DNA of 64,000 bases from IMG/VR virus record IMGVR_UViG_3300036790_000425, positions 1 through 64,000 of that record; one strand, 5' to 3'. Source of the DNA: a virus. The notes beneath the pieces were generated by a model, which did not search any database, was not told the origin of the DNA, and was given only the letters and a program-made list of their open reading frames with translations. How positions within the stretch are numbered: the first letter of the stretch is position 1; each line of letters begins with the position of its first letter. Positions 1 through 64,000 of the stretch are shown here, piece by piece. The position numbers were made by a program, and so were the translations under genes.

Positions 1-57
1 CCGCCTCCGCCTCCGCCTCCGCCTCCGCCTCCGCCTCCGCCTCCGCCTCCGCCTCCG
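1..57. repeat. CCGCCT hexamer tandem repeat
   Basis: A perfect run of about nine and a half CCGCCT units lies at the left edge. On the minus strand it reads as alternating GGA and GGC codons and encodes a polyglycine tract inside the gene at 1-395. Because the unit is six bases, slippage would change glycine number without shifting the frame. Confidence 0.95.
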
Positions 58-395
58 GAGCCGCCGGAACCCCCCGGAGTGCCTCCGGAAGCACTGCCAC
101 CCTGACCCGGGGAAACGCTGATACCCGGCTGTCCGGTGGCTCCGGGGAGCGGCCGTCCGGTGTCCGGAGGTGAAGGCCGGGCAGGCGGCGGCAGCTGCCG
201 GGACGTGACCGGGGGCACCAGGCGGGCCGTGGTCGGGGTCAGCCCCGGCAGCAGCGCGCCCAGCAGGGCGACCACCATCAGCCCGACCGCCAGCAGGACC
301 ACGGCCGCGCCGCCTGCCAGCGCGCCGCCGAGGACCACGCGCATCCGCTGGGCATGATCGAGCGCCAGCGGCCGGACCCGCTTATGGAGAGCCAT
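1..395 (-). CDS. Membrane-anchored Pro/Gly-rich protein, partial at left edge
   Basis: The frame opens at ATG 395 and runs off the window with no stop, giving 131 codons. A basic N-terminus (about 20 residues) is followed by one long hydrophobic segment (about residues 20-52), then a Pro/Thr-rich stretch, then Gly/Ser repeats ending in polyglycine. The start overlaps the end of the upstream gene by 14 bases and has a GGGAGAG ribosome site within it, so translation is probably coupled. The layout suggests a type II membrane protein or a surface protein with a flexible linker. Function is unknown and the C-terminus is outside the window. Confidence 0.75.
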   Translation of the reverse strand, partial: MALHKRVRPLALDHAQRMRVVLGGALAGGAAVVLLAVGLMVVALLGALLPGLTPTTARLVPPVTSRQLPPPARPSPPDTGRPLPGATGQPGISVSPGQGGSASGGTPGGSGGSGGGGGGGGGGGGGGGGGG

Positions 396-633
396 CCTGG
401 CTCTCCCGCCAGCGCCGCGCCGCGTCCGGCATCTCCCCGGTGTCCACCCAGGCGCCCCGGATGCCGTCCTGCGCCCAGGCCAGGGCGGCGACCGGCCGGC
501 CGAGGCGCAGGTTCATGATGCGCAGGATGTCCAGCGGGTCCGGGCTGTCGCAGGCCAGGAAGACGCCGCGTCCCTCGAAGGGGTCAGTCGCGGCGATCTC
601 CTCGGGGGTAGCCATCTCGAACAGGTGCGGCAC
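382..633 (-). CDS. Small acidic protein of unknown function
   Basis: An 83-residue protein starts at GTG 633, eight bases after the stop of the large gene upstream, with GGAGCC as the likely ribosome site; an in-frame ATG at 615 is an alternative start. It contains a compact alpha/beta-like stretch with the sequence LAWAQDGIRGAWVD. It sits between the 1,495-residue protein and the Gly-rich membrane protein in one leftward operon. I do not recognise the family. Confidence 0.65.
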   Translation of the reverse strand: MPHLFEMATPEEIAATDPFEGRGVFLACDSPDPLDILRIMNLRLGRPVAALAWAQDGIRGAWVDTGEMPDAARRWRESQDGSP

Positions 634-641
634 CGGGGCTC

Positions 642-3600
642 CTAGACGCTGATCACGTCATCGTCGTAGTCATCGAGGCTGAGGCCCCGGCGGGCCAGGT
701 CCTCGTCCTCGCCCTCGTAATGCGTGCCCTTGAGGTGCAGCAGGCCGAGATTCCGGGCCCGGGTACCCCGGCCCTCCCCGATCAGCTCCGCGGCCTCCGT
801 CTCGGGCAGCACGTCGGCGGTCTTGGCCAGGTAGGCCCTCGCGGCCCCGGCGATATCCGTCTCGCCGCCCGCCGGCCCGCCGCTGCCGAGCTGCTGCCCG
901 GCGGCCGAGCGCTGGAAGCTGGCCACGATGTCATCCACCGAGCCCTGCGGCTGGCCCGCCGGGACGTCCACCTCGCCGGAGTCAGTGCCGCCGCCAGACC
1001 ACTGCTGGTTGCCGATCGTCTGGATCGAGGGGTCTTCCGGGCCCAGCGCGTCGTCCATCGAGCCCATGCCGGGCTCCCCGGTCGCCAGCTGGGTGCCCTC
1101 GGACGGGTCACCCTGGGCAGCCGCCGCCATGTGCACGCTCGCGCCGTCGTTCATCCCGCAGGCCGGGCAGGTGCCATCCGGCGGGCCGCCGTAAGGGTGC
1201 GGCACGTCCTGAGCGTCCCCGGCGGTACCGTCGATCCCGGCCGCCTGGCGCTGGTCCTCGCCGTCGTCCTCCTCGCCCGTGGTGGACGGAAGCGCGGGCT
1301 CGGGCTCGTCATGCAGCTCCGCGACGAAGCCGTGCGACTGGCCTGCATCCGGCCAGCTGCCCCGGCCGTGGCGCTGCTCGTGGTCGGTCTCGTGGTAGGG
1401 GTGCGGGGTATAGCCCGGCGGCGCCGGGTCGCCCGCCGCCATGCCGCGCTCCACGTTCTCGTGATCGCGGGCATGGCCCTCGTGGTAGAGGGGCAGGCCT
1501 GGCTCGTCAGCCGGGTAGCCGTGGTGCTCGACCATGTGCCGCCGGTAGCTCTCGGCGTCATCAGCCGGGCTCAGCGACCCGTCCATGCGGATGCCCTGCG
1601 GGTCGGCCGGGCTCATCCCGGTCGCAGGACCGGCGGTGCCGGACCGGTCGGTCCAGGCGAAGGTGCCCTGGTTCTCCTGGTCCGCGATCGAGGGAACGTT
1701 CAGGCCGGGCGGCAGCGGATCCGGGGCCCCGGGGGCGAGCACCTCATGGGCCGCCAGCGCGGCAGCGTTGGACAGCGGCATCTGGATGAAGCTGGAGTCG
1801 TCGATCGCGCCCCAGTTGTCGGGGTCCGGCCCGGCCAGCGGGCCGTAGCTGCCGGGGTCGGTGTCCGGGTTGGGCGGCTCGGTGGCGCCGTAAGGCTGCG
1901 CGGGCGGGTGCCTGGTGACGTTCTCGCTGCCCCAGGGACCGTTTGCCTGGTCGGCGGTGACGCAGATGCTGGCCAGGGCGGCCAGGGCCAGCACGTCCCC
2001 GAGATCCTCCCCGGCGGCGATCAGGGCAGCGACCGCGCGCTTCACCGGGGGCTCCGCCGTGCCGCTCGCCCGGGTCCACATCTCCGGGTGGCTGTCGTGC
2101 GGGTAGGCCATCGGGTTCCACTTCACCGGGGTATGCGCGCCCCGGCCCTTCGAGCCCTCCAGGTTCTCCTCCGCGTGCATCGCCTCGTCGAACGGCGCGA
2201 AGTACTTGTGCCAGCCCTTGTCCGGGTGCATGTGGTGCGTGTTTACCTCGGGGTGCGGCTCCTCGTAGGCCGACCACCAGGAGTTGCCCTGGTCGGTCCG
2301 GATGCCATGGCTGATCCAGCCGTCCGCCGCCTTCGCCTTCGAGTACAGGTGGTCCATCAGGGCGGAGGCCACGCCCTTGCCGGAGACGCGGCTGTGCAGC
2401 ATGCCCACGGCGTGCGCCCGGCCGTCGTCGCTCTGCGAGTAGTGCAGCCGCCCGGCGGTCTTCCCGTCCAGGTGCGCGGTGATGACGTGACTGGCCAGGT
2501 ACTTAGGCGCCAGCGGGTGATCGCGGGGGAAGTCCGGGTCATGGTCGGGGTTCCCGGTGTCGGTGATCTCCAGCCCCGACGGCCGCGGGTGGTGCAGCGA
2601 CCGGCCGGTAACCTCCAGCTCCCCGGACGGGCAGTCACCGTCATGCTCGTAGTAGCACTCGACCGGGCGGTGCTGGAGCGCCGACAGCATGTGATGATGC
2701 GGCCTGCCGGGGGTGAACTGACCGCCCAGCGGATGCTCACCGAAGAACTCGTCCCGCGACGGGCCGCCCCAGCCGATTCCCTCGCCCGGCCGGTCGTAGC
2801 CGCCGTGATCATCCACGGAATGCGGCACGAACTTGTCCGGATAGGCCCGGTCCACGGCGCTCGGGCCGTGGTGCTGGTGACCCTGCTCGCCGCTGTGGTC
2901 GTGGTGCTCGGCCTCATGGAAGACGGCCATCTCGGTCTCGCCCGCGGTGTCCAGGTGGCCGGCCAGCCCGTGGTGGCTCTCCAGGTGCCTGCGCAGCTCG
3001 TAGTCCTCGGGCTCGCGGGCATAGGGCAGCGCCCCGGCGCGCTTCGAGGCCAGCGGGGCGGTCCAGGTCTGCGCCCAGCCGCCGGGGGTCCAGGGCGGCA
3101 TCGACTTGACCACGACCTGGTGCGCGCCCGCCGGGTCGTCCTCGCTGACCCCCTGGCCTGTGCGCGTGCGCGACAGGGACTCGAACTGGAGCGCCATGAC
3201 GTGGCTGCACGGCCGGCCGGCGTAGCGGGTGCCGATCCCCTTGTCCTGGTGGAAGCTGGCCCACGGGCAGCCGCAGGCCCAGTGCTGCATGGACTGCGGG
3301 TGGCCCGGCCGCCGCTGGATGCCGGACTCGTACACATCGTGATCGCCGCCGACCTCCCCGATCACCAGGCCGGGTGAGACATGCGTGATCCTCACCCGGC
3401 CGGACTTGCGGATCCGGGTGGCCTTGCGGCGCACGTCAGCCCAGCTGGCGGTGAACTCGAACCGGAAGCTGGCGCTGTCCTGCGCCGCGGCGAACGCCCC
3501 CAGGTGCACCTCGACGGTCTTGCCGCTATCGTCTCCGTCACTGCCGTCGCTCCCGTCCTCCTCCTGCCCGGGCGGGGCGGACGGGGCCGGCGGGGGCGGC

Positions 3601-5129
3601 GGCGGCCAGACGTTCCCGTGCTGGTCGTGGGTGCCCTGGGTGTAGGCCGTCCCGCCGGAGGTGATGGCCGCGCCGGCCAGCGGCCACTCCTCCGGCGCCT
3701 GGCCGGGCTCCCCGCCCGTGTCCTCGGGGTCCTGGCGCTCGCCCAGGGCATCATCCTCGGGCGGGTCAGCGGGCAGGCCCTCCGGCTTGCTGGACAGCCG
3801 GTGCCGGCGCGTGTAGTCGCTCCACTGCTCCGGGTCCAGGACCTGGCCGGGCCTGCTGGCGGACAGCTCGTCAGCAGAGGCCGGGCGCTCGTGCCCCGGC
3901 TGGCCCGGGTCGAACGGCACCGTCAGCGCCTGGTGCGCGTGGCTGGCCAGGCCGGCGTCGTGGATGGCGTCATGCATGTCGGAGACCCGGTCACCCCGGG
4001 CGGTAACTCGCTCGACGCCGGGCGGGGCCCAGCCGTGCTGCTGGATCAGGTGCCTCGCCCAGTACTCCTCGCTGGCGGCCTCGTGCCGCGCGGCCTCGCG
4101 GACCTGGCGCTCCGCGGACTCCAGCTCCTGCGACTCCGGCTCGTCGATCACCGGGTGCCGGTTGGTGAACTCAGTGGACGGCACGAAGTCGCCCCGGGTC
4201 GCGGCAGCGCCGTTGTCCCAGTCGTGCAGGTCTCCGCGCTGCTCCCCGGTCCACGGCACGTGCCGGGCGGTGAAGGCACCGATCTCCAGGCCGGGCCCGC
4301 CGCCGGCGGACATCCCCTCGGGGTACATGCCGACCGTGGCCGCGTTGGCCCTGTTCTTGTCCACGCCGGGCAGCGGCTGGTTCCACCGGTCGTCGCCCTC
4401 GCCCTCGGCGGACTCCTCGTCATAGCCGTCCGGGTCATCAGCGCGCGGGATGGTGCCGTGCTGCGGGGCGTCCCCGGCCTGGTCGATCTCGGTGCCGTTG
4501 ATCGTCGTGGCCCGGGTCCCGCCGATCAGTGCCGATGCCTCCTCGATCTCGGCCAGCCGCGCCATCGGCGGAGACAGCAGGTAGGCAGGCGGCGGGGCCT
4601 CCTCCTGGGGGCCCAGGTTCTGGTGCACCCAGTCCTGCTGGCCTGGCTCTGCCCAGTACAGCCCCGTATCACCCTCGCCTCCGTTGTAGTCCTCGTCCCG
4701 GGCGTCGTCAGGGCGGCCGTAGGTGTCAGCGGCGGTGCGGGAGCCGATCACCCGGATCTCCTGGCCCGGATCGGGCCGGTCGTGCAGGATGCTGCCCATC
4801 TCGGGGTAGTCCAGGTCCGCCGTGCGCAGCTCGGCCTCGATCGCGGCGGCGGTCACCCCGGCCGGGAGGTTGCTGCCCGGGGAGCCGCCCCGGAAGGACT
4901 CGGGCAGCACCCGGAGCTGGCTGGCGGTGTAGGCGCCCTGGCCCATCCCGGAGTCCAGCAGGACCTCGTACTCGCTCACGCCGGGCGCGAAGGCCTGCGA
5001 CACGAACAGGATGCGGCCGGGCAGGCCGTCGATGGTCATGACCCGGACCTGCGGGGCCAGCCCCTGGTCCGGTCCGGCGATCCCGGCGGTGATGCCCCGG
5101 GTCGCGTGCCTCACGGTGCGCCGCGCCAT
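642..5129 (-). CDS. Very large multidomain protein: SWIM-like zinc finger and GNAT-like acetyltransferase
   Basis: ATG 5129 has a strong GGAGGGAGG ribosome site and gives 1,495 residues. A Cys-x-Cys followed by Cys-x-His arrangement near residues 615-645 (WACGCPW and CSHVMALQ) matches the SWIM zinc-finger pattern. Residues about 880-935 look like a GNAT N-acetyltransferase, including the acetyl-CoA-loop-like SGKGVASALMDHL. A CPACG half zinc-ribbon lies near 1,323. Three copies of a motif RHL/M-x3-HHG/QHG followed by spaced histidines occur near 352, 715 and 1,195. Acidic and Pro-rich linkers separate these parts. It heads a leftward operon and is divergent from the gene at 5190. The makeup resembles phage polyvalent proteins, possibly virion-delivered; that is inference. 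Confidence 0.7.
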   Translation of the reverse strand: MARRTVRHATRGITAGIAGPDQGLAPQVRVMTIDGLPGRILFVSQAFAPGVSEYEVLLDSGMGQGAYTASQLRVLPESFRGGSPGSNLPAGVTAAAIEAELRTADLDYPEMGSILHDRPDPGQEIRVIGSRTAADTYGRPDDARDEDYNGGEGDTGLYWAEPGQQDWVHQNLGPQEEAPPPAYLLSPPMARLAEIEEASALIGGTRATTINGTEIDQAGDAPQHGTIPRADDPDGYDEESAEGEGDDRWNQPLPGVDKNRANAATVGMYPEGMSAGGGPGLEIGAFTARHVPWTGEQRGDLHDWDNGAAATRGDFVPSTEFTNRHPVIDEPESQELESAERQVREAARHEAASEEYWARHLIQQHGWAPPGVERVTARGDRVSDMHDAIHDAGLASHAHQALTVPFDPGQPGHERPASADELSASRPGQVLDPEQWSDYTRRHRLSSKPEGLPADPPEDDALGERQDPEDTGGEPGQAPEEWPLAGAAITSGGTAYTQGTHDQHGNVWPPPPPPAPSAPPGQEEDGSDGSDGDDSGKTVEVHLGAFAAAQDSASFRFEFTASWADVRRKATRIRKSGRVRITHVSPGLVIGEVGGDHDVYESGIQRRPGHPQSMQHWACGCPWASFHQDKGIGTRYAGRPCSHVMALQFESLSRTRTGQGVSEDDPAGAHQVVVKSMPPWTPGGWAQTWTAPLASKRAGALPYAREPEDYELRRHLESHHGLAGHLDTAGETEMAVFHEAEHHDHSGEQGHQHHGPSAVDRAYPDKFVPHSVDDHGGYDRPGEGIGWGGPSRDEFFGEHPLGGQFTPGRPHHHMLSALQHRPVECYYEHDGDCPSGELEVTGRSLHHPRPSGLEITDTGNPDHDPDFPRDHPLAPKYLASHVITAHLDGKTAGRLHYSQSDDGRAHAVGMLHSRVSGKGVASALMDHLYSKAKAADGWISHGIRTDQGNSWWSAYEEPHPEVNTHHMHPDKGWHKYFAPFDEAMHAEENLEGSKGRGAHTPVKWNPMAYPHDSHPEMWTRASGTAEPPVKRAVAALIAAGEDLGDVLALAALASICVTADQANGPWGSENVTRHPPAQPYGATEPPNPDTDPGSYGPLAGPDPDNWGAIDDSSFIQMPLSNAAALAAHEVLAPGAPDPLPPGLNVPSIADQENQGTFAWTDRSGTAGPATGMSPADPQGIRMDGSLSPADDAESYRRHMVEHHGYPADEPGLPLYHEGHARDHENVERGMAAGDPAPPGYTPHPYHETDHEQRHGRGSWPDAGQSHGFVAELHDEPEPALPSTTGEEDDGEDQRQAAGIDGTAGDAQDVPHPYGGPPDGTCPACGMNDGASVHMAAAAQGDPSEGTQLATGEPGMGSMDDALGPEDPSIQTIGNQQWSGGGTDSGEVDVPAGQPQGSVDDIVASFQRSAAGQQLGSGGPAGGETDIAGAARAYLAKTADVLPETEAAELIGEGRGTRARNLGLLHLKGTHYEGEDEDLARRGLSLDDYDDDVISV

Positions 5130-5189
5130 GTCGCCTCCTCCCTCCTTCCGTGGCGGACAGATCGCGGCGGTGCAACGTCCGGAACTGGC

Positions 5190-5408
5190 ATGGACGACAG
5201 AGAGCAGTTCCTGAAGTACATGCACTGGATGCGCGATGCCTTCTGCGACGCTCGGGACGTGCGGGACTGGGATGACCGGGAGCGCCTGACCGGCAAGTTC
5301 TTCGGCGGCTACGCCCGGGTCAAGCGGATCTTCGGGTCCACCCTGCTGCGGGTGGAGATAACCGGGGAGCCGCAAGCCTGGCAATCCTGGCTCATCTCTC
5401 CGAACTGA
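5190..5408 (+). CDS. Small protein of unknown function
   Basis: A 72-residue protein starts at ATG 5190 in the gap upstream of the leftward 1,495-residue gene. It is rich in Asp, Arg and Trp, with N-terminal MDDREQFLKYMHWMRD suggesting helices and a C-terminal beta-like part. It ends just before the operator-promoter at 5410. The ribosome site is weak (GGAAC). Unrecognised family. Confidence 0.6.
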   Translation: MDDREQFLKYMHWMRDAFCDARDVRDWDDRERLTGKFFGGYARVKRIFGSTLLRVEITGEPQAWQSWLISPN

Positions 5409-5409
5409 C

Positions 5410-5438
5410 TTGCTTGATACAGGTTTTCTTGCTAACTT
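5410..5438 (+). promoter_or_regulatory. Operator-promoter, copy 1
   Basis: -35 TTGCTT (5410-5415), a 17-base spacer GATACAGGTTTTCTTGC, and -10 TAACTT (5433-5438). The spacer and -10 carry the window-wide motif TACAG-N5-CTTGCTA. The predicted transcript starts near 5445 and has a leader of about 38 bases before GTG 5483. Confidence 0.8.
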
Positions 5439-5482
5439 GGGTCCCGGGCAAGGAAGCTGACTTTCCGAGGAGGACCCTGACC

Positions 5483-5914
5483 GTGACCGCGCTGATCGTG
5501 ACTATCCGGCTGAACACCGAGCCCGACGCGGTTATCCGTGGCTGGCTGCCGGGTGACGTGCTCTCGAAGGCGTGCGAGATCCGCTGGGGCCACCTGGGCC
5601 GCGACCTGCACGGCGGTGACCTCCGGCTGCATCTGCCCGGCCGGCTGACCTGGGACCTGACGGACCAGCTGCCCGAGCGGGTGGCGACCCGGGTGCTCAC
5701 GGTCATGTACTCCCCGCGCGAGGACGTCGCGGACTGGGAGTCCGGCCTGATCTGGCCCTGGCGCAACTCGGGCGGACGGCCGTTCATCACCGGGGACGTG
5801 ATGACCATCAGCTCCCCGGGGCCGTTCGAGAACGAGCACTGGGACCTGCTCCCGGTCAGCCTGGCCCGCCGGCAGGGCGGCTGGACCCGCATCGAGCTGA
5901 AGGACGAGAAATGA
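5483..5914 (+). CDS. Unknown protein, first gene of a small operon
   Basis: 143 residues from GTG 5483, chosen because GAGGAGGA lies nine bases upstream; a longer in-frame reading from TTG 5414 would begin inside the promoter. Mixed alpha/beta sequence with several Trp residues, starting MTALIVTIRLNTEPDA. It overlaps the next gene by four bases (ATGA) and leads the run of genes to 8645. Unrecognised family. Confidence 0.75.
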   Translation: MTALIVTIRLNTEPDAVIRGWLPGDVLSKACEIRWGHLGRDLHGGDLRLHLPGRLTWDLTDQLPERVATRVLTVMYSPREDVADWESGLIWPWRNSGGRPFITGDVMTISSPGPFENEHWDLLPVSLARRQGGWTRIELKDEK

Positions 5915-6207
5915 GCGAGCACGAGACCGTGGCCCTGAGCGAGATCTACGGCGAGAACGGCAAGTGGGCGAACCTGCTGGAGTCTCTCGGCTTCAAGGGC
6001 ATCCGGGTCCTGAGTGTCACGGAGAACCCATCGGGGCGCTGGGTGCACCTGGACCTGCCGAGGGACGGCACCGTCACCCTGGAGGACCTGCACCCTGCTA
6101 CCCGGCGCATCGAGGTCATGCTGCGGATGCGCCCGGGCGGGGCACGGTTCCGGACCCTGACTCACGCCGCCGACGTCCAGCTGGAGCTGAATGAGAGGCA
6201 GCGATGA
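5911..6207 (+). CDS. Small protein of unknown function
   Basis: 98 residues from ATG 5911, overlapping the previous stop by four bases and the next start by four. The N-terminal half (ETVALSEIYGENGKWANLLESLGFKG) looks like a helical pair and the rest alternates strands and helices. Part of the 5483-8645 operon. No family recognised. Confidence 0.7.
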   Translation: MSEHETVALSEIYGENGKWANLLESLGFKGIRVLSVTENPSGRWVHLDLPRDGTVTLEDLHPATRRIEVMLRMRPGGARFRTLTHAADVQLELNERQR

Positions 6208-6407
6208 TCCGCCTGCGGGTCGGGCCCGAGATGACCCGGGCGCACGCCTGGGCTGCCGTCTCGGTCCTCGGGTTCTTCCTGGTCGGCTTCATCTTCACGG
6301 TGGGGTTCGGGGCGATCCTGGACAGCCGCCTGATGCCGCTGGCCGGGCTGGGCGGCGGCGTCATGGCCGGCACCCTGCGCGGCCTGTGCCTGAGGCGGCA
6401 GCCATGA
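6204..6407 (+). CDS. Small two-segment membrane protein
   Basis: 67 residues with two hydrophobic stretches, AWAAVSVLGFFLVGFIFTVG and a Gly-rich LAGLGGGVMAGTL, and a basic C-terminus. Starts and ends with ATGA overlaps. A small inner-membrane protein of unknown role within the 5483-8645 operon. Confidence 0.7.
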   Translation: MIRLRVGPEMTRAHAWAAVSVLGFFLVGFIFTVGFGAILDSRLMPLAGLGGGVMAGTLRGLCLRRQP

Positions 6408-6758
6408 TTGACACCCTGTTCCTGACCGTGAGCAAGTACGCCATCGAGAAGATCCACAAGCGCGAGCCATCGTCCTGGCCGAAGGGCTGCGCCGTGGTCC
6501 GGGTGAACTTCGAGATCGAGCCGGGCGCGATCCGGATGCCGACCCCTGATGCAGAACGTGCGCGTGCGCGACTGGCGCGACGGGCTCAGCACGGACGGCA
6601 TGGACATCCCGGTCCGGTTCATCACCGAGGACAAGGCCGCCGATGCGATCACCGCGGTGCTGGTCCGGATGCACCAGATGCTGGAGCGTGCCGGCTACAC
6701 GGTCACCCCGCCGCCCGGCGGCGTGCTGGCGCTGACGGCAGGTGACCCCGGTGACTGA
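6404..6758 (+). pseudogene. Unknown gene split by an apparent +1 frameshift
   Basis: ATG 6404 opens a sensible protein (MIDTLFLTVSKYAIEKIHKR...) for about 48 codons. After the codons for MPT near 6540 the frame degrades into Arg/Ala-rich sequence and runs to 6745. From 6546 the +1 frame continues smoothly (LMQNVRVRDWRDGLSTDGMD...) to the stop at 6758. The joint sits at a run of four Cs (ACCCCTG). Together the halves make one plausible protein of about 117 residues. It may be a real mutation, a programmed +1 shift, or a sequencing or assembly error. Confidence 0.55.
6549..6758 (+). CDS. Second half of the frameshifted gene, readable alone
   Basis: ATG 6549 gives 69 residues (MQNVRVRDWRDG...) and overlaps the next start. 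No ribosome site is evident in front of it, which favours it being the continuation of the gene from 6404 rather than an independent gene. It includes VRMHQMLERAGY, loosely similar to VRMHAMLAQSAG in the protein at 26540-26782. Confidence 0.4.
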   Translation: MQNVRVRDWRDGLSTDGMDIPVRFITEDKAADAITAVLVRMHQMLERAGYTVTPPPGGVLALTAGDPGD

Positions 6759-7032
6759 CCACGAGGCCCCGCCGCTGCCCTGGCAGCTGGCCATGCACCT
6801 GATCAGCGCGCACTGCGACGGGATAGCGATCGGGCGCGACTGGGCCGGTAACGCCGACCAGCACAAGCACGAGCACGACGGCCCGGGCACCATCCGGGAT
6901 CACCCGCGCGGCTCGCTGCACTTCGACGCGGACGAGATCGAGGATGTCCTGGCCGGGATCGAGGAAGACCTGGCAGTCACCGGCCCCGGCCAGGCGATCA
7001 GCGGAGGGAAGCGGATCCTGTGCGGAACCTGA
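6751..7032 (+). CDS. Small acidic protein of unknown function
   Basis: 93 residues from GTG 6751, with GTG 6742 as an alternative start in the same frame. The centre is His/Asp-rich (DQHKHEHDGPG) and is followed by an acidic helix ADEIEDVLAGIEEDL. It overlaps both neighbours by a few bases. Unrecognised family. Confidence 0.6.
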   Translation: MTDHEAPPLPWQLAMHLISAHCDGIAIGRDWAGNADQHKHEHDGPGTIRDHPRGSLHFDADEIEDVLAGIEEDLAVTGPGQAISGGKRILCGT

Positions 7033-7619
7033 GTGACGAGCGGCTGACGGAGATCTGCCGGAGCGCGGCTGAGCTGATCGAGCGGCACGGCTTCACCCAG
7101 CACGACCGCGAGCGCACCGCGGGGCTGACCCTGGACAGCGCGCTGTGCGAGGCCACCCACCCGCTGGCAGCCAACCGGGACCCGGGCCAGCACCCGCCGG
7201 ACTGCGACGAGGCCACCGAGCGGCTGATGGGCTGGATGCTCGCGACCGGGGTGACGTACCTGCCCTACCGGGTGGACGCGGGCAACGTCGTGGCCGCCTG
7301 GAATGACGAGCGCCGCCGGACCGCCGATGAGGTCACCGCGCTGCTGCGCGGCTTCGCGGCCGTCCTGGGCGACCAGCTCGGGACCCTGATCCGCGAGTGC
7401 TGGAGCCAGTCGCAGCGTGACGTCGCGCAGTGCCGGGAGCGGCACAACCGCAAGGGCATCGACCTGATCTGCCAGCGGCTCCTGGGCCTGGCGCTCGCGC
7501 ACATGATGACCGCCGGGGTCCGGGGCCCGACGCACCTCACCGTGGTCATGCACGATGTCCACGACTACGCCAGGGACGTGCTCGGCATGGACCTGGACGG
7601 CCTGTGGCGAGGCCTGTGA
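7020..7619 (+). CDS. Helical protein of unknown function
   Basis: 199 residues from GTG 7020 with ribosome site GGAGGGAA. Largely alpha-helical; the first 60 residues (helix, then LCEATHPLAAN) recall uncharacterised actinobacterial phage proteins, but I cannot name the family. A second helical half contains several Cys and His residues without an obvious zinc-site spacing. Member of the 5483-8645 operon. Confidence 0.7.
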   Translation: MRNLSDERLTEICRSAAELIERHGFTQHDRERTAGLTLDSALCEATHPLAANRDPGQHPPDCDEATERLMGWMLATGVTYLPYRVDAGNVVAAWNDERRRTADEVTALLRGFAAVLGDQLGTLIRECWSQSQRDVAQCRERHNRKGIDLICQRLLGLALAHMMTAGVRGPTHLTVVMHDVHDYARDVLGMDLDGLWRGL

Positions 7620-7951
7620 TGACACGGCGGCACGACAACCCCGAGCCGTTCAGCAGGCTGCTGCTGGCCGGCAGCAGGCGGCACCTGACGCCGGAGGAGC
7701 GCACCGGTACCGAGTACGCCGTGACCACGATCCAGCGGAACCTGGACCGGCTGATGACCCAGCTGAGGTCCGGGCGGCCCCTGAAGCGCGGGACGGTCGC
7801 CTCGGTGCTGGACGTGACCCAGGGCGACGTCGAGCGGGCGCACGCCCGGCTGATGACAGCCGAGGTATCCGAGCGGCAGGCCGAGGCAGACGCTGCCCGG
7901 GCTGAGGACGAGCGGCGGCGGCGCGAGTGGCAGGAGAGGCACGGGTCATGA
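7619..7951 (+). CDS. Coiled-coil protein with possible helix-turn-helix
   Basis: 110 residues; ATG 7619 overlaps the previous stop (TGATG). Residues about 55-75 (GTVASVLDVTQGDVERAHARL) have the rhythm of a helix-turn-helix. The C-terminal 35 residues are highly charged and probably coiled coil (DAARAEDERRRREWQERH). DNA binding is a guess from this shape. Confidence 0.65.
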   Translation: MTRRHDNPEPFSRLLLAGSRRHLTPEERTGTEYAVTTIQRNLDRLMTQLRSGRPLKRGTVASVLDVTQGDVERAHARLMTAEVSERQAEADAARAEDERRRREWQERHGS

Positions 7952-8367
7952 TCATTCTTTTCTTCTCCGGCGGGCTGCTGGCGGTGGCATTCATCACCAC
8001 GCTGGTGATCATCGCGCACCACGGCCAGCGGAAGACCTGGTCCCCGGCGGCGATCGAGCCCCCGCGCCGGATCGCGCTGCCCGCCCCCGCGCCGTCCGGC
8101 GAGACCTGGTCCGACCACGTCCGGTTCGACCTGCCGGCAGCCGGCGAGCCTGCGGATGAGATCGCTGACGCGGATGTCATCGAGGACGCCGGCGCGCCGT
8201 GCGAGGGCCCGGAGTGCTCCCGGGAGCTGCCCGAGTACCCCTGGCGGGCGGGCTCGGATCTCGATTCCGGGCCGGACGCCGGACACAAGTTCTGCTCGGA
8301 GGCCTGCCAGCTGGGGTGGCTCAGCGCTGAGCGAGAGCTGGCCGGCCGCGGGCGGAGGGACCGCTGA
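7948..8367 (+). CDS. Membrane-anchored protein with C-terminal treble-clef-like zinc site
   Basis: 139 residues from ATG 7948 (ATGA overlap). One N-terminal transmembrane segment (MIILFFSGGLLAVAFITTLV) is followed by a Pro-rich acidic linker. A C-terminal module has cysteines in CEGPEC and FCSEACQ, a spacing seen in MYND/TRASH-like treble-clef fingers. Probably a membrane-tethered zinc-binding protein; partner unknown. Confidence 0.7.
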   Translation: MIILFFSGGLLAVAFITTLVIIAHHGQRKTWSPAAIEPPRRIALPAPAPSGETWSDHVRFDLPAAGEPADEIADADVIEDAGAPCEGPECSRELPEYPWRAGSDLDSGPDAGHKFCSEACQLGWLSAERELAGRGRRDR

Positions 8368-8645
8368 TGAGTGACTACCAGACCCCGGGACAGGCCCTGG
8401 CCGGCGCGATCACCGAGGCCGACGTGCACCTGAGCAGGCCGGGGCCGGCGTCCATGCGCCTGACGGGGGCTGAGTTCGGCCGGCGGCACAGCGGTGACTG
8501 CCGCTTCTATTACGTGCTGACGTTCGGCATGACGATCACCAGCGGCCCGCCGGACATGCACCCGGACAGCACCTGGAAGGACCAGATCATGCGGGCCTGG
8601 GAGTGCCAGTACAAGGTGATCCCGCGGCCGGACACGACAGCCTGA
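8367..8645 (+). CDS. Small protein of unknown function
   Basis: 92 residues; ATG 8367 overlaps the previous stop. Mixed beta/alpha sequence with GDCRFYYVLTFGMTITSG. Last gene of the operon starting at 5483; a GC-rich hairpin follows at 8653. Confidence 0.65.
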   Translation: MSDYQTPGQALAGAITEADVHLSRPGPASMRLTGAEFGRRHSGDCRFYYVLTFGMTITSGPPDMHPDSTWKDQIMRAWECQYKVIPRPDTTA

Positions 8646-8652
8646 CAGACTC

Positions 8653-8672
8653 CCCCGGCTAGACGGCCGGGG
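8653..8672 (+). terminator. GC-rich hairpin after the 5.5-8.6 kb operon
   Basis: CCCCGGC, loop TAGACG, GCCGGGG: a perfect seven-base-pair stem eight bases after the stop at 8645. No T-run follows, so termination is likely but weakly supported. Confidence 0.45.
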
Positions 8673-8778
8673 TCAGCCGCCACGGTCTCCTATCAGCCAT
8701 TCAGGCGGCCATTACGGCGGTATGGTGCGGCGGGGCCTTCCCGCCCGCTCCTCACTCCCCGTGATCTCAGGAGGGATC

Positions 8779-9567
8779 TTGCGTACTCAATTCACGTCCG
8801 TTATCCGGCGGACCGCCGTCATCGCGGCAGCCGTCGCGGTCGTCGGCGGCACTGCCGCAGCAGCACTGGCTGCCCCGGCGGGCAGCACCGGCATCGCGAC
8901 TGCTGCGGCCCCGGCAGCTTCCGCCGGCCAGATCGTCGGCTGCGTCAAGACGTCCGGCGGCGCCGACCGCATCATGGAGCACGTCTTCACCGGCATCGCC
9001 AACTTCACCGGCTGCCCGGCGGGCACCTTCCAGGCCGGCCCGTGGAATGTCACCGGGCCTGCCGGCCCCGCCGGCGCGAAGGGTGCCACCGGGGCTGCCG
9101 GCGCCGCCGGCCCGCAGGGACCGTCCGGCGTCGTGAGCACCGGGGACACGTCCCTGGTGTCCAGCGATACCAACATCATCACGGGCGGCAGCTTCCTGGC
9201 CAGCGCCACCGAGATCGGCGCCGGCAAGGTCACCCTGACCCCGGGCACCTACCTGCTGACCTTCAACGCGAAGGCCGCGCCCAACGCCAGCGGGACCGCG
9301 CAGATCTTCCCGCAGTTCTTCATCTACGACCAGGCGAAGAACGCCGACTTCTCGGGTGACGTCTGCAACATCGGCACCGGGGCCCTGGAGCCGCTGTTCT
9401 CCTCGGGCAACCAGCACGACTCGTACTTCAGCGGGACGTGCCAGGTCACGGTGACCGCCACCATCACGGTGCACTCCTACGCCTTCGGGTACGACAGCGA
9501 CCAGGGCGCGAGCACCTACAACCTGGAAGATGCCGACCTGACGGCGACCCGGCTGAACGCCGGCTAG
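8779..9567 (+). CDS. Secreted collagen-like protein with jelly-roll-like C-terminal domain
   Basis: TTG 8779 is chosen because AGGAGGGA sits four bases upstream and the resulting 262-residue protein then begins with a textbook Sec signal peptide: basic MRTQFTSVIRR, an Ala/Val-rich core, and cleavage near LAAPAG (about residue 33). Residues about 90-115 are Gly-x-y repeats (GPAGPAGAKGATGAAG). The rest (GSFLASATEIGAGKVTLTPG onward) looks like a beta-sandwich of the C1q/TNF kind often attached to bacterial collagen-like stalks. The gene stands alone between a hairpin and a strong terminator, an arrangement typical of a moron gene. Likely an exported host-surface or secreted protein; role unknown. 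Confidence 0.75.
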   Translation: MRTQFTSVIRRTAVIAAAVAVVGGTAAAALAAPAGSTGIATAAAPAASAGQIVGCVKTSGGADRIMEHVFTGIANFTGCPAGTFQAGPWNVTGPAGPAGAKGATGAAGAAGPQGPSGVVSTGDTSLVSSDTNIITGGSFLASATEIGAGKVTLTPGTYLLTFNAKAAPNASGTAQIFPQFFIYDQAKNADFSGDVCNIGTGALEPLFSSGNQHDSYFSGTCQVTVTATITVHSYAFGYDSDQGASTYNLEDADLTATRLNAG

Positions 9568-9618
9568 CCTGGCGGGGCGAGTCTCAGGGAAGCCCGGCTT
9601 CCTGCCAGCACGTGAGAG

Positions 9619-9658
9619 CGGCCTGACCGGCCCATTCCATATCCGGTCAGGCCGTTTT
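9619..9658 (+). terminator. Rho-independent terminator of the collagen-like gene
   Basis: Perfect 12-base-pair stem CGGCCTGACCGG / CCGGTCAGGCCG with a 12-base loop, directly followed by TTTT (9655-9658). The clearest intrinsic terminator on the plus strand of the window. Confidence 0.92.
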
Positions 9659-9684
9659 CATGCCCGCCGTGCGAGGATCAGGCC

Positions 9685-9822
9685 ATGAGATTTGATCGTG
9701 CTGAGCTTGACCGCTATGAGGAGCTGGCAGTTCACGGCAGCTTCCGGGAGCGCCTCCGGGCCGCCGCCTGGGTATACGCATTCGTGTGGGTGACCATCGG
9801 CCGGAAGCTCGCCGGGCTCTAG
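9685..9822 (+). CDS. 45-residue protein with hydrophobic C-terminal helix
   Basis: ATG 9685 (GAGGATC eight bases upstream) to TAG 9822. The first 25 residues are charged (MRFDRAELDRYEELAVHGSF), the next 15 hydrophobic and aromatic (AAAWVYAFVWVTIG), then RKLAGL. It ends one base before the stop of the converging minus-strand gene. Probably a small tail-anchored membrane protein. Confidence 0.55.
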   Translation: MRFDRAELDRYEELAVHGSFRERLRAAAWVYAFVWVTIGRKLAGL

Positions 9823-9823
9823 C

Positions 9824-10030
9824 TCAGCGGACAGCTGAGGGGAACGCGACCGACAGCCACACCCGGTAGGCCGCGTCGGCCTGCTCCTGGACCGCGTAGG
9901 CCTTCCCGTACAGCAGCCCGGCGGTGCCGTCGGTGCGGGCCACCCCGTTCTGCATCCGGAACTGCCGCCACAGCTCCCCGGCCTCCTGGGCCAGCGCGAA
10001 GTAGGCCTCCCAGGCGGCCTCAGCGTCCAC
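9824..10030 (-). CDS. Small helical protein downstream of portal
   Basis: 68 residues from GTG 10030, which overlaps the 3' end of the portal gene by 11 bases with GAGG nearby. Two amphipathic helices (DAEAAWEAYFALAQEAGELW and ...AVQEQADAAYRVWL). Last gene of the 9.8-13.2 kb leftward cluster. No family recognised; its position suggests a virion-assembly role. Confidence 0.65.
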   Translation of the reverse strand: MDAEAAWEAYFALAQEAGELWRQFRMQNGVARTDGTAGLLYGKAYAVQEQADAAYRVWLSVAFPSAVR

Positions 10031-12299
10031 CGGGGGCGACCTCGTAGTCCAGCAGCTCGGTGCTGTCGGCGGTGACGCCCAGGTGCCGCCGGATGCCGAC
10101 ATGCGCCGGGGTGTCGTAGGCGCGGATGACCGGGCCGGAGAACCAGGTGTTCTTGGTGTCAGCAGCCAGCCGCTGGGTCTCCGGCGCGTGGGCCTCGATC
10201 ACGAAGCCCTCGACGACGTCGGCGCTCTCGGCGGCGGCAGCGGCCTCCAGCCGGGCGGTGCGGTCGCCCTCCTCGCGGGCCTCGTCCACGGCGCGGGCCA
10301 GGCGGGCCTCGGACCGCACCCGGGCCGAGCGCCGGTACAGCGCGCCCTGGCGGGACATCAGCGGCTCGCGCCGGGCGGCGGCCACCGGCATGCCGTCGCG
10401 CTCCTCGTCGCTCTCCGGCGGCCTGCTCGCCATCTCGGCCTCCATGTCTCCCTCGGGATCGCCCTCAGGCGGCGCGTCGGGATCAGCCTCCGGGTCCTCG
10501 CCCGCCATCATGTCCTCAGGCGTGGGAGCCAGGTCCGGGAGGCTCGGCGGAACGACCCCGGCGCGCTCGATCATCACCTGCTCCTGGGCGATCGCGGGCG
10601 GCACGCCCTCCTGCTGGGCGAACGCGGCGAAGTCGGCCTGGAGGTCCTGCGGGACGGGCAGGCCCTCGGTCATCAGCTTCAGGTAGGCCATCCGGCGGGT
10701 CCGGGACTGGGCCAGGATGTCCTCCACGGCCTCGGCCTGGCTGCGCTCGCGCTCCTCGTCCAGGTCGAAGCCCAGCCCGCGGGTCCGGGTCCGGGCCGAG
10801 ATCGGGATGCCGCTGGCCCGCAGCGCCTCGGTGAACTGCCGGGTGGTGTCCTCGTCCCGGAAGTTGAGCACCGAGAACCGGAGGTCGGGGACCAGCAGCG
10901 CGGGCTGCTCGGTGATCCGCCGCTCGCCGGTCTCCTCGTCGATCTCCAGGACCTCCTCCATCTTCACGAACCGGCGGCCGTCGCGCTCCTCGTAGTCGTA
11001 GTGCTCCTGGGCCTCGGCCACGATCAGGGCGCGCTGCCGGAAGTGCCGCATCAGGTACTTCTGGTAGCGGGTCATGAGCTGCTCGACCAGCTGCTTGTTC
11101 AGCGCGTCGGCGGCGTAGGTCTGGCCTTCCTGGGCGCCCATCAGGAACGTCCGGGACAGCCCGAAGACCTGGAGCACCCGGTCCTCGATCCGCTCGAAGT
11201 CGGGAGTCAGGTCGGGCATGTTCTCGCGGCCGAAGACCGGCTGGATGTCCACCGCGAAGTTGTGGATCAGCGCCCGGAAGTCGCCCGCCAGCGCGGCATC
11301 GAGCGCCAGCTCGAAGTTCTCCAGGTCGTCATCGGTGGGGATCCACGGGACGCTGGTGCCCAGGTCGGTGGCGGAGGCGCCGAGCTTGCACAGGATCAGC
11401 GGCGTGTAGAGCCGGTCCGCGATCGAGTCCAGGGCGGTGTTCAGCATCTCCTGCTGGAGCATCGAGCGCATGGCCCGGGTAAGCAGCGGCAGGCCGCGGA
11501 GGCTGAAGGTGTCGCCCTTGAAGCGCAGCTGCTTCAGCAGCACGTTGCTGACGGGCATGTAGGCATTCTCGGCCGTGTAGGCGGCCAGCTCGGGATACTC
11601 CTGGACCAGCTTGGCGTACTCCCAGGCCGGCTGGCGGGTGGTCAGGATCTGCCGGATCGTCCAGGGCAGCCGGATGAAGTACCGGGGCTCCTTCAGGAAC
11701 GGGCTGCGCTCGACCTTGATGTCATCGGGGTTGAGCAGCTCCTCGTCATCCCAGACGCCCAGGTCCTCGTTGAACGTGGCGAACGGCCACGCCTCCCCGG
11801 CCGTGTAGTACTCCCGGCCGATGTCGATCATGAACTCCTCGTAGTCCAGGCCGTCCTCGTCGAAGAACAGCCCGGTGTAGAACTCCTCCAGCCGGGCGTC
11901 CTTGCATTCGAGGTGCGCGCCGACCACGGGAAACTTCGAGAAGATGTCCACGCACGAGCCCACGATGGGGTCGGTCTGGTAGAGCAGCCGGCAGAACGCC
12001 CGGACCTTGGCCAGCTCCTCGTTCTCGGAGAAGTCATAGGGCAGGTTGTTCTGCCGCCAGTAGAACAGCGGGTCCCGGGGGCGGCCGGTGGCGAACTGGA
12101 TGTCGGAGAAGCCGCCCCCGGCGCCGCCGTAGCCCGAGCCCGCGGTCCGCGACATCCGGGCCTGGCGGGCGTTCACCCGGCGGTTCTTGCGAGCCTCGGT
12201 GACCTCGGGGCTCATCTGGTCCTCGCGCAGCCCGCGGGCCCCGAGGCCGCGGGCGAGCATGGCGCGCTCCTGCCCGGCAGGCTTGTAGACAACCCTCAT
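10020..12299 (-). CDS. Probable phage portal protein
   Basis: 759 residues from ATG 12299, preceded by GGAGG and overlapping the upstream stop (ATGA). After a basic N-terminus the region RAFCRLLYQTDPIVGSCVDI, the central LLTRAMRSMLQQEMLNTALD and the stem-like FGLSRTFLMGAQEGQTYAAD... LVEQLMTRYQKYLMRHF are typical of large portal proteins that form the DNA-entry dodecamer. Residues about 600-650 are an acidic Asp/Glu/Pro linker, and the C-terminal part is Arg/Ala-rich helix. It is longer than the usual 450-550 residues. No capsid, protease or terminase gene adjoins it here, which is unusual. The call rests on the overall pattern. Confidence 0.75.
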   Translation of the reverse strand: MRVVYKPAGQERAMLARGLGARGLREDQMSPEVTEARKNRRVNARQARMSRTAGSGYGGAGGGFSDIQFATGRPRDPLFYWRQNNLPYDFSENEELAKVRAFCRLLYQTDPIVGSCVDIFSKFPVVGAHLECKDARLEEFYTGLFFDEDGLDYEEFMIDIGREYYTAGEAWPFATFNEDLGVWDDEELLNPDDIKVERSPFLKEPRYFIRLPWTIRQILTTRQPAWEYAKLVQEYPELAAYTAENAYMPVSNVLLKQLRFKGDTFSLRGLPLLTRAMRSMLQQEMLNTALDSIADRLYTPLILCKLGASATDLGTSVPWIPTDDDLENFELALDAALAGDFRALIHNFAVDIQPVFGRENMPDLTPDFERIEDRVLQVFGLSRTFLMGAQEGQTYAADALNKQLVEQLMTRYQKYLMRHFRQRALIVAEAQEHYDYEERDGRRFVKMEEVLEIDEETGERRITEQPALLVPDLRFSVLNFRDEDTTRQFTEALRASGIPISARTRTRGLGFDLDEERERSQAEAVEDILAQSRTRRMAYLKLMTEGLPVPQDLQADFAAFAQQEGVPPAIAQEQVMIERAGVVPPSLPDLAPTPEDMMAGEDPEADPDAPPEGDPEGDMEAEMASRPPESDEERDGMPVAAARREPLMSRQGALYRRSARVRSEARLARAVDEAREEGDRTARLEAAAAAESADVVEGFVIEAHAPETQRLAADTKNTWFSGPVIRAYDTPAHVGIRRHLGVTADSTELLDYEVAPGGR

Positions 12300-12538
12300 C
12301 CGGCGGCCTCCTGGCCGGCCTGGCGGTCCGCCAGCCACTGCTGCGGGTCGTTCACCAGGGCGATGGTCGCGCGGTTGCGGTTACCGGCGGGCACCAGCGC
12401 AGACCACTGCGTCATGAACTCCTGAACCGGGCCCAGGTGCTCCTCTCCGCTCTCGCCCCGGTCCCAGGGCCCGAACACCTCAGCGCGTGGCAGCCCGTTC
12501 TCGGTCCAGTGCAGCTCGACGATGACCAGGCCGCTCAC
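12296..12538 (-). CDS. Small protein upstream of portal
   Basis: 80 residues; GTG 12538 overlaps the preceding stop (GTGA) and its own stop overlaps the portal start (ATGA), so the three genes are translationally coupled. Sequence is a short beta-rich half (LVIVELHWTENGLPRAEVFG) and a helical half. Unrecognised. Confidence 0.65.
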   Translation of the reverse strand: MSGLVIVELHWTENGLPRAEVFGPWDRGESGEEHLGPVQEFMTQWSALVPAGNRNRATIALVNDPQQWLADRQAGQEAAG

Positions 12539-13200
12539 CGGCTGTCACCCGGGGCCTCGCTGTCCCAGAAGGCCCGGCGGGCGCCCTCGTCCAGCACGGC
12601 GGTCACCCGGTCGCCTGCCCGCAGCGCCGGGGCGTCCTCCCGGACGGCGGCGAGCACCTGCGGGTCATGGCCGGACAGCTGCACGGCGACATGCCGGGTG
12701 AACTGGTCCTCGTCCATCTCGGCGGTGCCGTCCAGGGAGCGGTAGGAGCCCTTCTTCTTGCTCTTGCCCTTCGGCGGCGGGGGCGGCCCCTCGTCCTCCT
12801 CCTCGTCCTCAGGAGGCCCTGAGCCGTCATCAGGAGGCAGCTCCTCATCGTCACCCCCGAACGGGTTCCCGCCGTCCTCAGCGTCCTCCTCAGCGCCGTC
12901 CGCAGGCGGGATCCCGGCCTCGGGAGGCAGCGCGCCGGGCGGCATGACGCCGCCGTCCGGGCCGATGTCGGAGGGAGCCCCGGGACCGGCCGGCGCCTGC
13001 GGCATGCCGGGGAAGGCGGGCTGCACCCGGACGATGTAATTCTGGCCGCAGAAGTCGCATTCGATAGTGCCGTCCGAGCGGCCGATGACCTGGCCGCTGC
13101 CGCAGAACGGGCAGTGACTGGTGATCAGCGGGTCACCGGGATCGTGGGCCAGGCGGATGCCGAGCCCGGGCTCCTGGGCCGCCGGGAACAGGTGCGTCAT
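12535..13200 (-). CDS. Zinc-ribbon protein with acidic Pro-rich linker
   Basis: 221 residues from ATG 13200 (GGGAGG ribosome site). An N-terminal zinc ribbon has CPFCGSGQ and CDFCGQNY about 20 residues apart, followed by a long Pro/Gly/Asp/Glu linker and a Lys-rich patch (KGKSKKKGSYR). The C-terminal 60 residues are a compact alpha/beta piece. It is the first gene of the portal cluster. A DNA- or protein-binding accessory factor is plausible. Confidence 0.7.
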   Translation of the reverse strand: MTHLFPAAQEPGLGIRLAHDPGDPLITSHCPFCGSGQVIGRSDGTIECDFCGQNYIVRVQPAFPGMPQAPAGPGAPSDIGPDGGVMPPGALPPEAGIPPADGAEEDAEDGGNPFGGDDEELPPDDGSGPPEDEEEDEGPPPPPKGKSKKKGSYRSLDGTAEMDEDQFTRHVAVQLSGHDPQVLAAVREDAPALRAGDRVTAVLDEGARRAFWDSEAPGDSR

Positions 13201-13212
13201 CGGTTTGCCTCC

Positions 13213-13437
13213 CTAACCCTTCCCCGGCCGGGGACCGAGCTGGTACCGGCCCGTGCCGTAGTGGCCGGCCCACTGCCAGGTCCGGATCTCGCCGCGGCGC
13301 TCCAGCCGGGCCAGGGCGGTTACCACGTGATCGCGGGACAGCCCGAGGGCATCCTGTACCTGGCGCCGGGTGAACTCGCCGCTGCCCAGCTCGCGCAGCC
13401 AGGCCAGCACGCTGGTCTCGCGGTCCTGTTCAGTCAC
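13213..13437 (-). CDS. Small winged-helix DNA-binding protein
   Basis: 74 residues from GTG 13437 with GGAGGCCCG in front. Helix (SVLAWLRELG), then FTRRQVQDALGLSRDHVVTA as helix-turn-helix, then ALARLERRGEIRTWQWAG as recognition and wing: a standard winged-helix fold. It sits immediately left of an operator copy at 13471 that can fire in both directions, so it is a candidate local regulator of that site. No experimental support. Confidence 0.7.
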   Translation of the reverse strand: MTEQDRETSVLAWLRELGSGEFTRRQVQDALGLSRDHVVTALARLERRGEIRTWQWAGHYGTGRYQLGPRPGKG

Positions 13438-13464
13438 CGGGCCTCCATCCCTTCGGGGGCGCGC

Positions 13465-13497
13465 TGGGTAGATACAGGTTTTCTTGCTATCGTTGAC
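13465..13497. promoter_or_regulatory. Operator-promoter, copy 2, bidirectional
   Basis: Plus strand: -35 TGGGTA (poor), spacer GATACAGGTTTTCTTGC, -10 TATCGT (13488-13493); the predicted start falls on GTG 13500, so the transcript would be leaderless. Minus strand: -35 GTCAAC (13492-13497), 17-base spacer, -10 TATCTA (13469-13474), serving 13437 leftward. One operator core TACAG-N5-CTTGCTA covers both. Confidence 0.7.
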
Positions 13498-13499
13498 AG

Positions 13500-13736
13500 G
13501 TGGACATCTTCTTCACCCGCGAGGGATCGAAGCTCTACGCGGCCACGCCGCACGGCGAGCTGGCCTTCGGGGAGCAGAGCGGGCTGTATGAATGGCGGGA
13601 CCGCCAGCGGACCGACTACTGCGGCGGCGACCGCCAGCACTCCGGCGGCGGCGTGATGTGGCAGGCCGACGGGGGCGACGGCGGCCCGGCCCTGCGGGGC
13701 TTCGGGGCCGCGGTGTCCCGGGCGAGACTGAACTGA
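13500..13736 (+). CDS. Small protein read from a leaderless start
   Basis: 78 residues beginning at GTG 13500, seven bases after the -10 box and without any ribosome site, so it is probably leaderless, which actinobacteria tolerate well. Sequence begins MDIFFTREGSKLYAATPHGE, a beta-hairpin-like start, then becomes Gly/Asp/Arg-rich (GGDRQHSGGG). Unrecognised family. Confidence 0.65.
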   Translation: MDIFFTREGSKLYAATPHGELAFGEQSGLYEWRDRQRTDYCGGDRQHSGGGVMWQADGGDGGPALRGFGAAVSRARLN

Positions 13737-13744
13737 GGAGCGAC

Positions 13745-14326
13745 ATGAGCACTGACAGCAGCAGGCCGCGCCGGCGGCGTGAGCACGAGCTGATGAGGGC
13801 CAGCGGGCACTACCCGGCCCAGGGCATGACCATCCTGGTGATCGCGAGCATCGCCGGCGGGAACATTACCTGGCACAAGGGCCTTCCCGGGCTGGCCGCC
13901 TCGGTCGGATTCGGTCTCGGGATCGCCTGGTTCATGATCTCGTCCTTCTCGCATGACCGGGGGCTGTGCGAGCGGTGCATCCGGGAGGCGCCCGGCGACC
14001 CGCAGCGCGCGGTCAGCCGGAGCATGCTCGTGCTGCGCTGGTGGCACCGCAACCGGGTACGCGCCGGGATCATCCTGGCCGGAGTCTCCTGGTTCGTGGT
14101 CGCCGGGCACCTGTGGACCCGGTCGCAGCCGGCCGGGTTCCTGGCCGGCGAGGCGCCCTGGGCCTGGTGGGTCGGCAATGCCGTGATGACCTGGATCGCC
14201 GTGGACGCCTGGGTCGCGCAGCGGCACCGCGCGCTGTCGCCCTGGTGCCCGCTGTGCCGCTGGGGCGGCCGGGGCGATGACGAGGAGGTCGCCGCTCCCA
14301 AGCCTGATCCCGCGATGTCGCGGTGA
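13745..14326 (+). CDS. Polytopic membrane protein with CxxC motifs
   Basis: 193 residues from ATG 13745 (GAGGAG ribosome site). Four hydrophobic segments are visible (GMTILVIASIAGG, LAASVGFGLGIAWFMISSF, AGIILAGVSWFVVAGH, AWWVGNAVMTWIAVDAWV). A loop carries CERC and the C-terminus has CPLC, a possible shared metal site on one face of the membrane. Function unknown. Confidence 0.7.
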   Translation: MSTDSSRPRRRREHELMRASGHYPAQGMTILVIASIAGGNITWHKGLPGLAASVGFGLGIAWFMISSFSHDRGLCERCIREAPGDPQRAVSRSMLVLRWWHRNRVRAGIILAGVSWFVVAGHLWTRSQPAGFLAGEAPWAWWVGNAVMTWIAVDAWVAQRHRALSPWCPLCRWGGRGDDEEVAAPKPDPAMSR

Positions 14327-14592
14327 GCGAGCGGCTGGGCACCCTGGTGGTCGGCGGCCGGGCCTACCCGATCACGTCCCTGGCCCTGGCACGCGGCCGG
14401 CTGGAGATGCGCGGCGAGCTGCCCGGCCCCTCGGAGGCGATCGAGGCCAGCCCGGTCGCGGTGTTCGGAGCCGACGGCCAGGGCGTGTGCCAGGGCGGCT
14501 CGCTGACGCTGCCGGCAGCCAGCAGGGACGAGACGGCGGAGGTAACGGTCTACCTCCAGGTGGACGCCATCCGGGACGGCGGCCCGGGCTAG
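14323..14592 (+). CDS. Small beta-rich protein
   Basis: 89 residues; GTG 14323 overlaps the previous stop. Mostly beta strands (LGTLVVGGRAYPITSLALARG). It converges with the minus-strand gene and both stops lie in the same CTAG palindrome at 14589-14592. Unrecognised. Confidence 0.65.
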   Translation: MSERLGTLVVGGRAYPITSLALARGRLEMRGELPGPSEAIEASPVAVFGADGQGVCQGGSLTLPAASRDETAEVTVYLQVDAIRDGGPG

Positions 14593-15002
14593 GACGGCAG
14601 GGTGACCGCCGGGATGTCAGCGGCGCTGATGATGATCAGCGGCTCGCCGGGGGCGGCACCGGACCAGGACACGCCCGTGACAGACGGGGGCAGGACCAGC
14701 CGGATCCGGGCGCCGTCGGCCAGGGCGGTGACCCACTCCGGCGGGGTCTCGCGGTACCAGCTGATGGCCTTGCAGCGGATGCCCGGCGTGCCGTCTGCCT
14801 TGCGGACCGGCCCGCTCACGGTGAGGTCCGGGACAGTAGTGCCGTCGCCCTCAGGCCGTCGCAGCGCGACCGTGATGGCCATAGGCCGGACCGTGACCTT
14901 AGTCCGGTAGCCGGTGATCATGTCCGGCCAGTCGTCTCCGGGCCCCCGGGCGATGATGAACGACCAGCGCTCGGTGTGCTGGAGGTCGGTGATCTCAGGC
15001 AT
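14589..15002 (-). CDS. Unknown beta-rich protein
   Basis: 137 residues from ATG 15002, overlapping the upstream gene by eight bases. Contains repeated strand-like stretches (KVTVRPMAITVALRR, LTVSGPVRKADG, EPLIIISAADIPAV). Shares its stop palindrome with the converging plus-strand gene. No family recognised. Confidence 0.65.
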   Translation of the reverse strand: MPEITDLQHTERWSFIIARGPGDDWPDMITGYRTKVTVRPMAITVALRRPEGDGTTVPDLTVSGPVRKADGTPGIRCKAISWYRETPPEWVTALADGARIRLVLPPSVTGVSWSGAAPGEPLIIISAADIPAVTLPS

Positions 15003-15582
15003 CGGGCATTCCCTCCCAGGACTCATCCTCGATATAGCGGCGCACGTCATCCAGGTCCGGGCCGGCGTCCTGGCAGCCGGGCTCGGCAGCGCGCAGCAGC
15101 GCGTCAGCCATGCCGATGGCCAGCAGCGGGTCATGATCGTCGCGAAGCTGGCCCAGGGCGACGGTCAGCAGCTGCACGGCCAGCTTCCTGATCTCCGGGT
15201 CAGGCCCCGGCGGGCTGACGGGACGCAGGGCGGAGTCGTAGATGCGGGTCAGCCGGCCGGTGATGGCCGCCCGGTACTGCGGCCTGATCCAGCGGGTCAC
15301 GGCCTGGTCGATCCAGGCCTCGTCCTTCAGCATCACGGCGCGGGCCAGGTCCTCGCGCAGGGCATAGCGGGCATGCCCGTTGCCCAGCTTCATCTGCGGC
15401 GCCTCGGCATCGAACAGGCTCATGGCCAGGGTGACGCGGGGCAGCGTGACCGGCGGCATGGCGGCCCCTGCCCTGATGCTGGCCGGGGCGGAGTCCGGGA
15501 CCGGCTCGGGGCCTTCCGGGTCGGGGGTCACGGCCGTGCCCTGGCCGTAGGGCGTGGTGTCGTCAGGCGTCCAGGCGCTCAC
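14995..15582 (-). CDS. Unknown protein, helical C-terminus
   Basis: 195 residues from GTG 15582 (GAGG in the leader); longer in-frame starts have no ribosome site. An N-terminal Pro/Asp/Gly-rich stretch of 40 residues is followed by a mainly helical body (KLAVQLLTVALGQLRDDHDP, LLAIGMADALLRAA). Member of the 14.6-18.1 kb leftward operon. Confidence 0.6.
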   Translation of the reverse strand: MSAWTPDDTTPYGQGTAVTPDPEGPEPVPDSAPASIRAGAAMPPVTLPRVTLAMSLFDAEAPQMKLGNGHARYALREDLARAVMLKDEAWIDQAVTRWIRPQYRAAITGRLTRIYDSALRPVSPPGPDPEIRKLAVQLLTVALGQLRDDHDPLLAIGMADALLRAAEPGCQDAGPDLDDVRRYIEDESWEGMPDA

Positions 15583-15598
15583 AGGCGGCCTCGCTCTC

Positions 15599-15859
15599 TC
15601 AGGTCGGGAACATGCCGGGGTGCTCGCGGGCAAGGGCCTGGACCATGACGGGACCGCCTGCCTGGTAGCCGCGCGATCCCATCTGCGGGATCACCCACTG
15701 GCCGGGCGAGGTGATCTCCCAGGCCGTCGTGCCCACGATCACCAGGGTGCCGGGCGCCGGCGGGGCGGGCACGGAGATCATGGATACGATTCTGCTGGTG
15801 CCCTCCTCGTAGATGGTCAGCTCGAACATGCAGCGCTGGCCGTAGTCGGGTGATCTCAT
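15599..15859 (-). CDS. Small beta-rich protein
   Basis: 86 residues from ATG 15859, which overlaps the stop of the 54-residue gene upstream (ATGA). Strand-rich sequence (CMFELTIYEEGTSRIVSMIS, GTLVIVGTTAWEITSPG). Unrecognised. Confidence 0.65.
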   Translation of the reverse strand: MRSPDYGQRCMFELTIYEEGTSRIVSMISVPAPPAPGTLVIVGTTAWEITSPGQWVIPQMGSRGYQAGGPVMVQALAREHPGMFPT

Positions 15860-16023
15860 CAGTGCGTCCTCGCCTGGTAGCGGTCCTGGGTCATGATCAC
15901 GCGGTGCACCTGGTCCAGGTGCTGGCGGCGCAGCCGGTCCAGGACCGCGAAGTTCTCCTCGGACGGGTCAGCCTGCACCGCGCGCACCGCCGCGTTCCAC
16001 TCGCGGGTCTCTTCGTCGGTCAT
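15859..16023 (-). CDS. 54-residue helical protein
   Basis: ATG 16023 to TGA 15859, with four-base overlaps at both ends, fills the only gap in an otherwise seamless chain of coupled genes. The sequence is two helices (EETREWNAAVRAVQADP and ENFAVLDRLRRQHLDQVHRV). Function unknown. Confidence 0.65.
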   Translation of the reverse strand: MTDEETREWNAAVRAVQADPSEENFAVLDRLRRQHLDQVHRVIMTQDRYQARTH

Positions 16024-16220
16024 CGCCTGGTCCTCCCCTGCTCGCCCCGGCGGCCGTTCGCCCGGCCGATGTGGTGCTTACGGCAGATCGCGCACTTATA
16101 GGGCCGGGGGTGCCCCTCCACCTTGAAGTCATCGCTTGCGTACCACGCCCGGATGCGCTTCGCTGCCGCTTCCTTCGAGGGGAACGCCTCCTTGCGGGCG
16201 CAGTTGGTGAACGGGTCCAT
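16020..16220 (-). CDS. Small Cys/His protein, possible zinc finger
   Basis: 66 residues from ATG 16220. A basic helix (KEAAAKRIRAWYAS) is followed by PYKCAICRKHHIGRANGRRG, where CxxC plus His-His looks like a zinc knuckle with a basic tail. Coupled by ATGA overlaps on both sides. Nucleic-acid binding is plausible. Confidence 0.65.
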   Translation of the reverse strand: MDPFTNCARKEAFPSKEAAAKRIRAWYASDDFKVEGHPRPYKCAICRKHHIGRANGRRGEQGRTRR

Positions 16221-16498
16221 CACAGGTCTCTCATCCTGCGAAAGGCGCGGGTGCGCAGGCGCCGTCGCAGCCGCGGCGGCTGCCACCACTCGCGACGGCA
16301 GGAGGCAGTGCAGAACCAGCGGCGCGGCCGGTCCAGGGTCTCGATCCCGGCGGCCCGGATCCGGGCGTAGGAGGCCCGGCAGGCCGCCATGTCGTCGTAG
16401 CAGGACCGGCAGTGCCCCCGGCAGCGGCACGAGGCGTCGTGCATCCCGTGCTCGCCGGGCCGGATGCCCCGGGCCCAGATGGTCTGCGGCGCGGCCAT
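16220..16498 (-). CDS. Cys-rich zinc-binding protein, paralogue of 16927-17208
   Basis: 92 residues. CRCRGHCRSC in the first half and FCTASCRREW near residue 62 form two metal-binding clusters; the C-terminus is strongly basic (PRLRRRLRTRAFRRM). The gene two positions upstream (16927-17208) has the same plan (CRCEHHCGNC then YCSPFCKGVARRDR), so the pair arose by duplication. Probably small nucleic-acid- or protein-binding zinc proteins. Confidence 0.7.
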   Translation of the reverse strand: MAAPQTIWARGIRPGEHGMHDASCRCRGHCRSCYDDMAACRASYARIRAAGIETLDRPRRWFCTASCRREWWQPPRLRRRLRTRAFRRMRDL

Positions 16499-16779
16499 CA
16501 GATGCTCCGCAGGCGGATCTCGGCGATGACCTGGTCCCGGCGGGTGAAGTGCTTCTCGCCGTGGCGCGGGCGGCCGTACAGCAGCCAGGTGACCGAGGAG
16601 ACCTCGCCGGCGATGTTCATGAACATCCCGGCGCCGGCGCAGGCAGCGTCCTCAGCCGGGTCGCGCGGCGGGTGGAACAGGCTGTCGCCCCTGCCCGGCA
16701 GCGGCCCCTCGAAGTCCTCGATGCGGGCGATCAGGATGTCCCCCTCGCCGCTGACGTGCTGGCGTACCTCGACGATCAT
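16498..16779 (-). CDS. Small protein of unknown function
   Basis: 93 residues from ATG 16779. Begins with strands (MIVEVRQHVSGEGDILIARI) and ends with HFTRRDQVIAEIRLRSI. Lies between the two zinc-rich paralogues. Unrecognised. Confidence 0.6.
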   Translation of the reverse strand: MIVEVRQHVSGEGDILIARIEDFEGPLPGRGDSLFHPPRDPAEDAACAGAGMFMNIAGEVSSVTWLLYGRPRHGEKHFTRRDQVIAEIRLRSI

Positions 16780-16792
16780 GACTGCTCCTCGG

Positions 16793-16930
16793 CTAGTGGC
16801 CGGTGACGCGGGCGACGGACGGGGTGAAGTGGGCCGGGGGCGGGGCACCGACGCTGACCCCGAGTGACATCCCCAGGGCGGCGCTGATGACGGCGGTCAG
16901 GGCGTACTGGCAGATGCGGCGGCGGATCAT
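16793..16930 (-). CDS. 45-residue membrane or exported peptide
   Basis: ATG 16930 (ATGA overlap with the upstream stop) to TAG 16793. Basic start MIRRRICQ, hydrophobic YALTAVISAALGMSLGVSVG, then Pro-rich tail; this could be a signal anchor or signal peptide. Function unknown. Confidence 0.6.
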   Translation of the reverse strand: MIRRRICQYALTAVISAALGMSLGVSVGAPPPAHFTPSVARVTGH

Positions 16931-17208
16931 GGCTGGCTCCTTGTCGCGGCGGTGCAGTTAGCGGCCATGCGGCGGTCCAGCGCGCGGTCGCGCCTGGCCA
17001 CGCCCTTGCAGAACGGCGAGCAGTAGCGGGCCAGCGGGTGCAGGCGGGGGATGGTCAGGCGGCCGAGCGCAGCCAGCGCGTCCTGGTCAGCACGGACCGC
17101 GTCCAGGCCGGCCCGGCAGTTGCCGCAGTGGTGCTCGCAGCGGCAGGCCCCGGAGTGATAGCCGGCGGACGGATCGTCGAGCAGGAAGATCGCCGGGGGC
17201 TCACTCAT
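16927..17208 (-). CDS. Cys-rich zinc-binding protein, paralogue of 16220-16498
   Basis: 93 residues from ATG 17208. CRCEHHCGNC near residue 22 and YCSPFCKG near 62 match the spacing of the paralogue. In between, a helix (GLDAVRADQDALAALGRLTI) separates the clusters. Overlaps both neighbours. Role unknown. Confidence 0.7.
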   Translation of the reverse strand: MSEPPAIFLLDDPSAGYHSGACRCEHHCGNCRAGLDAVRADQDALAALGRLTIPRLHPLARYCSPFCKGVARRDRALDRRMAANCTAATRSQP

Positions 17209-17410
17209 CGTCGTCAGCCCCGATCTCGGAGGCGCCCCAGGAGCAGACGTCGTTCACGGTGTCCTCGGCAATGTCGATGATCTTCTGGGCGCGCTCGGCC
17301 GGGGACAGCCCCTCCAGCTCGGCAGCGTCGATCTCGATCACCTCGTCGTAGTGGTCAATCGTCCAGGACGGCTCGATGGTGAGGCGGACCCGCACGGTGG
17401 CCTCGCTCAT
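17201..17410 (-). CDS. Small acidic protein
   Basis: 69 residues from ATG 17410 (GGAGGG seven bases upstream; GTG 17413 is also in frame). Net strongly acidic (EVIEIDAAELEGL... ASEIGADDDE), one strand pair then a helix. Acidic small phage proteins sometimes act as DNA mimics, but nothing here shows that. Confidence 0.65.
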   Translation of the reverse strand: MSEATVRVRLTIEPSWTIDHYDEVIEIDAAELEGLSPAERAQKIIDIAEDTVNDVCSWGASEIGADDDE

Positions 17411-17413
17411 CAC

Positions 17414-17647
17414 TCAGCCCTCCCACATCAGGTCGCAGGCGGCCTGCGGGTCGTCATGGATCAGGCGGGCCAGCTCCTGGCTGGTGAGGCCCTTCGCCAT
17501 CGCGCCCTTCCACATCAGGCGAGGGCTGACGGCGCCGAGCAGGATCTGGGCGTTCCCGTCCAGAAGCCCGGCCATCAGCTCGGCATCGGTGCAGCGGCTG
17601 GCGCCGGTCTTGCGGCCGGAGGCCAGGGCCTCCTGATAGGCGCTCAT
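17414..17647 (-). CDS. Small helical protein
   Basis: 77 residues from ATG 17647 (ATGA overlap). Helical throughout, with CTDAELMAGLLDGNAQILLG and GLTSQELARLIHDDPQAACD; the latter has helix-turn-helix character. Unrecognised. Confidence 0.65.
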   Translation of the reverse strand: MSAYQEALASGRKTGASRCTDAELMAGLLDGNAQILLGAVSPRLMWKGAMAKGLTSQELARLIHDDPQAACDLMWEG

Positions 17648-18108
17648 GACGAGGCCACGGGCGGGTAGCAGGCTGAGCCGTGGATGTGCGACCCGGCGGC
17701 GGTGCACTCTGTCGGCTCCCGCTGGCCGGTCACAGGGGTAACCGGCACCTCGGTCAGCGAGTAGACCGCGTAGGTGGCGCGGCCGGGCAGCACGTCAGCA
17801 TCGGCGTTGCGGCGAGCCGCGACCTCGCGGGCGGTCTCCTCAGTAAGCGGGCGGCCCTCGTGATCGTAGGCACAGACATAGCCGTCGCGGGCATTCACGA
17901 CCATGTGAGTCGGCACGACCACGGGCGGGCGGGGCTGCCAGGTGCGGGCCCAGGCGCCCATGTCCTTCGAGCCCGAGGCGTAGAAGTCCTCCAGGAACTC
18001 ACCGACCAGGACCGAGGCCGCCTTGCTCTCCATCTGGCCGAAGCCGGGCCGCAGCTCCAGCAGCGCGGTGAACGCCACCGAGCGGTCGAGCGGGTTGCGC
18101 TGGGTCAT
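17644..18108 (-). CDS. Unknown protein, first gene of a leftward operon
   Basis: 154 residues from ATG 18108 with AGGAGAG eight bases upstream; in-frame sequence before that lies inside the promoter. Contains MVVNARDGYVCAYDHEGRPL and a Cys/His-containing C-terminus. It is the first gene after the operator-promoter at 18144 and begins the seamless chain of small genes to 14589. Confidence 0.7.
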   Translation of the reverse strand: MTQRNPLDRSVAFTALLELRPGFGQMESKAASVLVGEFLEDFYASGSKDMGAWARTWQPRPPVVVPTHMVVNARDGYVCAYDHEGRPLTEETAREVAARRNADADVLPGRATYAVYSLTEVPVTPVTGQREPTECTAAGSHIHGSACYPPVASS

Positions 18109-18143
18109 CGGGCTCTCCTCACGTCGCGTCCCTTGTAAGGTCC

Positions 18144-18172
18144 ACGATACAGGTTTTCTTGCTAATGTGCAA
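18144..18172 (-). promoter_or_regulatory. Operator-promoter, copy 3
   Basis: Minus strand: -35 TTGCAC (18167-18172), spacer ATTAGCAAGAAAACCTG, -10 TATCGT (18144-18149). The operator core is inverted relative to copy 1, but the promoter register is the same. Drives 18108 leftward with a short leader. Confidence 0.85.
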
Positions 18173-18577
18173 CTAGACGGCCGTGGCGTCATCCCGGCCG
18201 CAGCGGGCGCAGACCCGGACCGCGCTCAGCGCGAGGCAGCCGGAGAACTGGTGGCGCATGTCCAGGCCCGCGTCCAGCCACTGGTGCCGCCGCTGCTTCC
18301 TGGGCAGGTGCGTCAGCAGGCCGCAGGAGACCGTGTCACCGGGCGGCGGGATGAAGGCGCCCGGGTCCAGCCAGGGCACCAGTGCCTTAGCCAGCTGGCC
18401 GTCGAAGCGCGGCCCGGCCGCAGGGTCGAGCGCGTGATCGGCCATCCACCGCTGGTGCCGCCGGACAGCGTCCATGTCGCGCTCGGTGAAGCCCGAGTCC
18501 ACGTAGGCCCGGTAGGCCGCGCAGTCGTGCTGCTGCTGCCGCGTCCGCGGTCTCGCGGCTGGTTCCCTGACGGCCAC
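18173..18577 (-). CDS. Unknown protein with C-terminal CxxC
   Basis: 134 residues from GTG 18577 with GAGGAGC upstream, transcribed alone from the operator-promoter at 18602. Helical and Trp/His-rich (VRRHQRWMADHALDP), with ALSAVRVCARCGRDD at the end, a possible half zinc site together with the CG near residue 90. Stops one base before the next operator-promoter. Unrecognised. Confidence 0.65.
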   Translation of the reverse strand: MAVREPAARPRTRQQQHDCAAYRAYVDSGFTERDMDAVRRHQRWMADHALDPAAGPRFDGQLAKALVPWLDPGAFIPPPGDTVSCGLLTHLPRKQRRHQWLDAGLDMRHQFSGCLALSAVRVCARCGRDDATAV

Positions 18578-18601
18578 GGGGTGCTCCTCTCCCTCGCGGT
18601 C

Positions 18602-18630
18602 AGAATACAGGGTTTCTTGCTAAGGTGCAA
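18602..18630 (-). promoter_or_regulatory. Operator-promoter, copy 4
   Basis: Minus strand: -35 TTGCAC (18625-18630), spacer CTTAGCAAGAAACCCTG, -10 TATTCT (18602-18607). Lies exactly between two stop/start boundaries and drives GTG 18577. Confidence 0.85.
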
Positions 18631-19170
18631 CTAGCCGGGGCCGCCGGCCTCCTGCCAGGCGCGGGACTGCCAGAGCATGGTGATCAGCGCCTCGCCGTAG
18701 CGGTGAGCCAGCTCGACGGCCTCGTCCACGGCCTCCGCGGGCATCAGGTCAGCGAGTGCGTCAGCCAGGTCCTCGCGGGTCTGGATGGTGCCCTCCGCGG
18801 TCGCCCGGGGAGTCTGCCCGGCGCCCGCGCAGGGCTCAGTCCGGCCGGGGGCGACCTTATGGGCGGAGAGCGTGCCGTCGCCGCGGACGACGGGCGACCG
18901 GCCGCAGATGTGGCAGCGGCGGCGGCGGTGCCCGGCCTTCATCCAGGGCAGCGGGGACCCGGCGCCGGGCTCGGGCCGGTAGCCGGCCAGCAGCGAGGAC
19001 ACCCGCAGGCGGCCGTCGGCGCGGCTGCGCGGGCCGGCCCGGCCGGTGTCCAGCACCCGGTAGCGCACGATGTCGCGGTGGTCGGGGGCCGCGGTGATCT
19101 CGATCCGCCGGCCCTGCATGGCGCCCTTGCCGGACCAGACCTGCCCGTGGCGGACGGAGTGCTCACTCAC
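18631..19170 (-). CDS. Unknown protein with zinc-ribbon half-site
   Basis: 179 residues from GTG 19170, overlapping the upstream stop. Contains CHICGRSPVVRGDGTL, one zinc-ribbon knuckle, then a helical C-terminal half (DLADALADLMPAEAVDEAVE). N-terminal part has strands (RIEITAAPDHRDIVRYRVLD). Unrecognised. Confidence 0.6.
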   Translation of the reverse strand: MSEHSVRHGQVWSGKGAMQGRRIEITAAPDHRDIVRYRVLDTGRAGPRSRADGRLRVSSLLAGYRPEPGAGSPLPWMKAGHRRRRCHICGRSPVVRGDGTLSAHKVAPGRTEPCAGAGQTPRATAEGTIQTREDLADALADLMPAEAVDEAVELAHRYGEALITMLWQSRAWQEAGGPG

Positions 19171-19327
19171 AGCTGCCGCCGCGGCGGTGATCTCGCCCGG
19201 CATCGCAGTCCGGGCACGTCTTCCGCCTGCCCCGGGACGGCACCCGGGGCTGGTCCCAGGGCTTCCCCGAGCCGGGGCAGGACGGGATGTCCTCGACCCG
19301 CAGCTGGCTGGCCGGGACGCCGGTCAT
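19163..19327 (-). CDS. 54-residue zinc-binding peptide
   Basis: ATG 19327 (ATGA overlap) to TGA 19163. CPGSG at residue 17 and CPDCDAG at 38 in a basic, Arg-rich context (RGRRKTCPDC). Short zinc-knuckle proteins like this recur in the region. Function unknown. Confidence 0.6.
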   Translation of the reverse strand: MTGVPASQLRVEDIPSCPGSGKPWDQPRVPSRGRRKTCPDCDAGRDHRRGGSCE

Positions 19328-19749
19328 CGCAGGACCTGAACGCCGGCGTCGGTGATCCGGTAACCGTGCTCCGGGCTGCCGACGGCCAGGCCGGCCAGCC
19401 GCAGCTCCGCAGTGACGGCCAGGCTCTCCTCATCCCGGAATGCCAGCAGGTCCTCGCCGGACGCCGCCAGGAAGCCGAGGACGGCGCGCTGGGGGCCGGT
19501 CAGGACCGGAGCGCGGCGGGTCACCTCGTAGTGCGAGCCAGGGCTCAGCGTGATGCCCCAGGCCGCCCTGTAGCAGCGCTGCTGCGTGTCGGCGCAGGCG
19601 ATGGCCCAGGTAGCGCCCCTCGTCACCACGGGGTGGCTGTAGGGCTCGACCCGGGTGATCCGGTGGACGCTGCTCAGGAAGGTCAGGTCGTCGCCGGGGC
19701 GCACCCCGTCCCAGGGCACATCGACAGTGATCACTTCAGGCTGGCTCAT
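19324..19749 (-). CDS. Unknown protein with winged-helix-like C-terminus
   Basis: 141 residues from ATG 19749 with AGAGGAGACC in front. The N-terminal half is beta-rich with Cys/Trp (GATWAIACADTQQRCYRAAW). The C-terminal half (LTGPQRAVLGFLAASGEDLL... LRLAGLAVGSPEHGYRITDA) follows the helix-helix-wing order of small winged-helix domains. Could be a regulator; unproven. Confidence 0.6.
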   Translation of the reverse strand: MSQPEVITVDVPWDGVRPGDDLTFLSSVHRITRVEPYSHPVVTRGATWAIACADTQQRCYRAAWGITLSPGSHYEVTRRAPVLTGPQRAVLGFLAASGEDLLAFRDEESLAVTAELRLAGLAVGSPEHGYRITDAGVQVLR

Positions 19750-19787
19750 CTGGTCTCCTCTGCCTGGCTGCGGTCGCGGGGTGCCGG

Positions 19788-19958
19788 TCATCGCCGGTCC
19801 TGCCGGATGTCGTGCTCGATGAGTAGCGCGAGCGCCATGAGCCCGGCGGAGAGCACGAACTCGAAGGCGGCGAGCCAGGGGTAGCCGGCGAGCAGGCTCA
19901 GCACGGCCGTGGCGAGGATGAGCATCCCGGCCCAGGCGAGCACGAGGCACGTCTTCAT
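19788..19958 (-). CDS. Small two-helix membrane protein
   Basis: 56 residues from ATG 19958 (ATGA overlap). Two transmembrane segments (LVLAWAGMLILATAVLSLLAG and LAAFEFVLSAGLMALALLI) and a charged C-terminus (EHDIRQDRR). Size and topology would fit a holin, but there is no lysis gene beside it, so that is not claimed. Confidence 0.65.
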   Translation of the reverse strand: MKTCLVLAWAGMLILATAVLSLLAGYPWLAAFEFVLSAGLMALALLIEHDIRQDRR

Positions 19959-20158
19959 GCCCGCCGCCACACCCGCAGGACGCGCGGGGCCACGATGCCC
20001 GTGCGCTTCCAGTCGTCGTACTCGGCCCGGGCCATGCCCAGGTAGTCCGGCAGCGGGATGTGCGCGATCGCCCCGGCCTCGCGGTGCCGGGCGTACTCAG
20101 CCTCGCGCCCGGCCATGAACTCCGGGTCAGTCCGGTTAGTCCCGTCGGTGCCTTCCAC
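19955..20158 (-). CDS. Small protein of unknown function
   Basis: 67 residues from GTG 20158, selected because AGGAGAG lies six bases upstream. Charged helical sequence (FMAGREAEYARHREAGAIAH, DYLGMARAEYDDWKRTG) with a basic tail. Unrecognised. Confidence 0.65.
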   Translation of the reverse strand: MEGTDGTNRTDPEFMAGREAEYARHREAGAIAHIPLPDYLGMARAEYDDWKRTGIVAPRVLRVWRRA

Positions 20159-20190
20159 GTCAGCTCTCCTGTCCCCGGCGCTCATCGACA

Positions 20191-21144
20191 TCAGCAGTAG
20201 ATGCTGGCGCGGCGGGCGGTGGCACCGCCGCTGGTGAAGCCGCTGCACAGCAGGCCGGCCGCAGTGGTGAGTCCCTCAGGCTCGCGGTAGGCATCGCCCG
20301 CAGCCACGTGGTCAGCCGCCCGGGCGGCAATCTTGCCGGCGGTGTCATACCAGGTGATGACCGTGTCACCAGGCGGCGGGTTCGCGGCAGTGTAGTGATC
20401 CCCGGTGAGCACCGCCGTCGTCCTGCCGGGCAGCAGTGCCCACCCCTGGTCGGTTCCGCCCGGCGGCGGCAGGCCGGTCCTGGTCACCGGCACGTAGCTC
20501 CTGGCGGTGAAGGCGGCCAGGTCGTAGGTGATCACGTGCACGGCCCCGGCTGCGTCCGCGTACCGGATGCCGATCAGGCCGTCAGCCAGGTCAAGAGACG
20601 GCGTCATGTAGTAGCTGCCGGGCACCGGGCTGAAGACCTGCACCCCGGCGGCGGACGGCGTGATAGTCGCCCCGGACCGCCACCTGAACCGGGCCACCTG
20701 AGTGCCGAACGCATCACCCGGGAACGGGGTATGCGACAGGGTTGCCCTGGCCTCGGCCCAGACCCAGAAGCCGCCGGGGTCCGGCTGGATGGCGATCGAC
20801 TCGCCGTGGCCGAACCCGTGCAGGTACATCCAGCTGACGGTCCTGCCGCCGCTGACGTGGGACAGGGTCAGGTCGCCCCGGGCGGCATGCTGAGCCCGGG
20901 TCAGGCCCCCGCGCCCGGACTGGGTCACCTGCGCGATCACCCACGTCCCGGTGGCGCTGGTACGGGCCATCGACTGCATCCCCGAGGTGGTGTCGTGCAT
21001 CGTGATGCCGGTGACCGCGGCAGTGCCGGGCACCTGGCCGGGGACGGCCGGGGCAGCCGAGGCAGCCTGCCCGGTGGTGATCATGAGAGCAGCGGCTGCC
21101 GCGCCTGCTGCGGCCAGGTAGTGGCACGCGCCGTGATGGCTCAT
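20191..21144 (-). CDS. Secreted beta-propeller protein, P68 RBP/TagC-like
   Basis: 317 residues with a Sec signal peptide (MSHHGACHYLAAAGAAAAAL, cleavage near ASAAPAV). The mature part has the repeating Trp/Gly pattern of a beta-propeller: WMYLHGFGHGESIAIQPDPG, GFWVWAEARATLSH, QGWALLPGRTTAVLTG. The GFGHG-x-SIA and WVWAEA elements recall the family that includes staphylococcal phage P68 receptor-binding protein and TagC-like proteins, often called phage baseplate or teichoic-acid proteins. With a signal peptide it is more likely an exported cell-surface or superinfection factor than a tail part. Family call from memory of the pattern. Confidence 0.6.
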   Translation of the reverse strand: MSHHGACHYLAAAGAAAAALMITTGQAASAAPAVPGQVPGTAAVTGITMHDTTSGMQSMARTSATGTWVIAQVTQSGRGGLTRAQHAARGDLTLSHVSGGRTVSWMYLHGFGHGESIAIQPDPGGFWVWAEARATLSHTPFPGDAFGTQVARFRWRSGATITPSAAGVQVFSPVPGSYYMTPSLDLADGLIGIRYADAAGAVHVITYDLAAFTARSYVPVTRTGLPPPGGTDQGWALLPGRTTAVLTGDHYTAANPPPGDTVITWYDTAGKIAARAADHVAAGDAYREPEGLTTAAGLLCSGFTSGGATARRASIYC

Positions 21145-21145
21145 G

Positions 21146-21547
21146 TCAGCTCTCCTGTCCCCAGCGGCGGAACAGCTCGCCGGCGGGCTTGCCCCTCAGC
21201 ACGGTGATGCCCTTGATGCGCAGCAGGTCGGGCACGGACGCGGCGGGCACCTCGTAGTAGGCACCGCGCGGCCCGCGCTTGCCCCAGACGCCGTACTCGT
21301 AACCCGGGTCATCCACGGCCCGGCACAGCTTCTCGCGGCTGCGGTGCGAGGTGGTGGAGATCCACACGGTCGGCACGACCTCGGGCTGCCAGTCGCTGAA
21401 CGCGGCCCGGTAGCGGTCACGGACCTCGGTGGCCATCTCATAGGCCTGGCTCTCGCTCCGGCCGCCGTCGCGGAACCGGACGGCCAGCTCGGCGGTCAGC
21501 TGATCAGCTTCAGCGATCCCCGTGACCTTGATGCTGCGGGTCTTCAT
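21146..21547 (-). CDS. Unknown protein, first gene left of a divergent operator
   Basis: 133 residues from ATG 21547 (AGGAGG upstream). Alpha/beta sequence with a basic face (VWGKRGPRGAYYEVPAASVP). It and the secreted propeller form the leftward transcript from the operator-promoter at 21583. Unrecognised. Confidence 0.65.
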   Translation of the reverse strand: MKTRSIKVTGIAEADQLTAELAVRFRDGGRSESQAYEMATEVRDRYRAAFSDWQPEVVPTVWISTTSHRSREKLCRAVDDPGYEYGVWGKRGPRGAYYEVPAASVPDLLRIKGITVLRGKPAGELFRRWGQES

Positions 21548-21578
21548 GCGGCCTCCTGCCGTTGCTGTCCCCTGCGGG

Positions 21579-21611
21579 TACCACATTACAGCATTCCTTG
21601 CTAAGCTGCAA
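21579..21611. promoter_or_regulatory. Operator-promoter, copy 5, at the divergence point
   Basis: Minus strand: -35 TTGCAG (21606-21611), spacer CTTAGCAAGGAATGCTG, -10 TAATGT (21583-21588), driving 21547 leftward. Plus strand reading gives -35 TACCAC (poor) and -10 TAAGCT (21602-21607) for GTG 21648. This is the switch point between the leftward and rightward blocks. Confidence 0.75.
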
Positions 21612-21647
21612 TCCACAGTCCGCATCAGCGAGCACGAGGAGAGGCAC

Positions 21648-22184
21648 GTGAGCAACATCTGTAGCTACGCCGTCGATATCAAGGGCGCCGGCAGCATGGA
21701 GGCCATCAGGGCCGAGGCCATCGAGAAGGGAGCCAGGTTCTTCGGGGACACCCCGTTCAGGATCTGGAACATCTGGGCCGGCCCGGACATCGACGCCGAC
21801 CGGGCGCAGCCGGGCCGGGCGCAGTTCTACCGGGCTCACGTCAGCATGAGGACCACCCGGCCTGAGGCCGCCACGCCGGCTGACGATGACAGCACCGGCC
21901 GCTGGCTGGGCTTCACGGGCTACGGGAGCACGCCGCAGGAGGTCGAGGACGACATCATCCGCCAGGCCCGCAAGTTCTTCGGCCCGGATGTCACGCTGAA
22001 GGTCAGCCGGGGCTACGCATTCAGCACGGCCGCCAGCGTGTCAAGGCCGCTGCGCGCCACCACGACCGTGGCGATGGTCGAGCCCGGGTCCGTCATCGTC
22101 GGGCCTGCGGCGGCAGCAGGACGGGATAAGACCTTCATCGTCGGGCCTGCGGCGCCGCCGGCCGCCGGGCGGGAGAAGGCCTGA
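21648..22184 (+). CDS. Unknown protein, first gene of the rightward accessory region
   Basis: 178 residues from GTG 21648 with GAGGAGAGG upstream; earlier in-frame codons lie within the divergent promoter. Alpha/beta N-terminal 110 residues (YAVDIKGAGSMEAIRAEAIE) and a repetitive tail with two copies of a short motif ending VGPAA (VEPGSVIVGPAA and KTFIVGPAA). Unrecognised. Confidence 0.65.
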   Translation: MSNICSYAVDIKGAGSMEAIRAEAIEKGARFFGDTPFRIWNIWAGPDIDADRAQPGRAQFYRAHVSMRTTRPEAATPADDDSTGRWLGFTGYGSTPQEVEDDIIRQARKFFGPDVTLKVSRGYAFSTAASVSRPLRATTTVAMVEPGSVIVGPAAAAGRDKTFIVGPAAPPAAGREKA

Positions 22185-22187
22185 CGG

Positions 22188-22216
22188 TTGCTCATTAGCA
22201 AGAAAGCCTGTAGTCT
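22188..22216 (+). promoter_or_regulatory. Operator-promoter, copy 6
   Basis: -35 TTGCTC (22188-22193), spacer ATTAGCAAGAAAGCCTG, -10 TAGTCT (22211-22216). Overlaps nothing but the last bases after the previous stop. Predicted transcript start near 22223, directly before an in-frame GTG at 22224. Confidence 0.85.
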
Positions 22217-22238
22217 GGCGCTCGTGAGAGGAACCGCC

Positions 22239-22472
22239 GTGAAGGCCTACATCCCGGCCCCGCAGTCGCGCGAGGTCATCCTGGCCGCGGTCGCGGCTGC
22301 GGGGCCGGAGGGCGCGACTGCGGGGCACATCCACGATGCGCTCGGCCGGGCCTGGATCACCAGCTGGCCCGACGTCACCGAGGGCATGATCCGCTACCTG
22401 GCCCGGGACGGGCAGCTGCGCGAGCAGCACGAGCTGAGTGAGGGTGAGCCCAGATGGGTGCTGAGCACATGA
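22239..22472 (+). CDS. Small winged-helix protein
   Basis: 77 residues from GTG 22239, preceded by AGAGGA; GTG 22224 in the same frame would be a leaderless alternative. Helix (REVILAAVAAAGPEGATAGH), IHDALGRAWITSWPDVTEGM as turn and recognition helix, then YLARDGQLREQH as wing: a winged-helix fold. It lies directly under an operator copy and is a candidate regulator of the operator family. Confidence 0.65.
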   Translation: MKAYIPAPQSREVILAAVAAAGPEGATAGHIHDALGRAWITSWPDVTEGMIRYLARDGQLREQHELSEGEPRWVLST

Positions 22473-23056
22473 GCGAGCAGGCGCAGGCGAGAGTATCCGC
22501 TGATGAGCTGAGCGAGGCGATCCTGGAGATCATCCGCCTGAACGGCAGCGGAGACCTCGGGATTACCCCGAAACAGATCATGGAGCGCCTGGCTGGCTCC
22601 GCCCGGGACCTGCACCCGACGCGGGAGATCGTGCACCGCCGGCTGCACGACCTGCGCGGCCGTGGGCTGATCCGCCAGCCTGACTTCGGCATGTGGAAGC
22701 CCGTCCCGCAGCCCGTGCTCCGCTGGGACAAGCCCGCTCAGGCCGAGCCCTATGAGACCTGGGCGGAGTACCAGCCCGACGGCGGGCCGCCCGGTGCCTG
22801 GGTACCGAACATGAGCTACGCAGACCAGCACGCCTGGAAAGCGAAACTGTGCGGCCAGAAGTCGGGAGACCTGCGCACGGAGGTCCGAAAGTCCGTCGGC
22901 CCGGTCCAGGTCAAGATCGTGATCTACGAGACCGGCCAGGTGATCACCTCCCAGAACGGCACGGCCGAGTGGACAGCGGCCGAGTGGGAGCAGCTGCCGC
23001 TGGCCGTGGCCGAGGCCCGCGAGGCGATGGGGGCCTGGCGGCGGGAGCACCCGTGA
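22469..23056 (+). CDS. Protein with N-terminal winged-helix domain
   Basis: 195 residues from ATG 22469 (ATGA overlap; ATG 22454 also in frame). Residues about 8-75 form a winged helix (AILEIIRLNGSGDLGITPKQ, then HRRLHDLRGRGLIRQ). The remaining 120 residues, with Trp-rich WAEYQPDGGPPGAW and a beta segment VQVKIVIYETGQVI, are of unknown fold. Follows the other winged-helix gene, so the two may act together. Confidence 0.65.
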   Translation: MSEQAQARVSADELSEAILEIIRLNGSGDLGITPKQIMERLAGSARDLHPTREIVHRRLHDLRGRGLIRQPDFGMWKPVPQPVLRWDKPAQAEPYETWAEYQPDGGPPGAWVPNMSYADQHAWKAKLCGQKSGDLRTEVRKSVGPVQVKIVIYETGQVITSQNGTAEWTAAEWEQLPLAVAEAREAMGAWRREHP

Positions 23057-23295
23057 GGTACAGCAGGAAGAACGGCTGGAGCGCGGGCCGGGAGTACGCG
23101 GTGCACGGCTACCGGACGCCCTGGGGCGCCCTGTGGGGCACCTGGCGGCTGCGCTGGATGGTGGCTGTCCGGCACCGGCTGAGCGTGTACTTCGAGCCCG
23201 CGGACCTGTGGGTCGGCATCTACCGGGGCCCGAGGGCCGTGTACGTGTGCCTGCTGCCCTGCCTGGTCATCAGGATCAGGAGGCAGCAGTCATGA
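23053..23295 (+). CDS. Small basic aromatic protein
   Basis: 80 residues from GTG 23053 (GTGA overlap). Rich in Arg, Tyr and Trp (YRTPWGALWGTWRLRWMVAV) with a hydrophobic C-terminal stretch (AVYVCLLPCLVIRIRR) that may contact membrane. Unrecognised. Confidence 0.6.
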   Translation: MRYSRKNGWSAGREYAVHGYRTPWGALWGTWRLRWMVAVRHRLSVYFEPADLWVGIYRGPRAVYVCLLPCLVIRIRRQQS

Positions 23296-23429
23296 GCGAT
23301 CGCATCCCGCCGGGTCAGTGGACAGACGAGGAGTGGCTGCGCCTGCTGCGCGAGCTGCCCCCGGCCACCCCGGCCGAGGAGGCCGAGCGGATCGTGGCCC
23401 GCTGGAGAGCTGAGGAGAAGAAGTCATGA
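23292..23429 (+). CDS. 45-residue acidic helical protein
   Basis: ATG 23292 (ATGA overlap) to a stop that overlaps the next ATG. Two helices (DEEWLRLLRELPPATPAEEA, ERIVARWRAEEKK). Coupling on both sides supports reality. Function unknown. Confidence 0.6.
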   Translation: MSDRIPPGQWTDEEWLRLLRELPPATPAEEAERIVARWRAEEKKS

Positions 23430-23611
23430 TCGACAGCGGTACCAGGGACGTGCTCACCAGGGCAGCTGACGAGGCCGAGAGCCTGGCCATCAACGTCTCA
23501 TCCCAGACCGAGCAGCCCGGCCTGACCCAGAAGGAGGCCGCGAAGCTGCGCACCATCGCGGGCCAGCTCCTGAACGCCGTGAACGGCGCCCGCTACCTGG
23601 CTGACGGCTAA
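23426..23611 (+). CDS. Small helical protein
   Basis: 61 residues from ATG 23426 (ATGA overlap). Almost entirely helical with heptad-like spacing (VLTRAADEAESLAINV, KEAAKLRTIAGQLLNAVNGA). Last gene of this coupled set before a short gap. Unrecognised. Confidence 0.6.
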   Translation: MIDSGTRDVLTRAADEAESLAINVSSQTEQPGLTQKEAAKLRTIAGQLLNAVNGARYLADG

Positions 23612-23660
23612 CCGGGACGTGATCTTGAAACAAGGTGGCCGGACCCCTGGAGGAGGACGA

Positions 23661-23993
23661 GTGAAATCGCTGATCAGAGCGCTGAGCCCTAAACGGGACA
23701 CGAGGGCCGTCGCCGTCGATATGAAGGCCCGCTACCCCCGGTGGAGCCGCCAGTACCGCGCGGTCTACGCCCTGCGCTACGCCGAGAGGCCGCTGGCCGC
23801 CTGGTGGCGCCGGATGACGGCCTGCCCGGACTGCCACGGCACGGGCGTGATCATGTACCGCGAGTGCACCTGCGGCGGCACCTGGATGTCAGGGCACGAG
23901 GCGCACTGCGGCGAGGACCCCTGCCCCTGGCTGTGTGACCTGGTCAGGGACAAGAGCACTGCCGCGCGCATCTGGTCCTGGTGGCTGGCATGA
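23661..23993 (+). CDS. Cys-rich protein with DnaJ-like CxxC
   Basis: 110 residues from GTG 23661, preceded by GGAGGAGG. A basic N-terminal helix is followed by CPDCHGTGVIMYRECTCGGT and HCGEDPCPWLC, giving four to six cysteines for one or two zinc ions. CPDCHGTG resembles one DnaJ-type zinc knuckle. Function unknown. Confidence 0.65.
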   Translation: MKSLIRALSPKRDTRAVAVDMKARYPRWSRQYRAVYALRYAERPLAAWWRRMTACPDCHGTGVIMYRECTCGGTWMSGHEAHCGEDPCPWLCDLVRDKSTAARIWSWWLA

Positions 23994-24223
23994 GCGAGTG
24001 GGTCACTGCTTATCCCGGGACCAGCGCTGAGCTGCCGCCCTGGGATCACCAGTGCCGCGCCCAGACCAGGGGCGTAAACGACGGGGACCGGGTGTACCGC
24101 TGCCCGTGCGGGGCCATCGCCCTGTACGACACCAGCTACTGGTCGTACGTCAACAGGACCAGGACCGGGCGGGGCGAGCAGCCGCCGCGACGTCGATGGT
24201 GGCGCAGGGCTCCTGCGCGTTAG
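23990..24223 (+). CDS. Small zinc-knuckle protein
   Basis: 77 residues from ATG 23990 (ATGA overlap). HQCRAQTRGVNDGDRVYRCP followed by CG gives a C-x(n)-CxC arrangement; the C-terminus is strongly basic (PPRRRWWRRAPAR). Could bind nucleic acid. Confidence 0.6.
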   Translation: MSEWVTAYPGTSAELPPWDHQCRAQTRGVNDGDRVYRCPCGAIALYDTSYWSYVNRTRTGRGEQPPRRRWWRRAPAR

Positions 24224-24263
24224 ACGTACCCGGCAGACTGACATGAGGGGAGAAATGGGATAT

Positions 24264-24638
24264 ATGGCACAGAACGCAGCAGGGTCGGGGGCAGGATCAG
24301 GATCAGGATCAGGGACAGGGACAGGGACAGGTCCCGGGGCAGGGACAGGGCCGGGGGCAGGGAAGGCCGGCGTCCCCCTGTGCGACCAGGTCAGCGGTCC
24401 GCTGGCAGGATCTGACGTCCCGCTCACCGCAGGCATGCTCATCGGGGCCCTCACCGACCGGGCGGATGACCTGCGCCAGGAGGCTCAGCGAGCCTATGAC
24501 CACGCTCGCGCCGCGCGGTCCCGCCGGGCCCGCCGGAAGCTGGAGGAGGCCGGCCACCGGCACATGAGGCAGTCCCTGGAGCTGACCCTGGTGGCCGAGC
24601 GCGTCCAGCTCCTCGCGCTGGAGTCCAGCGATGGCTGA
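24264..24638 (+). CDS. Protein with Gly-Ser/Gly-Thr repeat linker and coiled coil
   Basis: 124 residues from ATG 24264, eleven bases after AGGGGAG; ATG 24243 and 24255 are in-frame alternatives. Residues about 6-33 are a repetitive Gly/Ser/Thr/Pro/Ala tract encoded by a GGATCA/GGGACA-type hexamer repeat. The C-terminal 70 residues form a long charged helix (LTDRADDLRQEAQRAYDHAR...). Looks like a flexible tether on a coiled-coil multimer. Confidence 0.6.
   Translation: MAQNAAGSGAGSGSGSGTGTGTGPGAGTGPGAGKAGVPLCDQVSGPLAGSDVPLTAGMLIGALTDRADDLRQEAQRAYDHARAARSRRARRKLEEAGHRHMRQSLELTLVAERVQLLALESSDG
24283..24363. repeat. GGATCA / GGGACA hexamer tandem repeat
   Basis: Tandem hexamers (GGATCA three times, GGGACA several times, then degenerate) encode alternating Gly-Ser, Gly-Thr and Gly-Ala in the gene at 24264-24638. 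In-frame unit length means slippage alters the linker length only. Confidence 0.8.
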
Positions 24639-25395
24639 GCGCGAGATGCGCATCCGCGACCTGGTCCCCCGCCAGCGGGTGCGGATGTACGGCACCGTCA
24701 TCGAGGTCACCGCGCCCTGGTACGTGACCGGGGACGAGCACGCGATACCCGGCTGGGGCCGGCTGCCGATGATCTGGGACGGCCTGGCCCTCTCCCCGCC
24801 GGAGATGGGCGACGACGTGGTAGTGCTGGCGGGTGAGCAGGGGGACCATGAGGATCTTCAGCGGGCTGCGCGAGCCGGTGACGCGCCGGGAGCTGATGGC
24901 GGTGGCGGTGATGGCCTACGTCTACGCGGCGGTGGCGACCGCGCTGATCGTGCTGATGATCATCCCGGGGATACGCCGGGAGCACCGCCTGGACCGCCGG
25001 CAGCAGCGGCTGGAGCAGCAGCAGCCCTTCCCCGGCGGATACGTGGTGCCAGCACCCCGGGCATCATCCCGGATGAGGCCTCCCTCGCTCCCGGCATCCC
25101 CGGTGACGTCATCTTCGTGCCGGCCGCTGCCCGCTGCTGCGCGCCCGGGTTCACCTGCACCGCATCCTGCGCGTCAGGACCGTGCTCGCGGCTGTGCCAG
25201 TCATGCAGGCGGCTCGCCTGGTCAGGTACCGGCGTGCCGTGCCCGGCCTGCCCCGACCACGGGTGTCCTCCCCGGGTAACCGGCCGGGCTGACCCGGGCG
25301 CAGCCGGCATCGTCGATAACGACCCGGGGCCGCCGCGCATGCCGGCGGTGCTGGCCAGGGTGGCCGCCGTCCTGCGGCTCGGGCGGAAGCCATGA
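24631..25395 (+). CDS. Unknown open frame; 3' part shares frame with a Cys-rich region
   Basis: ATG 24631 (ATGA overlap) opens a sensible beta-rich protein for about 70 residues (RIRDLVPRQRVRMYGTVIEV...). The frame then runs on without a stop through Gly/Ala/Asp-rich sequence that looks like the shadow of the nested gene at 24848, and from about 25045 becomes a convincing Cys-rich domain (PGIIPDEASLAPGIPG, CCAPGFTCTASC, CQSCRR, CPACPDHGC) up to 25395. Either the original stop was lost or one frameshift joins the nested gene to the Cys-rich tail. Confidence 0.45.
   Translation: MAEREMRIRDLVPRQRVRMYGTVIEVTAPWYVTGDEHAIPGWGRLPMIWDGLALSPPEMGDDVVVLAGEQGDHEDLQRAARAGDAPGADGGGGDGLRLRGGGDRADRADDHPGDTPGAPPGPPAAAAGAAAALPRRIRGASTPGIIPDEASLAPGIPGDVIFVPAAARCCAPGFTCTASCASGPCSRLCQSCRRLAWSGTGVPCPACPDHGCPPRVTGRADPGAAGIVDNDPGPPRMPAVLARVAAVLRLGRKP
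24848..25279 (+). CDS. Nested membrane protein, probably frameshifted at its 3' end
   Basis: ATG 24848 has AGGGGG upstream and encodes one transmembrane segment (AVAVMAYVYAAVATALIVLM) and a charged coiled-coil-like stretch (HRLDRRQQRLEQQQ), clearly protein-like up to PFPGGYVV near 25050. Beyond that the frame turns Pro/Ser/Arg-rich, while the -1 frame becomes Cys-rich and plausible up to 25395. A -1 shift at GTGGTGCC would give one protein of about 180 residues: membrane anchor plus zinc-binding tail. Confidence 0.5.
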   Translation: MRIFSGLREPVTRRELMAVAVMAYVYAAVATALIVLMIIPGIRREHRLDRRQQRLEQQQPFPGGYVVPAPRASSRMRPPSLPASPVTSSSCRPLPAAARPGSPAPHPARQDRARGCASHAGGSPGQVPACRARPAPTTGVLPG

Positions 25396-25583
25396 GCGCG
25401 ACCATCCGGAGGCGGCTGACCGCGGCGCTCACCGCCGGGATGGTGCCGGCGTGCATGGTCGCGAGCGTCATCGCCATCCTGTGCGGCGCGGACCTGCCGC
25501 ACGACCTGCTGATCCTGCTCATGATCCTGATCACCCGCTGGTGGGCACTGGACCTGCTGGCCCGCAACCCGAGGAGAGACTGA
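25392..25583 (+). CDS. Small two-helix membrane protein
   Basis: 63 residues from ATG 25392 (ATGA overlap). Basic start MSATIRRRL, hydrophobic TAGMVPACMVASVIAILCGA, then LLILLMILITRWWALDLL. Ends with a basic tail. Unknown role. Confidence 0.65.
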   Translation: MSATIRRRLTAALTAGMVPACMVASVIAILCGADLPHDLLILLMILITRWWALDLLARNPRRD

Positions 25584-25584
25584 G

Positions 25585-26280
25585 ATGCCTGTCGATGATC
25601 ATGAGCCCGTGCCCGAGGTGAGCGTGCCGCTGGTGCACGGTGACGCCACGGCCGCCGGCGTCGTGCGCGACCTGATGGCCCAGTACGGGCTGAGCGAGAT
25701 CCCCGGCCGCAGCGCCGGAGTCCAGGAGCTGCGCGGCTGCCCGGACGGCGGTGCCTGCCACCATGCCTGCCCGGCCGTCTGCTGGCGGGTGGCCAACTGC
25801 GGCCCGCTGTCGGCCGCTCACTACCCGGATGACGAGTGGCCGGCGGAAGTGCTGCGCGAGCACGCCGGGATCGTCGGCGGCCACGGGAATGACTACCCCT
25901 GGGCCCAGGACCTGGACGGCACCTGGCACGGCCGGCCGCCGGGCGACCCCTGGATGACCATCCACGGCGGCCACGTGCCAGGCACCCTGATCCCCGGGCC
26001 GCCGGTCGCCCGCACCAGCTACGCCGGCCCGCAGTGCCGGACGCTGTGCGGCGAGGGCATCCACTCAGTGCACGTGTCGCAGTTTCACCCGGGCGAGCTG
26101 CTGACCGGCCCGGGCGAGAGCCTGTGCCCCTGCGCCGGCCTGGTGCCGGTCGTGCATGCCTGCCCGCCGGACGGCGGGCACCTCATGCCGTGCTGCGGCC
26201 GGACGCCGTTCGAGGCCCTGGCCGACCGCATCACCATCGACCCGGGCCTGGTCACGTGCCCCGGGAAGGGCTCCTCGTGA
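25585..26280 (+). CDS. Cys/His-rich zinc-binding protein
   Basis: 231 residues from ATG 25585 (GAGGAGAGAC upstream). Two Cys-rich parts: GCPDGGACHHACPAVCWRV near residue 51, and HACPPDGGHLMPCCGRTPFE near 190 followed by ITIDPGLVTC. The latter CCGRTPFE...LVTC pattern recurs in Streptomyces phage and plasmid proteins of unknown function. Several metal sites are likely. No enzymatic motif seen. Confidence 0.65.
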   Translation: MPVDDHEPVPEVSVPLVHGDATAAGVVRDLMAQYGLSEIPGRSAGVQELRGCPDGGACHHACPAVCWRVANCGPLSAAHYPDDEWPAEVLREHAGIVGGHGNDYPWAQDLDGTWHGRPPGDPWMTIHGGHVPGTLIPGPPVARTSYAGPQCRTLCGEGIHSVHVSQFHPGELLTGPGESLCPCAGLVPVVHACPPDGGHLMPCCGRTPFEALADRITIDPGLVTCPGKGSS

Positions 26281-26540
26281 AGGTCCTGAGCGGGAAGTAC
26301 CGGGGCCGGGAGGCACGGCTGCACCAGTTCGCCAACGACTGGATCACCGCCGACATCGGGGCTGTTCAGTCGGTCGTGCTCAAGCCGCACATGGTCGAGC
26401 TGAACGGCGATGAGTTCGAGCGCATGCACGAGAGCTACCTGCGGTTCTGCCAGGACGGGCGTGCCGGCGGCCAGTTCTGGAAGCACTGGCGGCTGCTGGC
26501 CAGCGGGCGCCTGGCGCCGCGGCAGCAGGGAAGGTCCTGA
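26277..26540 (+). CDS. Small protein with KOW/SH3-like start
   Basis: 87 residues from GTG 26277 (GTGA overlap). The first 45 residues (VLSGKYRGREARLHQFANDW) have the G-x-Y/F-x-G-x-x-A-x-L pattern of small SH3/KOW-like barrels. The rest is helical. Function unknown; nucleic-acid contact possible. Confidence 0.6.
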   Translation: MKVLSGKYRGREARLHQFANDWITADIGAVQSVVLKPHMVELNGDEFERMHESYLRFCQDGRAGGQFWKHWRLLASGRLAPRQQGRS

Positions 26541-26782
26541 TGGCGCAGGGCGGCCACTACGGGTACGTCGCGGCCGAGGACGGGAGCCTGGGGGCGTTCG
26601 AGCCCGTGCTGATCGTGCGGGCCGGCGACCCGCAGGCGCCGCTGATGGTGCGGATGCACGCCATGCTCGCGCAGTCTGCCGGGGCCGACCCGGTGACCGT
26701 GGAGATGCTGATGGACCGGGCCCGGGAGTTCGAGGACTACCAGGCGCGCTGCGGCATCACGGTGCCGCGCTGGGTCCCCTGA
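26540..26782 (+). CDS. Small protein of unknown function
   Basis: 80 residues; ATG 26540 overlaps the previous stop (TGATG). N-terminal beta hairpins then helix (VRMHAMLAQSAGADPVTVEM). Unrecognised. The 70 bases after its stop hold no recognisable element. Confidence 0.6.
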   Translation: MAQGGHYGYVAAEDGSLGAFEPVLIVRAGDPQAPLMVRMHAMLAQSAGADPVTVEMLMDRAREFEDYQARCGITVPRWVP

Positions 26783-26853
26783 TGGGGCCCTGGACAAGCA
26801 AGCCGGCGCGCCACGGGGGCGTGCTGTAACTACCATCCCGCTGAGGGGGAGAA

Positions 26854-27216
26854 GTGAAAGCGATCATCACGGTCATCGTGGCGGTCCTGGCCATCAGCTA
26901 CACGGGCTGGATCAACTACGGGACGCACGGGGTCATGACGTTCACCGTGGCCTCGAAGGACGACCAGGCCAGCCAGGGCAACGGCCACCAGTACATGATC
27001 TTCACCACGTCCGGGCAGGCGCTGAAGGACACCGACAGCTTCTGGAACGGCAAGCACGACAGCACCCAGGTCTGGCTGGACCTGGCAGTCGGGAAGACCT
27101 ACCGCTGCCCGGTGACCGGCGTGCGGCGCTACTGGCCGACCGCCTACAAGGACATCCTGGACGGCTGCAAGCGCGTCCGCCCCGCCCGGCATGCCCTGAC
27201 GGTTCACCACGGATGA
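26854..27216 (+). CDS. Signal-anchored extracytoplasmic protein, DUF1523-like
   Basis: 120 residues from GTG 26854 with GAGGGGGAG upstream. One N-terminal membrane segment (MKAIITVIVAVLAISYTGWI) and a beta-rich domain (YMIFTTSGQALKDTDSFWNG, VGKTYRCPVTGVRRYW) recalling the DUF1523 family of phage and bacterial membrane-tethered proteins. Two Cys residues could pair outside the cell. Function unknown. Confidence 0.6.
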   Translation: MKAIITVIVAVLAISYTGWINYGTHGVMTFTVASKDDQASQGNGHQYMIFTTSGQALKDTDSFWNGKHDSTQVWLDLAVGKTYRCPVTGVRRYWPTAYKDILDGCKRVRPARHALTVHHG

Positions 27217-27539
27217 GCGAGCGGCAGCACGATCCCCAGGCGCCGCCCCGGCGGCCCTCTGCCGGCCGCAGGGGGTTCCTGGAGGCACGCCTGGCGCCGT
27301 CGGCCAGGGTGTGGCTGCGGGACGCGCACAGGGCCGCTCAGGCTCGCGGGCTGCGGGCCACCGGGCTGAGCATCGGCGCGCTGCTGCTGGGCCTGATGGG
27401 CGCCGCCACCTGGGCCGGCTCGTGGGCCTGGGACGAGCCGCAGGCGGCCTGGCTGGGCGCGTTCTACATGACCATCGCGCTGGCGCTGTGGGGACTGCAC
27501 CTGCGCCGCCCGGGGACAAGGAGGCGGCGCCGTGGGTGA
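27213..27539 (+). CDS. Two-helix membrane protein
   Basis: 108 residues from ATG 27213 (ATGA overlap). Basic N-terminal 45 residues, then two transmembrane segments (TGLSIGALLLGLMGAATWAG, AAWLGAFYMTIALALWGLHL) and an Arg-rich tail. Unknown role. Confidence 0.65.
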   Translation: MSERQHDPQAPPRRPSAGRRGFLEARLAPSARVWLRDAHRAAQARGLRATGLSIGALLLGLMGAATWAGSWAWDEPQAAWLGAFYMTIALALWGLHLRRPGTRRRRRG

Positions 27540-27774
27540 CAGCTGGGCGGTCAGCAGGATGAGCTACCGGATGGGCTACAAGCTGATCACGGGCGAGGAG
27601 ATCATCTTCGCGAAGATCATGACCGGCACCCGGGTCGAGGCCCACAAGGGAGCCCTCCTGGCAGCCGGGGGGCAGGGCTTGCCGGTGCCGACCCACCGGC
27701 TGGTGGACACCGAGGACGGGGTCGTGATGATCGAGCGCGACAAGATCCTCTACCAGTTCATGAGGCTGACGTGA
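27532..27774 (+). CDS. Small SH3/Sm-like protein
   Basis: 80 residues from GTG 27532. GYKLITGEEIIFAKIMTGTR and DGVVMIERDKILYQFM are strands of a small barrel; the LITGEEIIFAKI pattern resembles Sm-like or SH3-like phage proteins. Oligomeric RNA or protein binder is a guess. Confidence 0.6.
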   Translation: MGDSWAVSRMSYRMGYKLITGEEIIFAKIMTGTRVEAHKGALLAAGGQGLPVPTHRLVDTEDGVVMIERDKILYQFMRLT

Positions 27775-28211
27775 ACCAGGCCGCGGCCGAGGCACTCACC
27801 CGGCAGCTGCTGGGCATCCACCTTCCGGCCGGGCTGGAGCCGCTGGAGTGCCCGGCCTGCGGCGGCTGGTGGCACGCCTGCCGCAACCGCGCCGGCGCGG
27901 ACCCGCGCCACGACCGGCTGGCACGCACGATGGCACGGCGCCTGGCACGCGCCGGCGCGCTGTTCCCGCGTGCCGCCGTGCTCGGGCCGGTGCTGGGCAT
28001 CCAGCCCATGTCCGCAGGCGAGGGCGCGCAGCTGGACCGCCTGGCACGGGGCGAGCCGGCCGCGAGCCACCCGTCGGCGTGCGCCAGCCAGCCAGGGTGC
28101 TGGCACGCTAAGGTGCGCCACCGGCACGCCGGCGCGGCCAGCCCCTGCGAGATGCCCGGATGCCCCTGCCTGGACTACGTGAGCCAGGCCGTGCCAGTGA
28201 GGAGCCACTGA
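27771..28211 (+). CDS. Cys/His-rich protein
   Basis: 146 residues from GTG 27771 (GTGA overlap). CPACGGWWHACRNRAGADPR near residue 27 is a zinc knuckle; a second cluster near the end has CWHAKVRHRH and CEMPGCPCLDY. The middle is an Arg/Ala-rich helix. Unrecognised family. Confidence 0.6.
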   Translation: MNQAAAEALTRQLLGIHLPAGLEPLECPACGGWWHACRNRAGADPRHDRLARTMARRLARAGALFPRAAVLGPVLGIQPMSAGEGAQLDRLARGEPAASHPSACASQPGCWHAKVRHRHAGAASPCEMPGCPCLDYVSQAVPVRSH

Positions 28212-28223
28212 TGGCGCGAGCAG

Positions 28224-28412
28224 ATGTCGAGCCCGCCAGGCAGGCAGGCAGGATGGAAGGTCCTGGTCATCTCATCCGTCATGATCGGCAGCAGCTGGCT
28301 GCCGATGATGCCCGCCCGGGCCGGGGAGATCGTGGTCCTGCTGGCCTTCCCCGTGATCGCCTGCGCATGGCGGCTGTTCTGGCTCGCGAGGCACCTCGGC
28401 AGGAACAGGTAG
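28224..28412 (+). CDS. Small membrane protein
   Basis: 62 residues from ATG 28224. Hydrophobic VLVISSVMIGSSWLPMM and EIVVLLAFPVIACAWRLFWL with a basic end. The ribosome site is weak, so the start may be off; ATG 28211 belongs to another, less protein-like frame. Followed directly by an operator-promoter. Confidence 0.5.
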   Translation: MSSPPGRQAGWKVLVISSVMIGSSWLPMMPARAGEIVVLLAFPVIACAWRLFWLARHLGRNR

Positions 28413-28438
28413 CGCGATACAGCTTTTCTTGCTAAGGT
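28410..28438 (+). promoter_or_regulatory. Operator-promoter, copy 7 (leaderless class)
   Basis: -35 TAGCGC (poor), spacer GATACAGCTTTTCTTGC, -10 TAAGGT (28433-28438). The predicted start falls on ATG 28445, seven bases after the -10. Confidence 0.75.
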
Positions 28439-28444
28439 AACTCC

Positions 28445-28681
28445 ATGAGCGAAACGGTCCCCGCCGAGAGCCTGAAGCCCCGCGATGTCATCCTGGTCAG
28501 CCACAAGGGGCGCGACGTCCGCGTCACCATCCTGCGCGACCAGGAAGCCTGCACCGAGCAGGTCGGCCCGCTGGCGGGCGATCCCCGCATCCGGTTCTGG
28601 GCCCGCCGGGAGGACACCGGCCGGGAGGCCTGGATGATCTACGGCCCGGGCGGCGTCGTCCGGCTGGACGAGCGCGCATGA
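28445..28681 (+). CDS. Small beta-rich protein read from a leaderless start
   Basis: 78 residues from ATG 28445 with no ribosome site and no room for a leader after the -10 box. Strand-rich (KPRDVILVSHKGRDVRVTIL). It overlaps the methyltransferase gene (ATGA) and so is co-transcribed with it. Could be a partner or regulator of the methyltransferase; unrecognised. Confidence 0.65.
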   Translation: MSETVPAESLKPRDVILVSHKGRDVRVTILRDQEACTEQVGPLAGDPRIRFWARREDTGREAWMIYGPGGVVRLDERA

Positions 28682-29838
28682 CCTGGGACGTGGTGGACCT
28701 GTTCTCGGGCGCCGGGGGCATGAGCTACGGCTTTCATGCTCACCCTGGCTTCCGGGTGACCGGTGCGGCCGACGCGCAGCTGGGCAAGCCGTCATCGGCA
28801 GCCGGCTCCCTGGGGTGCAATGCCAGCTACGAGCTGAACATGGGCATCACCCCGGTCGAGGCCAACCTCGCGGAGGCTGACCCCGCGGACGTGATAGCTG
28901 CCATGCGGCTGCCCCGGCCGGTGACCGTGCTGACTGCCTGCCCGCCGTGCACGGGCTTCACCCGCACCGTGCCCGGCAATCACCTGCGCGACGACCGGCG
29001 CAACACGCTGGTCGGGCGGGTGGCTGACTACGCGCGCATCCTGGAGCCCGAGATCATCGTGCTGGAGAACGCCCGCGAGCTGTTCCGGGGGAATTTCTCC
29101 GGGCACCTGAACGACCTCACCGCCCGCCTGGGCGGGCTGGGCTACTGGTCACGGTCAGCCGCGGTCATGCTGAGCCGCCACGGCCTGCCGCAGCGCCGCG
29201 AGCGCACCATCGTGATCGCGGTCCGGGACAGCGGAGAGGGCCCGCCCCCGGCCGGGCTGCGGCAGCTGTGGGACGGGCTGGCGCTCAGCGCCGGGGCTAT
29301 CACCGTGCGGCGCGCCCTGGGCAGCCTGGAGGGGCTGGCGGGCGATCCCCTGGACGTGGCCCCGGCCATGACGCCGGAAGTGACTGAGCGCCTGGCCGCG
29401 GTGCCGCATGACGGAGGCAGCTGGGCCAGCCTGCCCGCTGGGCTGATGACCCCGCGGATGCGGAGCCAGGCCGCGGCCGGCCGCTGGGGCAGCCACCCCG
29501 ACATCTACGGCCGGATGTGGTGGGACCGGCCGGCCCCGACGATCAAGCGCGAGTGCAGCCATGTCGGCAACGGCCGCTACGCCCACCCCGAGCTGGACCG
29601 GCTGTGCACGGTACGCGAGATGGCCGTGCTCAACGGCTTCCCGAGGGACTATCGGCTCGCCGGGTCGGTGTCGAACATGTACCGGCACATCGGGGACGCG
29701 GTGCCCCCGATGATCAGCTACCAGCTGGCCGCTGCCTGCCGGTGGATGCTGACCGGCGACCGGCCCCGCGCGGCTGAGCTGATCATGCCCGGCTGCCACC
29801 TGACGGCCGGGGACATCACCGAGGGGAGCACGTCATGA
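28678..29838 (+). CDS. C5-cytosine DNA methyltransferase
   Basis: 386 residues. Ordered motifs of the Dcm family: I DVVDLFSGAGGMSYGF (residues 4-19, SAM binding); IV TACPPCTGF with catalytic Cys near 91 (CPPC in place of the usual PCQ); VI VLENAREL near 129 (ENA for ENV); VIII QRRER near 172; then a target-recognition region and a C-terminal CTVREMAVLNGFP with IGDAVPPMISYQLA (motifs IX-X). It should methylate cytosine C5 in a short site. No restriction enzyme gene lies nearby, so the likely role is protecting phage DNA from host restriction. Transcribed with the small leaderless gene from the operator-promoter at 28410. Confidence 0.9.
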   Translation: MTWDVVDLFSGAGGMSYGFHAHPGFRVTGAADAQLGKPSSAAGSLGCNASYELNMGITPVEANLAEADPADVIAAMRLPRPVTVLTACPPCTGFTRTVPGNHLRDDRRNTLVGRVADYARILEPEIIVLENARELFRGNFSGHLNDLTARLGGLGYWSRSAAVMLSRHGLPQRRERTIVIAVRDSGEGPPPAGLRQLWDGLALSAGAITVRRALGSLEGLAGDPLDVAPAMTPEVTERLAAVPHDGGSWASLPAGLMTPRMRSQAAAGRWGSHPDIYGRMWWDRPAPTIKRECSHVGNGRYAHPELDRLCTVREMAVLNGFPRDYRLAGSVSNMYRHIGDAVPPMISYQLAAACRWMLTGDRPRAAELIMPGCHLTAGDITEGSTS

Positions 29839-30161
29839 CCAGGGTCATCCGGCTGGGCGAGGCCGATCAGGGGCTGCTGGACGCGCTGCTGAAGCTGCTG
29901 CTGTCCCCTGTGCTGCCCGGGGCGCCGGCGCACGCCACCACGGCCGACATCGACGCCTACCTGGACGGCGAGCCGCACCAGTGCGCCCTGTGCGGCGCCA
30001 CGGCGCGCGAGGTCTTCGCGGCCGGGGGCAGCTCGCTGGTGCCCCGGGCATGCTGGCTGGATGTGTGCCGCTCGTGCAGCTCGCGGGTGCGCCGGCTGTT
30101 CGCCTACTGGCCGGGCGACGAGGTCGCCGTGCGGCGAGCGCAGGAGCTGGGCCTGCTGTAG
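29835..30161 (+). CDS. Small zinc-binding protein after the methyltransferase
   Basis: 108 residues from ATG 29835 (ATGA overlap with the methyltransferase). CALCGATAREVF near residue 50 and CWLDVCRSCSSRVRRLF near 75 form a zinc-ribbon-like domain. N-terminal helix (LLDALLKLLLSPVLPG). Unknown role, possibly linked to methylation by coupling only. Confidence 0.6.
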   Translation: MTRVIRLGEADQGLLDALLKLLLSPVLPGAPAHATTADIDAYLDGEPHQCALCGATAREVFAAGGSSLVPRACWLDVCRSCSSRVRRLFAYWPGDEVAVRRAQELGLL

Positions 30162-30190
30162 TTGCTCATTACAGCTTTCCTTGCTAAGAT
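30162..30190 (+). promoter_or_regulatory. Operator-promoter, copy 8
   Basis: -35 TTGCTC (30162-30167), spacer ATTACAGCTTTCCTTGC, -10 TAAGAT (30185-30190). It begins one base after the previous stop. The leader contains GTCTTGCAAGGGAACGAC. Confidence 0.87.
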
Positions 30191-30227
30191 GGGTCTTGCA
30201 AGGGAACGACGAGCCAGGAGGCGCAAG

Positions 30228-30803
30228 ATGGGATCAGTCTTCACGCACCGCGAGCGTGGCATGAGCACCCGGGACTTCTTCCAGCGCGAGCTGAGGGATG
30301 ACATCGAGATCCTGGCCAGCGCTGTGATGGACAGCGTCTTCTACGCGGCAGTCCGGGGTGAGCGCGTCAAGGGCGAGATCACCACGTGGGCCCTGGCTTA
30401 CCCGATCTACCGCGCCAGGGGCTACCACAACTTCGGCTACAAGTGGCAGGACGAGTTCGACGGCCCGAACGCCATCACGGCCCCGGCCCGGGTGCTGGAC
30501 AGGCTAAGCCCGCTGCCCGTGTGCACGCACGGCGACGAGGTGAGCTACTGCGGCACCTGCTCCGCCCGCGACTGGCGGAAGTCCTGCCGGGCGCACGCCG
30601 GGCGCAAGGCCGCAGCTGAGAGCACGCAGGCCGGCACCGTCATCCGCCTGGCCGTCGCGGTCGAGTTCCGCAACGGCCACAAGGGCACCGACTTCGAGCT
30701 GCTCGACACCGTCAAGGGCCACGTCCGCGGCACCGACGGCCGCGTCTACAGCCTCGGCCGCGAGTGGTTCTACCGCGCCTTCGAGATCGTCCCGGCAGCC
30801 TGA
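30228..30803 (+). CDS. Unknown protein with Cys/His cluster
   Basis: 191 residues from ATG 30228 (AGGAGG upstream); sequence in frame before it is promoter and leader. Helical N-terminal half, then CTHGDEVSYCGTCSARDWRK near residue 103 as a probable zinc site, then a beta-rich end (IRLAVAVEFRNGHKGTDFEL). Single-gene transcript between an operator-promoter and a strong hairpin. Unrecognised family. Confidence 0.7.
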   Translation: MGSVFTHRERGMSTRDFFQRELRDDIEILASAVMDSVFYAAVRGERVKGEITTWALAYPIYRARGYHNFGYKWQDEFDGPNAITAPARVLDRLSPLPVCTHGDEVSYCGTCSARDWRKSCRAHAGRKAAAESTQAGTVIRLAVAVEFRNGHKGTDFELLDTVKGHVRGTDGRVYSLGREWFYRAFEIVPAA

Positions 30804-30811
30804 CCGCCTGA

Positions 30812-30844
30812 GTCCGGGGAGGTTGCAGGGGCACCTCCCCGGAC
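30812..30844 (+). terminator. Strong hairpin insulating two operator-promoters
   Basis: GTCCGGGGAGGT / ACCTCCCCGGAC, twelve perfect base pairs with a nine-base loop, ending exactly where the next -35 TTGCGC begins (30845). No T-run. Its position between a stop codon and a promoter suggests a terminator. Confidence 0.7.
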
Positions 30845-30873
30845 TTGCGCATTAGCAAGAAACCCTGTAATGT
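30845..30873 (+). promoter_or_regulatory. Operator-promoter, copy 9
   Basis: -35 TTGCGC (30845-30850), spacer ATTAGCAAGAAACCCTG, -10 TAATGT (30868-30873). Operator inverted relative to copy 11, which has the same -35 and -10. Leader GGTCTTGCAGGAGAACGACA. Confidence 0.9.
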
Positions 30874-30908
30874 AGGTCTTGCAGGAGAACGACAGCGAGG
30901 AGGCCGGG

Positions 30909-31166
30909 ATGGACGAGCACCAGATCCGCACCGCGGACGAGCAGGACTCCCTGGACCGCGCGGTGGCCCGGTGCCCCCACGGCCGCCAGGACCGCGGTCA
31001 CCGCGTGGCCCGCGGCAGCTTCGACTGGCACTACGAGACCTGCACGGCGTGCGGCGGCGAGCGCCCCGAGCACGACGATGACGACAACTGCGGCATCTGC
31101 CAGGCCCGCGATGCGGGCACCGGCCCGGGACACGGCTGGGCCCCGGCCCCGGAGCAGGTCGCCTGA
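30909..31166 (+). CDS. Small Cys/His-rich protein
   Basis: 85 residues from ATG 30909 (GAGGAGG upstream). CPHGRQDRGHRVARGSFDWH, CTACGGERPEHDDDDN and CGICQARD give a likely two-zinc knuckle protein with an acidic centre. Unrecognised. Confidence 0.65.
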   Translation: MDEHQIRTADEQDSLDRAVARCPHGRQDRGHRVARGSFDWHYETCTACGGERPEHDDDDNCGICQARDAGTGPGHGWAPAPEQVA

Positions 31167-31426
31167 TGGGCAAGCTGCTCTGGCTGCGGCCGTCCCTGAC
31201 TGCCGACTACGAGGCAGCCCTCAAGGTGGCCTACCTGGCCTCCCTGCGGGACTACGCCGGCCGGGACACCGACGCCCTGCTGGTACTGCGGGGCCAGGCC
31301 TGCCCGCGGGACCCGGCCACCCTGGACGTCCTCCAGCGAGCCCGGGTGACCGGCATGCTGCGGGCCGTCACCGAGCTGATCGAGCAGTCCGAGCTGGCGC
31401 GGCACGCGGCCGACGCTAACCCCTGA
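31166..31426 (+). CDS. Small helical protein
   Basis: 86 residues; ATG 31166 overlaps the previous stop (TGATG). Mainly helical (LTADYEAALKVAYLASLRDY, GMLRAVTELIEQSELARHA). Unrecognised. Confidence 0.6.
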   Translation: MGKLLWLRPSLTADYEAALKVAYLASLRDYAGRDTDALLVLRGQACPRDPATLDVLQRARVTGMLRAVTELIEQSELARHAADANP

Positions 31427-31434
31427 GGAGAGAC

Positions 31435-38757: not shown

Positions 38758-39044
38758 GCCAGTTCAGCGAGGGCGACCTGGTGGAGGCCGGCGGCGACCG
38801 CTGGACTGTCATCAGCTACCGGCCGGCGACCCCGTACAAAGACGCTTGCGTCACCGTCGGCCGCACCACGGCGGGGGACGCCTCGGTGTGCTCGGTCGTC
38901 CGTGACTTCCCGGAGGCCGAGGTCACCCTGGTCACCCGGATGCTGGACCGCACCATGATCATGCAGCGCCACTGGGGCGGCCTGGTCATCTGCCGCGATA
39001 AGGCCGGCGATGTCATCCTCACCTACATCGAGGGGGAGAAGTGA
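38754..39044 (+). CDS. Small beta-barrel-like protein
   Basis: 96 residues from GTG 38754 (GTGA overlap). FSEGDLVEAGGDRWTVISYR is the type of strand-turn-strand start seen in small SH3-like phage proteins. Unrecognised. Confidence 0.6.
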   Translation: MSQFSEGDLVEAGGDRWTVISYRPATPYKDACVTVGRTTAGDASVCSVVRDFPEAEVTLVTRMLDRTMIMQRHWGGLVICRDKAGDVILTYIEGEK

Positions 39045-39715
39045 GCACTGCGATATCGGCTGCGCTAGACGCCTGGCGCGACTCGATGGACGAGCACGGC
39101 CACATCAAGGGCGAACCGCACTGCCTGGGCTGCGGCCGGAAGCTGAACGCCGACGGGTACCACCCGGCCGAGACCTACGGGGGCACCTACAACGGGCTGT
39201 GCTACGGCTGCACGAAGAAGGGCTCGTTCGTGCTGGCGGTCGCCGTCCTGGACGGCTGCCGCAAGATCAGCTACCCGCCGCACTGCCCGTCCTGGCGCCG
39301 CGACCGCGAGGTGTTCTACGGCTACCCGGGGTGCGAGACGTGCTCGGGTCAGGGCGTCAGCAGCATCGGCCGGGAAGGCTACCGGACCCAGTGCAAGGCC
39401 TGCCTGGACCAGTGCATGCAGCACCCGCTGCGCGCCCGGGACCAGGACTGGCGCTGGAGGCTGGAGTCATCCATCCGGCGATCCAGCCGGTATGCCCTGC
39501 TGCGCGCCCTGGGCGTGCCTAAGCGTGCCTCCGGCAAGGCCGAGAACGCTGCCCTGGAGCAGCTGTCCGAGGAGATCAAGGATCAGGTCCGCCGGGAGAT
39601 GGGACCGCGCGTGATGCGGCTCAGGGCCCTGGCCCGGGCCAGGGCCGAGCGGACCCAGGTGAACGTCTGGCTGCCGCCCGCGCTGTGGACCACCGCAGCG
39701 GACCGGGCAGCGTGA
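39041..39715 (+). CDS. Multi-zinc-finger protein
   Basis: 224 residues from GTG 39041. CLGCGRKLNADGYHP, CYGCTKKGSF, CETCSGQGVSS and CKACLDQCMQ give at least two zinc sites in the first 130 residues, one of them DnaJ-like (CxxCxGxG). The C-terminal 90 residues are a charged helix. Sits three genes before the second methyltransferase. Role unknown. Confidence 0.65.
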   Translation: MSTAISAALDAWRDSMDEHGHIKGEPHCLGCGRKLNADGYHPAETYGGTYNGLCYGCTKKGSFVLAVAVLDGCRKISYPPHCPSWRRDREVFYGYPGCETCSGQGVSSIGREGYRTQCKACLDQCMQHPLRARDQDWRWRLESSIRRSSRYALLRALGVPKRASGKAENAALEQLSEEIKDQVRREMGPRVMRLRALARARAERTQVNVWLPPALWTTAADRAA

Positions 39716-39903
39716 GCTACGGCGAGCCCGAGCCGTGCCTGAAGCCGCGGTGCCCGAGGACGGCCGGCCGCAGCAAGTACGAGCGCATCCGGGCGGGGGC
39801 GGAGGGCTGGTTCTTCCCCCGGGACGGCGGCGCCTGGTGCCCGGATCACCTGCCGTCGTGGGTGCCCGCCTGGCGGGCCCGGAACAAGGAGGACCAGAAA
39901 TGA
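39712..39903 (+). CDS. Small Cys-containing protein before the methyltransferase
   Basis: 63 residues from GTG 39712 (GTGA overlap), ending in an ATGA overlap with the methyltransferase. CLKPRC and WCPDHLPSW form a C-x4-C...C-x2-H zinc-knuckle arrangement. Possibly a partner of the methyltransferase by coupling. Confidence 0.6.
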   Translation: MSYGEPEPCLKPRCPRTAGRSKYERIRAGAEGWFFPRDGGAWCPDHLPSWVPAWRARNKEDQK

Positions 39904-40835
39904 GCACGCTGTCCTGCCTGGAGATCTGCGCCGGGGCCGGGGGCCAGCTCCTCGGGCTGGAGCAGGCCGGCTTCGGGCACGTGGCCGCCGCCGAGATCGA
40001 CCCCGACGCCTGCACCACGCTGCGCGTCAACCGGCCCGGCCTGAAGGTGATCGAGGGCGACATCCGGGAGCTGGACGGGCGGCAGTTCGCCGGCATCGAC
40101 CTGCTGGCCGGCGGGGTACCCTGCCCGCCGTTCTCGGTCGGCGGAAAGCAGCTGGGCGAGCAGGACGAGCGGAACCTGTTCCCCGAGGCCCTGCGGCTGA
40201 TCAGGGAGGCCCGGCCGCGTGCCGTCATGCTGGAGAACGTGCCCGGCCTGGCCCAGAAGCAGTTCGCCGGCTACTGCTGGGAAGTGATAACCGGCCTGAC
40301 CGCGATGGGCTACCGGCACACCACCTGGGAGATCATCCAGGCTAGTGACCACGGCGTGCCGCAGCTGCGGCCCCGCTACGTCCTGGTGGCCTGCCGGGAC
40401 CAGTTCGCCTGCCGTCCCCGGCCGCAGGAGGGCCCGCCCCTGACGGTGGGCGAGACCCTGCTGGACCTGATGGCGGCAGGCGGCTGGGAAGGCGCGCATG
40501 AGTGGGCCGGGGTTGCTCACGGGATAGCCCCTACGATCGTCGGCGGCAGCAAGAAGCACGGCGGGCCCGATCTCGGGCCGACGCGCGCTCGCGCCGCCTG
40601 GGCAAAGCTGGGAGTAGACGGCCGCAGCGTGGCTGATGCTCCCCCGCCGCCTGGATACGCAGGCCTGCCGCGACTGACTGTCCCGATGGTAGCGCGCATC
40701 CAGGGCGTCCCGGATGACTGGGTCATCACCGGCCGCAAGACCACTGCCTACCGGCAGGTAGGAAATATGTTCCCGCCGCCCGTCGCCCGGGCCGTGGGCC
40801 TGAGCATCCGGGCTGCCCTCACGAGCGGAGACTGA
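39900..40835 (+). CDS. C5-cytosine DNA methyltransferase, second type
   Basis: 311 residues from ATG 39900. Motif I LEICAGAGGQLLGLEQAGF (residues 6-24), acidic motif II/III (AAEIDPDAC), motif IV GGVPCPPFSVGGKQ with catalytic Cys near 75, VI MLENVPGL near 112, VIII QLRPRYVLVA, a recognition region, and IX-X ending RQVGNMFPPPVARAVG. All key residues are present. It differs clearly from the enzyme at 28678, so the phage probably methylates two different cytosine contexts. No cognate nuclease gene is seen. Confidence 0.92.
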   Translation: MSTLSCLEICAGAGGQLLGLEQAGFGHVAAAEIDPDACTTLRVNRPGLKVIEGDIRELDGRQFAGIDLLAGGVPCPPFSVGGKQLGEQDERNLFPEALRLIREARPRAVMLENVPGLAQKQFAGYCWEVITGLTAMGYRHTTWEIIQASDHGVPQLRPRYVLVACRDQFACRPRPQEGPPLTVGETLLDLMAAGGWEGAHEWAGVAHGIAPTIVGGSKKHGGPDLGPTRARAAWAKLGVDGRSVADAPPPPGYAGLPRLTVPMVARIQGVPDDWVITGRKTTAYRQVGNMFPPPVARAVGLSIRAALTSGD

Positions 40836-40838
40836 CTC

Positions 40839-41087
40839 ATGGCACGACTGCCCAGCATGATGTACCTCATCCAGCAGATCGGCGGGCAGGTGATCCTGTT
40901 CGAGGAAAGCACCGAGCGCGAGATCGCCCGCTTCGACCCGCAGGATTCCGACGCTGCCGCTAAGGCCCAGCTGACTATCCACGTCAGTCCGGTCCTGAGC
41001 GACGAGGACAAGGCGTTCGCCCACTTCTGGTCCGGATACTTCTACGCCCTCTCAGGTGCCGGGGCTGCCCGGGAGGCAGACGAATGA
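40839..41087 (+). CDS. Small protein of unknown function
   Basis: 82 residues from ATG 40839. MMYLIQQIGGQVILFEESTE and a helical, acidic remainder. Ends in an ATGA overlap with the next gene. Unrecognised. Confidence 0.6.
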   Translation: MARLPSMMYLIQQIGGQVILFEESTEREIARFDPQDSDAAAKAQLTIHVSPVLSDEDKAFAHFWSGYFYALSGAGAAREADE

Positions 41088-41449
41088 CCCGCAAGCCTGT
41101 CCTGCCGTGCCGGGTCCGGCTGGAGACCGCGCCCCGGGTGCGCTGCGAGACCAGCTGGGACCCGGCCAGCAGCGGGAAGACCACCCTGCGCATCCGGGTC
41201 GGCGGAGAGTGCCTGGTAACAGCGGTGCACTTCTTCGACAGCTCGGAGCCTGAGGCCGTCTGGCTGGGCGTCTGGAGCCTGAGCGTGCCGGCGGCGGCCG
41301 GGGCCGAGGTCGCCATCGAGATGACGGCGCAGGACCTGATGCCCGTGCTGAGCCAGTTCGACTGGTCGCTGCCGGGCGAGCCGCCGGACGACATCGAGGT
41401 GCCGGAGGGGCCTCCGCCCCGGGCAGGCGAGGACCCCTCTCCCAACTGA
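41084..41449 (+). CDS. Unknown beta-rich protein, last rightward gene
   Basis: 121 residues from ATG 41084 (ATGA overlap). Strand-rich (TLRIRVGGECLVTAVHFFDS) with a Pro-rich acidic tail. It converges with the late block; a short hairpin at 41461 lies between the two stops. Confidence 0.6.
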   Translation: MTRKPVLPCRVRLETAPRVRCETSWDPASSGKTTLRIRVGGECLVTAVHFFDSSEPEAVWLGVWSLSVPAAAGAEVAIEMTAQDLMPVLSQFDWSLPGEPPDDIEVPEGPPPRAGEDPSPN

Positions 41450-41460
41450 AGTACGGGCTC

Positions 41461-41476
41461 CCGCACTAAAGTGCGG
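41461..41476. terminator. Short bidirectional hairpin between converging genes
   Basis: CCGCAC, loop TAAA, GTGCGG. It overlaps the stop codon of the minus-strand gene (41466). Convergent position favours termination from either side, but there is no T-run. Confidence 0.5.
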
Positions 41477-42365
41477 CCAGCATCTCCGGCGCAGCGCTGA
41501 TCAGGCCGCGGGCCACGCCCGCCTCCTCCAGGCCGGACATGCCGCCCTTGCCGTCCCCGCCGTGGCCCTCCGGGCCCGTGCCGCCGTCCGGGTCATCGTC
41601 GATCACCGAGCTGGACAGGTCGGCCATCAGGTAGCGGCCGACCACCACCCGGGCCACCCGCTCGCACTCGGCCGACGGCAGCTGGGGGTTGGCGCTCGCG
41701 ATCGCGGCCGTGGCCAGCCGCACCCGGCCGTGCACCGGGTCAAGCCGGGAGGTCACCTGCCCGGCTGGGGATGGCTGCGGCACGGTGGTCGGGTCCGGGG
41801 TCGCGCCCGCCGGGATGTTGGCCGGGGCCGGTCCCGCGCTCCCGCCGGCCGGCTGCGGCGGGGTCGGGGCCGGCGGGGGCAGCGCAGAGGCATCCGCCTG
41901 CCGGCTCATCCCGGTGGCCTCCTGGACCGGTCCCTGGGCCGGCGGCCGGACCTGGGTCACCTGCGGGTCCGGTCCGCCGGGCGGCCCCTGGGGCACCTCG
42001 GAGTAGCCGTGCGAGAAGTCCGGGCCCTCGCTGTGCTCGTCCGGCTCCTCAGGGCCGGAGCCGTAGCCGCCGCCGTCCGGGACCCAGGCCAGCGGGTCCT
42101 GGCCCTCCGCCAGCGCCTCGGTCATCAGGACCCAGCGCCGGGCGGCGAGCGCGGCCAGCTCCTCCACCGGCAGCCCGTTGCGGTCGGCAATGGACTCCAG
42201 CCGCTCGCCGGCGATCGCCAGCCGGTGCGCGAACTCGGCCGCGGTCCGGGCCGGGGCCAGGAACGGGAAGATCCCCTCGAAGTCCGCCTCCGCCCGGGCC
42301 AGCGCGGCCTCGCGCTCGATCCCCTCGTGACTGGCCGATGCCTCGGCCCACAGGTCGTCAGTCAT
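41466..42365 (-). CDS. Helical and Pro-rich protein sharing a motif with the next large protein
   Basis: 299 residues from ATG 42365 (ATGA overlap). Helical N-terminal 90 residues (RTAAEFAHRLAIAGERLESI), then residues about 100-128 contain a motif GSGPEEPDEHSEG followed by YSEVPQGPPG that recurs in the adjacent 1,139-residue protein. A long Pro/Ala linker follows and a helical C-terminus (GRVRLATAAIASANPQLPSA). Probably a virion-associated protein given the neighbours. Unrecognised. Confidence 0.65.
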   Translation of the reverse strand: MTDDLWAEASASHEGIEREAALARAEADFEGIFPFLAPARTAAEFAHRLAIAGERLESIADRNGLPVEELAALAARRWVLMTEALAEGQDPLAWVPDGGGYGSGPEEPDEHSEGPDFSHGYSEVPQGPPGGPDPQVTQVRPPAQGPVQEATGMSRQADASALPPPAPTPPQPAGGSAGPAPANIPAGATPDPTTVPQPSPAGQVTSRLDPVHGRVRLATAAIASANPQLPSAECERVARVVVGRYLMADLSSSVIDDDPDGGTGPEGHGGDGKGGMSGLEEAGVARGLISAAPEMLAAL

Positions 42366-45300
42366 GATCCTGCCTCTCCGCTGATGAGACCGGCTCCCAG
42401 GCCGCTGCTCAGGGACGCCTGAACGCGGGCCCGGAACACCGCCATCCGGTCGCTGCCGTGCGGGTCGCCGGCGTAGGCATCCGGGTTGGAGTACCCCTCC
42501 TGGTTCGCCGTGTTCGGCGCGACCGGGGCCAGCGTGGCGTTCTCCGGGTGGTCCCCGCTGAAGGTGTTGGTGAACGGGCCGTCCTTCTGCTCCGGCCGCT
42601 GCGGCTTCCCCAGCACGTCGTCGGGCACCACCGGGCCGCCGGGCAGCGGCGGCGCGCCCTGGTACGGGCCGGGGCCGCCCGGGGTGGCTGCCTCGTCCAG
42701 GCCGCCCATCGGCGGCGGCTGGCCCGGGCCGTTCAGCGGCGTGGCGCCCATCGGGTCCGGCGACGTGCCCGGCCCGTCGGTGATCAGGTCGGTGCTGGTG
42801 CCCGCCCTGCGGACCAGGTAGGCACCCTGAGCGCGCAGGCCCTCGTTCCGGTAGCCGGTCTTGCGGCTGAACGAGCGGTGCAGGGCGACCCGGCGGCCCA
42901 GCTCGGGATGCTCGTCAGCGCGGATGGCGTGCCAGGCCAGCCACCGGTCCTGGATCTCCGGGCGGTCGGTGATCCCGGCGTACAGCCCGGCCTCGAAAGC
43001 GGCCGAGCCGGTGGTCACCAGGGCGACCCGGGGGACCCAGGCAGAGGCGAATCCGTAGCCCTTCCGGAAGTCCGGGTCATCGTGCAGCTGCGCCGGCACG
43101 AACGCATCCGACACCCGGCTGGCCTTCGCCACCTGGAAGGCCCGCTGAGCCTCGGTGTCGTTCATTGCCTGGCCGCTGTCGCCGCCGATCGAGGCCGGGA
43201 CATCCTGCGGCCCTGAGGGAGCCTGTGCGGCCCCGTACTCGGCGGCGTAGCCCTTGACGTAGGGCGAGACCCCGGAGGAGTTGTCAGCGAACGCAGGGCG
43301 CTCCCCGGCGGCCTTGTCGGCCCGGCCCGCTGCGGCGCCGGCGGCATAGTCGGCGTCCTGCGGCATGGCGTTCGAGCTGGCCGGGTCCGGTGCCGTGGCC
43401 GGGGTATTGAACGGCGGCGCGGCGTCGTCGGTGGTGGCGTGCGGCGCGGTCATCGTGTCGGCCCGCACCACCCGCGCGGTCCGCTGGCCGTGCAAATCCG
43501 TTCGCTCACCGTAAACGCACTTGTGCGGGCAGTCGCAGCCGGGCTTATGGCCGCAGTCGGTGCAGTGCGGCTCCTCCGGACTGCCGCCCGTGCCGGAGTC
43601 GGCCGCCGTGCGGGCGCTGGCCGTGGCACGCACGCTCCGGGCCTTCTGGGCCTGATCCCGGGCGTCCTGCCAGTGCGGGAACAGGTCCGGGCGGCCGGTC
43701 ATCTCGCCGTAGCTCTCGCGCGTCATCGGCGTGCCGCTGTAGGTAGCCGCGTGCACCCCGTTGTAGGACCGCAGGTAGGCCCCGTGCGACCGGGCCGACC
43801 ACGGGTAGTCGTCCTTGTGGTAGGGCTTCTTGCCGTCCAGGGCGTCCATGTTCCCGAAGATCCGGGCGTGCGCCTCGGGCAGCCCGGTCAGCCCGGCTGC
43901 CTGGACCTGCTGCTTCCCGCCGGCCGGGACGGCGCCCTGCGGGCCGGTGGTCCACTGCTGAGTCCAGGCCTCGCTCAGCGGGAAGGCCACGCCCTCGGGC
44001 AGGTCATCATCCTGCGGGGCGGGCGCGTTATTCGGGTCGGTCACCTGCTGGACCTGGTCCAGGCCGGACGCGCCGTGGTGGTGCATGATCTCGGCCGGCT
44101 GGCCGTAGGCCTGGTCGTTTCCGCAGTCGTTGCAGTGGATCTGGTTCTTGCCGTCCCCGCGGGACAGCTTGACGTTCTTGCTGTGGCACTTCGGGCAGGC
44201 CGGGGACGGCACGGCGGCCTCGCGGCTGGCACCCTCGGCCTGGTGCCTGATAGCCCCGCAGTAGGCATCCGGGTCGTCTTTGTCCTGATTCACCCTGATA
44301 CATGACTGAAAGTCAGCATATCCCGCGAACGGGGCACCCTTGGTGAGTGCCGCCTCAGCGGCCCGGGAAAAATCCAGGCGGCGCCCGGACTTGCCGAACT
44401 CATGCTCCTTGCGGTCCACGTAGGAGTCCACCTCGGACCGCGGAACGCCCTTGACCTTCCCCTTCAGCCGCTCAGCGTTCTCCAGGTCGCCCTTGTTCTC
44501 GATCGGCAGCTTGCCGCCGGGCAGCGCATCGCCCTTCTTCTCGGCTGCGGCCCGCTCGTCCCTGGTGAAGTCCCGGGCCAGCACCGGCCGCACGACCGCC
44601 ATGAAGCCGTGCAGGACAGCGGTGTCCTCGGCAGTACGGTCACTGGCGCCCCAGCCGGCCGTCACGCGATTGTGCCGCGCGCCCAGCTCATCCAGGGATC
44701 GAACGCCCTGAACGGCCCGGCGGCCCTCCCGGGCCCCCAGCTCCTCCAGCCCGGCCAGCCGGCGAGCGGTGTCCAGGTCCATCGCGTAGCCGATCGCCAC
44801 TGACGCGGTGTGCTCGCTGCCGCCCGTGCAGCCCTCCTCCGGCCAGTGCGCGCTGGCGCACTTCTCGTGGAATGGGTGCATCACCTCGCCCGTGGTCAGC
44901 CACCGGTAGCCGAACGGGTCCGGGGCGCTGTAGCCCTCGATCCTGGCAGCCTGGCGGCGGTCAGCGCCGGCGTCCTGCGGCTGGCCGGCCACGGGGTTCG
45001 GTGCAGACGAGCCGGCGGAGTCGGTCGCGGCCGGGGCGGTCGGCAGCGTGCCGGGCTGGCCCAGCGGTACCTCGGCGTAGCTGTTCGAGGTGTCGAATCC
45101 GGTGCTGTGCTCGTCAGGCTTCTCCGGGCCCGAGCCGAATCCCGAGCCGCCGCCGTTCTGCTGCTCGACCTGCTGGATCAGCGGCGCGCCGTCACTGGAG
45201 ATCTGCGAGCCGTGGTTGTTGTCCTCGACCTGGTTGAACTGGTCCTGCTCCTCCCCGAACGTCGGGAAGACCTCGGTCGGGTAGGGGGTCTGGGACGGCG

Positions 45301-45781
45301 CGTTGTTCGGGTCCACCGTCTGGTCGATCTGCGGCAGCCCGCTGGCGCCCTGGTGCAGGTAGCCGACGTAGCCCAGGAACTCGCGCTCGGCGGCCGGGGC
45401 CTTCGAGCCGTAGGCCGACGCCAGGGTGTGCGCCCGGCCGCGGGCCTGGAGGCCCAGCTCCTCGCCGTCCTGCCGCACGGCCGGGTCCAGGGCGCGGTAC
45501 CAGACGGCGGCCTCGGAGACCATCGCGACCCGGAAGTCACCCTCGCCGGGGTCCCGGAAGTCGGCCAGCCAGTCGGTAGCCGCGGTGTGCAGCTCGTGCG
45601 CGGTGCGGGGCTCCATCCGGTGCGCCACGATCTCGGCGCCCAGGTCGGTCTCCCGGCCGGCGGCGGCGCTGGCCGCTGCCTGCCGGTCGAAGGTCTCCAG
45701 GGCGGCCACGGCGCGGGTCAGCCGCAGGCCGTTATCGCGGGACTGCTGGATCTCGCGCACCAGGGCGCTGCGGTCAGTCAT
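42362..45781 (-). CDS. Very large protein with zinc ribbons and internal repeats
   Basis: 1,139 residues from ATG 45781 (AGAGGGACG upstream). Helical N-terminal domain; residues about 212-243 carry GSGPEKPDEHSTG and YAEVPLGQPG, shared with the gene downstream. Two copies of a motif GASGL-x5-Q-x-x-DPNNAP lie near residues 140 and 570. A zinc ribbon near 525-550 (CPKCHSKNVKL, HCNDCGND) and a second Cys cluster near 740 (CTDCGHKPGCDCPHKC). The Tyr/Ala-rich part near 830 (QDADYAAGAAAGRADKAAGE) repeats. No enzyme motif is certain. It may be a virion or ejected protein. Confidence 0.65.
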   Translation of the reverse strand: MTDRSALVREIQQSRDNGLRLTRAVAALETFDRQAAASAAAGRETDLGAEIVAHRMEPRTAHELHTAATDWLADFRDPGEGDFRVAMVSEAAVWYRALDPAVRQDGEELGLQARGRAHTLASAYGSKAPAAEREFLGYVGYLHQGASGLPQIDQTVDPNNAPSQTPYPTEVFPTFGEEQDQFNQVEDNNHGSQISSDGAPLIQQVEQQNGGGSGFGSGPEKPDEHSTGFDTSNSYAEVPLGQPGTLPTAPAATDSAGSSAPNPVAGQPQDAGADRRQAARIEGYSAPDPFGYRWLTTGEVMHPFHEKCASAHWPEEGCTGGSEHTASVAIGYAMDLDTARRLAGLEELGAREGRRAVQGVRSLDELGARHNRVTAGWGASDRTAEDTAVLHGFMAVVRPVLARDFTRDERAAAEKKGDALPGGKLPIENKGDLENAERLKGKVKGVPRSEVDSYVDRKEHEFGKSGRRLDFSRAAEAALTKGAPFAGYADFQSCIRVNQDKDDPDAYCGAIRHQAEGASREAAVPSPACPKCHSKNVKLSRGDGKNQIHCNDCGNDQAYGQPAEIMHHHGASGLDQVQQVTDPNNAPAPQDDDLPEGVAFPLSEAWTQQWTTGPQGAVPAGGKQQVQAAGLTGLPEAHARIFGNMDALDGKKPYHKDDYPWSARSHGAYLRSYNGVHAATYSGTPMTRESYGEMTGRPDLFPHWQDARDQAQKARSVRATASARTAADSGTGGSPEEPHCTDCGHKPGCDCPHKCVYGERTDLHGQRTARVVRADTMTAPHATTDDAAPPFNTPATAPDPASSNAMPQDADYAAGAAAGRADKAAGERPAFADNSSGVSPYVKGYAAEYGAAQAPSGPQDVPASIGGDSGQAMNDTEAQRAFQVAKASRVSDAFVPAQLHDDPDFRKGYGFASAWVPRVALVTTGSAAFEAGLYAGITDRPEIQDRWLAWHAIRADEHPELGRRVALHRSFSRKTGYRNEGLRAQGAYLVRRAGTSTDLITDGPGTSPDPMGATPLNGPGQPPPMGGLDEAATPGGPGPYQGAPPLPGGPVVPDDVLGKPQRPEQKDGPFTNTFSGDHPENATLAPVAPNTANQEGYSNPDAYAGDPHGSDRMAVFRARVQASLSSGLGAGLISGEAGS

Positions 45782-45851
45782 CGGGCCGTCCCTCTCGTCG
45801 CTGCTTCCTGTACCTTCTGCGGCCCGGTCACGAGATGGCGAACCCGGATGA

Positions 45852-46352
45852 TCACGGGGAGATAACGGTAACGTCCGGGCTGCGGATGGCCCCGAGCAGG
45901 CTCGCCACGTCCGCTGCCCGCAGCGGAGGCAGCCGGCCAGCTTCCAGGAAGTCCAGCCACAGGCCCGCGACCTCGGGAGCGGCCAGGCCTGCATGCACCC
46001 GGTCAGCATCCCAGCCGGGCATCCGGCCGTACCAGACGCGGCGGCCCTTCCCGGAGTCGGGCTTGCGCACGGGCTCGAAGCCGGGGACGGCTGCCGCCAT
46101 CCCGGTCAGCTCACGGATCTGGCGGCGGGTGAGGATCACCCGGCCCCCGGCTTCGAGCTGCCGGCCGGCCACCGCGAGCACAGGCTCGTCTTCCCCGGCG
46201 GCCGACCGCCGGCCCGCCGCATCCTGGCTCGCGCACCGCTGATGCAGCTTCCGGCCGTAGTACCAGAGGATCTCCTCGCCCAGGATGAACTCGCCGCCGC
46301 AGCCTGGTGCATCGCACGTCAGGCCGGACTCCCAGACAGTCACCGTGGACAA
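45852..46352 (-). CDS. Zinc-binding protein of unknown function
   Basis: 166 residues from TTG 46352, chosen for GGGAGG six bases upstream (GTG 46343 is a possible later start). N-terminal CDAPGCGGEFILGEEILWYY followed by LHQRC gives a C-x4-C...H-x2-C zinc site. The rest is helical with LTRRQIRELTGMAAAVPGFE, a helix-turn-helix-like stretch. Preceded by a strong hairpin. Confidence 0.6.
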   Translation of the reverse strand: MSTVTVWESGLTCDAPGCGGEFILGEEILWYYGRKLHQRCASQDAAGRRSAAGEDEPVLAVAGRQLEAGGRVILTRRQIRELTGMAAAVPGFEPVRKPDSGKGRRVWYGRMPGWDADRVHAGLAAPEVAGLWLDFLEAGRLPPLRAADVASLLGAIRSPDVTVISP

Positions 46353-46388
46353 AGTCGCGCCTCCCACACCTTCCAGGGCGGCGCATGA

Positions 46389-46428
46389 GAATCGCGCCCG
46401 TCCCCGGCAAGAGGGGCGAGCGCGATTC
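46389..46428 (-). terminator. Strong hairpin between leftward genes
   Basis: GAATCGCGC / GCGCGATTC, nine perfect base pairs, with inner CCCC...GGGG pairing (total 40 bases). Lies between the stop at 46462 and the TTG start at 46352. Terminator or processing hairpin; no T-run. Confidence 0.6.
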
Positions 46429-46461
46429 AGCCGGGAGCACGGCTGGCGCTGTGGGCGCTGC

Positions 46462-46857
46462 CTACACGCTAGCGGGCGGCGGCTTCTCCTGGCCATATGC
46501 CCGGGCCCGGCCGGCGGCCTCGAACACGCTGGTGGTGCCGTCCGCGGGGATCTCCAGCTCCCAGACCGCGGCCAGCGCGGCGGTCAGCTCGATCCGGGCC
46601 TGCTTAGCGGCGGCCGTCAGCACGCTCATCACCTGCTCGTACACCGGGCCCGCCTCGAATGGGCCGATCCCGGTCAGGGCCTTCCGGATGCGCTCCGCGG
46701 CCTCGATATCGCTGACATGCCCGCGGATCCGGTCATCCGCCATCCAGGTGCGCGGGTCAGGGATCTCCCGCTCAATCTCGGTCTCCTCCGGAGCCTGGTC
46801 CTGGTCGGTTTCCCGGGGGTCCAGGGCATCCGCCTCCGGCTCATCAGCGAGCGGCAA
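46462..46857 (-). CDS. Acidic helical protein
   Basis: 131 residues from TTG 46857 with GGGAGGAGAG in front, overlapping the end of the glycosylase gene. Very acidic N-terminal 35 residues (EADALDPRETDQDQAPEETE), helical remainder (VMSVLTAAAKQARIELTAAL). Co-transcribed with the glycosylase. Function unknown; acidic partners of uracil glycosylases exist in phages, but no similarity is claimed. Confidence 0.6.
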   Translation of the reverse strand: MPLADEPEADALDPRETDQDQAPEETEIEREIPDPRTWMADDRIRGHVSDIEAAERIRKALTGIGPFEAGPVYEQVMSVLTAAAKQARIELTAALAAVWELEIPADGTTSVFEAAGRARAYGQEKPPPASV

Positions 46858-47476
46858 CGCGCTCTCCTCCCAGGACCGAGGCCAGCGCCGCCGTGGTCTC
46901 GGCCTCCATCATGGCCAGGTCCGCCGGCCGCCTCTCCCGCAGCAACGCGGCTGGGTGCCAGATGCTCAGCATCATGGCCGCCGCCGCCGGGCAGCAGTCC
47001 GGAGCCCAGCGCATCCACTTCCCGCGGGCGTTCGGGAAGGTGCCGTTCCGCTGGCTGGTCAGGGCCTGGAAGGCGACCGCGCCGGCGGCGATGACCACCA
47101 CCGGGCTGATCAGGGCGACCTCCGCCTGGATCCGCGGGGCTGAGGCGACGATCTCGTAGATGTAGGGCGTCCGGTTGTGCGGCGGGCGCCAGGGCACGAC
47201 GTTGGCGACATAGCACTGGTCCCAGGCGATCCCGGCGTCCCCGGTCAGGGCCCGCAGCCGCTTCCCGGCCGCTCCGGTGAACGGCTCGCCGGCGCGCTCC
47301 TCGTCCTCGCCGGGGGCCTCTCCGACGATCACCAGCGGCGCCGTTACCGGACCGTGACCAGAGATCAGCCGCCGTCCGCTGCGGGCCAGCGGGGACATCA
47401 CGGGATGGTCGGCGTACTCCTGGTACAGGCGCGCGATCGCGGCCTGGCGCCCGTCCGGCTGGCCGGCCTCAGTCAT
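46844..47476 (-). CDS. Uracil-DNA glycosylase superfamily protein
   Basis: 210 residues from ATG 47476 (GGGAGG upstream; the longer frame covers the leader). Motif VIVGEAPGEDEERAGEPFTG near residues 49-68 is the active-site loop of family 4/5-type uracil-DNA glycosylases, and SIWHPAALLRE near 173 is the second, leucine-loop motif. The four iron-sulfur cysteines of family 4 are not present in the expected places (only CY and CC pairs), so iron-sulfur binding is doubtful. It should remove uracil from DNA. Transcribed from an operator-promoter with a structured leader. Confidence 0.82.
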   Translation of the reverse strand: MTEAGQPDGRQAAIARLYQEYADHPVMSPLARSGRRLISGHGPVTAPLVIVGEAPGEDEERAGEPFTGAAGKRLRALTGDAGIAWDQCYVANVVPWRPPHNRTPYIYEIVASAPRIQAEVALISPVVVIAAGAVAFQALTSQRNGTFPNARGKWMRWAPDCCPAAAAMMLSIWHPAALLRERRPADLAMMEAETTAALASVLGGERVAAR

Positions 47477-47500
47477 CGTGTTACCTCCCGGAGATATGAC

Positions 47501-47534
47501 GAGCCGGGCGCCTCCCGGAGGAGGCACCCGGCTC
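47501..47534 (-). promoter_or_regulatory. Leader hairpin of the glycosylase operon
   Basis: GAGCCGGG, mismatch, GCCTCC, loop CGGA, GGAGGC, mismatch, CCCGGCTC: a 34-base hairpin in the transcribed leader, 25 bases before the start codon. The leader (about 47612 to 47477) also holds a CCCCGGC/GCCGGGG stem near 47587-47603. Could be an attenuator or stability element. Confidence 0.6.
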
Positions 47535-47618
47535 AGCAGGCGCCGTCTGGACTCCTGCGTGCAAAGGAAAACGACGCTAGGAGGCCCCGGCAGAGCCGGG
47601 GGGTTCCTTGCAAGGCCA

Positions 47619-47647
47619 AGACTAATACAGGTTTTCTTGCTAGTCAA
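47619..47647 (-). promoter_or_regulatory. Operator-promoter, copy 14
   Basis: Minus strand: -35 TTGACT (47642-47647), 17-base spacer, -10 TAGTCT (47619-47624). The operator core TAGCAAG-N5-CTGTA lies at 47626-47642, three bases shifted from the usual register (an aligned alternative -10 would be TATTAG). Overlaps the stop codon of the gene to the right. Confidence 0.78.
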
Positions 47648-47927
47648 CCCCGGAATCCCTCAGCCTTGCCTCAACCGCATCACGGACCGCCTGGCGGCCG
47701 TCCCCGTGCCGGTAGAACCGCTCGACCTCATCGCGGATCACCAGCTCCATCGCCCTGGCCGCCTCGGCCTTCACCACCGCCCGGACGTGCTCCGGGCGGC
47801 ACAGCTCGGTGATCGCGCGCTGCATCTCGGATGAGATGTCCAGCTCGTGCTGGAGGAGCGCCATCTTGATCTCGTGCGCCATGCCCTCGACGCGCATGGT
47901 GATGACGGGAATCCCGGGCTGGCTCAC
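47640..47927 (-). CDS. Small helical protein
   Basis: 95 residues from ATG or GTG at 47927 (overlap with the upstream gene). Mostly long charged helices (EMQRAITELCRPEHVRAVVK, AVRDAVEARLRDSG). Unrecognised. Confidence 0.6.
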   Translation of the reverse strand: MSQPGIPVITMRVEGMAHEIKMALLQHELDISSEMQRAITELCRPEHVRAVVKAEAARAMELVIRDEVERFYRHGDGRQAVRDAVEARLRDSGVD

Positions 47928-48226
47928 GGCCGGACGGCCTTCTCAACCTCGTCCTGCCAGCGGATGCCGACCTGGCCCGACCACTGGCGCATGGCGTCCA
48001 GGAAGAAGACGGCGGCCTCGGTGACCCGGCCCGGGTCATACTCGGCCGCCAGGCGGCCGTGATCATCCTGGTACATGGTCAGCAGCGGCTCCCCGCCGCG
48101 GGGATCCGGGATCACGATCCGGAACTCGGGGCCGGCCGGGACCGCGGACCGGGCGGACGTGTCCGGGGCGGGCGCGGGCGGGGCGCCGGGCATCCGGGCC
48201 ATCATGTGGTCGGGGTGCTGGCTCAC
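47924..48226 (-). CDS. Small protein of unknown function
   Basis: 100 residues from GTG 48226, chosen for GAGGAGCG upstream and a GTGA overlap. N-terminal Met/Pro/Ala-rich 35 residues, then strands (FRIVIPDPRGGEPLLTMYQD) and helix (EAAVFFLDAMRQWSGQVGI). Unrecognised. Confidence 0.6.
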   Translation of the reverse strand: MSQHPDHMMARMPGAPPAPAPDTSARSAVPAGPEFRIVIPDPRGGEPLLTMYQDDHGRLAAEYDPGRVTEAAVFFLDAMRQWSGQVGIRWQDEVEKAVRP

Positions 48227-48456
48227 TTGCGCTCCTCGGGGATCTCGATGCCGGTAAACGGGTCCATATTCCCGGCCAGGCGCTCCCAGCCGGGGTTCGC
48301 GGCCTCCCAGGCGTCCCGGCGGGTGACGGCCGCCGGGAGGGCGGACGGAGCGCACGGCCCCGGGTGCAGCTCGGGCAGGTCGCACCAGTGGTCGATCAGG
48401 CCGTCCTCGGTTACCGGCTGGCGGCACCTGCGCTGCGGGTACTCGGCGGACTTCAC
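48223..48456 (-). CDS. Small Cys-containing protein
   Basis: 77 residues from ATG 48456 (ATGA overlap). RRCRQPVTEDGLIDHWCDLP followed by HPGPC gives a C-x(n)-H-x-C...H-x3-C zinc-like pattern common in small actinobacterial proteins. Unrecognised. Confidence 0.6.
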   Translation of the reverse strand: MKSAEYPQRRCRQPVTEDGLIDHWCDLPELHPGPCAPSALPAAVTRRDAWEAANPGWERLAGNMDPFTGIEIPEERK

Positions 48457-48785
48457 GGGATCCTCTCGCGTAGATCAGAGCGCAGCGCAGGTGCCGCCAG
48501 CCGGCGCGCGGGGGGAGGCTTCCAGCCAGTGCGCGCCAGATCGCGCTTCAGGCAGAACGTATTGATCCTGGCTGCGTTACCGCCCAGGTCTATCAGCCAC
48601 ATCAATACCCGGGCCAGCTCGTAGGGCACGACCAGGACAGCGACCATCAGCAGGATCAGCGGCCGGGCAGCTACCGCCAGCCACATCCAGCGCCAGTGCC
48701 GGTACGGCAGGTCCCTAGCCGGGTTCACCAGCGGGCACCAGAGCGACCGGAGTCTCCGCAGGACCTTCGCCCGGGTGATCTGCAC
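48453..48785 (-). CDS. Single-pass membrane protein with basic flanks
   Basis: 110 residues from GTG 48785 (GGAGGC upstream). Basic N-terminus, hydrophobic WMWLAVAARPLILLMVAVLV, second amphipathic stretch, basic C-terminus. Function unknown. Confidence 0.65.
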   Translation of the reverse strand: MQITRAKVLRRLRSLWCPLVNPARDLPYRHWRWMWLAVAARPLILLMVAVLVVPYELARVLMWLIDLGGNAARINTFCLKRDLARTGWKPPPARRLAAPALRSDLRERIP

Positions 48786-48801
48786 ACTGCCTCCGCTGTC
48801 A

Positions 48802-48836
48802 GGTTCCTAGCTATCCGCCAGGATAGTACAGGAACC
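48802..48836 (-). terminator. Nested inverted repeat between genes
   Basis: GGTTCCT-N3-TATCC-GCCA-GGATA-N4-AGGAACC: two nested perfect stems located six bases past the stop at 48842. AT-richer than surroundings. May be a terminator, processing hairpin or a repressor site. Confidence 0.5.
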
Positions 48837-48841
48837 CGGAG

Positions 48842-50452
48842 CTATTCGAGCGTGTCCTGACCGCCGCGCCGCAGGAACTCCATCGTGGCCGACACCTTCG
48901 CCGCCGGCAGGCCGCACCGCTCACAGGAGTCCGCGGCTGCCACCTTGTCCAGGCCGCCCGTCCCGCCGGTCGGGATCTCCTGCTTGTTCTTCAGGTCCCA
49001 GATCGCGATCTGATTATGGTGCTGCGCCATCCTGGTCGCCCCCTCCAGGCCGTGAACGTTGTGAGAGATGTCCAGGAACACATTCCCCGACTCATGATCA
49101 TGCCACGTCCCGAGATGCGCCCCGGGCTGCGCGAAGTGGCTGGCATGTCCCTGGATATAACTGCGCAGGACGTGATGTCCCTGCGGTCCGAAGAACTCGT
49201 GCGCCGGCAGGAAGTGGCTGCCCTCCTGCTGAGCCACCATGTAGCCGCCCGACGGGGACCGGCCCGAGGTCAGGCTTACAGAATGACCGCCGTTGCGGTG
49301 CGTCCGGTCGATGATCCGGTGCATATCCCGGAAGGAGCTGGTCGGCTCCCTGCTGCGCGCCTCAGTCCTGATCCCGGCGCCCAGCGGGAAGCGCACCACC
49401 TGGTCGCCGCGCTTCACGTGCAGGTGCGTGAACGACACCTGGCGGGCCGGGTGCGACGGCGGGACCGGGTCGCCGTCCTCCAGGTAGGCCAGGGTGACGT
49501 GCGGCCGGTAGTCCTGGTGCTCGCTCGCGCTCAGGTCCTCCAGCTCGCGGCGCAGCTGGCTGATGCCGGGCACGTAGGCCGGGACGAAGACCGGGGTCTT
49601 CCCGTCACTGGCCTCGCTCGGCGGGAAGGTGCCCGTGCCGCGCAGCACGCCGTGCAGCGGCTTCGAGCGGGCCCCTGCCTCGGCCGCCCGCTGCATGGCG
49701 GTGCCGAACGCCTCGTCGCTCAGCCCCTTGCCCAGGTAGACCACCGTGATGTGGGGCTCGTCGTCCACCCCGCCCGGGACCCGCTCGATCAGGCCCTCCG
49801 GGATCGGCAGGTAGATCATCCCGCTGCGGGGCGCTACGTCGTAGCCGGCTACGCCCTCGCGAGGCTCAAGTTTCGTTGACTCTTGCTCTTGAACATCCAA
49901 GGAAACCCCGCCTGCACTTGAATGATCGCGCCGGACTGATGCCGACTTGCGAACGTTGTCCCAGGACTTGGCGAAGGCCGGGTGCAGGTCCAGGTGCTTC
50001 ACCTCTCGCGGCGCGAACCAGCCGGCCCCGGCGATCTCGTGATCGGTCTCGCCCCGGCCGCGCGGGGTGAACAGCTCCGGCGAGTCGTAAGAGACGGTGT
50101 GGAACTTCCAGTCACCGCAGTCGGTGGACACGGTCGTGGACCGGTGGCTGGTGCCGCGCGGCAGCGCGCCCATCTCCTCCCGGAACTCCCGCAGCGCGCC
50201 GTCCTCGGGGCTCTCGTCCTTCCCCCTCGCGCCGGACGGGATTGACCAGGTGTCCGGGTGATCCACGGCCGGGCTGCGCTTCTGAAGCAGGTAGCGGACC
50301 TGGCCGTCCTCGCCCTTGTGGCGCATCAGCAGGCCCGCCGCGCCGTACGCGCCCCAGTGCTCATGACCCTTCGAGCAGGTGACCATCCGGTCGCCGTCCG
50401 AGCCAGAGGCCACGCGCACGGCGGACGGCCTGATCTCGTTATACCCGGTCAT
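48842..50452 (-). CDS. Nudix hydrolase and 2H phosphoesterase protein (internal start)
   Basis: ATG 50452 overlaps the HNH stop (ATGA), so this 536-residue part can be made by itself. Nudix domain about residues 15-150 with all box residues; 2H domain about 220-375 with two HxT tetrapeptides, as in 2'-5' RNA ligase/cyclic phosphodiesterase-like enzymes. Known members hydrolyse ADP-ribose-type diphosphates (Nudix) or 2',3'-cyclic or ADP-ribose 1'',2''-cyclic phosphates (2H). With an ADP-ribosyltransferase array next door, a role in NAD or ADP-ribose turnover or in RNA-end repair is inferred. Confidence 0.75.
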   Translation of the reverse strand: MTGYNEIRPSAVRVASGSDGDRMVTCSKGHEHWGAYGAAGLLMRHKGEDGQVRYLLQKRSPAVDHPDTWSIPSGARGKDESPEDGALREFREEMGALPRGTSHRSTTVSTDCGDWKFHTVSYDSPELFTPRGRGETDHEIAGAGWFAPREVKHLDLHPAFAKSWDNVRKSASVRRDHSSAGGVSLDVQEQESTKLEPREGVAGYDVAPRSGMIYLPIPEGLIERVPGGVDDEPHITVVYLGKGLSDEAFGTAMQRAAEAGARSKPLHGVLRGTGTFPPSEASDGKTPVFVPAYVPGISQLRRELEDLSASEHQDYRPHVTLAYLEDGDPVPPSHPARQVSFTHLHVKRGDQVVRFPLGAGIRTEARSREPTSSFRDMHRIIDRTHRNGGHSVSLTSGRSPSGGYMVAQQEGSHFLPAHEFFGPQGHHVLRSYIQGHASHFAQPGAHLGTWHDHESGNVFLDISHNVHGLEGATRMAQHHNQIAIWDLKNKQEIPTGGTGGLDKVAAADSCERCGLPAAKVSATMEFLRRGGQDTLE

Positions 50453-51877
50453 GCCACCAGTTCGAGGTGTTCCCGGATATAGGCCACCGTCAGCTCGAAC
50501 AGCACCGGATCGTCCCCGAGATTCCGTACTCGGAAGTTGCATCCCACGCACAGCAGCTTGCGCTTCTTGCCCGTGACGTGGTTGTGGTCCACGCACAGGC
50601 TGATCCGATCCGAAGCCCCTGCCTCGATCGGGCAGATCGCACACTTGCCGCCCTGGGCGGCCAGCATCTCCTCGTACTCCTCGATGGTGATGCCGTAGGT
50701 CCGCTTCAGGTAGACGTTGCGCACGTACCTGGCCCTGCCACCCTTGCGCTCCATCATCCGGGCCTGAGCCGCAGCCTGGTGAATCGTCGCGCACGGCGGG
50801 CAGTAGCTCCCCCTGAACGTGGCGCGGGTGCCCTCCGTCCCGCATGTGGCGCACCACCTCGGGGTCTGGTCGGTCCGGTACCGCTTCATGCGCTCGACCT
50901 GCTGAGTGCTGCGGCACTTCTTGCACACGCCCCGGAAGTAGCCCTTCGGTCCGGCCTTCTTGCCGGGCGGAGTCCAATCGAAATGATCCTGGTCCTGCGG
51001 CTTGGTCTCGTGGCAGCGAGTGCAGGTCTTGGTGTCCATAGCCACTAATGTTACCCGGAGAAACATTGCCGGGGCCGGACGCGCCGGGCTCAGAGAAGAC
51101 GAGTTTCCTGATCTTCTCCAAAATCCTATCAGGACTATAGGAAAGCCATTTCTCGATCAGGTTGCCAGCGTCCTGCCAGCCGTCGCCCTCGTCACTGAAG
51201 GCCCGGCGGCGCTCAGCGTGCAGCCGCTCCCACAGGGCCCTGGCCTGCCGGGTGCGGGCGGGCTCGGCCTGGCGCAGGATGGCCCGGGCCTCGGTGGCCA
51301 CGGCACGGGCCTGGGACAGGATCGCGGGATCGAAATCGGCGGCCGAGTGCGCCGGCAGGTGCGGCGGCCGGACCGCCCACTTCGAGTCGCTGAGATCCCA
51401 GGCCGCGTAGGGCTTGATCCGCCGGATATCCCAGGCACCCGGGTTGACGTAGCCGGTCAGGTCAAAGTGACCGCCGCAGTCCGGGTGCCAGTCCGGGTCG
51501 TTGAAGTGCCTGCGCAGGACATCATTCAGCGCCGCGTCAATCGCGGCATCACCCTTCTTCGGCCAGCCGACTGCACGGTTCCAGTTCCAGGCCTCGTAAT
51601 CCACGCCGATCAGGATGTCCAGGTCCGTGGCCGCGTCGTTGGGACGGCCGCCGGCCCACTCGCTGGCGCTGCCGCCGGCCAGGTAGACCTTCAGGTACTC
51701 TTGCCACTCCGAGCCAGTCAGGCCGCCGTCTACGCGCAGCGCCCGGTCCAGCCGCTCCATGATGTCGTGGCGCACGGCCGGGCGCAGCTCGTGACGGCTG
51801 TTGAACAGCACCGGGTCAAGCCCGCTGGTCGGCCCGAAAATGCCGCTGGACGGCAGGTACCGGGCTGCCTCGGTCAC
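48842..51877 (-). CDS. Continuous frame: nucleotidyltransferase-like + Nudix + 2H phosphoesterase, interrupted by HNH
   Basis: GTG 51877 overlaps the ART-array stop (GTGA). The frame is open for 1,011 codons. Residues 1-275: nucleotidyltransferase-like (LAGGSASEW... DLDILIGVDYEAW). Residues about 280-475 are Pro/Gly/Arg-rich and coincide with the HNH gene in another frame, so they look like a shadow. From ATG 50452: a complete Nudix box (GARGKDESPEDGALREF then REEMGA), then a 2H phosphoesterase with both HxT motifs (EPHITVVYL, RPHVTLAYL), then a domain with GTWHDHESGNVFLDISHNV and NNQ-like NQIAIWDL, ending with a CERCG knuckle. Either two genes around an inserted HNH gene, or one former gene. 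Confidence 0.6.
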   Translation of the reverse strand: MTEAARYLPSSGIFGPTSGLDPVLFNSRHELRPAVRHDIMERLDRALRVDGGLTGSEWQEYLKVYLAGGSASEWAGGRPNDAATDLDILIGVDYEAWNWNRAVGWPKKGDAAIDAALNDVLRRHFNDPDWHPDCGGHFDLTGYVNPGAWDIRRIKPYAAWDLSDSKWAVRPPHLPAHSAADFDPAILSQARAVATEARAILRQAEPARTRQARALWERLHAERRRAFSDEGDGWQDAGNLIEKWLSYSPDRILEKIRKLVFSEPGASGPGNVSPGNISGYGHQDLHSLPRDQAAGPGSFRLDSARQEGRTEGLLPGRVQEVPQHSAGRAHEAVPDRPDPEVVRHMRDGGHPRHVQGELLPAVRDDSPGCGSGPDDGAQGWQGQVRAQRLPEADLRHHHRGVRGDAGRPGRQVCDLPDRGRGFGSDQPVRGPQPRHGQEAQAAVRGMQLPSTESRGRSGAVRADGGLYPGTPRTGGMTGYNEIRPSAVRVASGSDGDRMVTCSKGHEHWGAYGAAGLLMRHKGEDGQVRYLLQKRSPAVDHPDTWSIPSGARGKDESPEDGALREFREEMGALPRGTSHRSTTVSTDCGDWKFHTVSYDSPELFTPRGRGETDHEIAGAGWFAPREVKHLDLHPAFAKSWDNVRKSASVRRDHSSAGGVSLDVQEQESTKLEPREGVAGYDVAPRSGMIYLPIPEGLIERVPGGVDDEPHITVVYLGKGLSDEAFGTAMQRAAEAGARSKPLHGVLRGTGTFPPSEASDGKTPVFVPAYVPGISQLRRELEDLSASEHQDYRPHVTLAYLEDGDPVPPSHPARQVSFTHLHVKRGDQVVRFPLGAGIRTEARSREPTSSFRDMHRIIDRTHRNGGHSVSLTSGRSPSGGYMVAQQEGSHFLPAHEFFGPQGHHVLRSYIQGHASHFAQPGAHLGTWHDHESGNVFLDISHNVHGLEGATRMAQHHNQIAIWDLKNKQEIPTGGTGGLDKVAAADSCERCGLPAAKVSATMEFLRRGGQDTLE
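50449..51039 (-). CDS. HNH endonuclease, endonuclease VII-like, nested between domains
   Basis: 196 residues from ATG 51039 (an earlier ATG at 51066 is in frame). Three zinc knuckles (CTRCHETKPQ, CKKCRS, CATCG... CPPC), then the nuclease core typical of recombination endonuclease VII-like HNH proteins: MLAAQGGKCAICPIEAG, LCVDHNHVTGKKRKLLCVGC, NFRVRNLGDDP. The DHNH and CxxC...CxxCN residues are present. Such free-standing enzymes often act as homing endonucleases in phages. It lies in a different frame from the surrounding continuous frame, and AT-rich sequence flanks its upstream edge (51105-51160). Confidence 0.87.
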   Translation of the reverse strand: MDTKTCTRCHETKPQDQDHFDWTPPGKKAGPKGYFRGVCKKCRSTQQVERMKRYRTDQTPRWCATCGTEGTRATFRGSYCPPCATIHQAAAQARMMERKGGRARYVRNVYLKRTYGITIEEYEEMLAAQGGKCAICPIEAGASDRISLCVDHNHVTGKKRKLLCVGCNFRVRNLGDDPVLFELTVAYIREHLELVA

Positions 51878-54800
51878 GCCGTCAGCGCCTTGCGCTCGGG
51901 TTCGGTCCACGCACCTTCCGTGCTGCGCAGGATCTCTGCTGCCTCGTCCGCGGTGCCGGCCAGGTGACCGGACATCTGCCGCAGCAGGTCCGGCATGCTC
52001 TCCGCGAGCGGCAGGTGCTCGCACCTGGCCGCCAGCGTCCCCAGGGCGGCCGACACGATCCGCAGGGCGCCGGGTACCTCGTGCAGCATGGACACGACAT
52101 CCTCGGCGCTCTGGGGCTGGTAGGACGCGATCCGCATCGGCATGTCCCGCAGCGCCCGGGCGACCGACACCGGCTGCGCCTTCTCAGGCAGACTCGCCGC
52201 GGCGGCAGCCTCGTGCACCTGGTGGATGAAGCTGGCCGGCAGGGGCTCGCGCAGCGCGTGCACGGTGCCCTCCGTGGCCTCCCGTGGCTCGCTGAGGTAG
52301 CGCGAGACCTGGTCCCGGGGCACGTGGATCTCCACGACGCGCGGGCTCGTCCAGTCCCGCTGCCCGGCGATCAGGGCGGCGCCGTCCCGGCTGGTGGTCA
52401 CCGTGGGCTGGTCCGGGGACTGGGCCGGACGCAGGCCGCCGGACTGGATGCCGGCGGTGTCGTCGTGGTGCGCGCCGTGGTAAAGCACGTAGGGATCAGC
52501 GGGCTGACCCAGTGCGGCCTCATGATCGCCCCAGCCCTCGTCCTCCTCGTCATACCGGGACTCGATGTGCTCCGGGACCGGCATCTCGCGGTGCACGCCG
52601 AACCCGGTCCGGCTGCGCACGTCGCCTGGGTTCACCCGGCGCGAGTTTCCTCCCTCGTCATGAGTCGGGTCCTTCTCGACGTCGTCGGCATGCGGGGTGA
52701 CCTCGAAAACCCTGGGCCGGCCGCCGTGCGCCTCCGCCGCGCGCTCGGCGTAGTCCCAGGCGCTGCCCGGGTCCGCCGTGGCGAAAGCGTGCGTGCCGTC
52801 GTGATCCTGCGGGAAGTTCCGCCGCCCGCTGCCCTGCGGGGTGATCTGATCCGGATCGCCGCTGTCGTTCGTGCCGTGGTAGTAGGGTCCCCGGGCCGGC
52901 TCACCGCGCTTGCCCCGGTCCAGGGCATCCATGTCCCGGCGGAAATTGCGATCATGCTCGCCCTCGCTGGCGTCGAACATGCCGTAGCAGTGCTGGCACA
53001 CAGCCGGGCTCCGGCCGCCGCCCTCGCCGTGGTCACCCGGGCCAGGCGGCCGGAACCGGCGGCTGCCGCAGTCCGGGCAGGCGGCATCCTCGTGCGGGAC
53101 GGCCGGCTCCAGCGCGGCGGTGCGCTTCTGCTTCTCCAGGGCGCGCAGGCCCTTCCGGTAGGGCTCGTAGACGGAATCCGTCTCGTCGTTCACCCAGCTG
53201 TAGCTCTCCGGGCCGTTCCGGTCGTCGCGCATGTAGCGGGCGGAGCCGTGCCAGGGCTCGTGCACGGCCAGCATCTGCCGGGGGTGCACGTCACCGCGCA
53301 TGATCACGTGGTGGTGGCCCTCGCCCCACTCCCTCAGCTTGCCCTGGTCGTAGCTGCCGTCCTTATTGCGGGCATGCCAGGGTGACTCGGCGTTGCCGGA
53401 GATCTCATCCGGGTGGGCGTGGTACTCCACGACAGCCGCATGCCCTGAGTGATCATCCAGGATGTCGTCCGGGCGCTTAGTGGAGGCCCACACGCCGGCC
53501 GACGGGTCATCCAGGTTGTGGTCCCCGGCATCGCCCCGGGCGCGGCTGCGCTGGAGTCCGTGCTGCCGGATCGAGTCCACGTTGTCCAGCGGGGTGTAGT
53601 GCCAGAGCCGGACGCGCCCGGCCGGGATCTCGGCGGTGCCGGGATCGGCCGGCAGCTCATCTCGGCTGTGCAAGGCGCCCTCCTTCGGGATGCCGACGTC
53701 GGTATAGTTCACCGTGCCGTGCTGACCTGGCCGGTGGCTGACCGGGACGTGGCGGTCCACCGGATGCCACGTCCAGCCCGGCGGGTTGTGCTCGGGGTGC
53801 AGGGGGTGCACCGTGCCCTCCTTGCCGGGCTCGCCCACCCAGGCCCCCTCCACGTGCACCGAGGAGCCGGGGTGCAGCCGGACCTCCGCCTCCGACGGCA
53901 GCGACTCGTGCCTGCCGCGCCACATCGGGTGCGAGCGGGAGATGGCCTGGGACTCCGGGTGCTCCAGCCGGGACTGCCACACCACCGGCCGGGTGCTCGG
54001 GCCGCCCCGTTCGGGGCCGGTGATAACGCCCTCCGGCTTCGCGCTCCAGTGCATGCCGAGCGAGCGGGTGCCGGAGATGTCCTCGCCGGCCGGGCGGCGC
54101 TCGCCGCGCCACAGCCGCAGGCCCGGCTCGGGCCTGCTGGCCACGTCCAGCATCTTCCTGCTGTAATCCCGGTCATCGGCAGCCGCCAGGCCCTCGCGCT
54201 GGGAGTCGATCATCGGCGGCAGGTGGCTCAGGTCCGGCGGCCGGTGCGGGCTCAGGCCGCTGCCGGGGAAGTCCCGGGACAGGCCGCGCCCGTGCCGGTC
54301 GTTGGCTACCTGGATCTTGGCATCGGTGTAGTGACGGCGGGCCAGCGCCGCGGCGTCCTCATGCCCGGCACCGTCCAGGGCCAGGGCGTAGTGCCAGGTG
54401 AAGCCCCGGCCGTGGCGCCGCTCGTCCGGGTCCTTGTCGCTCGGCCGCGGGTGCCTGTCCCAGGACTCCCGGGGCCGGGCCTCCTCCAGCGCCTGCCGCT
54501 TATCGGTCATGACGTGCGCGGCATGATGAGCCAGCTCATGGATGCTGCCGTGCTCCGGGGCCACGGCGGAGTCGATGTCCTCGCGCGGCATGAAGAAGCT
54601 GGCCTGACCGAGCATCTTCCGCAGCGTGCCGGTGCGGTCCTCCGGAGCCTGGCCCAGGTGCGGGTGCTCCTGGCTGACTTTCGCCTCGACGGCGGCGTGC
54701 ACTGCGCGGTTGGGCTCGGCAGCGACGTGATCAGCCACAGCGGTGCGGCGGACCCGGGGGAGCGGGATCTGGCTGCGCGTGGCCGCGTACCCCTCCGCTG

Positions 54801-56559
54801 AGGCGTGCCACTTGTCGTCCGGGTGATAGTCGATCTCCAGGGTGTGACCGCGCACGCCCGTCTCGCCCTGGTGGCGCCAGCGCTCATCCGGGGCAGCCGA
54901 GGCCCGGGTGTAGCCGCCGCGTGACTGGAGGTACCCGTTGTGCTGGGCGTCATCCCATTCACCCGGATCAGCAACCCGGTAGAGCTTGCTGACCGGCTTG
55001 CCGCTCAGAGTCAGGCCGCCCTCCGGATGCTGCTCGATCCGGCCGCCGTATAGCTCCCCGGGCGAGGGGAGGATGCTCCCGGGCCGGGGCAGCGCAGGCC
55101 CTGAGAGCGCCCGGGAGAGACGCTCCTCGGACTCCCTCCTCTGGCTGTCGTCAGCGGCTGCTGCGACGTGCTCACCGCTCTCGGCCTCGAAGTGCGCCAC
55201 GACGGCCGCCTGATGCTCGCCGCTGACGAAGTGCTCCGGCTTCAGGTCCGAGGCGCGGACGGTGTAGAACTTCTCCGTGCCGCCGCCGAACGAGTCGTTC
55301 TCGGTGGCCAGGTGCCGGGGCACCCGGACATGCACGGCCTCCGGACCGTAGCCGCCGCCGTAGAAGCCGTGCGGGACGTCCGAGAAGAACACCGGGCCCT
55401 GCTTGCCGTGCTGGTCGATCATCCGGCGCTGGCTGCGGATCGCGGCGGCGTTCTCCGGCGTGGTGTGGTGGTACAGGTCCACCTGATCAGCGGCACCCTC
55501 GTGGCGCGTCGGCTCATCATCGTCGTCGCGGTGCATCTCCTGGCACTCCGGGCAGTTGCGGGGCTGGTCGCTCTCGCGCGAGGTGTCGGCCACCACGCCC
55601 TCCATCGAGGACTTGCCCGTCAGCCGGGCCCGGGCATACCGGTGGTGGCCGTCAAGCAGGTAGGTCCTGCCCTCATGGCGGACGAACCGGGCCGGCTCCT
55701 CGTCGTAGGGGCGCCCCGTCTCGTGCTCGTAGCGGTCCACGAGCTGCTTATCGTGCATCGTGTCGGCGTGCACGAAGGGCTGGTGAACGTGGATCTGCTG
55801 CCTCAGCGAGACGCGCTCAGGAGCCATGTGACGCCAGTGGTCCTCCTGCTGGTCCAGGTCGTCCGGCCAGCCGTGGTGCTCCAGCCGGGGGATCTCGTGC
55901 GGCTCGACGTGCGGGCCCCAGGAGTGCGGGAAGTGCACCACGCCGTTCTCGTCAGCGCGGCGGTTCACCCAGTCGCTGATCCGGTCCTCGCGGCGCTCCC
56001 GGGCGGCAGGGGAGGCAGTCTCGTAGCCAGCCCCGAAATGGTCCATGAGACCGCCGGTCACCTCGCGGATCACCCGGAGCGGGTGCTCGCTGTAGTGGCT
56101 CCGGGGATTCCACCGGTCCGGCTTGTGCTCGCCGGTCGGCTCGACCTCGAACACCCGGGCGTGCTCCGGCGGCCTGCCCTGCTCGCGCGCCGCCTGGCTG
56201 GCAACGTCCCGGGCCCAGCCCGGGCTCTCAGTGAAGAAGGTCTCCTCGCTCGGGCCCTCCCAGCCGCGGTCCAGGGCGCGGGGCATCCCCGTGGTCACCA
56301 TGTCGTCAGGCTGGAACGGGTGCGTGGTGCCGTGATAGAAACGCGGCCCGGTACCGGCCTCGAAATGCTCCAGGACGCCGGAGCGCCAGTGCTTGCGGCG
56401 GGGCTGGGGCTGGCCGGGGCAGTGCGGGTCGCGGGCGCCCTTATCGGTGGTGCCGGTGCCGCCGCAGCGCCCGCAGGACGAGCCGTCGCCGTGCTCGCCC
56501 GTGCCGCCGCAGCAGGAGCAGGACTCCTGGCCCCGGCCGGGGCGGGCGGCGGCGCTCAT
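51874..56559 (-). CDS. Giant protein with about seven ADP-ribosyltransferase-like modules
   Basis: 1,561 residues from ATG 56559 (leaderless from copy 15); a form 23 residues longer starts at ATG 56628 with AGGAGG. Residues 13-36: two CxxCGGTG knuckles, DnaJ-like. ART-like modules: 1 at about 73-166 (FYHGTTH, FFTESPGWARD, RVFEVEPTGEH), 2 at 358-443 (LYHHTTPEN), 3 at 525-600 (LYRVADPGEW), 4 at 813-890 (LWRGERRP, SEAEVRLHPGS), 5 at 986-1100 (LWHYTPLDN, VIMRGDVHPRQML), 6 at 1226-1315 (YYHGTNDSGD, HAFATADPGSAWDYAE, RVFEVTPHAD), 7 at 1358-1420 (LYHGAHHDD, VVEIHVPRDQV). Modules 1 and 6 are closest to the Arr (rifampin ART) type. A ParB-like part (LLDGHHRYARA, about 246-325), an HELAHH at about 671, and a zinc ribbon (CPDCGSRRF, CQHCYGMF) near 1160-1195. 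Likely delivered or expressed to modify host targets with NAD; inferred. Confidence 0.75.
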   Translation of the reverse strand: MSAAARPGRGQESCSCCGGTGEHGDGSSCGRCGGTGTTDKGARDPHCPGQPQPRRKHWRSGVLEHFEAGTGPRFYHGTTHPFQPDDMVTTGMPRALDRGWEGPSEETFFTESPGWARDVASQAAREQGRPPEHARVFEVEPTGEHKPDRWNPRSHYSEHPLRVIREVTGGLMDHFGAGYETASPAARERREDRISDWVNRRADENGVVHFPHSWGPHVEPHEIPRLEHHGWPDDLDQQEDHWRHMAPERVSLRQQIHVHQPFVHADTMHDKQLVDRYEHETGRPYDEEPARFVRHEGRTYLLDGHHRYARARLTGKSSMEGVVADTSRESDQPRNCPECQEMHRDDDDEPTRHEGAADQVDLYHHTTPENAAAIRSQRRMIDQHGKQGPVFFSDVPHGFYGGGYGPEAVHVRVPRHLATENDSFGGGTEKFYTVRASDLKPEHFVSGEHQAAVVAHFEAESGEHVAAAADDSQRRESEERLSRALSGPALPRPGSILPSPGELYGGRIEQHPEGGLTLSGKPVSKLYRVADPGEWDDAQHNGYLQSRGGYTRASAAPDERWRHQGETGVRGHTLEIDYHPDDKWHASAEGYAATRSQIPLPRVRRTAVADHVAAEPNRAVHAAVEAKVSQEHPHLGQAPEDRTGTLRKMLGQASFFMPREDIDSAVAPEHGSIHELAHHAAHVMTDKRQALEEARPRESWDRHPRPSDKDPDERRHGRGFTWHYALALDGAGHEDAAALARRHYTDAKIQVANDRHGRGLSRDFPGSGLSPHRPPDLSHLPPMIDSQREGLAAADDRDYSRKMLDVASRPEPGLRLWRGERRPAGEDISGTRSLGMHWSAKPEGVITGPERGGPSTRPVVWQSRLEHPESQAISRSHPMWRGRHESLPSEAEVRLHPGSSVHVEGAWVGEPGKEGTVHPLHPEHNPPGWTWHPVDRHVPVSHRPGQHGTVNYTDVGIPKEGALHSRDELPADPGTAEIPAGRVRLWHYTPLDNVDSIRQHGLQRSRARGDAGDHNLDDPSAGVWASTKRPDDILDDHSGHAAVVEYHAHPDEISGNAESPWHARNKDGSYDQGKLREWGEGHHHVIMRGDVHPRQMLAVHEPWHGSARYMRDDRNGPESYSWVNDETDSVYEPYRKGLRALEKQKRTAALEPAVPHEDAACPDCGSRRFRPPGPGDHGEGGGRSPAVCQHCYGMFDASEGEHDRNFRRDMDALDRGKRGEPARGPYYHGTNDSGDPDQITPQGSGRRNFPQDHDGTHAFATADPGSAWDYAERAAEAHGGRPRVFEVTPHADDVEKDPTHDEGGNSRRVNPGDVRSRTGFGVHREMPVPEHIESRYDEEDEGWGDHEAALGQPADPYVLYHGAHHDDTAGIQSGGLRPAQSPDQPTVTTSRDGAALIAGQRDWTSPRVVEIHVPRDQVSRYLSEPREATEGTVHALREPLPASFIHQVHEAAAAASLPEKAQPVSVARALRDMPMRIASYQPQSAEDVVSMLHEVPGALRIVSAALGTLAARCEHLPLAESMPDLLRQMSGHLAGTADEAAEILRSTEGAWTEPERKALTA

Positions 56560-56628
56560 GCCCCTTACATTAGCAAGGTTTCCTGTAACAGGCGAGAGCG
56601 GAGCGAAGTGCGCCAGCAGCGGGTCCAT
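56560..56628 (-). other. Alternative 5' extension of the ART-array gene
   Basis: ATG 56628 is preceded by AGGAGGCAACTC, a strong ribosome site, and adds 23 residues (MDPLLAHFAPLSPVTGNLAN...) in frame with ATG 56559. There is no room for a promoter between the terminator at 56659-56688 and this start, so it would be used on read-through messages from the terminase side. Confidence 0.6.
56567..56595 (-). promoter_or_regulatory. Operator-promoter, copy 15, inside the 5' end of the ART-array gene
   Basis: Minus strand: -35 TCGCCT (poor), spacer GTTACAGGAAACCTTGC, -10 TAATGT (56567-56572). The predicted start falls on ATG 56559, seven bases on, giving a leaderless message. The site lies within codons 12-21 of the longer reading frame from ATG 56628. 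Confidence 0.75.
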
Positions 56629-56658
56629 GAGTTGCCTCCTGAACCTTCTGCGGGCAGC

Positions 56659-56688
56659 AAAAGGGCCGGGGAGGGCTACTCCCCGGCC
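56659..56688 (-). terminator. Intrinsic terminator upstream of the ART-array gene
   Basis: GGCCGGGGAG / CTCCCCGGCC, ten perfect base pairs, five-base loop, followed on the minus strand by CTTTTGC (T-run at 56659-56662). Stops or attenuates leftward transcription after the gene at 56706. Confidence 0.85.
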
Positions 56689-56705
56689 TCATCCCGGTCA
56701 GGCGG

Positions 56706-56900
56706 TCAGGCGGCGGCGCGGTACTGCTGGCACGGGCCGCCGTCGGCGCCGCGGTGGCACGCGAAGGCCAGGCACTCGGTCTGGCCGTTGCTGTGCAGCG
56801 CGAAGGGGTGGCCGCAGTGGCCGCATGCACCGGATGCGTGCGGGTGCGGGCGGGCGGCGATCCGTCCCGGCAGGGTCGCCACGGCGGATTCCTGGGTCAT
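56706..56900 (-). CDS. Small zinc-finger protein
   Basis: 64 residues from ATG 56900. SGACGHCGHPFALHSNGQTE followed by CLAFACHRG and CQQY: four to five cysteines plus histidines, a compact zinc finger. Lies between an AT-rich promoter-like region and a strong terminator, so it may be its own short transcript. Function unknown. Confidence 0.65.
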   Translation of the reverse strand: MTQESAVATLPGRIAARPHPHASGACGHCGHPFALHSNGQTECLAFACHRGADGGPCQQYRAAA

Positions 56901-56917
56901 CGCTGGCCTCTTTCATA

Positions 56918-56934
56918 TATCAGCTTCATTGATA
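56918..56934. promoter_or_regulatory. Inverted repeat TATCA-N7-TGATA in an AT-rich promoter region
   Basis: A perfect five-base inverted repeat within the most AT-rich stretch of the window (56905-56965), directly upstream of the 64-residue zinc-finger gene and after the terminase stop. Looks like a small operator; the exact -35/-10 is unclear. Unrelated to the TACAG-N5-CTTGCTA family. Confidence 0.45.
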
Positions 56935-56964
56935 AGTGCTCTCTTATTGTCCAACCACCGTCAA

Positions 56965-59091
56965 TCATGATCTATGCCGGCGGGCCGCCGCCAGCCCGGC
57001 CCGGCCGCCGGGAGAGCGCCCGGTCATCCCTGACATACCTACCCTGGCTGCCGGTCTCACACCCCGGGCCAGGCCGCCCCGCCCGTTCATGCTGCCGAGT
57101 GAGGAGGCATAGGGATTGCCCTGGTCAGGGCTGAAGCGGTCCAGCGGGTCGGTGCCGCCCACCATGCCGCCGCGGGGCCGCTGGTTCTTCAGGTCCTTGG
57201 CCAGGTAGGCCTTCATCTGCTCGCCCAGCAGCCGGGCCGTGGTGATCGCGATGCAGTCCGCGATGTCCTTGGTCTGCACCGGGCCGGAGGTAGCCGGCAG
57301 CACCTTGGACTGGCCCTCGGGCTTCTGGAGGAACCGCAGCTCGTCCTTGGCCTCGCCGTGCGGCGGGCAGTGCACGAACTCCATGTTCAGCGCGGCCTTG
57401 AACGTCTCCCAGGTGGACCAGTTCAGCGCCGCGGTGGCGGTGCGCTCGTAGACCACGATGTTCTTCTGGAGCCGGGCGCCCCGGACGCGCTTCTGGAGTG
57501 CCTGGACGCTGGCCACGGAGTTGAACTGGTCGAAGGTCAGCTCATCCGGCTGGAACCTCTCGATCACGTTATCGAAGATCCAGTCCCCGACCTCGTCATA
57601 GTCGATGATGTGATCGGGAAAGTCCGCCGGGTCCCAGTAGTGGATCAGGTCGAACACGGCATGGTCCAGGCCGTCGGGGCCCGGCTCGGTGTGCGCGACC
57701 GCGAAGCCGAACCGGCAGTTCACCGCCGACGGGTCGCCGTGCGCGGTGTAGGTGATGTAGAGCGGCCCCCTGGTCTGCATGACCAGATCGGGCCGGCCGT
57801 ACTGCGGGTCCCGGTCCTGCCACGGCTCGAACATCCGGTCAATGCGCGAGGTGTTCAGGTAGGCGTCCATCGCGGTCGCCCAGTCCGAGCGGCGCTCTAC
57901 GGCAAAGGTGTCCGGGTTGGCCTTCTCCTCGCGCGCCATCTCCTCGTCCAGGGCCTGGATGGCGCCCTTCAGCGGGGCCAGCACCGGCAGTGCCTCGGGC
58001 TCGTACTCGCCCAGGTCACCCCGGTAGCCAGGCGGGAACAGCGGCAGCCGGCTGGCCAGCTCCCAGTCCTCGTAGATGGCCCAGGACTCCAGCTGCACCA
58101 TGAACTTGGTCGGGTAGGCCGGCATCACCTCGCCGGGCTCGGGGCCGGGCTCGGACTGGAGCGACAGCTCCCACAGCTCGTAGAACTTGCCGATCATCTC
58201 CCAGGTGCTGGAGGGCAGCACGATGAAGCCGTCGGTGCCGAACTGGTCCAGCGACGGCTTGGCCGCGCCGTAGATAACCCCGAACTCCCGGGTCACCCCG
58301 GCGTTCTTGACGTGCGCCGCCTCGTCGAAGGCCAGGATGCAGCCGGCCGGGCCGCGCGGGGCCAGCGGCGTGGACTCCCGGGGCAGCACCCGGAAGGTAG
58401 CCATGTCCCGGGTGGAAGACAGGCCGCGGGCCGCCAGCTTGTGCATCCGGACGAAATCATAGGGCGCGTACAGCGTCAGCGACTCGGCCTGCGGCTCGGA
58501 GATGAACGGCGTGAAGCAGGGCGCGGTGGTGATCACCGAGTAGAGATCGCCCCAGAGGTTCTCCTTGGCCTGCTCCTTCTTGCCGGCGAACACCGCGATC
58601 GCCAGCGGCTTCTCCTGGTCGATCCCGTAGTACTCCTGGGGATTGCCCTTGGCGATGTAGTGCCACAGCACGTAGCTCATGGCCAGCGCGGACAGGTAGC
58701 CCTTCGAGCCGCGGCGGCCGATCGCGATGATCAGCTCGGGGAACCACTTGTAGCCGCGCTTCTTCAGGTAGGCGATCCGCTCGAACAGGTCCGGCTGGAG
58801 GCCCTTGGTCCGGGCCGAGAACTTGTTGTCGCCGGCGTCGGGGTTAGTCTCGGTGAACCGGCGCTGCCACTCCGCGATGACCTTGCGGTCGTAGTCGGTG
58901 AACAGGTCATCGCGCAGGAAGATGATCTTCAGCAGAGTGGCCTGGCGCGGGTACAGATTGGGCTTTCCGCACCAGTCCTCACTTATTACGAAAGTGATGG
59001 GGTCTGGCACAGGAGGGCCGTCATACCAGGACAAAACGTCCAGCGGTCCGGCTGTGCCGGTGTCGGGGGCCTGCCAGCGGCTGATCGCCAT
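56965..59091 (-). CDS. Terminase large subunit
   Basis: 708 residues from ATG 59091. ATPase part: a degenerate P-loop-like ELIIAIGRRGSKGYLSALAM near residues 117-137 and a clear Walker B CILAFDEAAHVK near 256. The C-terminal half (YITYTAHGDPSAVNCRFGFA, FDLIHYWDPADFPDHIIDYD, ELTFDQFNSVASVQALQ) fits the RNase H-like nuclease domain of terminases that cut concatemeric DNA during packaging. The extreme C-terminus is Gly/Arg-rich. The neighbour at 60792 is the likely small subunit. Packaging motor function is well supported by the pattern. Confidence 0.85.
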   Translation of the reverse strand: MAISRWQAPDTGTAGPLDVLSWYDGPPVPDPITFVISEDWCGKPNLYPRQATLLKIIFLRDDLFTDYDRKVIAEWQRRFTETNPDAGDNKFSARTKGLQPDLFERIAYLKKRGYKWFPELIIAIGRRGSKGYLSALAMSYVLWHYIAKGNPQEYYGIDQEKPLAIAVFAGKKEQAKENLWGDLYSVITTAPCFTPFISEPQAESLTLYAPYDFVRMHKLAARGLSSTRDMATFRVLPRESTPLAPRGPAGCILAFDEAAHVKNAGVTREFGVIYGAAKPSLDQFGTDGFIVLPSSTWEMIGKFYELWELSLQSEPGPEPGEVMPAYPTKFMVQLESWAIYEDWELASRLPLFPPGYRGDLGEYEPEALPVLAPLKGAIQALDEEMAREEKANPDTFAVERRSDWATAMDAYLNTSRIDRMFEPWQDRDPQYGRPDLVMQTRGPLYITYTAHGDPSAVNCRFGFAVAHTEPGPDGLDHAVFDLIHYWDPADFPDHIIDYDEVGDWIFDNVIERFQPDELTFDQFNSVASVQALQKRVRGARLQKNIVVYERTATAALNWSTWETFKAALNMEFVHCPPHGEAKDELRFLQKPEGQSKVLPATSGPVQTKDIADCIAITTARLLGEQMKAYLAKDLKNQRPRGGMVGGTDPLDRFSPDQGNPYASSLGSMNGRGGLARGVRPAARVGMSGMTGRSPGGRAGLAAARRHRS

Positions 59092-59112
59092 CAGGAATCA
59101 GCCCGCCCGGGG

Positions 59113-59589
59113 CTAGCCGGCATTCAGGTCGCCCCGGAAGCTCGTCCGCCGGTCTTCCCGGGTACTCAGCTCGCGCACCAGGTAGGGATCGTTCCCCGGG
59201 CCGTGGCTGGGCGCGTAAGGACGCTCCCCGCTGATCACGAAGTCCTCCATGCGCTCGTGCGTGTCCACGTCACCGAGCCGGTCGAACAGCCATCGCCGCC
59301 AGGAGCGCTCGTCATAGGTGGCCGCTGGCACCGGGAAGAAGTGGCTGACCGCTATCACCTGATCCGGGTGATAGGAATCCGGCCCGCATCGCTGCACGAT
59401 CAGCGTCATGCCGCGGGACTCGCCCGCGTGACGGCCGGGCTTATCCCGCTGACAGTCGTTGTCCAGCCAGACGCGCCAGCCCTGCTGCTCCCGGTACCTG
59501 AGGTCTCTCACCAGGGCGGCCAGGGCGGCCGGGTACGGAGCAACCTGGCGCATCACGCCATCAGCAGTGGTGTCCTCGGGAGTACTCAC
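59113..59589 (-). CDS. Unknown protein upstream of terminase
   Basis: 158 residues from GTG 59589 (GTGA overlap). Helical N-terminus (YPAALAALVRDLRYREQQGW), then strands with MTLIVQRCGPDSYHPDQVIA and FFPVPAATYDERSWRRWLFD. Likely co-transcribed with terminase. Unrecognised. Confidence 0.65.
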   Translation of the reverse strand: MSTPEDTTADGVMRQVAPYPAALAALVRDLRYREQQGWRVWLDNDCQRDKPGRHAGESRGMTLIVQRCGPDSYHPDQVIAVSHFFPVPAATYDERSWRRWLFDRLGDVDTHERMEDFVISGERPYAPSHGPGNDPYLVRELSTREDRRTSFRGDLNAG

Positions 59590-59765
59590 ACATCTTCCGG
59601 GCCCGCGTCCAGGACCAGGACCACCCGGCCGGCCTTCAGCTCGACCGCCGCCCGGTCCAGCCGGCAGAAGCGCCCGTCGAACCGCAGGAGCACCTCCTGA
59701 ACATGCACGGGCTGGCTCAGGAAGGCCTCCCGGGCGATCACCTCGGCCAGCTCATCCGGGGCCAC
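59586..59765 (-). CDS. 59-residue protein
   Basis: GTG 59765 to TGA 59586 with overlaps on both sides. Helix (PDELAEVIAREAFLSQPVHV) then two strands (VLLRFDGRFCRLD, GRVVLVLDAG). Fills the gap in a coupled gene chain. Unrecognised. Confidence 0.65.
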   Translation of the reverse strand: MAPDELAEVIAREAFLSQPVHVQEVLLRFDGRFCRLDRAAVELKAGRVVLVLDAGPEDV

Positions 59766-60423
59766 GGGTCTCCTCCCGGGGCTTCCACGGCTCGAAGTCG
59801 CCTACCGTGCCCGCGGCGGAGAAGTGCAGCCGCAGGCCGCAGGCCTCGAAGATCGCCTCCCGGGTGCTCTCATCCACGGCCGGGTCATTGAGGTGCACGC
59901 TGTAGAGCTTCGCGTGCAGGGTGCCCCTGGTGCCGAAGCCCATCCAGGAGTCCCGCTCGCCCTGCTCCAGGGCCATGCCGTCGTCAGTGACGATCGCCAG
60001 CAGCTCGGGCGTCAGGTCACGGGTCCGGTACCAGTCCATCCCCATCTCGCGCGGGACCGGCTCGCGCCCGCTGATCCGGGACAGGCAGTGCAGCATGCCC
60101 GGGTGAGCCGACCGCAGGCTCTCCACGTACATCTTGTGCGGCCAGCCGTACTTCCAGTCGGCCCAGCTCAGCCACCAGCCGCCGGGGTCGAAGTTGTGCA
60201 TCCGCTGGGCGTCGCGCTGGCCGCCCAGGCAGTCTTCCCAGTTCCGCGCGCCGCAGTCCGTGCACGACCCGGTGCCGCGCGGAGTGGCCAGCAGGTCCCG
60301 CGGGTGGATCGAGCCGCACCAGGAGCACGTCCGGAAATGCTCGCCGCGGCGTGCGCCGCTCCACGCCCAGCCGCAGGCGGCAAGCGGATCCTGGCCGTGC
60401 ACCAGGTCAGTGGCCGTGCCCAT
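59752..60423 (-). CDS. Zinc-ribbon protein of unknown function
   Basis: 223 residues from ATG 60423, overlapping the upstream gene. N-terminal zinc ribbon: CSWCGSIHPRDLL and CTDCGARNWEDC. The remaining 150 residues are alpha/beta with Trp-rich GGWWLSWADWKYGWPHKMYV and a C-terminal FSAAGTVGDFEPW. Seen in the terminase cluster; role unknown. Confidence 0.65.
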   Translation of the reverse strand: MGTATDLVHGQDPLAACGWAWSGARRGEHFRTCSWCGSIHPRDLLATPRGTGSCTDCGARNWEDCLGGQRDAQRMHNFDPGGWWLSWADWKYGWPHKMYVESLRSAHPGMLHCLSRISGREPVPREMGMDWYRTRDLTPELLAIVTDDGMALEQGERDSWMGFGTRGTLHAKLYSVHLNDPAVDESTREAIFEACGLRLHFSAAGTVGDFEPWKPREETRGPG

Positions 60424-60799
60424 GTCCCTGGCCGTTCCGGGAGCTGCGGAGAGTGCCCGGGTCAGTCTTGATCCAGCCGTCCTCGCCCGGCAGCCCGAGG
60501 ACGTTGTGCACGGCCTCGTGCACCTGGCGGTCCGGGTCGAAGGTGAAGCCCGGGTCGGTGCGGCCGGTGATGGTGATCTCCGGCATGGCCGCGCCCTCCT
60601 CCTCGACTGCCGTGCCGTCGGGGCGCTCGTAGCCGAACCGGTACCAGTTCACGTTCACGGTGAGGCCGATCTCCGCGAACTGGTCGCGGGCCCGGCGCTC
60701 GAAGGCGGCATAGTTGAGGCGCTTATCCTGCGCCAGGGCGTTCAGGCTGTGCGTGAGCCCGATGATCTTGTCTACCTCGGCGTCATACAGGTCAAGCAC
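60407..60799 (-). CDS. Unknown protein with His-rich tail
   Basis: 130 residues from GTG 60799. Helical start (LYDAEVDKIIGLTHSLNALA), strand part (LTVNVNWYRFGYERPDGTAV), and a C-terminal GHGHGH. Overlaps both neighbours. Unrecognised. Confidence 0.6.
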   Translation of the reverse strand: MLDLYDAEVDKIIGLTHSLNALAQDKRLNYAAFERRARDQFAEIGLTVNVNWYRFGYERPDGTAVEEEGAAMPEITITGRTDPGFTFDPDRQVHEAVHNVLGLPGEDGWIKTDPGTLRSSRNGQGHGHGH

Positions 60800-61418
60800 T
60801 GCTCCGCTCCCCTCCGGGCAGCGCGGGCGCGGCGTCGGCCAGCACGCCCCGGATGACCGGGGAGGCGTAGACCTCGCTCACGAACTCGCTCCACTGCTCC
60901 GGCTTCATGATCCGCCGGCTGATCTCGAAGAACTCGATCATCGCGGCCTGCCACTGTGATGCCTCTACTCCTTCCGAAGCCCGGCTCCTGTCGAGCTGCA
61001 TCTGGAGCTGGATGGCCCGGGTCAGGTCGCGGGCCTGAAGGTCCAGCTCGCCGTGCACGAGGGCCTGCTGACCCTGGCGGATCAGCTCGTTCAGGGCATC
61101 GCTGGCCGTGGCGCCGGACGTGGTGGTGTCGTCGCCGCGGGCCTCGGCCGCCTCCTCGAACGTTAGCCGGGCCTTGCGGTGCGGCTCAGCGAGATGCCGG
61201 ATGTGCGAGCGCAGGATCGGCTCGTTCGGCACCGCGGGCCGCAGGCCGGCCAGGTGCTTGCGGATGGTGCGCAGCGCGTAGCCCTCAGCCAGCATGCCGT
61301 CGATCTGGGCCAGCCACGGCGACCGGCAGGCGCCGCAGTCGCGGTCCCAGGGCTTGTCGTAGGCCTGGCCGCCGATCACCACCCGGCGGGTGGCGAGGCT
61401 GTTACTCCTCAGAGTCAT
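60792..61418 (-). CDS. Putative DNA-binding protein, candidate terminase small subunit
   Basis: 208 residues. CGACRSPWLAQIDGMLAEGY and RTIRKHLAGLRPAVPNEPIL with SHIRHLAEPH form a zinc-knuckle/helix-turn-helix unit, and a long helical C-terminal region (LTRAIQLQMQLDRSRASEG) could oligomerise. This plan and the position three genes upstream of the large subunit fit a small terminase, but a general DNA-binding role is equally possible. Confidence 0.5.
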   Translation of the reverse strand: MTLRSNSLATRRVVIGGQAYDKPWDRDCGACRSPWLAQIDGMLAEGYALRTIRKHLAGLRPAVPNEPILRSHIRHLAEPHRKARLTFEEAAEARGDDTTTSGATASDALNELIRQGQQALVHGELDLQARDLTRAIQLQMQLDRSRASEGVEASQWQAAMIEFFEISRRIMKPEQWSEFVSEVYASPVIRGVLADAAPALPGGERSSA

Positions 61419-61737
61419 GTCCGTCGTCGCCCGTCCAGGTGTCCAGGCCGTCCTGGGCGCGGCGCACGGGATAGTGGCCGTCCCGGCTGTTCAGGTGCGG
61501 GTAGCGGCTGTTCCAGGCACGGCTGAACATGCCCCGGCGCACGGCCGGGTCCGCGGTGCCGATGCTGGAGTAGACCTCATGATCCCAGCGATCCTGCTGC
61601 TTCCAGGGAGTCAGGATGTCGGACTTGGCCTCCCTGCTGGTGACCCCGGCGAGAGACAGCCGGATCAGCTCGTCCGCCTGGGCCTCCAGCTCCGCGCACC
61701 TCCCGTGCCTCAGCCTCATCTGACCGCTCGCCGGCAT
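61402..61737 (-). CDS. Unknown protein
   Basis: 111 residues from ATG 61737 (GGAGGGTTC upstream). Basic start, helix (AELEAQADELIRLSLAGVTS), then Trp/Tyr-rich part (WKQQDRWDHEVYSSIGTADP). It overlaps the 3' end of the upstream frame by 160 bases, which suggests that the upstream frame is read too far. Unrecognised. Confidence 0.6.
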   Translation of the reverse strand: MPASGQMRLRHGRCAELEAQADELIRLSLAGVTSREAKSDILTPWKQQDRWDHEVYSSIGTADPAVRRGMFSRAWNSRYPHLNSRDGHYPVRRAQDGLDTWTGDDGHDSEE

Positions 61738-62128
61738 GAACCCTCCTCCACAGTGATGACTCCCACTCGGCCGCCAGGATCTTCAGGCCCTGGGTGGCGT
61801 AGATGGCCACGGGAGTGTCGGCGCCCAGCCCCATCTCCCGGGCGGCATCCTGCTCGCGCATGTCGCGGTACAGGAACAGCTCGATCGCCCGCGCCCGGAG
61901 CGGCGCCAGCAGCCCCAGGCGCATGTCGTAAAGGCGGCGAAGATCAAAGACCGTGTAGACCGTCCCGTCTGGCCCGGTAATAGTGTCTATGCCCTCAGTC
62001 TCGAAAAGGGCCTCGAAACTCTGGAGATGCCGGAATAGCTCTCTCAGATCACGGTGGTCTACAGCGCACCCCCAGAAACGGCCCGGGAAAAACCAGGGCG
62101 GCGGCTTTCTGTCGGGATGATAGAGCAT
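61577..62128 (-). CDS. Sigma-region-4-like helix-turn-helix protein
   Basis: The open frame is 183 codons from ATG 62128, which has no purine-rich ribosome site. Residues about 65-120 (LLAPLRARAIELFLYRDMREQDAAREMGLG... VAIYATQGLKILAAEW) follow the pattern of sigma-70 region 4-like helix-turn-helix proteins found in actinophages. The last 50 codons turn Arg/Gly-rich and coincide with the next gene in another frame, so the true C-terminus probably lies near 61740. A transcription or packaging DNA-binding role is possible. Confidence 0.6.
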   Translation of the reverse strand: MLYHPDRKPPPWFFPGRFWGCAVDHRDLRELFRHLQSFEALFETEGIDTITGPDGTVYTVFDLRRLYDMRLGLLAPLRARAIELFLYRDMREQDAAREMGLGADTPVAIYATQGLKILAAEWESSLWRRVHAGERSDEAEAREVRGAGGPGGRADPAVSRRGHQQGGQVRHPDSLEAAGSLGS

Positions 62129-62147
62129 GGAAGGGAGGGAACGGGAA

Positions 62148-62180
62148 GCACGCCCCGCAGCAATCTGCCGCAGGGCGTGC
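62148..62180 (-). terminator. Hairpin between leftward genes
   Basis: GCACGCCC / GGGCGTGC outer stem with an inner GCAG-CAAT-CTGC stem, just past the stop at 62195. Followed on the minus strand by TTCCCGTTCC, so only a weak T-tract. Confidence 0.65.
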
Positions 62181-62194
62181 CAAGGAACCCGGTT

Positions 62195-62890
62195 TTACTC
62201 GGCGGATACGTCCGAGAGCAGCCGCTGGAGCCTTGTCAGGCTCCTGACCAGGGCATCTGCCTTCCGCGAGAGGATTGCCTGGAACACGGCGAAGTACCTG
62301 TTGTCGATGCTGTGGCGGTGACCTGCCTGAGTTCGGTCAGCTTCCGTGGGCTTGCCCGAGATGCTAACTCCGGGCAGGTTCAGGAACCCTGCGGCGAATT
62401 TCTCCTCCCACTGCACTTTCGCGAACATTGCCTCACCCCACAGAGTTACGGAGTGCTGCTCCCATTCATACAGGTGCGTGGTAATGGCGAACAGGAATCG
62501 GCTCCGCAGCTGAGGGGTCAGCCGCGACCAGTCGTCGTCCGGGTTCCCGTCCTCGTCACACACCCACAGCAGCCGTCCGCCGGGGCCGCGGGCAGGCATG
62601 CCGTCGTCGTCGGTGCGCGGCGTCCGGATCGTCTCGTAGAGCTGGTCCATGAGATCGAGCGCGACCTTGAACTGGTCCCGCATGAGCCGCTCGGCCTGGT
62701 ACTTGACCTCCTCCAGCCGGACAGCGTCCTCGCCCTGCCAGGTGGTGCGCATCCGGCTGAAGCTGGTCCGGGTCAGGTTCTTCGTCCGGTCCGGCGGCGG
62801 GTCCGGGGTCAGCGGGCTCTCCTCGCCGGGATCCAGCGGGTTCTCGGAATCACCCAGAGCCCGCTGGATCCGGTCCTGCACGTCTGTCAT
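62195..62890 (-). CDS. Helical protein of unknown function
   Basis: 231 residues from ATG 62890 (ATGA overlap with the resolvase gene). Acidic Pro-rich N-terminus, then long helices (AVRLEEVKYQAERLMRDQFK, ...VALDLMDQLYETIR), a linker DEDGNPDDDW and a second helical domain (FAITTHLYEWEQHSVTLWGE). GC is lower in the 3' half. Unrecognised; adjacent to recombination genes. Confidence 0.65.
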   Translation of the reverse strand: MTDVQDRIQRALGDSENPLDPGEESPLTPDPPPDRTKNLTRTSFSRMRTTWQGEDAVRLEEVKYQAERLMRDQFKVALDLMDQLYETIRTPRTDDDGMPARGPGGRLLWVCDEDGNPDDDWSRLTPQLRSRFLFAITTHLYEWEQHSVTLWGEAMFAKVQWEEKFAAGFLNLPGVSISGKPTEADRTQAGHRHSIDNRYFAVFQAILSRKADALVRSLTRLQRLLSDVSAE

Positions 62891-63504
62891 GTCTGCTCCC
62901 TCGCCAGCGCCAGGCGGCGCTTCTGCTCATCGTGGAGGTAAGTGAGGCCGACCGAGGCCCCGTCCCGCTGGTGCTCATTCCAGTCCCGGCCGGCTGCCGC
63001 GGGGATCAGCCGGATGATGGCCTCCCGGATGGCCTTCTTGCGATTCTCGGACAGGATCCGGGAGTTGCCCAGCAGGACCGCGGAGACGTGCATGGCGCTC
63101 ACCGGGATCACCCGCGGCCGGGACTGGTGGATCATCAGGCCGGCGATCAGGCTCGACTCGGTCCGGCTGCCGCCGCCCGTGACGTAGGGAGCCTCGACCA
63201 CCGTCTCGTAGCCGTGCCGGGCGACCGCGCTGTAGACCCCGGTCAGGGCATCCCGCAGGTAGGTCGCCTTGTCCCAGGTCTCCAGGAAGCTGGCCCGGGT
63301 GGTCTTCGGGTTGATCGTCCCCCTGTCCAGGACGTGCACCAGGCCGTAGCGGACCTCCAGCAGCACCCAGCCGGTGTGGCTGAGCGTGGCGTCGAAGGCC
63401 AGCACCGGCTGGCAGGCCAGGAACTCGCTGACGTGCGGGAAGCGCCAGGGCTCCGGTTCCGGGCGGCGCCTGCGGCTGCGGAGCTGTTCGCGGATGTCGT
63501 TCAC
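62887..63504 (-). CDS. RuvC-like Holliday-junction resolvase
   Basis: 205 residues from GTG 63504 (GTGA overlap). VLAFDATLSHTGWVLLEV supplies the first catalytic Asp in the typical RuvC setting, VVEAPYVTGGGSRTESSLIA the Glu-bearing second strand, and NEHQRDGASVGLTYL the C-terminal Asp motif (HxxDA-like). These residues bind two magnesium ions and cut four-way junctions. It probably resolves branched DNA before packaging, consistent with its place at the head of the terminase cluster. Confidence 0.82.
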   Translation of the reverse strand: MNDIREQLRSRRRRPEPEPWRFPHVSEFLACQPVLAFDATLSHTGWVLLEVRYGLVHVLDRGTINPKTTRASFLETWDKATYLRDALTGVYSAVARHGYETVVEAPYVTGGGSRTESSLIAGLMIHQSRPRVIPVSAMHVSAVLLGNSRILSENRKKAIREAIIRLIPAAAGRDWNEHQRDGASVGLTYLHDEQKRRLALAREQT

Positions 63505-64000
63505 GAGACGATCTCCACCCCTCGCCGCCAGTGGTCCAGGACCTCCAGGTACTTGGCCTCGGTCTGGGCCGCGAACCCGGCGTCGTAGTCGATGTGGAAC
63601 TCCCGGGTGGTCCAGGGGTTGCCCAGGCCCATGAAGTAGACGATGTACCGGCGCAGGCCGGTCATCCGCATGCACTCCTGCATCTGGGCCCAGTAGTGCG
63701 GCCACTTCTCCCGGAAGTGCCCGGCGTCCATGTCCGTGATCCCGGACAGCCCGAACGGCCGGATCGTCTTCAGGTCGAACCCGAACACGCCCTGCGGGCC
63801 GAAGTTGAGGATCGAGTCCAGGTGGCACCGGGACATCGACTCCGGGTGCACCGCGCCGTGCTCCATGCACCATTTCGAGGCCTGCCGGGCGCGGGCCGGC
63901 TTGTAGGGCCGGCCGCAGGCCGGGCAGTCGCCCTCGGGCAGCGGCACGGTGACGCCCATCCGGTCCAGGGCGGCCTCCACGACGCCGTGCGTGACGGTGC
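63501..64000 (-). CDS. RecB/Cas4-like PD-(D/E)xK nuclease, partial at right edge
   Basis: The frame is open to the right edge; GTG 63980 is the first visible start but codons continue beyond (TVTHGVVEAALDRMG). CPACGRPYKPARA with WCMEHG is a zinc knuckle. VFGFDLKTIRPFGLSG carries the D-x-K of PD-(D/E)xK nucleases, and HYWAQMQECMRMTGLRRYIV the following QxxxY-like helix of RecB/Cas4 exonucleases. The N-terminus is missing from the window. Likely a DNA-end-processing nuclease working with the RuvC-like enzyme. Confidence 0.7.
   Translation of the reverse strand, partial: TVTHGVVEAALDRMGVTVPLPEGDCPACGRPYKPARARQASKWCMEHGAVHPESMSRCHLDSILNFGPQGVFGFDLKTIRPFGLSGITDMDAGHFREKWPHYWAQMQECMRMTGLRRYIVYFMGLGNPWTTREFHIDYDAGFAAQTEAKYLEVLDHWRRGVEIVS

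Follow-up and report, generated by a model that had tools for sequence, protein, structure and literature searches.

A multi-copy operator fused to the spacers of host-type promoters in a Bxz1/Myrna-like myophage from soil

We analyzed a window of 64,000 nucleotides, positions 1 to 64,000 of a virus record of 162,435 bases (~162 kb; IMG/VR IMGVR_UViG_3300036790_000425). The 17-base pattern TACAG-N5-CTTGCTA lies close to gene starts throughout this window, read either forward or in reverse relative to the neighboring promoter. Its copies and the associated features are as follows, with positions in the window unless the record is named:

5418..5434, + strand: operator, forward, upstream of gene 5483-5914
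13213-13437, - strand: MarR-like gene, on the other side of the operator that follows
13473..13489, + strand: operator in a divergent intergenic region, with the forward start at a distance of 10 nt (leaderless type)
18148..18164, + strand: operator, reverse; a TTGCAC-N17-TATCGT promoter drives 17644-18108 (-)
18606..18622, + strand: operator, reverse, drives 18173-18577 (-)
21587..21603, + strand: operator flanked by the divergent genes 21146-21547 (-) and 21648-22184 (+), with promoter-like elements in both directions
22196..22212, - strand: operator, reverse, drives 22239-22472 (+)
28418..28434, + strand: forward operator before gene 28445-28681, whose start lies 10 nt off (leaderless type), without a TTG -35
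30170..30186, + strand: operator, forward, drives 30228-30803
30853..30869, - strand: operator, reverse; TTGCGC-N17-TAATGT drives 30909-31166 (+)
33168..33184, - strand: operator, reverse; TTGCAC-N17-TAATGT drives 33227-33556 (+)
34284..34300, + strand: operator, forward; TTGCGC-N17-TAATGT drives 34342-35178
37008..37024, - strand: operator, reverse, gene 37057-37329 (+), weak -35
38175..38191, + strand: operator, forward, drives 38234-38437
46844..47476, - strand: uracil-DNA glycosylase gene (match to Pfam UDG at E 4.7e-26), with the operator that follows upstream of it
47626..47642, + strand: operator, reverse, shifted register, upstream of the uracil-DNA glycosylase
56571..56587, - strand: forward operator before gene 51874-56559 (-), whose start lies 11 nt off (leaderless type), without a TTG -35 at spacer 16-18
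30187-30227, 30870-30908, 33185-33226 and 34301-34341: predicted leaders with a conserved start, roughly GGTCTTGCAAGGGAACGAC
60792-61382, - strand: candidate regulator of 196 aa with a CxxC and a helix-turn-helix-like N-terminus
record 118528-118890 and 137631-137843: Lsr2-like and DUF397 proteins, both typical of actinobacterial hosts
record 141703-141906 (L012:17706-17906), - strand: BldC-like protein of 67 aa, outside the window

All 15 copies claimed by the initial annotation, whose coordinates belong to a longer site starting 2-4 bases ahead of the 17-mer, are present in the window with zero mismatches, and 100 dinucleotide-preserving shuffles gave 0. Since a tolerance of two mismatches gains just two further sites, the motif is nearly all-or-none. 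The whole record holds 20 exact copies where none is expected by chance, and 0 copies of a control pattern, the motif read backwards. Frequent copies inside genes, named at the outset as evidence against an operator, were not seen: 0/20 fall within genes called by our own simple script, which makes ~87% of the record coding, and the probability of this is near 1e-18 if placement is random relative to genes.

The source phage, a soil myophage, is Bxz1/Myrna-like. With 59% identity to the capsids of Myrna, Phabba, HyRo, Skog and Stormageddon, its major capsid protein places the phage near Ceeclamvirinae and related Gordonia phages. In IMG/VR, close relatives (capsid at least 94% identical) carry the motif; it is absent from the long records tested with capsids of at most 92% identity and from the four isolate genomes checked. 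From 13 related records, some of which may be fragments, we collected 160 distinct sites, which are not independent of one another where their phages are related: 78 drive genes forward and 42 in reverse; of the others, 16 separate divergent genes, 19 lack a close start and 5 fall in called genes. Two Streptomyces assemblies (sp. A0642 and MH60; L473 and L474) contain standalone contigs, 153 and 157 kb long, whose capsid genes are 78-79% identical, which could represent extrachromosomal carriage, active infection or contamination. These contigs, together with the BldC-like, DUF397 and Lsr2-like proteins of the phage, suggest that the host is probably a Streptomyces-like actinobacterium. The phages also encode a DivIVA-like protein (L010:2281-3012, - strand) and a DUF2637 membrane protein (L009:18853-19983, - strand); in a mycelial host these might act on the transfer of DNA or on growth at the poles.

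The initial annotation had the motif filling the spacer and -10 of promoters with 17-base spacing. This holds in substance and was incomplete in three respects: about one-third of clearly oriented sites are reversed relative to the promoter, spacers range from 16 to 18 bases, and the 47626 site is out of register. The -10 element (TAnnnT) takes its TA from either end of the motif. Its sixth base is T at 78/78 forward sites when read forward, versus 9/78 read in reverse; at the 42 reverse sites the preference is inverted (38/42 in reverse versus 11/42 forward). Similarly, TTG occurs at spacer 16-18 at 42/78 forward sites versus 1 in the control direction, and at 26/42 reverse sites versus 2. 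A full TTG-N16-18-TAnnnT promoter overlaps the motif at 95/160 sites compared with 2.4 expected from shuffled flanks, an enrichment of about 40-fold, and an exact TTG -35 is missing at the other 65. Only four registers account for these overlaps: F15 (57), R15 (30), R18 (6) and F18 (2).

All six R18 cases are the uracil glycosylase site; the Pfam match confirms the identity given to this gene at the outset. In the window the promoter at this site reads TTGACT-AGCAAGAAAACCTGTAT-TAGTCT, and in each of six phages the motif is intact but both promoter elements, -35 and -10, sit three bases out of place. That motif and promoter shift relative to each other indicates that the motif is not purely promoter sequence.

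Coverage of host-type promoters in the source phage is almost complete. It has 16 TTG[AC]-N16-18-TAnnnT promoters within 45 bases of a start; 14 of these carry the operator and a fifteenth holds a form with one mismatch. All 7 such promoters near starts in G002 contain it; in G008, where the left half of the motif is more degenerate, the exact operator is found in 0/2. Start codons cluster either 10-11 or 34-49 bases from the motif. The shorter distance, which implies leaderless transcripts, occurs at 13473, 28418 and 56571 in the window, at record positions 79867 and 80881, and at 24/78 forward sites across the family. Predicted leaders begin roughly with GGTCTTGCAAGGGAACGAC, conserved after several promoters and with both operator orientations.

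The operator also differs by clade. At nearly all sites in G006, G007, G010 and G039/G015, position 15 has changed from C to A (CTTGCTA to CTTGATA); G014 has A and G at this position, and G013 all four bases. Phylogeny of the portal, cement and capsid proteins groups the phages with the changed operator in one clade with G013 basal, pointing to one event and not many. In this A-type clade and in G013, the bldC-like gene has an operator copy at its 3' end, without a clear promoter. Sister phages show the same placement with other sequences. G019 has TACAAGGTTCCTTGATA-type sites and G027 a perfect palindrome, CTACAAGGATCCTTGTAG. The motif of G033 (CTCCAACAATCCTTGGAG) overlaps the TTG-N16-18-TAnnnT spacer at 16/21 sites, that of Gordonia phage Stormageddon (TACACGTGTGTA; operator TACAC-N2-GTGTA) at 9/12 and that of Mycobacterium phage Myrna (TTCTAG-N2-TGCTA) at 7/8. 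These sister-clade spacer motifs are more palindromic than TACAG-N5-CTTGCTA, which, on the simplest reading, would be the lopsided descendant of an ancestral dyad read by a dimer. In another sister, G025 (L399-L406), sixteen TCACCCCTTCACAGG...GACAGG copies lie close upstream of genes, a kind unlike the spacer operators.

Together, these data strongly support TACAG-N5-CTTGCTA as an operator, and they also support the earlier proposals that a DNA-binding protein constrains the spacer and that the motif defines a genome-wide phage regulon. We infer that a phage protein binds the site and that its effect is repression. Our preferred model, which we regard as likely on sequence grounds, is that a phage-encoded, probably dimeric protein occludes host-sigma promoters, serving as both repressor and timing switch. 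In actinobacteria, a host-type -35 and -10 spaced as usual by 17-18 bases should be active without further help. In TTG-N16-18-TAnnnT promoters the operator, in either orientation, overlaps both the spacer and the first two bases (TA) of the -10, such that the bound protein would cover the promoter and keep RNA polymerase off; with the protein absent or released, these near-consensus promoters would fire together. One protein could in this way time or hold down nearly all phage transcription units that depend on the host polymerase, from accessory and replication genes to the uracil glycosylase. Such timing could mean an early shut-off, a delay or a latent state.

Its strong conservation and proximity to gene starts would also suit a promoter read one way by a phage polymerase or sigma factor. 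One-third of the clearly oriented sites, however, drive opposite genes with their own -35 and -10, and the displacement at the uracil glycosylase preserves the motif and not its position in the promoter. On these grounds of orientation and register shift we reject a phage polymerase promoter and consider this class of explanation very improbable. The use of host-type promoter elements could instead mean that the phage adopted a host operator together with a host-encoded binding protein. Against this, the motif occurs only at chance level in two Streptomyces genomes that carry related phages, and one operator base has changed across a whole phage clade, so a host protein seems improbable. Least probable of all is that the sites are stoperator-like road-blocks or nucleoid or partition sites whose overlap with promoters is secondary; some sites, such as the copies ending the bldC-like gene, lack a promoter in both directions, but the excess of promoter overlap, its fixed registers and the mixed orientation relative to transcription argue otherwise.

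Another reading is an activator, for instance of MerR/BldC-like type, which would recruit polymerase to operator promoters or reshape it there. A BldC-like protein (4e-25 to BldC structure 6AMA and very close to Streptomyces BldC) is encoded by G000, G002, G007, G008, G039 and G019 and by several partial genomes, including 5/5 fully read motif-bearing genomes searched, and in the A-type clade it has a two-residue insertion adjoining the reported DNA-contact region of BldC. Because the operator change is one event, this correlation counts as a single observation. The BldC-like (HTH_17) protein was absent in searches of G025 and G033, the latter having a related dyad operator, and is present in many phages that lack TACAG-N5-CTTGCTA, which weakens it as the sole regulator. 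MerR operators likewise lie between the -35 and -10, but MerR promoters have spacers of 19-20 bases and BldC binds AATT-type direct repeats (PMC5859096). Here TTG peaks at spacer 16-18, and the invariant operator bases are dyad-like without AATT repeats; inspection found no AATT(N3-4)C/G direct repeats ~9 bp apart, which excludes binding only weakly given how loose that consensus is. Occlusion is favored over activation because orientation is indifferent and the spacers are near the optimal 17, needing no realignment by an activator. We therefore consider an activator unlikely, and it would have to be one tolerant of both orientations. The G008 BldC-like protein (record 141411-141587) is almost identical to Streptomyces BldC, which suggests a recent capture from the host.

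Which protein would act as the repressor is a separate matter. The three winged-helix proteins initially put forward as binders are poorly conserved across motif-bearing phages and do not hold up as master regulators: 22239-22472 occurs in the source phage only, 22469-23056 in the source phage and two relatives only, and the small MarR-like protein at 13213-13437 (-), missing from several motif-bearing genomes, is an unlikely choice. The CxxC/HTH protein at 60792-61382 is found in every fully read relative, including those with other operators, and we retain it as a candidate because a common regulator is expected to be present whichever operator is used. Its predicted structure is of moderate quality (pLDDT 78, pTM 0.62) and had no match among solved structures. 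A nearby gene gives only very weak terminase matches, and the CxxC/HTH protein may instead be the terminase's small subunit. When 120 further small phage proteins were scanned against Pfam, only BldC-like, Lsr2-like and weak HTH matches emerged, and no L5-type repressor was among the matches of general Pfam scans of small proteins. On this basis we assign the CxxC/HTH protein a tentative minority share as putative regulator and the BldC-like protein a slightly smaller one, with the rest going to a protein of unrecognized kind.

In the literature we found, little is said on how Bxz1/Myrna-like phages control transcription, and spacer-operator promoters are not reported in this group; most subscription journals were beyond reach. 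Multi-site phage operators are known; what is new here is that one is fused to the spacers of nearly all promoters of host type, that sister phages share this trait with different sequences, and that an operator base has changed clade-wide. A single operator on almost all such promoters predicts which genes form the regulon and where transcripts start, and makes the switch testable, and the clade-wise change offers a natural series in which to follow the co-change of a regulator and its many sites. Lysogeny, the usual reason for a phage-wide repressor, is not evident, as none of the eight records searched has an integrase or resolvase domain. A speculative possibility, which we hold to be doubtful, is that a widespread, integrase-free family of large actinobacterial myophages uses a genome-wide repressor switch with clade-drifting specificity as an immunity or latency system, persisting extrachromosomally and excluding relatives. 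The standalone Streptomyces contigs would fit latency; contamination or active infection could also account for them. If true, such a system would change the view of these 'lytic' phages.

Among known systems, the nearest in logic are the C1 operators of phage P1 and the repressor sites of phiC31, in which one repressor acts at many operators overlapping promoters genome-wide. Their sequences differ, both phages are temperate, and to our knowledge fixed placement within a 17-base spacer is no rule there. Corndog and other cluster O mycobacteriophages likewise have a 17-bp multi-copy repeat, a dyad present in more than 30 copies, but eleven of the Corndog copies fall inside genes and most have no promoter nearby, and the authors judged a transcriptional role unlikely (PMC4351075); in the phages described here the promoter link is strong. 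The likeness to L5 stoperators suggested by the initial annotation extends to the many copies of one short site: L5 and Bxb1 of cluster A have 20-30 such sites across an actinophage genome, bound by one phage repressor, with a sequence that drifts between subclusters (PMC6550527). Stoperators, however, lie mostly away from promoters and are oriented with transcription, and they are 13-14 bp sequences without dyad symmetry that are bound by a monomer (PMC6550527). The operator described here departs from that pattern, with most sites in promoters, use in both orientations and a dyad in its relatives.

What the first reader, a model, noticed from the sequence alone, without database searches (positions are those of the whole stretch)
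51874..56628. An array of about seven ADP-ribosyltransferase-like modules in one phage protein
Seven separated segments begin with the Y-H-G-T or W-H-Y-T type strand of H-Y-(E)/R-S-E ART folds, often followed by a T/S-x-x-P-x-x-A helix start and a VFEV-type strand (modules 1 and 6 are nearly canonical Arr-like). A ParB-like module and two kinds of zinc knuckle are mixed in. Multi-enzyme polyvalent proteins are known from phages and conjugative elements, but an array of this many diverged ARTs in one chain would be unusual. It could modify several host targets at once, such as RNA polymerase, ribosomes or nucleic acids, as T4 Alt and ModA do individually.
Basis: partly seen in the sequence, partly recalled or inferred. 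Interest (0 to 1): 0.85.

Follow-up and report, generated by a model that had tools for sequence, protein, structure and literature searches.

The report
Phage protein chaining several NAD-using enzymes
This large bacterial virus carries, next to its DNA-packaging gene, one long protein made of several different ADP-ribose-transferring enzyme modules in a row; related viruses carry the same kind of modules in reshuffled order, which suggests a set of enzymes stored in the virus head and injected to take over the host, although that has not been shown.

Summary
The gene is real: a 1584-aa ORF at window 56628-51874(-), beside the terminase of a Ceeclamvirinae-like actinophage. Of the seven proposed ART segments, two are Arr-family ARTs (profile to solved Arr structures E=6e-12; model Z 12.4 and 7.4). 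One has the catalytic half of the KptA/Tpt1 fold (Z 11.3). One keeps an R/S/E triad seen in 13 relatives. Two rest on motifs only and one is doubtful. Several modules have altered catalytic residues. Five related phages have the same locus (terminase, then 2-3 giant ORFs) with 7-10 candidate ART modules each, from about ten families in reshuffled order, mixed with ParB, zincin, nucleotidyltransferase, Nudix and 2H modules. Two short linker motifs lie almost only outside the recognised modules. LLxHFxA is nearly private to these proteins. [RK]TA[AGS] is also enriched in the head-maturation-protease polypeptide and associated large proteins but not in the rest of the proteome. I infer head-packaged polyvalent effectors, perhaps cut between modules. 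Polyvalent ART arrays are already known (12 copies in one Pseudomonas prophage protein), so this is a new variant. New here are the mix of ART clades, the shuffling locus and the linker motifs. Packaging, cleavage and catalysis are inferred, not shown.

The parts
51874..56628 (-). P0001, 1584-aa polyvalent protein
56599..56619 (-). N-terminal LLAHFAP motif (aa 4-10)
56452..56520 (-). DnaJ-like zinc knuckle CxxCxGxG (aa 37-59)
   Evidence: sequence; P0002 shows a weak DnaJ-model match at its homologous region
56356..56376 (-). VLEHFEA linker motif (aa 85-91)
56059..56343 (-). m1: Arr-family ART (aa 96-190; H99, F131 in place of Tyr, D171)
56029..56049 (-). LMDHFGA linker motif (aa 194-200)
55534..55986 (-). 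ParB/VapB-like module (aa 215-365; LDGHHRY at 325)
55204..55497 (-). m2: putative ART-like module (aa 378-475; LYHHT, VFFS); motif only, no homologue found
55183..55203 (-). VVAHFEA linker motif (aa 476-482)
54754..55011 (-). m3: module also found as a stand-alone phage gene (aa 540-625); ART assignment doubtful
54736..54750 (-). RRTAV linker (aa 627-631)
   Evidence: sequence
54139..54732 (-). zincin-like domain (aa 633-830); HHAAH here where relative Q2 has HEAAH, so probably inactive
53749..54135 (-). m4: probable R-S-E ART (aa 832-960; R841, S862, E913/E915)
53134..53634 (-). m5: putative ART-like module (aa 999-1165; LWHYT, VWAST), 62% identical in G002
53113..53124 (-). RTAA linker (aa 1169-1172)
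52987..53079 (-). zinc ribbon CPDC..CQHC (aa 1184-1214)
   Evidence: sequence; conserved in G003 and G010
52582..52890 (-). m6: Arr-like ART (aa 1247-1349; H1251, F1282, D1320)
52195..52503 (-). m7: KptA/Tpt1-fold ART without the N-terminal lobe (aa 1376-1478; H1384, second His replaced)
51892..52170 (-). C-terminal helical domain shared with other proteins of this locus (aa 1487-1579)
51074..51859 (-). nucleotidyltransferase-like module of the next ORF (48842-52024)
   Evidence: the NTase name is from the GGS..D.D motif (inference)
49835..50401 (-). Nudix module of the next ORF
49379..49852 (-). 2H/LigT phosphoesterase module of the next ORF
56965..59091 (-). terminase large subunit, upstream neighbour
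   Evidence: weak; 59-80% identical in four relatives

Best explanation
P0001 is a polyvalent early-effector protein of a Ceeclamvirinae-like actinophage. It is made late with the packaging genes, taken into the prohead, possibly cut between modules at the recurring linkers, and ejected with the DNA. Its modules then use host NAD+ to modify several host or defence molecules at once: Arr-type, KptA-fold and R-S-E ARTs, helped by the ParB-, nucleotidyltransferase-, Nudix- and 2H-type modules of the same locus. Shown here: the ART identity of m1, m6 and m7, the R/S/E conservation of m4, the conserved locus next to the terminase in five phages, the module shuffling, and the non-random linker motifs. 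Inferred: packaging, cleavage, injection, catalytic activity and targets.
For: Seven Arr-like modules from three phages give a profile that finds only Arr enzymes convincingly among solved structures (6e-12 to 1.2e-10). The m1 model matches Arr at Z 12.4, rmsd 2.4, 97 residues. The m7 model matches Tpt1/KptA at Z 11.3, rmsd 2.4, 89 residues, Foldseek 6e-5. The R of [HW]RG and a downstream E are invariant, and the S/T position nearly so, in 13 m4-type modules. The terminase followed by 2-3 giant ORFs recurs in G000, G001, G002, G003 and G010 with 7, 10, 9, 10 and 9 candidate ART modules in shuffled order. LLxHF: 26 seen against 1.6 in shuffles (maximum 8 of 200), 24 of 26 outside modules, and 9 in 137,457 aa of other genes. 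[RK]TA[AGS]: 22 against 2.5 expected in these proteins, 20 outside modules that cover 53% of the residues; also 5 against 0.5 in the head-maturation-protease polypeptide and 7 against 0.9 in a second head-linked family, but 24 against 22.7 in all other genes. dN is below dS in every module pair compared (for example 0.16 against 0.44 for m4, 0.20 against 0.69 for m3). Precedents: T4 Alt, P1 DdrB and head-packaged polyvalent proteins (PMC5512222); ARTs near terminase and portal genes (PMC9503650); prohead-protease processing of ejected proteins (PMC10052503).
Against: No virion proteomics exist for these metagenomic phages. m2, m3, m4 and m5 got low-confidence models and no profile hit to a known ART. 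The Arr Tyr is Phe in m1 and m6, and the second His of KptA is replaced in m7, so activity is uncertain. The LLxHF motif is absent from the protease and capsid proteins, so it need not be a cleavage signal. Enrichment of [RK]TA[AGS] in head proteins could reflect linker composition shared by disordered regions. Gene boundaries come from my own ORF calls.
Confidence: 0.6

Rival explanations
1. An NAD- and RNA-end-processing (repair or signal-scavenging) system that acts inside the infected cell: the KptA-fold ART, 2H, Nudix and nucleotidyltransferase modules clean RNA ends or destroy nucleotide immune signals, and the Arr-like modules act on small molecules.
For: m7 KptA fold; 2H and Nudix in the next ORF; nucleotidyltransferase. 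KptA, 2H and Nudix are linked in RNA repair and ADP-ribose processing (PMC9503650).
Against: m7 lacks the N-terminal KptA lobe and the second His. Most modules are Arr- or R-S-E-like, not KptA. The locus sits with packaging genes rather than with RNA ligases, and the head-type linker motif would be unexplained.
Confidence: 0.15
2. A multi-ART effector made and used after infection, not packaged; the place next to the terminase is accidental.
For: No direct virion evidence. Single Arr-like or m3-like modules occur as small stand-alone genes in other phages.
Against: Synteny with the terminase in five phages; [RK]TA[AGS] shared with the head protease polypeptide.
Confidence: 0.15
3. Mostly inactive ART-derived folds kept as internal head filler or DNA- or NAD-binding structural protein.
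For: Partly lost catalytic residues in m1, m6 and m7 and a degenerate zincin motif.
Against: Asp is kept in all seven and His in six of seven aligned Arr modules, and R and E in all 13 R-S-E modules. Rapid exchange between many ART families looks like effector diversification, not structural conservation.
Confidence: 0.08

Closest known systems
Polyvalent proteins of phages and conjugative elements (Iyer et al. 2017, PMC5512222)
   Same: Giant multi-enzyme chain with ART, ParB-like, zincin, nucleotidyltransferase and 2H domains, next to packaging genes; up to 12 ART copies in one chain reported
   Different: ARTs of several clades (Arr, KptA-fold, probable R-S-E) in one chain rather than copies of the HYD2 type; 2-3 adjacent giant ORFs with modules exchanged among relatives; recurring linker motifs partly shared with the head protease polypeptide
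Phage T4 Alt / ModA / ModB
   Same: Phage ARTs that act on the host; Alt is head-packaged and injected (PMC5512222)
   Different: Single-ART proteins of the Alt/VIP2 R-S-E clade; no sequence relation detected here
Arr (rifampin ADP-ribosyltransferase; 2hw2, ARR-2)
   Same: m1 and m6 fold and sequence; His and Asp kept
   Different: Tyr replaced by Phe in m1 and m6; part of a large chain; substrate unknown
KptA/Tpt1 RNA 2'-phosphotransferase
   Same: m7 has the catalytic-half fold (Z 11.3)
   Different: No N-terminal lobe in the m7 segment; second His replaced; about 20% identity in the structural alignment
ParB C-terminal domain (phrog_2579) of mycobacteriophages, e.g. Myrna gp78
   Same: Same module (YRSxP...GDWV.T...EWGY) as in relatives P0002 and Q1 of this locus
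   Different: There in a small ParB fusion, not in an array; not present in P0001

Membership tests
Polyvalent proteins (PMC5512222) | Several unrelated enzymatic domains in one chain | tested here: met
   Arr and KptA-fold ARTs, ParB-like, zincin-like; relatives add nucleotidyltransferase, Nudix and 2H in the same chain
Polyvalent proteins (PMC5512222) | Phage or mobile-element context near packaging or head genes | tested here: met
   next to the terminase in five phages
Polyvalent proteins (PMC5512222) | Packaged in the virion and injected | not testable with these tools
   needs virion proteomics
Arr family (m1, m6) | Arr fold and profile | tested here: met
   m1 Pfam above cut-off, Z 12.4; m6 iE 3e-24 with the family profile, Z 7.4
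Arr family (m1, m6) | Catalytic His, Tyr and Asp (as for Arr-ms; residues from general knowledge) | tested here: not met
   His and Asp present, Tyr replaced by Phe in both; Tyr is kept in three of the seven modules aligned. So: Arr-related, not shown to be rifampin ADP-ribosyltransferases
KptA/Tpt1 (m7) | ART catalytic-half fold | tested here: met
   Z 11.3, rmsd 2.4, 89 residues
KptA/Tpt1 (m7) | H-H-h active site and N-terminal lobe | tested here: not met
   H1384 kept, second His position is Thr (my reading of the motif TVTTS); no lobe within the segment. So: KptA-like fold, not filed as KptA
R-S-E ART (m4) | R on strand 1, S/T motif, catalytic E | tested here: met
   R and E invariant, S/T nearly so, in 13 sequences
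R-S-E ART (m4) | ART fold | tested here: inconclusive
   low-confidence model; no profile match in PDB
ART superfamily (m2, m5, m3) | ART fold or profile match | tested here: inconclusive
   motif only; low pLDDT; no Pfam or PDB match above cut-off

The most novel reading that the evidence does not exclude
The phage loads its head with a polyprotein that the maturation protease cuts at RTAA- and/or LLxHFxA-type linkers into a cocktail of 7-10 different ARTs plus partner enzymes. The whole locus works as a rapidly recombining effector cassette, so that each phage strain injects its own combination of NAD+-dependent modifiers.
Probability: 0.35. Interest if true: 0.82.

Novelty: new variant of a known kind. 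Interest (0 to 1): 0.62.

Why it matters
If the inference holds, one locus delivers several different NAD+-dependent enzymes per infection and swaps them between relatives, a phage counterpart of polymorphic toxin systems. The shared linker motifs give a direct sequence handle for finding head-packaged effectors and for testing how they are processed. The ART modules, several of families with no known substrate, are candidate new host-takeover or counter-defence enzymes.

Tried and rejected
tblastn of P0001 against 50,697 named phages: no match. m2 alone against phages, viral contigs and genome contigs: nothing. The m5 alignment against genome contigs: nothing. Profile comparisons between modules with hhalign were uninformative because the alignments are too shallow; they miss even m7 against Arr. 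Pfam and PDB profile searches with the R-S-E (A8) and YRSxP (A9) alignments found no known ART, so that assignment rests on the triad. An AlphaFold model of m2-m5 was attempted but the confidence was too low, so absence of matches there says nothing. The idea that LLxHF is the head protease cleavage site was set aside as the leading reading because it does not occur in the protease or major head protein. [RK]TA[AGS] is the better candidate, but it is not found in the major head protein N-terminus either. No Rfam match in the window and no tRNA.

Full report
WHAT IS THERE. The window is the first 64 kb of a 162,435-base virus record. Its portal is 35-38% identical over 63-71% of its length to portals of Ceeclamvirinae-type and related actinophages (Rhodococcus Finch and E3, Gordonia Pupper, Mycobacterium Myrna), and its major head protein is 58-59% identical to those of Myrna and Pupper. 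ORF 56628-51874(-) encodes P0001, 1584 aa. It lies directly downstream of the terminase (56965-59091). The next ORF (48842-52024) holds nucleotidyltransferase-like, Nudix and 2H modules.

SEGMENT BY SEGMENT. m1 (96-190) is an Arr-family ART: Pfam Arr-ms 3.5e-6, above its cut-off. A profile of seven such modules finds ARR-2 and Arr at 6e-12 to 1.2e-10. The model (block pLDDT mostly 85-97 there) matches Arr at Z 12.4. m6 (1247-1349) belongs to the same family (Z 7.4 to Arr-2). m7 (1376-1478) has the fold of the catalytic half of KptA/Tpt1 (Z 11.3; Foldseek 6e-5). m4 (832-960) carries R841, S862 and E913/E915; the R and one E position are invariant and S/T nearly so in 13 relatives, but the model is too poor to test the fold. 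m2 and m5 have an H-type first strand and a V[WF][AF]S strand by sequence only. m3 has no recognised ART feature beyond LYR and is also a stand-alone 160-aa phage gene. Five H-type strand motifs are far above chance (0.2 expected). In m1 and m6 the Arr Tyr position is Phe while His and Asp are kept; in m7 the second His position of KptA is Thr by my reading.

OTHER MODULES. There is a DnaJ-like zinc knuckle (37-59), a ParB/VapB-like module (215-365), a zincin-like domain (633-830), a zinc ribbon (1184-1214) and a C-terminal helical domain (1487-1579). In the zincin-like domain a relative has HEAAH where P0001 has HHAAH, so it is probably dead here.

RELATED PHAGES. A terminase scan and an Arr-module scan found relatives. 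In five phages (this one and four relatives with terminase 59-80% identical) the terminase is followed by two or three giant ORFs. With HMMs built from these proteins, the candidate ART modules number 7 (G000), 10 (G001), 9 (G002), 9 (G010) and 10 (G003). They are drawn from Arr, YRSxP, two R-S-E families, WFHGT, WYHGT, LYHVT, m5, m7 and the m2/m3 types, in different orders. WFHGT, WYHGT, LYHVT and YRSxP are called ART-like from their motifs only. For example, the zincin plus m4 pair is 73% identical between P0001 and P0003 but has different neighbours in the two proteins. Module pairs show dN below dS.

LINKERS. [LVIMF][LVIMAE]xHF, mostly LLxHF[GEA]A, occurs 26 times in the 12 proteins against 1.6 in shuffles. 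24 of the 26 are outside recognised modules, and other genes of three genomes have 9 in 137 kaa. [RK]TA[AGS] occurs 22 times against 2.5, with 20 outside modules. It is also enriched in the head-maturation-protease polypeptide (152975-156697; phrog_18299; 5 against 0.5), in the 42362-46009 family (a stretch similar to a protein annotated capsid maturation protease in phage Cece; 7 against 0.9) and, marginally, in the portal-side SWIM protein (4 against 0.6, shuffle maximum 3), but not in 505 other genes (24 against 22.7). These patterns were chosen after looking at the sequences, so the enrichment figures are exploratory; the contrast with the 505 other genes is the most informative part.

HOW IT PROBABLY WORKS. 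The most likely reading is a head-packaged polyvalent effector. It would be built with the packaging genes, enter the prohead, perhaps be cut between modules, and be ejected to modify several host or defence molecules with NAD+. Precedents are T4 Alt, P1 DdrB and the polyvalent proteins in general (PMC5512222), ARTs near head genes (PMC9503650) and cleavage of head proteins by the prohead protease in SPN3US (PMC10052503). Steps shown: ART identity of three modules, triad conservation in a fourth, synteny, shuffling, linker enrichment. Steps inferred: packaging, cleavage, injection, activity, targets.

NOVELTY. ART arrays exist: one Pseudomonas prophage protein has 12 ART copies (PMC5512222) and phage G encodes at least 10 ARTs (PMC9503650). 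What I did not find described is a chain that mixes Arr, KptA-fold and probable R-S-E ARTs, a terminase-linked locus in which such modules are exchanged between relatives, and linkers shared with the head protease polypeptide. The literature library searched is open-access only, so prior description cannot be excluded. Filed as a new variant of a known kind.

Noticed in passing
window 34282-34302, 38173-38193 (+), 30851-30871, 33166-33186 (-) and others: A 21-bp element ATTACAGGGTTTCTTGCTAAT occurs exactly four times in the window and 18 times in G000 with up to 4 mismatches, in both orientations. In several copies it lies between a TTGCGC-like hexamer and a TAATGT-like hexamer spaced about 17 bases apart; a candidate operator or promoter element. 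None in G001, more degenerate copies in G002.
   Followed up: partly
window 50449-51066 (-): An HNH-like ORF (CxxC motifs) in another frame starts where nucleotidyltransferase homology of ORF 48842-52024 ends; the long ORF there is probably two genes with an inserted endonuclease gene between them.
   Followed up: no
window 51892-52170; L003/L004, record position 80959-82866: The C-terminal helical domain of P0001 recurs at the C-terminus of other giant proteins of this locus and near the C-terminus of an arginine/glycine-rich membrane-type protein elsewhere in the genome.
   Followed up: partly
window 642-5384 (-): Portal-side giant protein with a SWIM-type zinc finger (by motif) and a weak GNAT match; its homologue in G001 (140062-146622) carries two extra R-S-E ART-like modules.
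   Followed up: partly
L073 6001-6336 (Streptomyces phage Frankenweenie gp344): A 120-aa hypothetical protein 57% identical to the Arr-like module of G002 Q1: the module as a stand-alone gene in a named phage.
   Followed up: no
window 28678-29838 (+): ORF with a cytosine-methyltransferase-like start (VVDLFSGAGGMSYGF), seen in the gene list only.
   Followed up: no
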